Shown here piece after piece: positions 1 through 44,397 of a DNA stretch of 44,397 nucleotides. Both the position numbers and the translations under genes were made by a program. This DNA is from Boothiomyces macroporosus (Eukaryota > Chytridiomycota > Chytridiomycetes > Rhizophydiales > Terramycetaceae): positions 1 to 44,397 of the forward strand of contig JADGKB010000109.1 in assembly GCA_027604185.1 (NCBI GenBank). Direction: 5' to 3'. The number at the start of each line of letters is the position of its first letter. Positions within the stretch are counted from its first letter, which is position 1. The notes beneath the pieces were generated by a model. That model ran no database searches, was not told where the DNA came from, and was given only the letters and a program-made list of their open reading frames with translations.

Positions 1-257
1 ATTTTGATCAAAATGGAATAGAATACCTTGAATGGCCACCACAATCGCCAGATTTGAACCCTATCGAAAATATTTGGGGATATATTAAGCAAAAGCTGTA
101 TACTCAGGAAACATTTCCTTGCAACAAAAATGAATTAATTACGCGTGTCACTCAAATTTGGGATGAAATTGATATGGAAATGTTAGAAAGGCTTGCTGAT
201 AGTGTCTTCAAGCGATTAGATTTAGTTGTAAAAAACAAAGGTGGTTGGATAAAGTAA
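1..257 (+). mobile_element. Tc1/mariner-type transposase, C-terminal part (cut by window edge)
   Basis: An open frame runs from base 3 to the TAA at 255-257 and encodes the C-terminal end of a DDE transposase. It contains the diagnostic block WPPQSPDLNPIENIWGYIK, which carries the third acidic catalytic residue (E of PIEN) of the Tc1/mariner superfamily. About 60 residues of helical tail follow, ending in KGGWIK. The start and the first two catalytic aspartates lie outside the window, so intactness cannot be judged. The AT-rich stretch after the stop, and the sequence near 291-310 (GGTACAAGTGCGGTTGAC), is where a terminal inverted repeat would be expected. Its partner is off the left edge, so this is unverified. 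The family call is firm; activity is unknown. Confidence 0.85.
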
Positions 258-544
258 TAAAGTCTATTTTTTTTTAATTTTTTTGCGGTACAAGTGCGGT
301 TGACAAACAATAGTTGCAAAGGTATAGCCAACTACAATCGTCCACCAAACTAACGAGACTTTGAGACATTTCTAAATAGTTGATCAATAGTCACTGTAAA
401 AAGTCAAATCTAGAATCCTTGGACTTTATCTACAACTAGCTATCCGAACCCTTTACAATCATGATTTCTAAAATGATACCAACGATACGGCTTGCAGGTT
501 AGTGAAATCAGACTCTTACAATGGCAGATACTTGATTTATTCTT

Positions 545-802
545 TTATCGAGGCTCATAGAGCCTGTGCTTCTTTCCATGCTTTTCGCACCATTCTTTAA
601 CTTTAGTAGGATCTGAACTCCAATACATTGCGGTATCCATGTTGTCCTGCACTGTCACTGTTCCCTCCTCCAATCGAAAGACCTTAGCGGCATCGTGTTG
701 GTTTCCGTCAATAAAGAGAGCTGTGCCGTCATAGGAAACCCCATCCTCCAACCTCATGCAATCGTTTTGTATATCAGGGTTATCACTGTAATGTCTCGGC
801 AT
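545..802 (-). CDS. Small hypothetical protein (85 aa)
   Basis: The frame runs from an ATG at 800-802 to a stop at 545-547. It starts MPRHYSDNPDIQND and ends HGKKHRLYEPR. The composition is balanced and protein-like, with an acidic middle, a segment FIDGNQHDAAKVFRLEEGTV and a basic tail. There is no signal peptide or membrane segment, and I do not recognise a family. A longer open frame continues upstream to 916, but it would overlap the first F-box gene, whose start at 825 is well supported, so I use the internal ATG. If real, the gene is divergent from the F-box gene with only 22 bases between the two ATGs. It could also be a gene remnant. Confidence 0.4.
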   Translation of the reverse strand: MPRHYSDNPDIQNDCMRLEDGVSYDGTALFIDGNQHDAAKVFRLEEGTVTVQDNMDTAMYWSSDPTKVKEWCEKHGKKHRLYEPR

Positions 803-824
803 TAATTTTTGCTCAGTTTCAAAA

Positions 825-2459
825 ATGCATCTCCAGCATTTACACACAGAATTGCTGCATTCAGTATTAGGATACATGGAGGGGACAGATATCCTGTTTC
901 TTTCTCTTACCAACAAGTCATTTTATCAATATCTTGGCCCATTCCGAGCGATGACTTCAGCAGTGAAATACAGGGAACTGATCTGGCCAGTGCTCTACCT
1001 TACCAAACAAAACATTACTTGCTGTGGACCGCAATTGGACGAATTACTAATGGAATTCAAAAAGATGAAGCTGACAAACCAAAATATTGTTGTGGAATCG
1101 AGTATTTGCTATGGAATCATCTCGTACTTGCCAAAATCTCTGAATTTAAAATTAATTATCGATTCGGAATCAGTAAACAGTATCTTGGAAAGTATATTCG
1201 AAAATTGCAGAATAACCGAATTGGATTTAAGCAGAAAACATTTATCAGCTGTTGTAGATTTTGTGATTAAAAATGTTGGCAAAATGAAATATTTAAAAGA
1301 GTTAAATGTCAAGACACATCTTGCAGTAAATTGGAAGGATTTCTCGGATTCATTAGGCAATTCAACATTGAATATCTTGGCACCACCAATTTACATTCCT
1401 CTAAATGAATGCGACTACTTTTTCTCATCGATTTACAAAGCCGGGCTAAAAGAATTAAACTTGTCCTTCATTTTTATAGATGGAGATACCTTGGCAAAGT
1501 TACTGGTACATTTACCGCATTTCAAGTCGTTGGAAACGCTGAAGCTTGAAAGATGCGGGCTGCACGATGTAAATGCTGTTGATCTTGCGAAAAAGTTGCC
1601 AGAAAGTAATATCCAGCAATTGGAATTGGTCAATAATGAATTGTCATACGCAGGCTTGGAGATTATATTCAAAGCGCTTCCATTAACAAATATCCATTTG
1701 CTTGATATTGAAAATAATGATTTAGAGGGACAGCGGTGGGCTAGGACAGTCCATATCAGTTCTAGAATTAGGGCTTCAATGGATAAACCTTACTGGGATA
1801 GCTGCCAAAAAGCTATAACTAGAACTATAGCAAAGACCAAATTACAATTATATGAAATGTCGATAACTAATCCCCATTTAGAAAGGTTTCTCAAAGAAGC
1901 AGTTCAATCGAAACTGAAAAAACTTGTATTGATGGGATGTCTGTCAAACATTGGTGGTAAAATCGAACTCTGTGGAGATGATGGTGCCATTATATTGTCA
2001 AAGTATGTTAATCAATTACCAATTAACAAACTTGTAATATTTGATTGTGATATTGCCCACTTGGGCTTTGTAAAGCTATTCAATAACCTTACAAAACCAA
2101 ATTCTATTCAACAGATGGTCATTGATAGCAACTCTATTAGTGCGAATACGATAAAAGAGATCTCCAGTGTTATTCCCCTGACTTTTTTATATGAACTGAC
2201 AATTAGAAACGCGGATTTGACTGATGAAGCGTTAGAGCATTTAGGACATTCGATTGCTCTATCAAGATTAAAAGTGGTTAAATTATCAGGGAATACCTGT
2301 TTAACTGCTGGAGGGATATTGAAGTTTATTGGTTTGATTAAGAATACCAGGATTCATCATGTTGAATTTAAGGATATTTTCTCTGGTAATCAAAGGAAAG
2401 ATGTCCTGCGAAAAATGTTTGAGATATGGGGTCCAAGGCCAGTGAACTTTAGATTATAA
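825..2459 (+). CDS. F-box/leucine-rich-repeat protein (544 aa)
   Basis: The N-terminal 40 residues (MHLQHLHTELLHSVLGYMEG, then DILFLSLTNKSF) form an F-box-like helix pair. The rest is a series of RNI-type leucine-rich repeats of the pattern LxxLxLxxN or LKxLxLERC (for example near residues 240-300 and 455-505). Proteins of this layout are usually substrate receptors of SCF ubiquitin ligases, with the F-box binding Skp1 and the repeats binding targets. That role is inferred; no substrate can be proposed. The start is chosen because it aligns with the MDLQAFP and MDLQAIP starts of the two paralogues at 2538 and 10396. It is a single exon, the first of a tandem pair, 48 bases from the next gene. 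Identity to the paralogues is clear at the N-terminus and in the overall layout, but the repeats have diverged strongly. Confidence 0.8.
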   Translation: MHLQHLHTELLHSVLGYMEGTDILFLSLTNKSFYQYLGPFRAMTSAVKYRELIWPVLYLTKQNITCCGPQLDELLMEFKKMKLTNQNIVVESSICYGIISYLPKSLNLKLIIDSESVNSILESIFENCRITELDLSRKHLSAVVDFVIKNVGKMKYLKELNVKTHLAVNWKDFSDSLGNSTLNILAPPIYIPLNECDYFFSSIYKAGLKELNLSFIFIDGDTLAKLLVHLPHFKSLETLKLERCGLHDVNAVDLAKKLPESNIQQLELVNNELSYAGLEIIFKALPLTNIHLLDIENNDLEGQRWARTVHISSRIRASMDKPYWDSCQKAITRTIAKTKLQLYEMSITNPHLERFLKEAVQSKLKKLVLMGCLSNIGGKIELCGDDGAIILSKYVNQLPINKLVIFDCDIAHLGFVKLFNNLTKPNSIQQMVIDSNSISANTIKEISSVIPLTFLYELTIRNADLTDEALEHLGHSIALSRLKVVKLSGNTCLTAGGILKFIGLIKNTRIHHVEFKDIFSGNQRKDVLRKMFEIWGPRPVNFRL

Positions 2460-2507
2460 TATAGAAAATGTAAATTAACTCTCCCAATACATCTTTTCTA
2501 TTAAAAA

Positions 2508-4124
2508 ATGTTGAAAAAATTTAGAAATTTCCATTCAATGGACTTGCAAGCTTTTCCTGTTGAACTGCAGTATTCAATCATTGATTACCTGGCTGGAGAT
2601 GATATCCTCAACCTATCTCTAACAAACAAATATTTCTTTGCATTTCTCTCTCCATTTCAAAAACTAAGTTCAATAATGGCGGTTGGTTTACTAGGAGAAA
2701 TCTGGCCAACGATCGATTTGGAAAATTGGAATGTACGAGAAGACAAGCTGAAAAACTTTGGTTTCAATGAATGCCGATTCAAATTTCAGAGCATTTCGAT
2801 ATCAGCAAGTGTTTTGAACACGCTAGAGAATTTACCACCGTCAAAAGAATTGATAATATCAATGGATAGCAAAACTGATCCAGAGTGTCTTGCAACAGTA
2901 TTTAAACAAGACGTAACTGATCTTGAAATTGGAAAGCTGTTTGATGTAGATTTTGATCTGTGGAAAGCTATTCCAACACTGACTAAATTAAAGACTTTAC
3001 GAATGGGATATGATACGAAAATTGATTGGAAATTTCTTGTTGGATTAATACCAAAAACAAAAGTCGAGATTTTAGCAGTAGAATCCGCCATTTTTACCCC
3101 CGATTCATTATATTTATTTGAAAATCTGGCTCGGTTAAATCTCAAAGAATTGCATTTATCTAGAAGCAGTTTTATGAATATTCATATAGAGAAATTAGCG
3201 AAATCTCTTCCTTTTACGTCAATCAAGTATTTGGAACTGCGCGATTGTTCAATTGGTGATCATGGAGCGAAAACAATTTCCAAAGTACTCCGGGATACGC
3301 AATTGCATTATTTAGGACTTGAGAATAACAGAATTACATCTGAAGGATTAGAGCATTTATCAGAAGGGATAATGAATTCAAAATTAAAACGCCTGGAAAT
3401 CAATTTGAATGATTTTGATGACGATGATTGGTATCTATTGTATAGAAAGTTACCATATACTTGTCTAGAGTCACTAGAAGTGGGTTTAATTGGCGAAATG
3501 TCCCAATTAGCTTTAGCATCAACTTTAAGCAAGTCCAAAGTAACCAAACTAGCAATAATGTACTGTAGTGATTACCACAACAATCTTACACAAGCTATAA
3601 AAGATTCCAAATTAAAAACACTGGAAATAGTTGATGAAGCAAGTGAAGATGGCGATCCAAGTATCTTGGGAAACCTAGCCAAGTATCTTCCGTGTGAGGC
3701 TTTATACATTGAACAAGTCGGTCCTTCTAGTATCCTGACCATTTTCCAAAATCTAAAACAGTCAAAAGTGAAAAAGTTTGGAGTTTGGGACACACCACTA
3801 AACGAAATAATGCCATTTGTTGCAAAAGAAATTTGCAAAACAAACTTGGTGACACTATCATTTCAAATTGGTTTTTTGACTGATGAATCAATCTTGTACC
3901 TAGCTGATGGATTAAACGCGGGCAAATTACGAAACTTGGATTTATCTAGCAACCCAGAAATAACAGTTGATGGAATATTGCAGTTTGTTGATAAAGTAAA
4001 GAACAGCAGTCTGCAACAACTGGCATTTAGGGATATTTTCAAAAGTAGAAAAGATAAAGAGATGGCAATGTCCAAGGTGCGCAGAATCCTTGAACATAAT
4101 TATAGATTATATGTCAGTTTTTAA
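2508..4124 (+). CDS. F-box/leucine-rich-repeat protein, tandem paralogue (538 aa)
   Basis: Same architecture as the upstream gene. An F-box-like N-terminus (MDLQAFPVELQYSIIDYLAG, then DDILNLSLTNKYF) is followed by RNI-type leucine-rich repeats up to the C-terminus, including LKELHLSRSSF and LRNLDLSSNPEITVDGILQF. The last repeat closely matches the end of the first paralogue, which has GNTCLTAGGILKFI. The first ATG is at 2508, but the ATG at 2538 (residue 11) aligns with the paralogue starts and is equally likely. It is a single exon. The stop at 4122-4124 lies 10 bases from the stop of the convergent GTPase gene, so the two transcripts must overlap at their 3' ends. The SCF-adaptor role is inferred from the family. 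Confidence 0.8.
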   Translation: MLKKFRNFHSMDLQAFPVELQYSIIDYLAGDDILNLSLTNKYFFAFLSPFQKLSSIMAVGLLGEIWPTIDLENWNVREDKLKNFGFNECRFKFQSISISASVLNTLENLPPSKELIISMDSKTDPECLATVFKQDVTDLEIGKLFDVDFDLWKAIPTLTKLKTLRMGYDTKIDWKFLVGLIPKTKVEILAVESAIFTPDSLYLFENLARLNLKELHLSRSSFMNIHIEKLAKSLPFTSIKYLELRDCSIGDHGAKTISKVLRDTQLHYLGLENNRITSEGLEHLSEGIMNSKLKRLEINLNDFDDDDWYLLYRKLPYTCLESLEVGLIGEMSQLALASTLSKSKVTKLAIMYCSDYHNNLTQAIKDSKLKTLEIVDEASEDGDPSILGNLAKYLPCEALYIEQVGPSSILTIFQNLKQSKVKKFGVWDTPLNEIMPFVAKEICKTNLVTLSFQIGFLTDESILYLADGLNAGKLRNLDLSSNPEITVDGILQFVDKVKNSSLQQLAFRDIFKSRKDKEMAMSKVRRILEHNYRLYVSF

Positions 4125-4134
4125 TATTATTTTA

Positions 4135-5274
4135 TTATGCTTTTCGTTTAAACACTTGGACAACATCTGAATCTTCAATTACATGGCTGAGCCCTACTCT
4201 TTGTGGTGTATGTTTTGCAGAAGTTCCCCACACTAGTGCAAACTTGAATTCATCAACCAAGCTTTTATGGATACCTTTACATACTTGTTCAACTGTTACT
4301 CCACGTTTAAGAATTAAACCACCATCAAAATCAGGATACTCTCCCCTCTTTTTAGTGTACACTCTAATCAAATCTAAATGGTGCCAGAGTTGGTGAATTA
4401 GGTAGTCCAAATTGATATCAGCCTCGCAAGATATAACTACAGTGTTATCTTGCCTTGCTAATCTGTCAACTTCTTCGATGGATACTTGGTCAATCTTGTT
4501 GTAGCAATAAATGCACTTGATATACTTGCGGTTTCCCAGTACAACATCAATGAATTGATCAACAGTCGCGACTTCTCTAATTAATACCTCAGCGTTATGA
4601 ATCTTGTAATCATGCAAAATACTGTAAACAATCTTTTGATTCAAGTGCGTTAGCGGACACGTTGCGTTAAAGAAAATACCGCCTCCTTTCTTTACTTTAA
4701 AGTAAATGTTTGGCCGTTTGGTATTGATTCTAATTCCGACAGCTTCCAATTCCATTTCCAATAGCTCACGCTGTTTTGGTCCTTTGGTTGCATCCAGCAT
4801 CATCTATTGTTAGTACAGAGTACCAGAATCAAATCAGCAGTTTGCGCTACAGCAATTACTTGCCTTCCTCTTCCAACACCTTGAGCAGCACCTTCAATGA
4901 TACCTTATTAGCAACAGAATACCTGGCAAATCAAGCAATTGAATTTGCGCACCATTGTATTGTATTTTACCAGGAATGCAAGTAAGAGTCGTAAACTCAT
5001 ATCCAGCAACTTCAGATTTAGTTTGTGTGCACTTGGACAATAATGTTGATTTACCAACACTAGGGAAACCGACCATGGCTACCCTAGCATCACCCGATCG
5101 AACTACATCAAAACCTTGGCCTTTTGGCCCAGCTTTTCCGGTAGGTTCCAACAGCATTGTTCGGTACTTGGCCAGCTTTGCTTTTAATAGACCCAAATGG
5201 TATTCGGTAGCTTTGTTTTTCTGAGTCCTGTTGATTTCTCTTTCGATATCCGCAATCTTTTCCAGAATCCCCAT
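4135..5274 (-). CDS. RBG2: DRG2/Rbg2-type developmentally regulated GTP-binding protein (366 aa, 2 tiny introns)
   Basis: Obg-like translation GTPase. The N-terminus [20 protein letters not shown] is typical of the DRG family. G1 is [10 protein letters not shown]3 is DLPG, G4 is NKID, and the C-terminal TGS-like domain includes [17 protein letters not shown]. The segments MMLDATKG and [12 protein letters not shown] match DRG2 rather than DRG1. DRG proteins act with a DFRP partner on ribosomes. Two introns restore the frame: 4904-4922 (19 nt), inside the G3 region after DLPG, and 4804-4823 (20 nt), which carries a perfect TACTAAC branch site six bases before its end. Splicing gives [20 protein letters not shown] between the exons, as expected for the family. 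Length is close to the usual 364-367 residues. It is convergent with the F-box gene, stops 10 bases apart. Confidence 0.93.
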
Positions 5275-5456
5275 TTTAGATTGTGAAAAACTTTGCTCTT
5301 TGGAAATTGTTTTGTAATTTCAACTGGCCATTTCATGCATCATTCATCTATGGAGGGTTAGTAACACGGGGACGTTCTCTTTTGTCCGCACACTTCATCT
5401 CGCCTAAGAGACATAATAGTAGCTATAATAGAATGCTAAATAACAGTATTTATTAT

Positions 5457-5879
5457 TTATTTCTTGGAGACACCACGGACCTTCTTTGGTCTCAATGGCT
5501 TTGGTTCTCCTTGAGATTGAATGATTCTAGATACTCTGGCAAGGGCAGCATCAACCAAATCTGGTCTGTATTTTCCAAGGATATTTTTGACAGATTTAGC
5601 GACTTGTCTAACGTTTCCTTTCAAAGTGATGTTAATGTTGGCTGATTTAACTTGAAGTCCAGCGTTTTGCTTCTTGATGGTCAAAACAACTCCCTTTTCT
5701 GCTGGGGTAATGGTAACAGACTAATTGTTAATATAAAGTACTTTTGGAGAGAATCCAGTCAATTTGAGGGATTGCTTGTTGAGCAAGTTTCCAGCTTCCT
5801 TTGAGAGTTGAATTCCGTTACGCTTAACGAGGGAAGAGGTGTTTGCGCGGTTCAAGAGCCAAGTAAGATCAGAGGACAT
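5457..5879 (-). CDS. RPL28: 60S ribosomal protein eL28 (133 aa, 1 intron)
   Basis: Large-subunit ribosomal protein of the eL28 family, absent from budding yeasts but present in most other eukaryotes. The protein starts MSSDLTWLLNRANTSSLVKR and ends in the basic tail PKPLRPKKVRGVSKK. KYRPDLVDAALARVSRIIQSQ matches the conserved C-terminal half. One intron of 21 nt (5721-5741) separates FSPK from SVTITPAEKGVVL. Its length is a multiple of three, but its last codon in the reading frame is TAG, so unspliced message would terminate there. A CCCTAACCCT element lies 67-76 bases upstream of the ATG (see the regulatory entry). Same strand as DRG2, about 180 bases upstream of it. Confidence 0.93.
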
Positions 5880-6094
5880 TTTAAAAAGTAAGGTTCTTCA
5901 TTGCCAGATTTTTTTTTCAAAAAGCCACATTCGGAGAAAATGTAGCCCTAACCCTCGATGGATCCTGACGAGAGAAGTTGATTGCAAGATGCTGGTTTAG
6001 AATCAAAATCTGTATTGGTTTTTAGTAATCTCGATATCTCATATACGAACTGGTTGATAATGAGAATTATGGTAAGAATATCGTGAGCTGATGT
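5880..6094. promoter_or_regulatory. eL28 upstream region with a TTAGGG-type box
   Basis: On the minus strand, the region before the eL28 ATG contains AGGGTTAGGG (5946-5955 on the plus strand as CCCTAACCCT). TTAGGG-type boxes bound by Tbf1-like factors are a known feature of ribosomal-protein promoters in several fungi. I infer a similar role from position alone. Nothing else in this stretch looks coding. Confidence 0.4.
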
Positions 6095-6340
6095 ATGGAT
6101 TCAGAGCAACTTGATCCCTTATTGCAGTGCTTCAATCTGCTTACCATGGTAAGAAAGGAAGCGATTGAGATTAAGCAGCACCAAATAACACAACTCTAAA
6201 AGGAAGCGATTGAGATTAAGCAGCACCAAATAACACAACTCCAAAAATATGTCGTACCACCATTTTATATACCGTCTTCTCTGATATCAATGCGATATGC
6301 AAGTGGGGTGCTCTCCATTGAATATCAAAATGAGTGGTGA
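6095..6340 (+). pseudogene. Short ORF interrupted by a stop within a 45-bp tandem duplication
   Basis: An ATG at 6095 opens a frame beginning MDSEQLDPLLQCFNLLTM that hits TAA at 6197-6199 after 34 codons. The same frame continues through a second copy of KEAIEIKQHQITQL and on to KYVVPPFYIPSSLISMRY before TGA at 6338-6340. The cause is a direct duplication of 45 bases (6154-6198 and 6199-6243). The only difference I see is T6197 versus C6242, which makes TAA in copy 1 and CAA (Gln) in copy 2. The coiled-coil-like repeat and the continuing frame suggest a small gene that was duplicated internally and broken. A GTAAG sits just before the repeat at 6149, so splicing over the stop is conceivable but would need an intron far longer than any other here. 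Family not recognised. Confidence 0.35.
6154..6243 (+). repeat. 45-bp direct tandem repeat, two copies
   Basis: Copies at 6154-6198 and 6199-6243 share 44 of 45 bases. The unit is 15 codons long, so the duplication keeps the reading frame of the surrounding ORF. Confidence 0.9.
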
Positions 6341-6384
6341 CTAATTCACACGTTATTTTTCTTTCAAAAAAAAATAAACTTGGA

Positions 6385-7361
6385 ATGACCTCTAGCAAAC
6401 ATGATTTCTGGGTGAACTTTGGGGCTGGAGGAGCTGCAGGCCTAAGTAAATATTTTTAATATATAGTTGGAGCTACAATAACATGTCCCTTGGAAGTAGT
6501 TAAAACAAGACTGCAATCATCGTTTTATAGATCACAAGAAGTAGCGCTGCAATCAAGAAATCCTGTTAGGATAGCTGCTCATCATATGGTCGGTGTAGTA
6601 GGAATATTAAAAAATATTTATCAGACAGAGGGAATAACGGCCTTGTGGAAAGGACTTGGGCCAAACTTAGTTGGTGTAGTACCAGCGAGAGCTGTATATT
6701 TCTCTGTCTACAACAAAGGAAAAGCGATATATAGTAAATGGAATGGCGAGGAGAATTCCAAAGTCCACATGATATCAGCCTTCACAGCTGGTTTAGCTAC
6801 TGCATCATTCTCCAATCCAATCTGGCTGATTAAAACTCGAATGCAATTACAGTCCGAGCAAGTAATTAAAACCGGGATAGTACAGTACAAAAACTCTTTT
6901 GATTGCGCAGTTAAAGTATTTAAACAAGAAGGAATAGTTGGATTCTATAGAGGCTTCTCTGCTTCAATGCTTGGATTAGGTGAATCTACTTTTCAATTTG
7001 TGATGTATGAATATTTCAAAAAGAATATCTTGGTAGTAAAGCAAAAGAAAGATCCAGATGCGACATTAAGTAATAACGATCTAACGTAGGTGTTGTGGAG
7101 ACTACTGTTGCTTCAGCTACTTCTAAATTTATTGCTGCTGTTACAACATATCCACATGAAGTTATTCGTACAAGGCTAAGACAGACTCCGCAAAACGGGG
7201 TGAGGAAATACACTGGATTGGTGCAGTGTGCTAAACTTATTTACAGAGAAGAGGGCATGATTGCATTGTATGGTGGTATGGCTGCCCACTTGATGAGGGT
7301 AGTACCTAATGCTGCCATTTTGTTTGTTTCATATGAGCTTATAATGTCATTCATAAAGTAA
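6385..7361 (+). CDS. RIM2: Mitochondrial carrier, pyrimidine nucleotide type (Rim2/SLC25A33/36-like; 311 aa, 2 introns)
   Basis: Inner-membrane carrier with three tandem repeats, each with the carrier signature: PLEVVKTRLQ, PIWLIKTRMQ and PHEVIRTRLR. The Trp in place of the acidic residue in repeat 2 (NPIWLIKTR) and the third motif YPHEVIRTRLR are typical of the Rim2/SLC25A33/SLC25A36 group, which moves pyrimidine nucleotides into the matrix. The start is the ATG at 6385 (MTSSKHDFWVNFGAGGAAGL). Introns are 6446-6466 (21 nt, in-frame TAA) and 7070-7089 (20 nt, CTAAC branch site). Splicing joins DATLS to VVETTVASATSKF as in the homologues. Length is normal. Substrate specificity is inferred from family motifs. 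Confidence 0.88.
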
Positions 7362-7539
7362 TACAAATCATTTCACTTTAAAGGACCAAATGTGTCTTTA
7401 ATTGATCCGCGTTTCTTTAAACCTGGGTCATAATTTCGACAGCTAATCGTGAACTTCTTGATAAGCAATACATTTTCCATCTACTGGTTAAAGTTCAGAA
7501 AGCGACTAATAAATTGCATTCAAATGAATCAGTCTTTAT

Positions 7540-8418
7540 TCAATCTTTACCATTAGCACCGCTTGTAAGTACTTTTTTTGACGGGGTGCTTCTACTAATC
7601 TGTTCTTTATTGCCACCATCAGATAATTCGGCAGCAAGCATGGAACAAATCGCGTAATTGATCAAAATATCTGCAACACTCCCAATAAAAGATACAAACC
7701 GTCCATCATCGCTCAAAACCGGGCTGAGCATAACTAATCCAATCAAAGAATTGAGGATCTGAATTCCAGAAATCCTAACGTATCCTTTACCCAATTTTCT
7801 AACTATTCCATCCGCTAGTTTGGCTATATCTCGTACTTCGTATAATACCCACAGTGTAGAAAATAGACGAGGGATACATACTACACATAGAACCAGATTT
7901 CCTAGGGTCAAGTCGTCAAATATTGCTGGGAGCTGCACGTATGCACTTAGATATGCCATGAATACCATCAGACCACTAAAAAACATTCCAACAGTTACAA
8001 TTATTCTTGGTGCTTGGATAATAAACCTCTGATTTGGTCTAACTGCTTTCATAATTGCCAAAAACTGTACGAATTCGCCGTTCGCAATCAGAGTAACGAA
8101 TATCCACCAGAATAGAGATGCAAGCACTCCCAATGCATTATTAGTGCTTGGAGAAAACACATGCAAATGAATAAACATTACAATTACATAGTAAATGTTG
8201 ACTCCTACAAAGTATGCAATGGCTGCAAACCTGGTTGATCTTTTTGAAGTAACAGCTAGTGTGACCAAGTCTGCAGCCAGCAATAACACCAGAATGAATT
8301 CAGCCATCCTATCATACGCCGTATCATCTACAAACAATCCAGGACTCCTAGGTACCAATTGTGTAGCACTTGTCGCATGTATAATTGAGGGTAATAGCAA
8401 GAATGAAATTGTACCCAT
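7540..8418 (-). CDS. Polytopic membrane protein of unknown function (292 aa)
   Basis: Single-exon gene starting MGTISFLLLPSIIHATSA, a probable signal peptide. About six or seven hydrophobic helices follow: near residues 38-58 (FILVLLLAADLVTLAV), 64-87, 95-125, 137-158, 170-195, 215-235 and 240-262. A hydrophilic C-terminal tail of about 30 residues ends SKKVLTSGANGKD. The layout (lumenal N-terminus, roughly seven helices, polar tail) resembles small seven-helix receptors or sensors, but I see no family motif and make no functional call. It converges with the mitochondrial carrier (stops 178 bases apart). The 8419-8740 spacer is its probable promoter. Confidence 0.7.
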   Translation of the reverse strand: MGTISFLLLPSIIHATSATQLVPRSPGLFVDDTAYDRMAEFILVLLLAADLVTLAVTSKRSTRFAAIAYFVGVNIYYVIVMFIHLHVFSPSTNNALGVLASLFWWIFVTLIANGEFVQFLAIMKAVRPNQRFIIQAPRIIVTVGMFFSGLMVFMAYLSAYVQLPAIFDDLTLGNLVLCVVCIPRLFSTLWVLYEVRDIAKLADGIVRKLGKGYVRISGIQILNSLIGLVMLSPVLSDDGRFVSFIGSVADILINYAICSMLAAELSDGGNKEQISRSTPSKKVLTSGANGKD

Positions 8419-8740
8419 ACTTTAATTGTACTGTGAAAAAACGGGTGCAGAAAATCAATAATATTTGAATGACGTCGATAGAGAAAGTATTCATTTGAAA
8501 ACGATGATGGCGTACCAGTAACAATACATTTTCATAGCTTCTTGATAGTTTGGATTGTCTCTTTGTTGGAAACCTTTTAGATTGGACTCTTATCGCGTCT
8601 ATGGGATGGAATTAAATATTCGCCTTAACGGCTAATATTTGACTACAGTTGATCTACAAGGACGAATATATTTTTGTCCTTTCTTGATGAAATCCCTTCC
8701 TCAAGTCTTTGAAAAATAGTAACGTGAAAATGAATGTATT
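8419..8740. other. Intergenic spacer with an imperfect inverted repeat
   Basis: No gene found in these 322 bases. An 11-base inverted repeat (AAATATTCGCC at 8614-8624 and GGCTAATATTT at 8630-8640, one mismatch, 5-base loop) lies between the membrane-protein start and the F-box/LRR stop. It could be a 3'-end hairpin of the F-box transcript. Confidence 0.5.
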
Positions 8741-10408
8741 TCAAAATGTTTCGATTAGACAAGCCATCGACTTATTTCCTGCCAGAATCCTGTTGATGTT
8801 GTCTTTCAACAATTTCTGTGGAACTGAATACCACCAATTTTTCGTATTGATTGAGATGGTGCGAATAGGAGTGTTCTTCAATGCACATACCATATAGATC
8901 AAGCCTTCTACTGATATTACTTGCCCTTCAAGACCAAGATTGACGTGTTGAATGGTAGAATTTAGAATCCCATGTGTAAGATTTAAAAGTCCTTTGTTTG
9001 ATAGTTTTGTACGGTAGAAAGAAACCTTTGCCAAGTTTGAATCCCGGTTATGCCATTTGAAAATGTCACATGTTGCATTTGATAGAGCCATTCCAGTCAA
9101 GCTTAATTGCTTTAATTTTGACGTCTTCTTCAAACAACTAAAGACTTTTTGTATTCCAAACTGCCCAATTTTCGAATCTGTCAATGTCAAGATTTCTAGT
9201 GGTAGACTATTCAAACATTGTGAGAGTATCGCGGCTCCATTGTCTCCAAAATGATCCTTTTGCCCACAGATTTCCAATTCTTTAATGCTGCAAGTAAGCA
9301 TCGAGCGCAGTATCTTGTTCAAGTAGACGTTGCTGAAATCAAATTTGACGTATTCAAAGCTACGATTTGCAAAGTTTTTGGCAAGAGCGTCTCTAGAATT
9401 TTCAGCGATTCCTTTGAGCGCCAAGTGCTTTATCTTTGTCAACCTCAAGTTTTGATAAATTAAATGCATGCAATCTGATTGAAAACAGTTTTGTGTAAAG
9501 TCAAACTTGAGCAGCTTTGAAAACGGGATGATTACACTAAAGCGAGTCAGAGAGTGTTCTGTCAAGCGATTGAAAGATAAATCTAACGATGTAATTTTTG
9601 AATATGGGAGAGCTTCGGCAATTGCTTGAGCTCCTTGATCCCCAATACCGTTTCCCTGCAAATCCAATATTTCTATAGTAGTAAAAGGTAAAGTTCTACC
9701 AAGTTGCACTGCAATGAGATTGGTGACCATACCAGTTAACCGCAATTTCTTGATTTTTGTTTTTGGCAAAGCATTAAAGAAATTGGTCCAATCGTAAGTC
9801 AATGGATAGTCAATCAGTTCCAATTCGCTGATATTCAATAAAGGCAGCATTTGGAAAAACAGTGGCCAGTTTAAATGAACGTTTTCCAAAACTAGGGCAT
9901 CCAAACGCTTGATGAATGGAAAGCACATCACGTTAGAATCGCAAATTGGAATACCACTAAATGAAAAATGAGTAACTCTGCTGAATGTAAGCAAGAAGGA
10001 CAAATCAGATCCGAAATCTCTATAAATTGGTTGATTCTTTTGTGTAAAATGGTTTTCTATAACTTTGAGTGTCTTAGAGGGTGGTAGATAGTCATGAATT
10101 CTAGAGTACAATGAAAACTCGATGGAAATTTCTTTAAACACAAATCTACATTCCTTTAGCTTTTTGATTTTTTGAATTTGTTCATAGCGGTTCACATTCA
10201 ACGCGTCATAAGACAATTCCAATCTTGGCCAGATTTGTGCTTGCTTGCCTTTTGCCATACACGAGCTAATAATTCGAAATGGCTTTAGAAACATGTTAAA
10301 GTGCTTGTTTAGACAAGAGAGTGTCAATATATCCTGGCTGGAGAGTAATTCAATCAAGGAGAATTTGGTTTCGAGCGGAATAGCTTGCAAGTCCATGATT
10401 CTTTCCAA
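8741..10408 (-). CDS. F-box/leucine-rich-repeat protein, third paralogue (555 aa)
   Basis: F-box-like N-terminus (MDLQAIPLETKFSLIELLSS, then QDILTLSCLNKHF) followed by RNI-type leucine-rich repeats. The clearest are IEILDLQGNGIGDQGAQAIA and ITSLDLSFNRLTEHSLTRF around residues 235-290, with further repeats to the C-terminus. The first ATG (10406-10408) adds four residues (MERI) before the MDLQ start shared with the other two copies; the ATG at 10394-10396 is an alternative. It is a single exon on the opposite strand from the tandem pair and about 4.6 kb away. SCF substrate-receptor function is inferred from the family. Confidence 0.8.
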   Translation of the reverse strand: MERIMDLQAIPLETKFSLIELLSSQDILTLSCLNKHFNMFLKPFRIISSCMAKGKQAQIWPRLELSYDALNVNRYEQIQKIKKLKECRFVFKEISIEFSLYSRIHDYLPPSKTLKVIENHFTQKNQPIYRDFGSDLSFLLTFSRVTHFSFSGIPICDSNVMCFPFIKRLDALVLENVHLNWPLFFQMLPLLNISELELIDYPLTYDWTNFFNALPKTKIKKLRLTGMVTNLIAVQLGRTLPFTTIEILDLQGNGIGDQGAQAIAEALPYSKITSLDLSFNRLTEHSLTRFSVIIPFSKLLKFDFTQNCFQSDCMHLIYQNLRLTKIKHLALKGIAENSRDALAKNFANRSFEYVKFDFSNVYLNKILRSMLTCSIKELEICGQKDHFGDNGAAILSQCLNSLPLEILTLTDSKIGQFGIQKVFSCLKKTSKLKQLSLTGMALSNATCDIFKWHNRDSNLAKVSFYRTKLSNKGLLNLTHGILNSTIQHVNLGLEGQVISVEGLIYMVCALKNTPIRTISINTKNWWYSVPQKLLKDNINRILAGNKSMACLIETF

Positions 10409-11063
10409 AGTATCATTGCAAATTTATACTCGTGCTCACTGTTGATGTATGAGGGTAGATACTCTGCAGCCACACTTATACACCTGTCACCATTCCCCCA
10501 TTGTACTGGGTTTACCATTGTGCGGGATTTCGAAAAATTAATAAAATAGACAGACTCGATAATTAAAAACAGTATGATTAACATTAATAGCTCAGAGCAA
10601 GGAAAGTTTTATAGTTCAAACTTGTCAAAATTACTATCCACTTCTTGACTTTAAAGTTAATTCCCCTTCAACCAACGCGATTGCATAGCCATTAAGCTCA
10701 CATTAATCTAGTGACAAAAGCACAAAGAATCAGTTTTGAAACCATGGTAAATTCCAAACACTTCTTTTAGCTTCTGCGCTCCTGGATATGTCCAACTGAC
10801 TACTCCAAGAGATTCTCCTTTTTAATGCAAGCGCCAAGCTCAACTTAGTGAGGGTATACAAATACCGAGCGAATAACCATCTATTTGTAGCCTATTTGGA
10901 TCTTTCAGATTCCAAGTTCAGTGTGAGCTAGGAATCAATTTTGGCATCCACGCATGTCGGAAATGAGAAAGCTGTTCATCGAAATACCTATTTATACACG
11001 ATTGCTGCAGACTTGGGAATATTGAGGTGGATTTCAATTGGTAAAATTTCCATTATTTTTCCA
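10409..11063. other. Intergenic region between divergent F-box/LRR and NPR3 genes
   Basis: I find no convincing gene in these 655 bases. Short open frames exist near 10409-10584 (minus) and 10941-11063 (plus). The plus frame is contiguous with NPR3 but has no ATG before 11064, and its translation does not match the NPR3 N-terminus. The region probably holds the divergent promoters of the two genes. Confidence 0.5.
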
Positions 11064-12472
11064 ATGATCTTGGGAGTATTATTCGTATCGTATTCATCGA
11101 GAGGACATCAATTGGTATTCGCTTATCCAGAAATCAAGGACGACAATTTCCTGGGATTCGACCATGGATTCCTTGCTGGTAAGATTAGCTTAACCCGGAT
11201 ATGCTCTCCCCCAAAGTCGCTCTCTGCGATAAACAATTCCATATGCGTGTAAATAAGATTGATTTCGTTGGCCATCCTACACTATTAAATGTAGACAGAC
11301 CCGGCTCAGGATTGATTTATTCTCGCAAAGTACAAAAATCACTGCTCAAAACCACAAAGCTATCTCCACTAACAATGTTTCATTTGGTATTCGCTTTGAC
11401 AAATGTCAGCAAAGAAGAAATCGATCAGATATACGATCAGATTATTCTCAAGTTGACGATGGGATTCAAATACGAGCAACTGCGAAGAGGCTACATCCGA
11501 AATGAAACAGAGCTAATTCTGAATCTAAAGGACGAAAAAGACAAGAAGACAGCGTTTGAAATCAATAATGCAGTTTTGGAAAAAAGCAGCTTGGCTAAAA
11601 CGCTTACAAATATATATCACTGTATCCTTGATCAGCAATCCTGCCACTTTAAGATCAACAACTCGGTGTTCATCTCAATTAATGGAAACCCAATGCATAT
11701 TGAAACTATAAACACTCCAACTATCCGTCCATATCACGGACTCTTGCTTTTGAATGACCCAGAGCATATATTAATGTCATTGCCCAAAGATAGCTCACCA
11801 TTACTAATTTCACTTATTCAAACAGTTACCCCAACCACTAATTTTGAACAGTTGCAATCTATTTTAAATTGTTCGCTATCGCAATTGTACAAGCACGCCG
11901 CGCATTTACACTACTGGAATCAAGCTAGAATTATACAAATTATATCCACTAAAAACTTTTACGTGCTTTCAGAAACCGCGACTTATGATAAAATACAAGA
12001 GCTGAAAGTAGAGTTCAGCAATAGATTTTCCCCATTAGACTTGACTAGTCTATTAAATAGGATATCCATACCAAGACATTATAATTCTATAATACAAAAC
12101 AAGGATCTGCGACACTTGTATTTAGAAGCTATAACATTTCTATTACGTCATTGTTTAATAGTTCAATTACACATGTACTTGCTTCTAATTATTCCCGAAT
12201 CTATAGTGCAGAAGGTAGATCCATCACAGCACAGACAGATAATAATTAGCGATCCAGCTAACCCATCTCTATTTGAGAGCGAGCTCATCAAACAGTTTAT
12301 TAAAGAGCAGCATAATCCGCAAATCAAAAACTTGCTTACTCGTTTAGTCCCGTATATGAATGGTAAAGTGCATCTTGATGAAATCACGTTTCAAGAAAAT
12401 ATGACCAGAAAAGAGTTGAAGCTAGTTCTTGGGCACTACCGTGATGAAATTGTTACTACTTTACACCAATAA
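11064..12472 (+). CDS. NPR3: Npr3/NPRL3, GATOR1 (SEACIT) complex subunit (462 aa, 1 non-canonical intron)
   Basis: Subunit of the GATOR1/SEACIT GTPase-activating complex that restrains TORC1 when amino acids are scarce. The N-terminus MILGVLFVSYSSRGHQLVFA matches the conserved NPRL3 start. The hallmark block KIDFVGHPTLL follows, then LTMFHLVFALT. The helical C-terminal region is weakly conserved but complete in length. One intron is needed between FLA and DMLSPK. The best placement is 11179-11198 (20 nt), with a GTAAG donor and a CTTAAC branch site but GG where AG is expected. A canonical GT-AG alternative is 11179-11216 (38 nt); it keeps the frame but removes DMLSPK and makes the intron nearly twice as long as any other here. 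TOR itself lies 3.6 kb downstream. Confidence 0.87.
11179..11198 (+). other. NPR3 intron with apparent GT-GG ends
   Basis: It has a GTAAG donor and a CTTAAC branch-like motif followed by CCCGG. An A at 11197 instead of G would make a standard 20-nt intron. Colinear alignment to NPRL3 (FLADMLSPKVALCDKQF against the human ILATILATKSEMCGQKF region, recalled rather than computed) supports the 20-nt version over the 38-nt version. Confidence 0.55.
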
Positions 12473-12483
12473 ATAAAGATTCA

Positions 12484-12903
12484 ATGTTCGCAGTATTCAA
12501 CGCTAGTCTTTTCATTCTTTCCATATCTGGGATGTGTTACTCAAACTGACACTTGTGACGTTAGTGTGGGGTAAGGTGTAATTTTGTATTTCAAACTTTC
12601 TTGATTCCATATTATTATCACTTTAGATATTTCCAAGCAAGTTGGTGATTTAAAACACCATCTGCCTTAGATTGCGGTTAAATTATCGATGGTCTCAAAT
12701 TTCCAGGAACAGGAAAACCCGGAAATTATAAGCGGACGGTATCTCTCTTATCTCCAGTCAGGACTTGCGAATCTAACCTTGTACTTTTCCAAAACAACGC
12801 AAAACAAGCGAATAGATATTTAAATCCGGTAAAGCCCTTCTTAATCACCTCTGTCCTTGTGACTGCTTCCTATTTTCATGTGCTTCGGAAAATCAAAAAA
12901 TGA
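12484..12903 (+). pseudogene. Possible decayed secreted-protein gene
   Basis: An ATG at 12484 opens a signal-peptide-like sequence (MFAVFNASLFILSISGMCYS) that stops after 21 codons. One base out of frame, QTDTCDVSVG continues. A further frame, joinable across a 56-nt GT-AG interval (12571-12626), reads YFQASW, stop, FKTPSALDCG, stop, IIDGLKFPGTGKPGNYKRTV. Secretion signal, cysteines and continuing frame suggest a former extracellular protein broken by one frameshift and two stops. A gene with introns I cannot resolve is the alternative. No family recognised. The 492 bases between NPR3 and citrate synthase hold nothing else convincing. Confidence 0.3.
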
Positions 12904-12964
12904 GCACTCAAAGCCACATTTAAACCCAACGAATTTAAAAAAAAATTACCTTCATCAACTACAA

Positions 12965-14438
12965 ATGTACAAGAGAATTTTAACCAACTCTACAAAATCT
13001 GTAATCCATTACTAATTGTAGCTCAATGCGCGCTTCTATTCTGCAAAACCACAGGTATTTTATCCTAACCCCAGAACCTCAAGGACCGTTTAGCAGAAAT
13101 CATTCCTGCAAAACAAGCGGAAATCAAGGAAGTAAAAGCTAAATATGGAAACAGAGTGCTAGGCGAAACTACTGTTGATATGGTATTATTTTTTTAATGG
13201 CAGGCATACGGTGGTATGCGTGGTATCAAAGGTATGATTTGGGAAACCTCTGTATTAGATGCCGATGAAGTAATCTACTCATTAATGTCAGGGTATTCGT
13301 TTCCGTGGATATACCATTCCTGAATGCCAAAAATTATTGCCATCTGCTGATGATGGTGAAGAGCCATTGCCAGAAGCATTATTCTGGCTGTTGGTTACCG
13401 GAGAAGTCCCAACCAAGGAACAAGTTAAACAATTATCTGCTGACTGGGCAGCCCGTTCTGCCATCCCTGACTATGTTGAAGATATTTTAGATAGATGCCC
13501 AAACACTCTTCACCCAATGTCACAATTCAGTTTGGCAGTTTTAGCTCTCCAACACGAAAGCAGCTTTGCTAAAGCCTACGCAAAAGGAGTTTCAAAGACC
13601 CAATACTGGGACTACACCTATGAAGATGCCAATGATTTGATTGCTAAACTGCCACTGATTGCTGCCAGAATTTACCGCAACGTATTCAAGGATGGAAAAG
13701 TTGGAAGCATCGACCCTAAACTTGATTACTCTGCCAACTTTGCTCACCTTTTGGGTTACACTGATCCTAAATTTGTTGATTTGATGCGTCTTTACTTGAC
13801 CATCCACTCTGATCACGAAGGTGGTAATGTCAGGTAATTGCTCAACTGATTATAGTGCTCACGCTACCCACTTGGTTGGTTCTGCTCTTTCTGATCCATA
13901 CTTGTCCTTCTCTGCTGGTCTTAATGGACTTGCTGGACCACTTCACGGTCTTGCTAACCAAGAAGTATTAAGATGGACCCTCAAGATGAAGGATGAAATT
14001 GGCCTTGGTGCTTCTGACGAAGCTATCCGTGAATACATTTGGAAGACATTAAAGTCTGGACAAGTTGTTCCTGGGTTTGGCCATGCTGTCTTGAGAAAGA
14101 CTGACCCACGTTACACTTGCCAACGTGAATTTGCTCTTAAACACTTGCCAACTGACCCAATGTTCAAACTAGTATCACAACTTTACAACATTGTTCCAGG
14201 AGTATTGACTGAACACGGAAAGACCAAGAACCCATGGCCAAACGTCGATGCTCACTCTGGTGTCTTGTTGCAACACTACGGATTTGTAGAACAAGATTAT
14301 TACACTGTGTTGTTTGGTGTTTCCCGTGCTCTAGGTGTTATGGCTGGATTAATTTGGGACCGTGCTCTAGGTTTACCATTAGAAAGACCAAAGTCTTTAA
14401 GCACAAAATCTATTATCAAAATGTTTGAAAAGAAGTAA
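12965..14438 (+). CDS. CIT1: Citrate synthase, mitochondrial (455 aa, 5 introns)
   Basis: Condenses acetyl-CoA and oxaloacetate to citrate, the first TCA-cycle step. The N-terminus [20 protein letters not shown] is a typical matrix-targeting presequence. Catalytic motifs are all present: [11 protein letters not shown] (first His), [16 protein letters not shown] (second His) and [12 protein letters not shown] (Asp). Introns are 13001-13021 (21), 13055-13074 (20), 13183-13203 (21), 13270-13291 (22) and 13834-13855 (22). The first two 21-nt introns both contain in-frame TAA. Splicing restores [31 protein letters not shown] and [13 protein letters not shown] exactly as in the family. Four of the five introns lie in the first quarter of the gene. 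Codon choice looks more biased than in the F-box genes, as expected for high expression. Confidence 0.97.
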
Positions 14439-14513
14439 TTTCTTGACTATTTTATCCTGCAATAAAGCTCTGACGTGTTAATCTAATTGAAATGCCTTTT
14501 TTATTTGGATTAA

Positions 14514-15032
14514 TCAAAGCAGTAGAATCACCCATTGCAGGAAGGAAGGTATGGCTGTTGAAGCGATGGATTTCGTAGTGGTGGTTGAGCCAGCGATGGA
14601 GGAGTTTGAGCCAGAACAATCTGCAATGGAACAGTATTGCTTAAATTGCTTGCACTGCGACATGCCAGACATTTCACCACACAGAGTCAAATACGCCTTG
14701 AAAACATTACAGTTGCTAACCCCATTAACTGGAGGTGGACACAAGTTACATCCCTGCATCATTGGCATTTCGTTACAGATTCCTGCAACTAAGCTGGATG
14801 CGTTTTTACTATTTGGGACAGTATCCAAAAAGCTATTTGTGCAAGTACTACAAGTCGGACAGCTACTGGAGTCTTGGCAGAGGTAGTACCCCAATTGGGA
14901 GCAATCTTTTCCTTTCAAGCATTGGGTTTGATAGACGTAGCAGTACGGAGAGTTGTTACTGGAATCACACACCTTTGAAGGGTCTGGAATTTGAGCAATT
15001 GCGGCAGTAAACAAAACAGCAGAAACCAACAT
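14514..15032 (-). CDS. Secreted Cys/Met-rich protein with two CxxMxxMxxC motifs, probable GPI anchor (172 aa)
   Basis: A signal peptide (MLVSAVLFTAAIAQ) is followed by a cysteine-rich body. Two spaced motifs, C86-x2-M89-x2-M92-x2-C95 (CNEMPMMQGC) and C118-x2-M121-x2-M124-x2-C127 (CGEMSGMSQC), have the geometry expected of Cu(I)-binding thiol/thioether sites. A Ser/Thr-rich segment (residues 140-160) and a short hydrophobic tail (IPSFLQWVILLL) look like a GPI-attachment signal. Single exon, same strand as the DUF1775 gene, 120 bases from it. The pairing with a putative copper protein suggests cell-surface copper capture or buffering. This is inference; I do not recognise a named family. Confidence 0.7.
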   Translation of the reverse strand: MLVSAVLFTAAIAQIPDPSKVCDSSNNSPYCYVYQTQCLKGKDCSQLGYYLCQDSSSCPTCSTCTNSFLDTVPNSKNASSLVAGICNEMPMMQGCNLCPPPVNGVSNCNVFKAYLTLCGEMSGMSQCKQFKQYCSIADCSGSNSSIAGSTTTTKSIASTAIPSFLQWVILLL

Positions 15033-15152
15033 TTTTAAGAAAGAAATTTATGAGCGATTTTTGCGGCGTACCTTCGTTCCTTATTTGTAATCGGAATAAA
15101 GAAAAAGCCAATAGCGGATGATGATTCATACTTTATTAGAGATCAGTAATGT

Positions 15153-15761
15153 CTAAAGAGCCATCATCAAAAAGATACTTTGAATTGCAAGGCTGTAAGA
15201 GTAGCTTTTAGATAAAGACTTTACGGATTGCATTTGCGCTTGTACAAATGTCCCATTGAACTGCACCAACGTATTGTTGGCCATTGCCACCAACGATGGT
15301 GCAGGGAATTGCAAAGGTACACCTGGCCCTGGGATCTGAGTCCAGTTGTTTGATCCAACCACACATTGCTGGATAACAGGAAAGTAGAATTTCGTGCCAT
15401 CGGTAGCAGGAAATGGCAGCTTCACGGATAACGGAAATTCTTCAAATTCAGAGTCTGGCAGGTTACCATCCGTCCATGTAACACTGTCAATTTCAGTGGT
15501 AATAACTGCACCGCTCTCAGAGGTAATTGGCGTATCCAAGTTTCTGGTGGAAGTAAGCAGTCTCCAGCCATAGATTTTCTTTGGTTTAACTGAAGTTACA
15601 CCTTTTGGAATTTGAACTGTGACTTGTAGGGTGTTGGTGGAGTTGCAGCCATGTGGAACACGGACAATAAAAGCAGCGTACGCGGAGTTTGTGACTGGGG
15701 GATTGATTGTAGCATGAGCAAGTACAGTACCAGCGATTAAAGCAATCGAGTGAAGCATCAT
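15153..15761 (-). CDS. DUF1775 (YcnI-like) putative copper-binding surface protein (202 aa)
   Basis: A signal peptide (MMLHSIALIAGTVLA) is followed by HATINPP, so cleavage after Ala15 would expose an N-terminal histidine. DUF1775/YcnI proteins bind Cu(II) through that N-terminal His. Diagnostic blocks are FIVRVPHGCNSTNTLQVTVQ, IPKGVTSVKPKKIYGW (with the conserved Trp), SVTWTDGNLPD, FYFPVIQQC and the PAPSL near the end of the domain. A C-terminal hydrophobic stretch (SLAIQSIFLMMAL) preceded by Ser-rich sequence may be a GPI signal. The family is best known from bacteria, where it sits beside copper-uptake genes. In a fungal genome it suggests old transfer or a poorly studied eukaryotic branch. 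Single exon; neighbour of the Cys/Met-rich gene. Confidence 0.85.
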   Translation of the reverse strand: MMLHSIALIAGTVLAHATINPPVTNSAYAAFIVRVPHGCNSTNTLQVTVQIPKGVTSVKPKKIYGWRLLTSTRNLDTPITSESGAVITTEIDSVTWTDGNLPDSEFEEFPLSVKLPFPATDGTKFYFPVIQQCVVGSNNWTQIPGPGVPLQFPAPSLVAMANNTLVQFNGTFVQAQMQSVKSLSKSYSYSLAIQSIFLMMAL

Positions 15762-16051
15762 ATTTGGGTTCGTTTTGCGTTTTTTTTGCGGTTAAATACC
15801 AAGAAGCCACTGCGGCTTTTTTGCGTGACTTGTAGAGATATGGAATGTGACTGTTTCGTTTATAAAGACGTTGATCATGATTGATTGTTTACTGTTCGTG
15901 TAGACTGAAGATTTATACCTACTTGAAATTTGATTTTGAAACTTGACGTTTTTCTGGACTTTCTGGCGCAGTATTTTTTGGAAACCAACCTCTTTACGCG
16001 GAACCACTGACCAATCGGAAACAAATCAAAAAATATTAGAGTGAGGTTTAT
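15762..16051. other. Spacer between the DUF1775 gene and TOR
   Basis: No supported gene. A 71-codon open frame on the minus strand (15792-16007) is lysine/serine rich and matches nothing I know. The stretch most likely holds the DUF1775 promoter and the TOR 3' end. Confidence 0.4.
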
Positions 16052-19000
16052 TTACCAGAAAGCGCACCAACCAATGTAACATTGGCACAGGTTTTCAATT
16101 GAAGTTGCTTGTAATATTAGTCTTTGGACTTGAAGCTGTACGTCCAGAGTAGTATTCTTGAAATCACGCCCAGTCAACTTGTTATTTACTCTATTAATAA
16201 CCGTGAGAGCTCGTGTGTTCAGAGCTTCTGGTTTTACCTGAATATCTTCTGAAATTAGCAATGTTTACCTCCTGGAATTATTTCATTTTCATTTCTTTGC
16301 TTCCTTCCTTTATGGACTTCAGCAATCATATCAGAATCCAACTTTACTGATCTCGAGCCTCTGTTATCTTGTCGAGGGCTAACATTTTGTGAAGAAAACA
16401 GTCTCCAATTGATAAGAGGATCGTGCACGAAAGCTTCCAAGACAGCCATTAAACTGTCCTTGTTTTCTCTCAGTACACGCATGACGTTTTCGCAAGTGAT
16501 TCTAAAGTTTCCTTCTATTCCACTGATTTCCATTGCATTAATTAGCATCCTGGTCAGTCTAAATGGAATTCTTTCTGGGAACTTGTCTCTGTGCATTGCT
16601 ACTTCGAAGCAGTCACCAAAGTCAATATGAATAACTTTTCCAGTGAATCGATTTACCATCAAGTTTGACGGATGTCTGTCGCCCAATCCGAGGATATATC
16701 CAACCATTGACATGGAAGCCAGAGATCTTGTGTAATTTGTTCTTCTGTCTAACCAGACTTCAGAGTTCTTGGATTTGAGCCATAATACCTTGTACAAATC
16801 TCTGCCAGTGGTATTCTCTAACGCGTACTCAAACACTTCGACTTTCTGTAACAACGTCAAGTTATCGTAATCTGGAGCCATTTGTAGCATCAAACGATGT
16901 TCAATGTTCAGCAGTATTCGTCTGCTTTCCCTGTAATCCCTAATCAAATTATGAAGGGTATCACAGTCTGGAACCCATCCAATCAATCCAGAGTTGGGAG
17001 ATAATGGAATAACAGGATAACCATGAATGTTCAAATGTCTTTTGAAAGTCTCTGGATCATTGTTCAACAAAGTGTTGACCAATCCAAACAGTTGCATCAC
17101 ACGTTCATCCTGTCTTAAATCTTCATGTCCTTTTAGCAAAAATTTGTATTCAACTCCGTCGCTTCCCTTGATATTCAACCTTCTTGGTCTTTGCTTTGAA
17201 GTCATGACACTTAGGGTCGGAACAAACGACTGAATCTTGATTACTTCTGCTCCACTCTTGTATGTACCAGGCATTGCCAGATCTAAATCTCTGACTGCCA
17301 AGAGTTTTGGAGAAACATACTGCAGTTCAAGAGTAGTGAGCTGAGGGAGTTGTTTTTGGATCCTTCTGAACACTTGATAGTACAAATCCCACGCTTGATT
17401 CAAGTCATCAATATTTCCAGTTCTCTGATAATTTCTGCACCAGTCCAATGCATCAGCCAAATCCCTGCCATATGTTTGATTGAATGAAACTTCCCGAAGT
17501 GTTTCCGGCCCCTAACGTAAATTATCAGTTACCCTCTCTAGCATTTGATGCAGAGGCTCCAATGTGGCATACATTCCTTCGATGTTTTGATCAGTAAAGT
17601 ACAGCTTCGAGGCTTCCTCTAAACCTTCGTGCCACATTTCCTGCCAAAGAATTGCAACCCTAATGAGCTCTTGACTCACAAGGAGAGCTTGAACTACCAA
17701 ATTCGCACTATGCATTCTCATCTTGTCCAAGATTGCCAATGCAGATTTTTTTCGAGATAAAGATTGAGATTTGGATGCCACAGTGAGAGAATATACCAAT
17801 GCTTGTGGATGCTCTTTGCCAACGTCCGCCAAAAGTTGGTGAATCAATCGCCTTACTACCGGGCTTGGAGCATGAATTCTGGCAATCAACTGCGGAATAA
17901 CTTCCAACCATGTATCAATGCTGACCGTTGTAAATCCTTCAGAAATTGCCATGTTTACATCCTGCTGATATCCATACTTGAACCAAAGTGTGAGAAGACG
18001 AAGAGTATCCTGAAGAGAGCTAGTCTTTGACAATGCGATCGACCTAAAGAAGCCTTGTACCGAAGGAACAACATGCCCAATTATAATATTTGTGGGCACA
18101 TTTTCATGGATTTTCTCGTTATACGAAACAACTTCAAAGTTAGCAAAGGCCCATGCGTGCCAAGCTTTGTACCAATTGCGATCATAATGAGTCGCAGCGA
18201 GATACGATCTTAGAGTTTCTGGCAATACACCTTCTTCCTTTGAATCATCTTTCAAAGCATTTTGCCACTCTCCAATTTTTAAATAGCATCTGGCTAATAA
18301 TTGAATCATGGCTAGTTTGCCAGGGTCAACGTTTTTGTTTTCTACATACAGGTTGACATCATTTAGCGAATGAATTCCAAGCTTTTCCACAAGATCTTGA
18401 GTGAAAATTCTCATTTGAGTAATCGCTCTTGGTTGATTTCCAGAAGTCCACAAATGTTTCAAACAGGCATACACTACTTGCGGCGCATTATTCTGCAAAT
18501 CCTAGAATTAAACCCACATACCAAATTCGAAAAGTCTTGCGGAGTGCCTTCTCGCAACAATGCATTTAAAGTCTTGTAAGATAGCGAGAGTCGTCCACCC
18601 TTTCTGCACAGATTTGCAAACTTTATCCATATTTCCATGTCTTCCTTTGGTGAAACTACCAAACTACGAACTTTAAGAATTCTCTGCCAAACATCGACTG
18701 TTTTAATGCAGCCTTTAATTCTTTTTACCCAAGTGTTTCTGATAAAGGACTGCGCTTTCGGATTGTCATGCAGCTGCTTGTATTTTATAATCTCCTCCAA
18801 TTCGCCCAACATTTGAATTCTAACAACAATACTTGATTAGCAAATAATTACTTGTATGCGCGATTATAACTCTCGCCAACCAAAGCAGTCAATTCAGTAT
18901 CTAGCAAATCCCTGGTCTTTTCAATAAATCTGGTAGCCTCAGGGTACAAGTTACGATGAAGTGCTAGGATAGCCTTGAAGAACGCTCCATCAGGGGATTC

Positions 19001-22000
19001 CTCCTTCATCATTTTGATATAATCGTCCATATCATCCCACTCGCCCATTCCCCATGCTGCTGCTGCTGCCAAAGGTGCTATTGCTTTTTTAACTTCAGTG
19101 TTTGCAGCTCCCCACTTTTCATGTGCCAGTTGGAATAAAGACTCCCATTCACCCAAGTTGTGTAAACAGCGCATTCTACCAAGAGTAGCATCTAAAGAAT
19201 TAGGGTCTTCCAATTGCTTTTTTTCATAAGCAAGTAAACCATCTTCCCATCTTTGCAGTTTTTCATACCACGATTCTTTTAATTCAACATCTGCAATTGT
19301 TAAAACACCAATAGCTGAATCTGGTTGCTGAAGTTGATTGTTGATACTAATCAATGATTCAATTGTGTTTGGCAGTGGCTCGGTGATAAATTCAATTTCT
19401 TTGTAATGCAAAGCTTTAGCAAATGCATGGCATCTTGTGGCGTACAAGCCAAGTGTGCTAATATGAATAGGAAGTGCTTTATCATCGTGTTCCATAAATT
19501 CAGCAAGATTGAGCAATATTTGCAAAATTTCAGGAGGAATGTTTGGAGAAGTCAATGCAGTTTCAAGTGCACGAACAAGCTCGTCCTGGAACTGATCGTA
19601 CAGTTCACCCCAGCAAGACAAAAAGGCTACGTTAAATAGTTCCCTGGATAAAGTAGGATATGCACTTGCTAGAGTGGCACATGCCCGAAGTGCATGGGAC
19701 GGTGACTCTTTCAACAACTCTACACTGAATCTTCTGATCCATTCTTGCCACTCATCCTTGTTGGCTCTTTGCGATGCTTCCCAGGCTTTCTTTAGTTGAT
19801 TTTGGTTTACAGGTAGCTTCTTTGTTGATACCTCCAAATGCGAATCACCAGCCTGCTCTGCAAGTCGATCATCCTTATCATTAAATATTGCAGGAAGTGG
19901 CTCGTTTGCCAAAATTTTGGTGATTATTAATTCGTACTGTGAGTGCTGGATTTGGTTCCTATTCATTGCCTTCTTGATCGTGGTGGTGTAAACCAGGAAT
20001 TCATTTTTCATCTGATAAGCGATTCTAGCAAGTGTGTCCATACATGCTGCCCTAATTTCAATGCTAGGAGAGCTTAAAGATCGAACAATCGGATGGATTA
20101 TTCTGGAAGACTGATCGCGAATGTTAATAGTTCGAGATAGCTGCCCCAACAATTGAATAGCGGATCTCTTCAAATTGACTGGATTGTCTGGAGACTCAAA
20201 TACTTTAACGACCGCTGGAATCACTAGATGCAGGTATTCTTCAAGGTTTTGACCAAAGATAAGCAAAGCATTCAGCAGTCTCTGGGATGGTTGCTGCTTT
20301 TCGGTTGAATCATTTTCGAAAACCAACAACATTTGAGGAAGTAAAGTCGGCAAATATACTTTGAATTCGCTCTCTAGTGCAACTGCAATAGATTCCACCA
20401 ATGAAAGGGCAGTAGTTTGAATATTGGCAGACAATCCCCAGTGATCCTGAATTAAGGAAATAATGTCTGGGATATAATTTCTGATGTGTTGACGGACAAT
20501 AGTAACTAGCAATCCAAGTTGCTGAAAGTAGAATTCCAGCATTCCTTGTGGGCAAGTTTTCATCATTGAAATCAGGGATGGGATGATTTGATGGAGAAAA
20601 GGCACACATTTGAGTCCTAGAGTTTTGAAAATATACATTACAGCCGTAATGACTGCTGAATGGTGGATATTCAAGGAAGGATCCCGAAGAATTTTCATTA
20701 ATGCTCTGATTGCAACAGCTGGATAATAGTCATCGGAAGATGGTCCAACAAATAGAATATTTGACATACCATCACCAGGCTCTGATGATTCGATCTCGGA
20801 GATTGCTGCAATTTTGTGTCGGTGAGGGTCAAGTGCCCCCAAAACACCCATAACGCGCATAGTTTCTCTTCTGATTGGATGTGCTTGTTCTGTGCGCAAT
20901 ATAGTGATCAAAGTCCCGAGCAAGTTTGGATATTTAATATAAGGCTCGACAACATAGCCAGTGTTACTTGCCAAATGAGAAAGGGTTTTAAGGGCTGCTT
21001 CTCTCTTACTTGCTGAGCTTTGATCTTGCAAGGTGTCAATGATAACCTGCATCAAATCGTCCAAGTAGTTGGTCAAGTCTTGACATCCAACATGAGCTAA
21101 TTCCCCAATGGCGGCCAGTACTTTTGATGCTACTCCCGCGCTAGGATCTTTTGCTTTTGGGAGCAATACTTTGAGCACAGACTCTACGTACGGTTCGACT
21201 AGTTTTGGTGTAGAGGAAATCAATAATCCAATCAGCTTTGCAGATTCTTCACGTTGTCGACTATGTTACAAATTAGCTACCTTATTCCTGAATACTCTAG
21301 CTCTGCCAAAAGCTTAATCAAAAGCTTTCTCAAGGATGGCATAATGTAAGCTGGGTTGAAAGTTGATAAACGACCAATAATACCCATTGCAACTTCTCGG
21401 ATGCTAAACACTTCGTCGTTTAAAGCCATAAACAAAGTGCGAACATGATCAGCCTGGGCCAAATGGTGATCAAAATTCTTATCCAAAGACATTAGCACTG
21501 TTTGCCTAATTGTGGGATCTTGGTCTGATATACCAATACTAAGTAATCGTTCCAGGATGTCCGAAACAATTTGTAACGCATGGTTGTTGGTTTGGAAACA
21601 CGATGGATCCTGACCTAAAAGTTTACTTGTAGTGAGAACAGCCGACTTTCTGATAACCGGGTTATCGTCATCCAAGTAAACAATAGCACATTCTCTTACA
21701 AGTTCATGTAGCGCCAAACCTTTGAAATCAAACGCTCCAAGTGTTTGCAAAGCAAGGATTATCAATTCGTCATCTCTTCCGTCCAATTGTAAATCTTTAA
21801 CAATAAAAGAGTTGTTTAGCTGCTTTAATCTGCTTGGGGCACCTGGATGAGAAAATGGTCTTGAACATAGAATAATGGAAAGCATGTTTAGTAGCCGCTC
21901 CTGGATTGTTGAAAGTAATTGTGGAATATTAGTTGAAAGATCTACCAATGCTTTCTGCAATGACTCGGTCAATCCTCCTGCAAACATATGGTCAAGTAAT

Positions 22001-23278
22001 TCATGCATATACTTTGTAAGTGATGGTCCAACAGCAACCGCAAGCATACTAATGCATTGATACGTTGGTACTTCATTGTGGGTCCTGTTTTTTCCTTTAA
22101 TGATAAGCGACTCTTTTATATTTGAAAGGATAGAATCCAGGTAAGGAGCAATCGGAGAGCCTACTACAATAGCCACTTTTCCAATGGACATGAATGCTGA
22201 ATTAATGTAAAGTACCTGTAGACCTTTCCTTTTCCTTTTTCAGTTGAGATAATAAATAAGACATGCTGGGAGAGAGATAGTTTGAAATAAATTGTTCAGG
22301 GTTAAATTTCGCAAGATCAGGGATCATCAGCATTACAGTCTTTCGAATCAATTGTTCCCGGTGCTCCTTGTATCGCAATACAATCTCTGCGACTTCAACA
22401 TACCTCCCGTCAAAGAAACTCGACGTTTGGTTCAACATTTCTCGTAAAGCAAGCAGGGAGCCATGAATAGCATCTGAATTTGACAGCTTGAAGCCTTTTT
22501 GAATTTCATCAAATATCTTTCTGTACCATTGTCTTTTCAAACTATTTTCACGGACTTGAGATAGAGATAGAATCGCTGATAGCGCATCAGCTGCACCATC
22601 TCTGATAGCAACTTTTGGGTCTCGCAATCCAATCCACAGCAAATCCAACATTTGTGGAATATAAGGGTAAATCAAAGTCGGTGCATTAATGGTAAGTTCC
22701 GTCAAGACCAGCACTGCTGAATATCTCCGAGATTCGTTCCTGTCTCCAGTTACTTTTTTTTAAAAACCAACTACCTTGAAGCCATTCCAAGGCTCTCTTT
22801 ACTTCAAACTCTACAAACTCTGTGGTCAAAGTTGAAGCGGAGGTAGCCAAATGACCTGGATTAAAAAACAAATACCAAGAGCTTTAGCTGCCAAAATAGT
22901 GATATGCGGCTCAGCACCCGGCAGTAAACTTCGCAAGTAATTAGCGAATCTAGTCACTTTGGTGGTATTCTCTTCTCCTGAATCCAAATCAATAAGTTTA
23001 TCTTGTAAACAACAAATTACCGATCGCCAATATCCCACCGACTTTATCATTCAAATCCGGAGAGTGAACAAGTTCAAATATACGCTTGTTTATGTCATTG
23101 CTGAATTTCGTGAAATACTCTACTGAAACTTCACGCGCTGTTGAAGCTACCTGTTGTTAAGTTCAAGTACGAAATCTTTGAGTTCATTTCCTGCTCTTAT
23201 TCGAATATCTTCGTTTTTACTTCGCAGATCCTGAATAATTCGATTCGCTTCAGCCGTGTGCGAGGGAAGCGTCGACAT
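16052..23278 (-). CDS. TOR: TOR serine/threonine kinase (2341 aa, 10 introns)
   Basis: Catalytic subunit of TORC1/TORC2. Order: N-terminal HEAT repeats, FAT, FRB, PI3K-like kinase, FATC. FRB lies near residues 1820-1918 ([26 protein letters not shown]), with the rapamycin-contact Ser (about 1836) and Trp retained. The kinase has [16 protein letters not shown] (about 1989-2005), [12 protein letters not shown] (catalytic Asp about 2140) and HIDFGDCFE (about 2159). FATC ends IGWCAFW. Introns (nt): 23151-23170 (20), 23002-23020 (19), 22856-22875 (20), 22753-22774 (22), 22197-22215 (19), 21261-21280 (20), 18832-18851 (20), 18502-18521 (20), 17512-17532 (21, in-frame TAG), 16249-16268 (20). The start at 23278 ([20 protein letters not shown]) aligns with the first HEAT helices of mTOR. 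Joined exons total 2342 codons including stop. Only one TOR is in this window. Confidence 0.97.
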
Positions 23279-23532
23279 TTGGATGCAAGTCGAGTGGCAA
23301 AAAAATTAACAAGAAATTCTAGTATCAGCATCTTGAGTATCTTGATGACAGAAAGATAGTAAGTAATTCTCAGTGGTAATAAACATATAGAAATAAAACC
23401 AAGAAACCACAACCACTCTAATATGAATTATGATTGCTTAAATAGTGCGGCAGACAGAGCATCTCAGTTCCTCTAGAAGAGCAGGACAATCACCAAGAAG
23501 GGTGATCATTTTTTCCAAATCAGAAATCACAA
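23279..23532. promoter_or_regulatory. Divergent TOR/YJU2 upstream region
   Basis: These 254 bases separate the start codons of TOR (minus) and YJU2 (plus) and must hold both promoters. I see no clear TATA box or repeated motif. Confidence 0.4.
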
Positions 23533-24345
23533 ATGGCAGAAAGAAAAGTTTTGAACAAATATATCCCACCTTCATACAACCCTAATGTACAGCTCCGTTC
23601 CGGTGGTAGTAGAAGGGCCAAGGTACGTTTAATGGCACCTTTTTCTATGCAGTGCAACACTTGTGGAGAGTATATTTACAAGGGAAAGAAATTTAATGCC
23701 AAAAAGGAAAAAGCCCTTGGGGAAGATTACCTTGGAATTATCATCTACAGATTCAAAATCGCCTGTCCTTGCTGTGCAGCAGAAATCACATTCAAAACCG
23801 ACCCCAAAAACACCGACTATGTCGCCGAAAGAGGAGCACAGCGTAACTTTGAACCATGGAGAGACGAGACAAGATCGCACCAGGAAGTAAAAGCAGACAA
23901 ATTAAAAGAAGAAGAAGATAATCCAATGAAAGCCTTGGAAAACCGCACAATTGAATCAAAACGAGAAATGGACATTCTTGATGCTTTAGATGAAATCAGA
24001 ACTAAAAATGCAAGGATAGACAGAGCTGATGTGGACGAAGCGTTGAATAGAATCCATGAAAAAGAGACACCTGAAGAAATTGAAGAAAAAGACTTTGACA
24101 AGGAGGATGAAGAATTAGCTAGGCAAGTTTTCCATGATTTGGATGGAGAAAAAGTACGCAGATTGGTCGACGAGCCATTCAAAGAGTTTAAGAAGCCTGA
24201 GCCAGTAGTAAAGGAAATGAAACCAACCGATCTTGGTATTAAAAAGAAGCAAGCATCAGAGTCGATACTGGGAATCAAAAGAAAAGCGCCGTCAGAAAAA
24301 CCAGTGAAATCTCTGGTTGTGGATTACGGTTCTGATTCTGATTAA
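23533..24345 (+). CDS. YJU2: Splicing factor YJU2/CCDC94 (270 aa)
   Basis: Yju2 joins the activated spliceosome near the branch site and promotes the first splicing step. The N-terminus MAERKVLNKYIPPSYNPN is diagnostic. VRLMAPFSMQCNTCGEYIYK and FKIACPCCAAEITFKTDP supply the four Cys of the zinc site, followed by NTDYVAERGAQRNFEPW. A charged helical region contains NPMKALENRT. The tail is lysine-rich and ends VVDYGSDSD, an acidic end. Single exon. The linker between the start motif and VRLMAPF (residues 17-31) is short and Arg/Ser/Gly rich. The role in splicing is notable here because nearly every multi-exon gene in the window has 19-22-nt introns. Stop lies 20 bases from that of the convergent neighbour. 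Confidence 0.95.
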   Translation: MAERKVLNKYIPPSYNPNVQLRSGGSRRAKVRLMAPFSMQCNTCGEYIYKGKKFNAKKEKALGEDYLGIIIYRFKIACPCCAAEITFKTDPKNTDYVAERGAQRNFEPWRDETRSHQEVKADKLKEEEDNPMKALENRTIESKREMDILDALDEIRTKNARIDRADVDEALNRIHEKETPEEIEEKDFDKEDEELARQVFHDLDGEKVRRLVDEPFKEFKKPEPVVKEMKPTDLGIKKKQASESILGIKRKAPSEKPVKSLVVDYGSDSD

Positions 24346-24365
24346 TAAAGTATTTATGAGATGTT

Positions 24366-25624
24366 TTATTTTGTTTTTTGTTGCAACAAGTCAATTCTTC
24401 CAACTACTTCCATTCCACCTTCACTGCCTTCATCTTCAAATAGTACATTGTCTCCCTTCATCAACCTAACTTTGACTTTGACATCAATTGATTCTTCTAC
24501 TAAAGGAACCATACCAGATCGATCAGCTGCCGGGCCAGGAAGCGGGACTCCTGTTCCAAGTATCCTTTCCGTGGTAACAAACAACTCCAACTCTCCTTGA
24601 ACAACTTGCAGTTCCATAATTTGCTTATCAGTAAATGTAAACTCTAGTTTTTTGATCTTGCCAAATTTGTACAGCGACAGATTGAAGGTTTGTTTGGTTT
24701 TAGAATCGTAAAGGATAATCAAAAAACCAGAGAAACTAAATTTGGATACAATCTTGTCACCATAAGGCAGCATTGAAACTAGTTTACTGGCAATGCCGCA
24801 GTCGCTTAGCATTGGAACGTTTGCGACTGACACTAGTAAGCAGGAGCCTTTGGATTGTTTAAAACAGTTTGTATGAACCCAAATCCAACTCTTTGGAAAG
24901 TTGAATCCGTGATCTTTTTCAATATAGCCTTCCCCATCCAAGACAACACCATCTGTTTCACCATCGTGGATGAAGTCTACTTTTCCATTGAGTGTGTGGT
25001 GTAGAGATACTATCCCATGATAGCATTCTAAAAGTGGAAGATACCCGAATGGTCCCATCACTGAAGGAACTAGAGAACTGGTGGGAAACCTAACACTGTT
25101 TTCAAAGGTACATTCGCCCTTGACAGCGTAATGAACCCTTTCGTATTTTACTTGATCGATATTCAAATCTGGAAACAAAATCTTTCTTTCAGAAACTACT
25201 TTTTCCAAAAACAATGTTTCTTCGTGTGTAGTTGGAAACTTTAAATCCTTTGGATCCAAATCCACTTTAAATCCGGATTCAGTAAATTCGCTGTTTCTTA
25301 CTTTAATCCTGTACCCAAATTCTTTTTTGTTTTCATACTCCAATTCTTCAGGTGGATAGGTATAGTACAAACATTGAGTAGTTTGGGGGTTGCGGAATGC
25401 CATGATGAATGCATGAGGTACTGTCACTGATTTTAATTCTGATTCTTGATTGGCGTATGGAAGGAATATTCCAACAATGAATATCAAGGATCTAGATTAG
25501 GCTTGGGATACCCTTTGGAATGGGTTTGCTTGTAGTACCAGCCTTCAAAATACGGGCCAGAGACTTTGTTTCCGTGGTATTGCTCTGAATGGTGAACTAG
25601 TCGCAAATTGTTCAATGCAAGCAT
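24366..25624 (-). CDS. Tocopherol-cyclase-like protein (412 aa, 1 intron)
   Basis: Exon 1 encodes MLALNNLRLVHHSEQYHGNK, then GPYFEGWYYKQTH. After a 20-nt intron (25492-25511, CTAAT branch site) the frame continues SLIFIVGIFLPYANQ. YHGNKVSGPYFEGWYYK near the N-terminus and GEGYIEKDHGFNFPKSWIWV in the middle are hallmarks of the tocopherol cyclase-like family (pfam14249). Plant members close the chromanol ring of vitamin E. Fungi are not known to make tocopherol, so the true substrate (a lipid or isoprenoid) is unknown. No signal peptide or membrane helix is evident. It is divergent from TRA1, with a CCAAT-rich spacer between, and convergent with YJU2. Confidence 0.85.
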
Positions 25625-25911
25625 TTTTGGAGGCAAAGTGTAATTTTCCGCTTAACAGTTGGGGTGTGAGATTGTACCAAGTAGCACTAGCAACCTTTTC
25701 AAATATAATAATCCAGATCTAGTTTATTTTATACAACTTTGCACGAGATTACAGTCATATATAGTGCTTCAAGGATTTTAGCGAGCTGTGATTGGTCAGA
25801 ATATTAGACTGACCAATCAAATCAAAGTATTCCAATTCTAGCCAATCAAATCATTTGAGATCACGTGATTTTGAGTTGTTGGGGAGTTGAACATTTTTTG
25901 AACTTTACAAA
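25625..25911. promoter_or_regulatory. Bidirectional promoter of the tocopherol-cyclase-like gene and TRA1: CCAAT inverted repeat and E-box
   Basis: A perfect 11-bp inverted repeat (TGATTGGTCAG at 25789-25799, CTGACCAATCA at 25809-25819, 9-base spacer) places two CCAAT boxes head to head. A further CCAATCA is at 25842-25848. ATCACGTGAT at 25860-25869, a palindromic E-box, lies 43 bases before the TRA1 ATG. CCAAT is the site of the Hap/NF-Y complex and CACGTG of bHLH factors such as Cbf1. Their use here is inferred. Confidence 0.6.
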
Positions 25912-28900
25912 ATGGTAATTAGAGATCTAACAAAAGTCAAACATATCCAACTTTCGCATCTACAGCCAGCGATTAGCAGATCGTACAGTAGATAATGTAC
26001 AGAAAATTTCTATCATAACAGAACTGCGTGATTCAATTGAGATTGTTCACACTGTAGAATATCCAGCATTCCTGGAGCTGATACTACCTGTATTCACACT
26101 ATTATTACAAACAGTGCCTCCTCAAGGTCCGTTTAACTAATCTAGATTTCGCTGAAACGAATGAACACAAAATCAGAAACATGATCTTGGAGATAATGCA
26201 TAGATTCCCCCACAATGAAGCCCTACGAAAATATTCACATGACTTGATGTCAACGTTGATGCAATTATTATTAGTGGATAATGAAGAAAATGGAGTTTTG
26301 TGTTTAAAGATTATTGTGGATTTGCACAAGAATTACACTTCGCTAATGGAAGACCAAGTTCAGCCATTTCTCAACCTTGTAAGAGATTTGTATTGCAACA
26401 TGGAACAAAGCGTTGCAAATGCGTTTTCTCAGGAGCAAAAAGCGATTCCAAAAAGCATGAGTTCGTTCAAAGTGTTGACGGAATGTCCAATTATTGTTGC
26501 GCTATTGTTTCAACTTCATCGCTCATTTGTTGGGAATAACGTAATACTCGCTAATCCAGGTTCCAATGTTTGTAGACCCAATCATTAAAGTTTTACTTTT
26601 ACAACCACCACAGCAACAGATGGAGCATATGAATGCAGCAAACAATGGTATATTATGATAACCGTAGGAACAATATTTTTAGGAATGTCTCCAAGTATCA
26701 AAAATCCCACGTTATACTCAGAGTACAAATCGCTCCAAGTGAAGACAGTTTCGTTTTTGGCATATATCATTCGATCTTTTATTCCGATTCTAAAACCATA
26801 CCAAGATCAAATAGCGGAAGGGGTGATTACTTTGATGAAAGACTGTCCTGGTGACTCTTCTACTACAAGAAAAGAGCTGTTGTCAGCAACTAGGCATTTG
26901 TGGTTTACCGAGTTTAGAAATTCATTTGTTCCTTATATAGATATCTTGCTTAATGACGATGTGTTAATCGGAACAGGTGTAACATGCAAAGAAACATTGA
27001 GACCAATTGCATATTCAGTTTTAATGGATTTAATCCACCATGTCAGATCACAAATTTCACTTGCACAAATATCCAAAATCATTACGATATTCTCCAGAAA
27101 CTTACAAGATGTTGCAATTCAACCGCAAATTCAAACCATGTGTGCCAAGCTTTTATTGTCTTTAGTTGAAAACATTTCAGTGTCACCCAACCGCGTGGAA
27201 GGTAATTCCTTATTGATGTAGCCCGCCCCTTGTTTGTTAGAATATTGGATGCCTTGGGTACCCGTCTAACTTCATTGCGCGATACATTCCCAACAGTGCT
27301 TGTTCTCCACAACAAAAAGAACTCTACAACAGAACAAGAAAAGTTTGGAGATTTGCAAGAGTTGACGAGTTTTATTGATGTTGGATTGGTTCAACCTATA
27401 CGAATTACCCAACAGCCGTTAGAGTCGACCAACGAACTTTTAAAAGAAATGCGAACTCAGTTTAAAACGGTTTTGCTTGGAATCAAAGTAATTTATACTA
27501 ATCTAGACCACTCTATTCTCTCTTAGAACTTTTGAATCGCAAGATCCTTCTCAAAGAACCCATTTACTGTTCTGCCAGGAAAACGATATTTTGATCAAAA
27601 TATTCAAAGATGGACTTGATTGCTTTGAATATTGTTTCGTGGAGAGTGGGGTTGATAAGACAACTGCCTTGAAGGATGACAAGGAGGTTGTAGAGGCATT
27701 TGCATCTATTTATACATACGTGGATCCTGCAACTTTCCAAGAAGTATGTACAAAGCATATCGAATACCTATTTGAAAAGACAATCTCGAATCATTTTATT
27801 TTAGCTATCCCACAATACTTTTTGTGCAACAATTCGGTATCATCCAACTTTGCGGGTCCTTTACTTCGATTCCTGATGGACAAATTCTCTGATATTGGTG
27901 GACCAGATACAATTAAAGCAAACGTTATGCTGCGACTGTTCAAGCTTCTGTTTATGGCAGTCTCACTTTTCCCTGAACAAAATGAAAAGGTGCTGCAGCC
28001 CCATTTGGCAAATATTATCATGTCTAGCTTGAAGGTGTCCTCCAAAGCGCAAGAACCACTAAACTATTTCTTACTGCTTCGCGGGCTGTTTAGATCCATT
28101 GGTGGTGGAAAGTTTGAATTGCTCTACCAGGAGGTTTTGCCATTGTTGCAGGTACTGCTTGAAAGCTTAAACTCGCTACTCCAAGCTGCTCATAAACCCC
28201 AGATGAAGGAATTGTTTGTTGAATTATGTCTAACCGTACCTGTCAGACTATCAGTATTACTTCCACACTTATCATACCTGATGAAGCCACTTGTCATTGC
28301 ATTACATGGAGGGCCGGACCTAGTCAGTCAAAGTTTGCGTACGTTGGAATTGTGTATTGATAACTTGAACCATGAATTCCTCGAACCAATATTTGCTCCA
28401 ATCAAGGAAGAATTGATGGCTGCATTGTGGAAGCATTTGAAACCAGTCCCGTATAACCAAGTACACGCTCATACAACTCTTCGAATTTTGGGGAAATTTG
28501 GTGGAAGAAACAGAAAAATTATTCGTGATCAGTCCACTTTGTCTCTAAAAGAAGTATATCCCGATGCACTCGGATTGAATTTTGCACTTTCTGGTACAAA
28601 CAATATCCAAGAGATTGACCTCGGCGAAACCCTCTCGTATGCTCATAAACAGTTGGTCAACAGCACCCAAAAGTTCCACATTGAAAAAGCATTTACCTTT
28701 GTCAAATCGTGCATGCCGCTGTACTTTGATTTGGAGTACCAACCAATCTATCTCAACCCTACTATCTCAAACCTGATCGAGACATTCAAAAGTGCTGATT
28801 TGACTAAAATCTCTGATCAGCCTGAATTTGTTGAAGGCGCCTCGCTGAACAGATCTCGTACCGACGCACTAGAAAAATCGTTTACTAAATGGATCTGTAC

Positions 28901-31900
28901 AGTTATTGTTGCTTCAACGATTCCAGACACACAAGAGGAAGCCTGGCAGATTCTTGAACATTTAAGCAGACACTTTTCTATTTTGGCAATAGAAGAGACA
29001 ATCCACACACCAAGAATCACTTCATCACGAAATGTTGCTGACACTCTTGTCACTTATGCCACTTCCAAGTTGAATGGGTTCCTGCGTGCAATTTTGAACT
29101 CTTTATCCGACGAAAAGGTTGCAACTAGAGAATCTGCAGAAAAGCTGTTGATATTCTTTTACAACACTTGCAAGTCTCTTGTTGGTCCAGATGTAAAAAA
29201 GATTGCGTGTTTCCAGGTGATTGCTTTATGGTTTGCTTCCCATTGCTACCAGCTTGAATGGTTCAAAAAAACTGGTGGGTGTATTGGTCTTTCAATTATA
29301 TGTTCAAAGCTTGATTTTGACGCTGATTGGATGGTGGAACATGAAATCGAGTTTGTTCAAGCTCTTTTGTATGTATTGAAAGATGTATCTGCGGATGTAT
29401 CTTACTTTAATATTTCGAATGCAACTGATACACTATACCATATCTTGCGGGTATGTAACCAAAATGATCAGTCTCACAAATTTAACTCGCTGATTTCTGT
29501 CTTGATTTCCGAATTGTCAAATTCTAATTTAGCAGTAAGAAAAACGGTGCAGACCTCCTTGGGATTGTTGGCAGAGCTAACCGGCAAAAGTGTCACTGAC
29601 ATTTTGATGCCAGTTAAAGATCGATTGTTGTATCCAATATTCGCCAAACCACTTCGAGCTTTAACTTTTGCATTACAAATGGGATACATTGATGCAATCA
29701 CCTATTGTTTATCTCTTCAACCACCTTTGGTATCTTTCACGGATGAATTGGGAAGATTATTACATGAAGCACTCGCTCTTGCTGAAGCGGAAGATCAAGC
29801 TTTGTCCAACAAGGATAATCAATACAAGACCGCTACCTCTGCAAATAATTTGCGCGTCGAATGCATAAAACTGCTATCTGCAGTGATGGCCTGTCCGGAT
29901 ATGCTGTCACCTAAACATACTGCCACAAGAAATCGTATTATTCAGCTGTTCTTTAAATGTTTGTATTCCAAAAGCCCCGAGGTTATCCAGATTTCGTATA
30001 TTGGACTTAAAGAAGTATTGGCAAATCAGCAAAGACTTCCAAAAGACTTGTTACAGGCTGGGCTGAAACCAATTTTGGTTAATCTATCGGATTACAAAAA
30101 ATTGACAGTTCCTGGGCTTGAGGGGCTATCGCGCTTGTTGGAATTGTTGACAAACTACTTTAGAGTGGAAATTGGAAGAAGATTGTTGGACCATATTAAA
30201 AACTGGGCTGATCCGCAGAAACTCAAAGATGCAAGCGGTAGACCGCTGATGGATATCGAAGACATTTCAATAATTGCTGCTATAGTTGATATTTTCCATT
30301 TGTTACCACCAGCGGCAAATTGCTTTATGGATGAACTGGTTACCCAAGTGATTGAATTGGAATCCCAACTTCATCGTTCAACTTCGAGCCCATTCCGTCC
30401 ACCTTTATGTCGTTACCTCAACAAGTATTCCTCTGAAGCTTTGGAATATTTCCTAGGAAGATCCGGTAGCGCTCTGCATATGAATCTATATATTTCTTTG
30501 CTAAAGTATGGTACTGCCGATGAACTTTTAAATGTCACTTTGGCAAACCCAACAAAGATACAGTCCACATTCTTTACAGAAACCAATGGCGTTTATGACC
30601 CTAACCTATATATTTATGGTGTTTTACTAATCAAGACTTTATCGGACGCACAAAGTGACTGGATCGTCAATAATCGTCAGCTGCTTGATTTGGTAGTACG
30701 TTTATGGAAGTCAAAAATCAATATTGGAGACGCACATTTACAGCTCAATCATCCTTCGATTCTTGTTCTGGAACTGATTATCCACTATTGTACTAATAAC
30801 GTGGAAGAGATTGCACTTTTGTTTGACTTGATGGATGGATTTTTGGACGACGATATTCTAGATACAAACTTTCTACGGCAATTCATTTTCAAACTTGGCA
30901 CGGAATCTAATAGTGCCAGGATTAAAGGAATATTTTCCTTCTTTTTGCAGTACTATGTCCAACCGTCAATCACAATACGTCAAAAATCAACGACATTACG
31001 GTACTTGGTTATTCCAATGCTAATGATCCAAAAGAATGAATGTGACACGGTATACGATTCAAGTTTGATTGAAAACATTATGGTGAACATGTGGAGTCCA
31101 GCTATCCAAGAAGGGCCAGCAGGTGAAGTGGATGCACTTAGGGTTGCGCTTTTGCAATTAACCACCCTATTATTATATCAAGTCCCAGAGATCACTGGAG
31201 ATTACCGCAAAGAAGTGATTGTAAATATGTATTAATGCTAGAAATTTGCTTGGGGGCATTTAAAAATGGAAGATGTAACTGTAAAAGAATCCGCATATGT
31301 CCTGTTGTGCAGATTCATTAAGGAATTTGACACTCCCTCCAAGATTGTTATACAGACCTATGTTGCTCAACTTCGTGCACATCAACTGGAAGGAAGGTCG
31401 ATGGTAAAGCAAGCATTGGATAGCATCATCCCTGTCCTTCCAACAAGGTCGGGAATGAACGCTGCCGAAAACTCTACCGTACCGCTGTGGGTTCAGTGGA
31501 TCCGCAAAATTATCATTGAAGATGGCCACTCGGTTTCGCAGTTGGTTTCAGTTTACCAATTGATTATTAGAAACTCTGATTCCTTCTTCCCTTGCCGAGA
31601 ACATGTGATGCCCCAAATTGTATCGTCTTTGGCTAGATTAGGGTTGTCTGGCAACAGCACTGCCGAAACCAGATTGCTCAGTGTTGATTTGGCATCGCTA
31701 ATAGTCAAATGGGAAAGACAGGCTCAAGCTGCCCCAACGGAAGATGAAATGGCAGTTGATCAGCCAGAGTCCACGAAAACTGCTTCAAACGTACAAGAGC
31801 TAATTATAGCCTTCTTGATTCGATTCTGTTTGGCATTAACTGATCCTCAAAATAGTAAGCCTCTTTTCCCAAAAGCTCTCGAAAATTTGGAAAACTGTTT

Positions 31901-34900
31901 ACAGATTTGGCCAGATGCTTTAGTCAACTTGAATCAACTAGAAAAGGCTGTGCAATTGGATATTACTGAGGGAAATGTAAACTTGATTGTTAATGCCGCC
32001 GAAATTGTCAACACAATTGTACACACTAAATCTTTGGAATGGATTTCTGAAAATGTGGGGCTCTTCCAAAGGTGTTTGGAAAAGTGGGGTGCAACTGACA
32101 ATGCACAATTGCTATCGATTGTTTCAAAGATCATCACTAGGGTGTGTGAATGTTTAGACTCTGACTCTATTCCTGGATCAGCCTCTAGAAATGCAGAGAA
32201 GCAAAGCTTCCTAAAGGCCGTAGATGCTAGGATACATGATAAATTGAAGACTGGGGTTTCTAATATAGTGTCCACTGCTGCTATGTTAGATGCAGCATAT
32301 TACAAAAGAATCAGGTTACCTTCGGCCGTCCAGTCTATTCGTGCAAACATTTCTGATATGGTTCGAATTCTCCAAAGTGTCGTGAATATAACTTTGGAAA
32401 ATATTGCAAATGAAACCAACCTGGACGAAAAGCTCGATAGTATCAAAGTTTTCCTCCTGATCATCAACAACCAAATGCATTACCTTGGGGAATCAAGAAG
32501 GATTTTTATAACAGTTATTACGCAATTACTGGAAAATGCCGAAATTACAGCCATGCATAAAGTTATCTTGGACATGGTTAGAAAATGGATTTTAGAAAGT
32601 CCAGGAGAGGCCTTCCCAACGATAAAAGAAAAGTCCTCTTTGGCTGTAAAGTTGTTCTGCTTGCAAAATTATTCAAATTCTAGTCTATATGAAGAATATC
32701 TCAATTTTGTGGCAGATATATACGAAGACGAAACTTTACTGCGAACGGAAATCACCGTCAGGCTGGAACATGTATTCTTGGAAGGTACAAAGCATTCAAA
32801 TCCAACAATAAGGTGCCGATTTTCCGACATTTTAAACAAGTCCATTCCAACCTCTGTGGTTACAAGGTTAAAGTATATCATCAGTGTTCAAAATTGGCAG
32901 AGTTTAAGTGAATCATTCTGGATTAGCCAGGCGTTGGATTTGATGATGGGATCGATTGTTACTGATCAGTTAGTCTACAACTGCAACAGTGGTGAAAGAT
33001 TATCTTTTCTCTCCATGAATACAAGCGCCGCAGAGTCTATCAGTCCAGAAATAGAAAGTTTGGTTGAAAAAGAGAAAGAGTTCTTTAGCTTGATAAAGTC
33101 TCAGACCTTGGATTCAGTCATCAACCCAATCAGGCACTTTATTTACGACAGTGTTCAACTTTCTTACACTCTTTGGGTGAAATTTTTCCCAATTTTTTGG
33201 AATAACTTGGACTTTTCGGATAGACATGATCAGGCAAAGTCTCTGATTGGACTTTTGGCCAACGATTACCACCAAGCTCAGGTCAACTCTCGACCAAATG
33301 TGATTCAAGCATTGCTAGAAGGTGTGTGCAAGACCAATCCTCCAATTAGACTCCCACCTCAATTGGTTAAATATCTAGGAAAAACTTACAATGCTTGGCA
33401 TATCGCGATGGAACTCTTGCAAGACACTGTCAACGATGACGGGTTAGTTTTAAGTGGAAACCAAAAAGATGATGAAAAGATTAGAGATTCATTTATGGAC
33501 GCCCTTGCTGATATTTATTCCGAACTTTCAGAGGAGGACTATTTTGCAGGAATTTGGAGAAGAAGATGCCTTTTTCCAGAAACAAACGCAGCAATTTCGT
33601 TTGAACAAGCCGGAATGTGGCAAGCAGCCCAGAGATTCTATGAAAGTGCTCAAGCGAAAGCGCGAACTTGCGTCTTGCCATTTACAGAATCAGAGTACTA
33701 TTTGTGGGAGAAGCAATGGATAAAGTGTACAGAAAGACTGCAGCAGTGGGACATTTTGTGTGATTTGAGCAAGCATGATTCTGATCCAGAACTTCTTTTG
33801 GAATGCGCTTGGAGACTTTCTGATTGGAATGTGGATAGAGATTCCTTAAATATGACTCTTCAATCTGTAATTCAACCGCACACCCCAAGAAAGAAATTGT
33901 TCCAAGCGTTCCTCATTTTGAATCGTCTTAACGAAGGACAGGAATCAGTCGCAGAGTTCCAAAAAGTGTGCGAGGAGGGAATGCAGCTAACTCTGAAAAA
34001 GTGGTACTCTCTTCCTTCAATCATCTCCTCTGCCCATATTCCAACATTCCATACGTTCCAACAGTTTGTAGAATTACAGGAGGCATGTTCTATTCAAACA
34101 AATTTACTTGGAACCAATGCTCAAAATATTGACTCAAAGTCACAGGAATTGAAAAATATTCTTTCCACTTGGAGGGACAGATTGCCAAACGTTTGGGATG
34201 ATATGAACATATGGAGTGATTTAGTGGCGTGGAGGCAGCGTAATTTCTATTTAATTATTAGATGTTTTTACAGCTATTAACAAGGCTTATCTACCTCTGA
34301 TTCCACACATCGCAGCTCCACCAAATGGAGGCTCGCCGACTTCTTCCTATGCTTATAGAGGATATCATGAAACTGCTTGGATCATCAATAGATTTGCACA
34401 TGTAGCTCGCAAACATCGATTGCCCGACGTTTGCATCAGTTCTTTGGGCAAAATCTACACTTTGCCAAATATTGAAATCCAAGAAGCCTTTTTCAAACTT
34501 CGTGAACAGGCTAAATGTCACAAAGATGTTCTCGGAGAAGATTCGATTGGATTAGATGTGATTAATAATACAAACTTGCTCTACTTTAATGCGGCGCAAA
34601 AGTCAGAGTTCTTTGCTTTAAGAGGATCGTTCTTGGCGAAACTTGCACTTCATGATGATGCTACACATGCGTTCTCTTCTGCGATTCAAGTTGATGTCTC
34701 TCTCCCAATTGGATGGGCTAGCTTTGGGGAATACAACGATAGAATGTTTGACAATAATCCTACAGAGTTGAAATATGCTGCCGATGCCATTAACAGCTAC
34801 TTGCATGCTGCTGAAATCTACAATAATAACAAATCCAGGAAGTACTTGTCAAGGATACTCTGGCTATTATCATTAGATGATAGTCAGGGTCAGCTCATGA

Positions 34901-37039
34901 AAGGAGTGGAGGCATATAAAGCGGACCCACCAGTTTGGTACTGGATTACTTTTATTCCAGAGTTGATTGGTTGTTTATCTGGAAAGGAAGCTAAATTTGC
35001 GAAAACGATTCTGATCAAAATCGCCAAAACCTATCCTCAGTCTTTGCACTTCCAACTTCGCACTGCCAAAGAAGATTTTGCGGTTTTAAAGAGTAGGGTT
35101 ATGGCTCAGGCACAAAACAACTCTGGGGCTAATCAAAGCAAACCTGAAGACAAGTTGGATGAAAGTGGTGATGTGAATATGGAAGATTCTCAAACCGATA
35201 ATAAAACGGACACCAAGGATGGCAGTCAAATCGATGAGACCCAAAACTCTCAACAGACTACAACCAGTGGTCAATTCCCTACTCCTACGCCATGGGATAG
35301 TGTGGAGGAGGTTATGGGAATCCTGAAAACTGCATTCCCACTTTTGGCGCTAACTATGGAAAAGATTGTAGATCAAATACTTGTGAGACTAAAGCCTGCA
35401 ACTGATGAAGATATCTACCGTCTAATCGTTGCGCTTTTAAATGATGGCGTTCAGGTAAGGTACCATTTAATGCCAGATGTACATTAGTCAGCTGCCAAAG
35501 TTCCCTGATGCTGCAGGACCACTTTACGGACAAACTGAAGCAAGTTTGCAGCGCTTTGCTGAAAGTATGACTCCAAATCATGCAAAGGTAAGCTATGAGT
35601 TGATCTCAGTACAAGGAAAAGTTTGAAAGAGATTTTATTCATTCAAAGCCAAACTTGGCTCAGCTGGTTGAGAAATTTAGAATTTGGCGGGATAACCTTG
35701 AAGTTCTATTGGATAGCAGGCCAAGAACGCAAAATCTAGAACACTTTACACAATACCTTGCAGAGTTTGAGTATTCAAAGTTTGATGAAGTGGAAGTGCC
35801 AGGGCAGTACTTTGGGGTAAGGATTTCATTAACATTAGTTGAAAAGCTCAAACAAAGACTTCATCAGAATTGAACGATTTGATCCTCTTTTTGATATCTT
35901 CCGCAATTATCAAGGATGCTACCGAAGAATTGTTATCCGCGGTCATGATGGCAGTATCCATCCATTCATACTCCAACACCCTGCAACCAAGCAATGTCGC
36001 CGTGAAGAGAAAACCAATCAATTCTTTAGATTGCTGAATGAGTAAGATTTCTCTAATTCTAGTACATTGGACCGACGAATTGGAAGCCGAAGTCGCAACT
36101 TGCACTTTAGTTTGCCAATTGTAGTTCCCCTAGCACCACAAACACGACTGGTTCAAGATGACCCTTCAAATGTATCACTTCAGGAAATTTACGAAGATTA
36201 TGCCAAGAAGAATGGATTCAAGAAAGACGACCCTATCATTTATTATACCAATAGACTCAAAGAAGTCTATAAAGCCACCGATTGTACCAAAAAGACAAAG
36301 AATGAAATGGCTGTTTTGAAAAGCGAAATTAATCAAGAAATTTCAGAAAAGATGATCCCAGACACGATTTTATCAAACTACTTTAATTCACGAATGGCTA
36401 CATATGAAGATTTGTGGACGATAAGAAAGAGGTTTACCAATCAAATGGCCTGTATTACATTTATGACATTTTTGCTGAGTGTTGGACAACGGCAACCTCA
36501 GAAATTCAATATATCCTGCGAAAAAGGCAATGTTTGGCAATCTGAATTCTATTCTAGTGCATTTATTTCTAACCTTAGCTATATCCTCTCAGACATTCCT
36601 TTTCACGTGCAATGAAGCAGTTCCATTCCGATTGACACCAAATATCCAAAAGTTCATTTCACCAATTGGACTGGAGGGTCTTTTTAGTAATAGCTTGGTT
36701 ACTATTGCTAATGCTTTGAACGAGCCGGATGCATCATTGCCGTTCACCACCAATGACCTACGCAACTACTTGAGTTTGTTTGTTAGAGATGAATTATTGG
36801 CTTGGCATGCTGCAAATAGAAAGCCTCAATTTGCTAATGTTCAGCGGCTAAGGGAATTGGTAAACCAGAATGTTGAGCAATGCCTAAAGAGAGTTCAACT
36901 GTTGTCTTGCAAGGTGGCAAGATCTCAGGCTTATGACAGCACTGCTCCAGTTAATCAATCTGTTTTGGATTTGATTTCGAATGCTACCAACCCACTTAAA
37001 CTGGCTCAAATGGATATATTATTTTTACCGCAACTTTAA
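25912..37039 (+). CDS. TRA1: Tra1/TRRAP, pseudokinase scaffold of SAGA and NuA4 (3618 aa, 13 introns)
   Basis: Tra1 links transcription activators to the SAGA and NuA4 acetyltransferase complexes. HEAT repeats fill most of the protein, with near-yeast blocks such as ELYVELC-like LFVELCLTVPVRLSVL and SLRTLELCIDNLNHEFLEPI. The FAT region includes WRRRCLFPETNAAISFEQAG, PDVCISSLGKIYTLPNIEIQ and QLRTAKEDFAVLKSR. The pseudokinase starts near residue 3263 (IVIRGHDGS) and contains NEAVPFRLTPNIQKF but no catalytic loop. Introns: 25915-25936, 26127-26145, 26541-26559, 26648-26667, 27202-27221, 27488-27506, 31221-31241, 34240-34261, 35455-35476, 35588-35609, 35817-35838, 36042-36062 and 36557-36578 (lengths 22,19,19,20,20,19,21,22,22,22,22,21,22). 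The first sits directly after the ATG. An acidic insert lies at about 35140-35260. Joined CDS is 3619 codons including stop. Confidence 0.97.
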
Positions 37040-37171
37040 ATATATAGAACGTTTGAATAATTTTTTTGATTCAGGTAATCAACTGAGAGTAAAGATTTCT
37101 TTGGCAAATCGTATGGCTTCCAATTCCTTTAGAGTGAGAGATTTTAAAAGACTAAAACGATATCAAGTATA

Positions 37172-38513
37172 TTAAATCTTTGATTTAGAAGACAGTGCAG
37201 CAACACCAGGCAATTCCTTTCCTTCTAAAAGTTCTAATGAGGCACCTCCACCAGTGGAAACATGAGAGAATTCGGCTAAATTAAAAGAAATATACCTTCT
37301 CTTCCAGCCTTGGCGACTGCTGTAGCAGTGTCACCACCACCGACAATAGTAGTTGCACCGTTCTTGAATGCAGTAGCACAAGCTTCAAGCAAGGAGTTTG
37401 TTCCAGCAGCAAAGTTGTCAAATTCAAACACACCAGCTGGTCCGTTCCAAAGGATAGTCTTTGCAGCTAAAACAGCCTTCTTTGATTCTTCGTTGGTCTT
37501 TGCACCACAGTCAAGTCCCATTAATCCATCAGGGATACCCTCTTCTTTGGTGGCATAACCAACAGTAGCGTCAGCTGCAAACTTGTCAGCAGTGGTAAAG
37601 TCCAACGGCAAATACAATGAAACTCCGTTTTTCTTTGCCTTTTCCAAAAGACGTGGAACGATTTCAGCACCATCTTTGTCAAACAAGGAACTTCCAATCT
37701 TGGTTCCTTCCATAACTTTGAGGAAAGTGAATGCCATACCTCCGCAAATAATCATGCTGTTGACTTTGTCCAACAAGTTTTCAATCAATAAAATCTTGTC
37801 TGATACTTTGGCACCTCCTAAAATAGCGAGGAAAGGTGATTCTGGGCTTTCAAGCGCTTTTGCGAAAAAGTCTAATTCCTTCTTCATCAAAAATCCAGCA
37901 GCTTTGATAGGGAGATTGACACCAACCTAATATTAGTAATAATCACCATGGAAGAGTGAGCTCTGTGTGCGGTACCAAAAGCATCGTTGACGTAGATATC
38001 ACCAAGCTTTGACAAAGATGCTCTGAATTTGTCGACATCTTCCTTGGCAGCCTTGGTCTTGTTTCCATCCTTGTCCTTTACTGATCCTTCTTCTTCAATG
38101 TGGAATCTCAAGTTTTCCAATAAAACGATTTCGCCTTTAGATGGGTTAGCACAGTGCTTTTCCACAGCATCGCCAACGCAATCATTCAAGAAAGTAACTG
38201 GCTTTCCAAGCAATCTGGAGACTTCATCTGCAACAGGCTTCAATGAATATTTTGCAACAACTTTACCATCTGGTCTTCCCAAGTGAGACATGAGGACAAC
38301 AGATTGAGCGCCTGGATTAAGCACCAATTACCTTTTTCAAGGACATACTTGATGGTTGGCAATGCAGCTACGATTCTTTGGTTGTTGGAGATCTTTCCGT
38401 CTGCGAATGGCACATTGAAATCAACACTGGATCAGATGAATGAGTTACCGAATGAGAATTCTCTTTCCAGAGACTTCCAATCCTTCCAAACCTAACTTTG
38501 AGCTTAAAGACAT
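37172..38513 (-). CDS. PGK1: Phosphoglycerate kinase (419 aa, 4 introns)
   Basis: Glycolytic enzyme making ATP from 1,3-bisphosphoglycerate. The start is [20 protein letters not shown]. Substrate-site blocks are [16 protein letters not shown] and VLLENLRFH, then [20 protein letters not shown]. Nucleotide-site blocks are [19 protein letters not shown] and GGGDTATAV, followed by [16 protein letters not shown]. Introns on the minus strand are 38427-38448 (22), 38312-38331 (20), 37927-37946 (20) and 37276-37295 (20). Each restores a conserved junction, such as LIR/VDFN and HSSM/VGVN. Length is normal (about 416). It is divergent from TPI with 210 bases between the ATGs and convergent with TRA1 (stops 132 bases apart). 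Confidence 0.97.
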
Positions 38514-38723
38514 TTTTCTGATGAGAAACAATTTTTGACTTGAGCGAATTAAATAGACCGCGCCACAATAATTTCAGAGATGAGAATTACGGATACGATT
38601 GGCTGTAGTAATACTTGATCACTATTACATGTCCGCAATTTACTCTTTGAGGGTTTAATTAACGTGCCAAGCCACCTGCACAATCATCATTCATCAGTGC
38701 TCAACTTTTTTCACTGAAAAATA
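38514..38723. promoter_or_regulatory. Shared PGK/TPI divergent promoter
   Basis: 210 bases separate the two start codons. An ATTGG (inverted CCAAT) lies near 38599-38603. No clear TATA box is seen. The arrangement suggests joint regulation of two consecutive glycolytic steps; this is inferred from position. Confidence 0.45.
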
Positions 38724-39552
<829 letters not shown>

Positions 39553-39565
39553 ATAAATTACTCAT

Positions 39566-39769
39566 TTACACACTGGGCTTGCGAATCTTTAATATTCCAT
39601 GAGAAATTGGTAATGGCAGTTGATTCGTGAGATGAACTTTTCCCGCAACAAAACTGCCTTTTTGAACTCTGGCATCTTTTCCGCTTGTGAATAAAAGACG
39701 CTTTTTGCAAAATACTGGTATCCAGAGGTAGCTCCTATTAGGAACCCTGAATTTGTAACGCGTGGTCAA
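39566..39769 (-). CDS. Short hypothetical ORF (67 aa), doubtful
   Basis: ATG at 39767-39769, stop at 39566-39568, in the gap between TPI and the VIT gene and convergent with TPI (stops 13 bases apart). The predicted peptide is basic (MTTRYKFRVPNRSYLWIP, then RLLFTSGKDARVQKGSFVAG) with no recognised domain. It may be a small mitochondrial-type protein or chance. Confidence 0.22.
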   Translation of the reverse strand: MTTRYKFRVPNRSYLWIPVFCKKRLLFTSGKDARVQKGSFVAGKVHLTNQLPLPISHGILKIRKPSV

Positions 39770-39791
39770 TATTACTCATTTTTCCAAAGAG

Positions 39792-39798
39792 TATAAAT
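39792..39798 (+). promoter_or_regulatory. TATA box of the VIT/CCC1 gene
   Basis: TATAAAT lies 25 bases before the start codon at 39824, in an otherwise AT-rich leader. The close spacing implies a very short 5' leader or a downstream start site. Confidence 0.4.
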
Positions 39799-39823
39799 TT
39801 CAACCAGTTCCAAACCACAAGTT

Positions 39824-40633
39824 ATGGAAATACAACAATTCGAAATCAACGATCAACACCAGCAAGTTGGTGAAAGAAACACTGTAGTCGTACTAGATAA
39901 CACAGAACATATCGCATCTGGAGAAGAGCGGCTTCATCGTCACCAACACTACTCTCAAAGAGCAAACTGGCTAAGAGCGGGCGTACTGGGCGCCTCTGAC
40001 GGTTTAGTCTCTAATAGCTCCATTATCCTAGGTATTCTAGCAGCAAACAAACCACAAGTGGCAGTACTAACAGGATTATCTGCCCTAGTTGCTGGGACAA
40101 TATCAATGGCGCTGGGGGAATACATTTCTGTCTCTAGCCAAAGAGATACTGAAGAAGCGGATATAAAACTGGAACGTAAAGAACATGAAAAAGGAGGTCA
40201 AACTGCTATTGAAGAATTTGAAGAGCTAAAGTTGGGTTACATTGAGAAAGGACTATCTCCAGAAACTGCACATTTAGTAGCTACAGAGTTGCACGGTCTA
40301 CATATCGATAAAGTTGTACAAATACATGTTAGAGAAGAATTGGGAATTGATGTTGATGATTTAACTAACCCATGGGAAGCTGCTGGTGCTAGTGCCATAG
40401 CATTTGCAACTGGTGCTGCTCCACCATTGATTGTAGTTGCTATTACTACTTCGCAAATCGCATCTGTTCTGATTGCTGTTGTTTGCGGAGTATTTCTCTT
40501 GGTATTTGGCGGTATTGGTTCCCATCTGGGTGGTGGAAGTATTTGGAAAGGCAGTTTAAGAGTGTTTATCGGTGGGATGATTGCCATGGGTGCTACGTTT
40601 GGCATTGGGGCTATTTTTGAACACACTGGATAA
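39824..40633 (+). CDS. CCC1: VIT/CCC1-family iron(II)/manganese transporter (269 aa)
   Basis: Vacuolar iron transporter family, which moves Fe2+ or Mn2+ from cytosol into the vacuole in exchange for protons. The soluble N-terminus (about 50 residues, with HRHQHYSQRANWLRAGVLGA) is followed by TM1 with SDGLVSNSSIILGI, TM2 (VLTGLSALVAGTISMALGEY), a charged cytosolic metal-binding segment rich in Glu (RDTEEADIKLERKEHEKG, then EEFEELKLGYIEKGLS), and three C-terminal helices (SAIAFATGAAPPLIVVAIT; SVLIAVVCGVFLLVFGGIG; VFIGGMIAMGATFGIGAIF). Length is typical and it is a single exon. It lies upstream of a multicopper oxidase on the same strand, so metal homeostasis may link them. Vacuolar location is inferred. 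Confidence 0.93.
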   Translation: MEIQQFEINDQHQQVGERNTVVVLDNTEHIASGEERLHRHQHYSQRANWLRAGVLGASDGLVSNSSIILGILAANKPQVAVLTGLSALVAGTISMALGEYISVSSQRDTEEADIKLERKEHEKGGQTAIEEFEELKLGYIEKGLSPETAHLVATELHGLHIDKVVQIHVREELGIDVDDLTNPWEAAGASAIAFATGAAPPLIVVAITTSQIASVLIAVVCGVFLLVFGGIGSHLGGGSIWKGSLRVFIGGMIAMGATFGIGAIFEHTG

Positions 40634-41266
40634 CAACTTGTACATTTGCCTTGGACATTCACTCAAATAAAATATTCCATTTGGGCATTCGGAAGCTTTT
40701 TGGTGATTCATTTCGTATGAATATCTTTGAAGATAATTTTATTTTGCGTACCAATATTGAAAGCAAAACAAGTGTAAACTTGCTCGACATGTTTGCAAGG
40801 TAATCAACATCAATGAGAGCCCTGTTACATTTTGATTTGGACGAACGAGACCTTTCCTTTCATTGAAAATGTGAGACCAATTTCCCGAGTATGAGGTGAT
40901 TTGCGGAGGTCAAATTTACCGATTTAATGTGAATCATCTTTTGTGTCCACGTACCCCGGTGGTTAAGCGGTGCCACCCTTCTTTGGTGATGTTTCATCTA
41001 CGGCTTTTAATTTGGGACTAAACAATCATGAACAAGCCTCAAATATACTTTTGGATGGTTTTACTCAATAACATGGCGATATCACTGCACATCAAATCAT
41101 TAAGATGATGGTAATCAGCAGCACCAATTTACCGGCTACAATTTCATGGACATTTTTGTGATCAAAAAAAAATCTTTTTGTCTTACACAAAACAGGGGAT
41201 GTGGCTAAATCGATATAAAAGTCTGGCAAATTGATCAAGAATTTTCAATAATAAACATAGAAAAAA
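40634..41266. other. Intergenic region upstream of the multicopper oxidase
   Basis: No gene is seen in these 633 bases. It contains a weak GGTGG/CCACC hairpin (40958-40977, 10-base loop) and a TATA box (TATAAAA, 41214-41220) 46 bases before the oxidase ATG. No tRNA-like structure was found. Confidence 0.5.
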
Positions 41267-42943
41267 ATGAAGTTGTTTGTCCTTCCAATCTTGGCTCTAG
41301 CACAAAAAGTAGTAAAGTATACTTGGGCAATCACCGAGATCACTGATGCCCCTGACGGGTTTGAAAGAAAGGCTCTTGGAATCAACAACACTCCTGGGTA
41401 TATGAATACCGTAGAAGCTAATGAAGGTGACACTATCCAAGTTACAGTCACCAACAAACTTGCAGTTCCTTCGGCTATTCACTGGCATGGCATGTACCAA
41501 AACGGGACCTTGGAAGCCGACGGCCCAGTTGGTAAATTACACCTAATTCTAGGAATCACGCAATGTGCCATTCAGCCAGGGAAAACTTATATTTATCGCT
41601 TTGAAGCCTCTCGTGTGGGAACTTTCTGGTGGCATGCTCACTTTGGTCCCGAATACGTTGATGGCTTAAGAGGACCATTGATTATTCACATGAAGAACGA
41701 GCCCTACATTAACGATTACGACTACGATTACACAATCCAACTGACTGACTGGTACCACGAATCTGCTGACGTGCTTGCTGCCAACTATTTAAACCCTACC
41801 TTGAATCCAAGTGGAAACGAGCCTGTATGGTCTGCTGGCCTGATTAATGGAAATGGAAGATACAACTGCACTGCCACTGAAAGTGCCAACTGCAACAACA
41901 ACCACCCTCTTTCTCAATTTACATTTAAAGCTGGCAAGAGATACCGTCTAAGATTCATCAACATGGCAGCTTTCGCAACCTTCAATGTGTCTATTGCGGA
42001 TCACTCTATGCGTGTGATTGAAGTTGACGGTACTGTAGCCGATGGCAAGCAACAAGGAACTAGCTTGTTTATCAATGTCGCTCAAAGATACTCTGTGATT
42101 GTTGTTGCTGATCAAAAGCCAAAGCAGTATGTATTGTCTGCCATTATGCTTGATAACAGTCCATTCACTTCATTACCAGTAGATCAAGAAGATGCTGGTT
42201 TGGTTAAAACTTCAATTGCACTAATTAACTATCAAAGCTGTGGCAGACTTGGTAAAGAATATCCTGTACACCAATTGCAGGATATTGATACTACAGCTGT
42301 TGCTCCACTTGATCCACAAACAATCCCTGAACCAACTAGAAAAGTAAACTTTGAATTCATCTTCCAAAATACAGACTCTGATCCAGTTAATAGAGCCTAT
42401 GTCTCTTTTGATGGTTTAAAGACAAACAACACTTATTCATTCCCTACAGGAACCCCAACCATCGTAGATGTTGTACAAAACAAAGTGCTGACAAAAGACC
42501 TGCCTGCAAATCTCAATGCTGTTGAAATTAACCATGGTGAAGTTATTGACATTGTAATTATCTCTCATGACGGTGGGGAGCATCCGCTTCATTTACACGG
42601 CCATGATTTCTGGATTATGGGTAAAGGTACTGCTGACTCGAACGACAAGATCCCAACCAGCTTTGATATTGCAGATCCAGTGAAAAGGGATACCGTCACA
42701 GTTCCATCCTGCAACACCGATGCAAACGGTGCTTGTATTGGAGTTGCTTGGACTGTATTAAGGTTTGTTGCAGATAATCCTGGAATATGGATTTTCCATT
42801 GCCATATCGACTGGCACTTGATTGCTGGCTTGGGAATGACCTTTATCGAATCTCCAAAGCTTGGGCAATCACCGAGATCACTGATGCCCCTGACGGGTTT
42901 GAAAGAAAGGCTCTTGGAATCAACAACACTCCTGGGTATATGA
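41267..42943 (+). CDS. Laccase-like multicopper oxidase, 3' end disrupted by a tandem duplication
   Basis: Secreted copper oxidase. Signal peptide MKLFVLPILALAQ. Copper motifs (numbered in the unspliced frame) are HWHG (72-75), WWHAHFG (121-127), HPLHLHGHDFW (439-449) and HCHIDWHLIAGLGM (511-524), with Leu522 at the type-1 axial position. A 21-nt intron (41532-41552) splits DGPVG from ITQCAI; its frame has no stop, so the ORF also reads through it as KLHLIL. The gene is normal to SPK at 42859. A perfect copy of bases 41322-42859 then begins, two bases out of frame, and the ORF ends in an unrelated tail at 42943. The true C-terminus is not in the window. Substrate (phenols or Fe2+) cannot be told. 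Confidence 0.85.
   Translation: MKLFVLPILALAQKVVKYTWAITEITDAPDGFERKALGINNTPGYMNTVEANEGDTIQVTVTNKLAVPSAIHWHGMYQNGTLEADGPVGKLHLILGITQCAIQPGKTYIYRFEASRVGTFWWHAHFGPEYVDGLRGPLIIHMKNEPYINDYDYDYTIQLTDWYHESADVLAANYLNPTLNPSGNEPVWSAGLINGNGRYNCTATESANCNNNHPLSQFTFKAGKRYRLRFINMAAFATFNVSIADHSMRVIEVDGTVADGKQQGTSLFINVAQRYSVIVVADQKPKQYVLSAIMLDNSPFTSLPVDQEDAGLVKTSIALINYQSCGRLGKEYPVHQLQDIDTTAVAPLDPQTIPEPTRKVNFEFIFQNTDSDPVNRAYVSFDGLKTNNTYSFPTGTPTIVDVVQNKVLTKDLPANLNAVEINHGEVIDIVIISHDGGEHPLHLHGHDFWIMGKGTADSNDKIPTSFDIADPVKRDTVTVPSCNTDANGACIGVAWTVLRFVADNPGIWIFHCHIDWHLIAGLGMTFIESPKLGQSPRSLMPLTGLKERLLESTTLLGI
41532..41552 (+). other. Stop-free 21-nt intron in the multicopper oxidase
   Basis: GTAAAT donor, CCTAATT branch-like motif, CTAG end, phase 1. 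Removing it gives DGPVGITQCAI, which matches the family (DGxxGxTQCPI). Keeping it inserts seven codons without a stop. The second copy carries the same intron at 43070-43090. Confidence 0.75.
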
Positions 42944-44397
42944 ATACCGTAGAAGCTAATGAAGGTGACACTATCCAAGTTACAGTCACCAACAAACTTG
43001 CAGTTCCTTCGGCTATTCACTGGCATGGCATGTACCAAAACGGGACCTTGGAAGCCGACGGCCCAGTTGGTAAATTACACCTAATTCTAGGAATCACGCA
43101 ATGTGCCATTCAGCCAGGGAAAACTTATATTTATCGCTTTGAAGCCTCTCGTGTGGGAACTTTCTGGTGGCATGCTCACTTTGGTCCCGAATACGTTGAT
43201 GGCTTAAGAGGACCATTGATTATTCACATGAAGAACGAGCCCTACATTAACGATTACGACTACGATTACACAATCCAACTGACTGACTGGTACCACGAAT
43301 CTGCTGACGTGCTTGCTGCCAACTATTTAAACCCTACCTTGAATCCAAGTGGAAACGAGCCTGTATGGTCTGCTGGCCTGATTAATGGAAATGGAAGATA
43401 CAACTGCACTGCCACTGAAAGTGCCAACTGCAACAACAACCACCCTCTTTCTCAATTTACATTTAAAGCTGGCAAGAGATACCGTCTAAGATTCATCAAC
43501 ATGGCAGCTTTCGCAACCTTCAATGTGTCTATTGCGGATCACTCTATGCGTGTGATTGAAGTTGACGGTACTGTAGCCGATGGCAAGCAACAAGGAACTA
43601 GCTTGTTTATCAATGTCGCTCAAAGATACTCTGTGATTGTTGTTGCTGATCAAAAGCCAAAGCAGTATGTATTGTCTGCCATTATGCTTGATAACAGTCC
43701 ATTCACTTCATTACCAGTAGATCAAGAAGATGCTGGTTTGGTTAAAACTTCAATTGCACTAATTAACTATCAAAGCTGTGGCAGACTTGGTAAAGAATAT
43801 CCTGTACACCAATTGCAGGATATTGATACTACAGCTGTTGCTCCACTTGATCCACAAACAATCCCTGAACCAACTAGAAAAGTAAACTTTGAATTCATCT
43901 TCCAAAATACAGACTCTGATCCAGTTAATAGAGCCTATGTCTCTTTTGATGGTTTAAAGACAAACAACACTTATTCATTCCCTACAGGAACCCCAACCAT
44001 CGTAGATGTTGTACAAAACAAAGTGCTGACAAAAGACCTGCCTGCAAATCTCAATGCTGTTGAAATTAACCATGGTGAAGTTATTGACATTGTAATTATC
44101 TCTCATGACGGTGGGGAGCATCCGCTTCATTTACACGGCCATGATTTCTGGATTATGGGTAAAGGTACTGCTGACTCGAACGACAAGATCCCAACCAGCT
44201 TTGATATTGCAGATCCAGTGAAAAGGGATACCGTCACAGTTCCATCCTGCAACACCGATGCAAACGGTGCTTGTATTGGAGTTGCTTGGACTGTATTAAG
44301 GTTTGTTGCAGATAATCCTGGAATATGGATTTTCCATTGCCATATCGACTGGCACTTGATTGCTGGCTTGGGAATGACCTTTATCGAATCTCCAAAG
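42860..44397 (+). pseudogene. Second, start-less copy of the multicopper oxidase
   Basis: It encodes residues from WAITEITDAPDG through the fourth copper motif and stops at the window edge. It lacks the signal peptide and start codon and is in a different frame from copy 1 (period 1538, not a multiple of three), so it cannot form a two-domain protein with it. Copper motifs are intact. Either a real tandem copy with its 5' end lost, or an assembly artefact. Confidence 0.7.

Follow-up and report, generated by a model that had tools for sequence, protein, structure and literature searches.

Introduction

Intron populations in the 19- to 22-nt range are reported, in the passages of PMC10245619 available to us, only from heterotrich ciliates, mikrocytids, and chlorarachniophyte nucleomorphs. 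The introns of the heterotrich Stentor coeruleus measure 15-16 nt, and the accessible sections on this ciliate describe a lost Cwc25 glycine plug, a changed Isy1 N-terminus, and a proposal that its spliceosome was rebuilt (PMC9505925). Among titles and abstract openings that included few subscription journals or preprints, no fungus was found whose introns as a whole measure about 20 nt, and the literature searched returned no report of tiny or ultrashort introns in chytrids. Likewise, the passages on introns or on the genus in PMC8476143, PMC11649378, PMC13391722, PMC8371127, and PMC10406608 do not report a fungal population of ~20-nt introns. The statement in the initial annotation of the present DNA that this size class is known from ciliates and nucleomorphs and from no fungus agrees with the literature searched, as far as the passages of PMC10245619 extend.

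Here we analyze the introns of a 44,397-nt stretch of the chytrid Boothiomyces macroporosus (contig JADGKB010000109.1, positions 1-44,397 of the forward strand, assembly GCA_027604185.1), hereafter the window, and compare them with these systems.

Results

Short introns in the genes of the window

Gene rebuilding yielded 44 introns in 11 genes of the window, with lengths of 19 nt (6 introns), 20 nt (18), 21 nt (10), and 22 nt (10), which reproduces exactly the length counts that had been claimed from a first reading of the sequence. All 44 introns begin with GT and 43 end with AG, the sole exception being the NPR3 insert at 11179-11198, which ends in CGG. The donors fall into the classes GTAA (26), GTAT (9), GTAC (4), GTAG (2), GTGA (1), GTCC (1), and GTGC (1). 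End-to-end rebuilding covered 10 of the 11 genes, with the multicopper oxidase left out; these 10 genes contain no internal stops after splicing, whereas without splicing a stop is reached at residue 16-126 in each of them.

On the minus strand, DRG2 carries a 20-nt intron (4804..4823) with a gapless junction against Ribosome-interacting GTPase 2 (chain 7nrc_So) and a 19-nt intron (4904..4922) whose junction is supported by the same chain. Gene rebuilding placed one 21-nt intron in eL28 (5721..5741, minus strand) and introns of 21 nt (6446..6466) and 20 nt (7070..7089) in a mitochondrial carrier gene on the plus strand. The 20-nt GT...CGG intron of NPR3 (11179..11198, plus strand) gives a gapless junction against NPRL3 (chain 6ces_M). 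In CIT1, on the plus strand, two presequence introns of 21 nt (13001..13021) and 20 nt (13055..13074) were obtained by rebuilding, and three further introns were compared with citrate synthase 1cts_A, namely 13183..13203 (21 nt, gapless), 13270..13291 (22 nt), and 13834..13855 (22 nt).

The TOR kinase gene (16052..23278, minus strand) contains 10 introns of 19-22 nt, at 16249-16268, 17512-17532, 18502-18521, 18832-18851, 21261-21280, 22197-22215, 22753-22774, 22856-22875, 23002-23020, and 23151-23170. Nine of its 10 junctions are gapless against the Boothiomyces TOR protein P0121, and the junction at 16249-16268 keeps the register of P0124 apart from a single 1-residue gap. A tocopherol-cyclase-like gene has a single rebuilt intron of 20 nt (25492..25511, minus strand). 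TRA1 (25912..37039, plus strand) contains 13 introns of 19-22 nt, at 25915-25936, 26127-26145, 26541-26559, 26648-26667, 27202-27221, 27488-27506, 31221-31241, 34240-34261, 35455-35476, 35588-35609, 35817-35838, 36042-36062, and 36557-36578, and its first exon consists of the ATG alone. Comparison with chain 9ynu_A shows continuity across the last six junctions of TRA1, with gaps of 1 or 2 residues at two of these.

The PGK gene (37172..38513, minus strand) has introns of 20, 20, 20, and 22 nt (37276-37295, 37927-37946, 38312-38331, and 38427-38448); compared with the PGK of Terramyces JEL0728 (P0001), 410 of 419 residues are identical with no gaps, and all four junctions are gapless. TPI (38724..39552, plus strand) has introns of 21, 20, 21, and 20 nt (38810-38830, 38904-38923, 38997-39017, and 39098-39117) and aligns with the TPI chain 8v09_A with one 1-residue gap near the first junction. 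The 21-nt intron of the multicopper oxidase gene (41532..41552, plus strand), read from the sequence, has a length that is a multiple of 3 and contains no in-frame stop. Splicing at this site restores DGPVGITQC, which we take to be a multicopper oxidase motif.

Altogether, 30 of the 44 introns were covered by homologue comparison (two in DRG2, one in NPR3, the last three of CIT1, 10 in TOR, the last six of TRA1, and four each in PGK and TPI), and all 30 junctions are continuous with the homologues. The other 14 are those of eL28, the carrier (2), the CIT1 presequence (2), the tocopherol-cyclase-like gene, the first seven of TRA1, and the multicopper oxidase. Judged by protein comparison, the closest named relatives are Boothiomyces and Terramyces. 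In the TOR protein of a public relative, translation reads into an intron of 20 nt and the C-terminus is lost; gene catalogues of these chytrids may therefore contain truncated proteins if annotation imposed a lower limit on intron length.

Two gene-finder calls in the window, one of 20 nt (42936-42955) and one of 106 nt (14435-14540), were rejected as artefacts. The window ends in an exact repeat. It also contains an intronless gene for the spliceosome branching factor Yju2 (CCDC94) at 23533..24345 on the plus strand (Pfam Saf4_Yju2, E 2.9e-65; YJU2 chain 5yzg_Y, E 1.9e-53), which had been absent from the earlier gene list.

Intron lengths across the genome

The short-intron class is a feature of the genome, beyond the window alone. 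A spacing count made without gene models on 244 kb of this genome (244,397 bases, 20 shuffles) gave 42, 54, 28, and 10 cases at 19, 20, 21, and 22 nt, respectively, while the remaining 63 lengths between 14 and 80 nt had a mean of 4.5 and a maximum of 9. The mean for these other lengths was about 2.5 in the shuffles; a length of 56 nt was flagged (9 vs a shuffle maximum of 4), and 22 nt was unflagged (10 vs 7). A strict intron pattern had 122 matches genome-wide compared to 7 for the backward control, and 90 of the first 100 matches listed are 19-22 nt long. Two stricter motif-based runs placed 100 of 174 and 116 of 214 introns at 19-22 nt; a run with a lenient penalty (802 introns, 140 of them at 19-22 nt) fused unrelated genes and was discarded.

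With a flat length prior, the gene finder assigned 77 of 180 introns to 19-22 nt from codon usage alone, and 158 of 207 introns to 18-23 nt with learned signals. The class is under-counted by these runs, since 21-nt introns without an in-frame stop are missed under the flat prior. No call of 18-26 nt was made in 65 intronless control genes, and of 154 implants with lengths of 28-190 nt, the gene finder recovered 91-127 exactly. Under the same flat prior, the 65 control genes gave 42 calls outside 18-26 nt compared to 5 after intron removal, so background does not explain every longer call. When the prior favored short lengths, 21 of 312 calls still lay outside 18-26 nt, two of which resolve into adjacent short introns. 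A few genuine longer introns may exist, for example one of 40 nt in L021. One narrow size class accounts for all 44 introns of the window, with a minority of longer calls in the wider sample.

Intron geometry and splicing machinery

Geometry was measured on 161 introns, counting the G of GT as position 1. The best branch A lies at intron position 14-15 in 130 of the 161, and in 130 it stands 5-6 nt before the 3' end. The branch-like motif proposed in the initial annotation was recovered, with an exact YTRAY match in 122 introns and none in 39, although its site had been put at 10-14 bases into the intron, short of the position measured here. The most frequent donor is GTAATT; position +5 is a G in 13% of the introns, and position +4 an A in 63%.

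Genes for U1, U2, and U6 were found with canonical recognition sequences, U1 scoring 68.8 bits, slightly below its cut-off of 69.5, and both U2 genes containing GTAGTA. The six protein factors sought (SF1, U2AF65, Slu7, Cwc25, Yju2, and Isy1) are all encoded. The U2AF65 family score rises from 230.7 bits unspliced to 342.7 bits, above the cut-off of 310.3, once short introns are spliced out. The start of Cwc25, MGGGDLNLKKSWHP, is identical to chain 6zym_t, with an intact glycine plug. Yju2 diverges from chain 5yzg_Y near residues 16-30, and Isy1 was matched piecewise (best 56.8 bits) from model position 4 on. From work in yeast, loss of Slu7 was expected with so short a distance between branch and AG; the gene is nevertheless encoded, and losses of SF1, U2AF65, and the Cwc25 plug are likewise ruled out.

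The earlier interpretation is thus supported for a spliceosomal-type population of 19- to 22-nt introns in a fungus. For an adapted splicing machinery, no visible remodelling supports it: U1, U2, U6, SF1, U2AF65, Slu7, Cwc25, and Yju2 look ordinary. A subtler adaptation may still lie in Prp8, U1C, SF3b, U4, U5, or the Isy1 N-terminus. The A at +4 is the reason for considering a possible dependence on m6A of U6 (METTL16), a modification treated in the available part of PMC10581693.

Discussion

We assign a probability of about 0.92 to the reading that the 19- to 22-base inserts are U2-type spliceosomal introns that have shrunk to one geometry and are removed by a largely canonical spliceosome. 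U2-type features found in the sequence are GT...AG ends, a branch site able to base-pair with U2, and genes for the major-spliceosome snRNAs U1, U2, and U6. That the inserts are assembly or sequencing errors is suggested by the broken acceptor of the NPR3 insert and the exact repeat at the window end, yet their constant length, their motifs, and where they sit within conserved proteins speak against it, as do the proteins of relatives, which continue across them; error is exceedingly improbable. Only slightly less remote is their removal as DNA, without RNA splicing, like the internal eliminated sequences of ciliate development. Such elements are similar in size to these short, AT-rich, precise inserts; however, the inserts bear donor, branch, and acceptor signals that match this genome's own U1 and U2, and no somatic nucleus is known from fungi.

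It is also quite unlikely that intron lengths are mixed and the 19- to 22-nt class is merely the part easily detected. Mixed lengths are suggested by the 42 flat-prior calls that fall outside 18-26 nt (5 once the introns had been removed) and by the 21 of 312 under the short prior, but every other length between 14 and 80 nt reaches at most 9 cases, compared to 42, 54, and 28 at 19-21 nt, the gene finder recovered most of the longer implants, and every window intron falls at 19-22 nt. The proposal made for Stentor, that the spliceosome has been rebuilt specifically to handle tiny introns, deserves more weight, although we still consider it doubtful here. The 14-15 nt from donor to branch leave little room, and the divergent stretch of Yju2 and the piecewise match of Isy1 would fit such a change, whereas the Cwc25 start MGGGDLNLKKSWHP and the ordinary look of U1, U2, U6, SF1, U2AF65, and Slu7, within the part of the machinery inspected, argue against it.

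For U2-type introns of one geometry, the measured distances suggest how splicing might proceed. The introns are likely excised singly by a largely canonical spliceosome. U2 would bulge the branch A, the lariat would form a 14-15 nt loop with a 5-6 nt tail, and the acceptor would be the first AG 3' of the branch. U1 would pair as far as about +6, and the branch pentamer starts at +11 or +12, leaving 4-5 nt between them, so that U1 and U2 would be exchanged without prolonged co-occupancy and the donor would pass early to U6. The weak +5 and the A at +4 are consistent with U6 and U5 doing most of the work of holding the donor. The ruler with its two arms may directly reflect the steric minimum of the active site, and selection for short genes would have driven the whole population down to it. 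We lean toward the fuller proposal that this fungus independently fixed all of its introns at a ruler of 14-15 plus 5-6 nt and dropped the +5 G, with an unreduced canonical spliceosome and a size limit given by the RNA active site.

The chytrid introns approach the lower end of known intron lengths. Ultrashort populations have so far been described in ciliates, in relict nuclei, and in a rhizarian parasite, and in some of these the spliceosome is altered or reduced. A fungus that combines introns of about 20 nt with all six factors sought would make the minimum-intron problem testable in a lineage near the yeasts with solved spliceosomes. If the proposal is true, the lower limit of intron size is set by the RNA active site rather than by a rebuilt or stripped protein machine.

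Compared with known systems, in the portions of PMC10245619 and PMC9505925 that describe them, the chytrid introns resemble those of microsporidia in lying on the fungal side of the tree and being relatively short, but in microsporidia introns are few and the spliceosome is reduced (PMC10245619). The introns of chlorarachniophyte nucleomorphs (18-21 nt) span a nearly equal size range, but in an extremely reduced relict algal nucleus rather than a fungal one (PMC10245619). Those of Mikrocytos mackini (16-17 nt) are similarly extreme in shortness, narrow in size class, and conserved in sequence; this parasite has 224 introns, and its spliceosome is highly reduced (PMC10245619), whereas the chytrid has a 15.2-Mb genome and keeps SF1, U2AF65, and Slu7. 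The finding of all six protein factors sought argues against a comparably strong reduction in the chytrid. As in Stentor, the whole population falls in a narrow size class with GT-AG ends and a branch A ~5 nt from the 3' end, and major snRNAs are encoded, all of them in Stentor and U1, U2, and U6 found here; the most abundant Stentor intron starts with GUAAUU, like the commonest chytrid donor GTAATT (PMC9505925). Unlike Stentor, the chytrid has introns of 19-22 nt with a donor-to-branch distance of 14-15 rather than 10-11 nt (PMC9505925), shows a clear YTRAY branch motif, keeps the Cwc25 glycine plug, and is a fungus.

Predicted introns of 19–22 nt in the window genes

Reconstruction of the window genes from the DNA upheld the initial annotation's list of 19- to 22-nt inserts, yielding 44 in 11 genes (six of 19, 18 of 20, 10 of 21, and 10 of 22 nt). 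All 44 begin with GT and 43 end with AG, the exception being the NPR3 insert, which ends in CGG. The spliced NPR3 protein nevertheless runs without a gap across this junction into NPRL3, so the CGG probably reflects either an uncommon acceptor or an erroneous base. End-to-end reconstruction covered 10 genes, the multicopper oxidase being left out, and included TRA1, in which exon 1 is the ATG alone. The spliced versions of these genes contain no internal stops, and all 10 unspliced versions meet a stop by residue 126.

Thirty of the 44 predicted junctions were compared with homologues (TOR 10, TRA1 6, PGK 4, TPI 4, CIT1 3, DRG2 2, and NPR3 1). The TPI, TRA1, CIT1, DRG2, and NPR3 junctions are continuous with solved structures (chains 8v09_A, 9ynu_A, 1cts_A, 7nrc_So, and 6ces_M), with gaps of 1–2 residues at or near three of them (a single TPI junction and two TRA1 junctions). 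PGK aligns gaplessly with its Terramyces sp. JEL0728 counterpart (P0001; 410 of 419 residues, 98% identity) and is 86% identical to those of Globomyces and Kappamyces; TOR is 99% identical to that of Boothiomyces sp. JEL0838. Terramyces and Boothiomyces belong to the Terramycetaceae (Rhizophydiales, Chytridiomycota). Nine of the 10 TOR junctions are gapless against the public Boothiomyces protein (P0121), including 22753–22774, where P0121 matches exactly, the more distant Rhizophlyctis TOR (P0124) is two residues shorter, and Kappamyces TOR (P0123) is nine residues longer. At the tenth, P0121 runs into the insert and terminates in GGKHC, with the C-terminal end of the kinase absent, and P0124 remains in register with a one-residue gap; the public Boothiomyces model has overlooked a predicted 20-nt intron. 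Of the 14 junctions compared in TOR and PGK, the family's public proteins are thus continuous over 13, and the depositors' gene models must therefore already hold such introns. The public Kappamyces PGK model (P0038, 356 aa) begins about 7–8 residues past the second PGK junction of the window gene, and tiny introns may have been missed there too.

Other features of the window and assembly

The multicopper oxidase lies in a head-to-tail repeat (41322–44397, up to the window end) with a spacing of 1,538 nt and 100% identity over the 300 nt compared, which suggests that the gene was either duplicated recently or misassembled; a second copy of its 21-nt intron is found at 43070–43090. Three intronless genes have similar starts (825–2459, 2508–4124, and 8741–10396); in Pfam, two match leucine-rich repeats, and the first (825–2459) gave only a weak F-box match below the cut-off. 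The window also encodes a DUF1775 protein (15153–15761), a VIT family protein (39824–40633), and, at 1–256, the apparent end of a Tc1/mariner-like transposase gene, recognized by eye from SPDLNPIENIW, which we take to be a motif of such transposases. Elsewhere in the genome, the contig pairs C49/C100, C20/C31, and C1/C173 gave equal match scores, C49/C100 also carrying identical gene models, and are perhaps haplotype duplicates in the assembly.

The length class across the genome

The genome comprises 15.2 Mb in 216 contigs, from which we sampled 20 stretches of 10 kb, analysed together with the window and short loci. A spacing count free of gene models, searching both strands of 244,397 bases for GTA[ACT]N[TC] with YTRAY downstream and a YAG close behind it, gave 42, 54, 28, and 10 occurrences at 19, 20, 21, and 22 nt, against a mean of about 2.5 per length in shuffled DNA and a mean of 4.5 (maximum 9) at the remaining 63 lengths from 14 to 80 nt. 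Real DNA moderately exceeded the shuffles at all lengths. With the flag set at twice the shuffle maximum, 22 nt falls below it (10 versus a shuffle maximum of 7), and 56 nt is the sole other flagged length (9 versus 4). In the whole genome, the strict pattern GTAATT-N(0-30)-CTAATNTAG matched 122 times and its backward-read version seven times; among the first 100 of the 122 matches, 90 are 19–22 nt long and 10 have other lengths (15–45 nt), and among the distinct strings in those listed, the figure is 81 of 90.

A gene finder with a flat prior over 10–200 nt was applied to the window and loci L001–L032 (minus L005, L007, and L008) of the same genome. Codon usage alone placed 77 of 180 introns at 19–22 nt, and learned donor, branch, and acceptor signals placed 158 of 207 at 18–23 nt. 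In 65 control genes, 154 calls of 18–26 nt and 42 of other lengths were obtained; with the introns taken out, the same genes gave none and five, respectively, so that the 42 other-length calls exceed the intronless background. Implanted introns of 28–190 nt were recovered exactly in 91–127 of 154 cases, and long introns are therefore detectable by this gene finder. Under a short-favouring prior, on which the figure depends, 291 of 312 calls were 18–26 nt. All 37 introns of length divisible by three among the 161 flat-prior calls analysed below contain an in-frame stop, a rate forced by the caller, since the stop-free 21-nt multicopper oxidase intron was missed by the learned-signal flat-prior run.

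Two of the 21 calls outside 18–26 nt in the short-prior run resolve exactly into adjoining introns with no exon between them (L018, minus strand, 57 nt as 19+19+19; L020, plus strand, 43 nt as 21+22), which hints at stepwise removal. Many of the other 19 lack a branch motif near the AG and may be gene-finder errors. On the minus strand of L031, a candidate 17-nt intron (GTAATTGTTAATATTAG) closes a 108-nt call.

Intron anatomy and proposed splicing

In 161 introns of 18–26 nt from the learned-signal flat-prior calls, with the branch site located by means of a motif trained on the called introns themselves, 130 have the best branch A at position 14 or 15, 130 have it 5 or 6 nt before the intron end, and YTRAY is exact in 122. 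The donors carry A at +3 (93%) and +4 (63%), T at +6 (58%), and G at +5 in only 13% (T 45%); GTAATT is the commonest hexamer (27), and intron G+C is 29%.

The inserts are most likely U2-type introns at a steric minimum. U1 would cover the donor up to about +6, and the branch pentamer starts at +11 or +12; U1 would be exchanged for U6, the branch A would then attack over a 14- to 15-nt loop, and the first AG, 5–6 nt downstream, would be taken as the 3' end after branching. Loss of +5 G would weaken U1 pairing and so ease the exchange. The positions come from the sequence, and from them we infer the U1/U6 exchange and the order of events.

Genes for U2 (two copies), U6, and U1, the last slightly below the cut-off, were detected, with GTAGTA in U2, ACAGAGA in U6, and ATACTTACCTG opening U1, motifs that we presume to have their usual meanings. 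The genome also encodes Slu7, U2AF65, SF1, Cwc25, Yju2, and Isy1. The U2AF65 profile score rose from 230.7 bits unspliced (cut-off 310.3) to 342.7 after removal of four 19- to 20-nt introns, an independent sign that the removed segments are introns. The Yju2 gene lies inside the window and is intronless; the N-terminal part of its product tracks chain 5yzg_Y with a two-residue gap around residue 20.

Comparison with known systems

Our literature search, among titles, abstract openings, and selected passages, found neither a fungus with a comparable intron population nor a description of the tiny introns implicit in the depositors' gene models. A 644-genome fungal survey rates Cryptococcus neoformans introns, with a mean of 63 bp, as relatively short (PMC8476143). 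Whole populations of tiny introns are described for heterotrich ciliates (15–16 nt), mikrocytids (16–17 nt), and the chlorarachniophyte nucleomorph (18–21 nt) (PMC10245619). The chytrid Cwc25 begins with MGGGDLNLKKSWHP, matching chain 6zym_t, whereas Stentor Cwc25 is described as being without this motif, and the authors suggest that such changes keep the protein from colliding with the tight lariat (PMC9505925). A 14- to 15-nt loop would not require the Stentor-type change in Cwc25, provided that the chytrid introns are indeed spliced.
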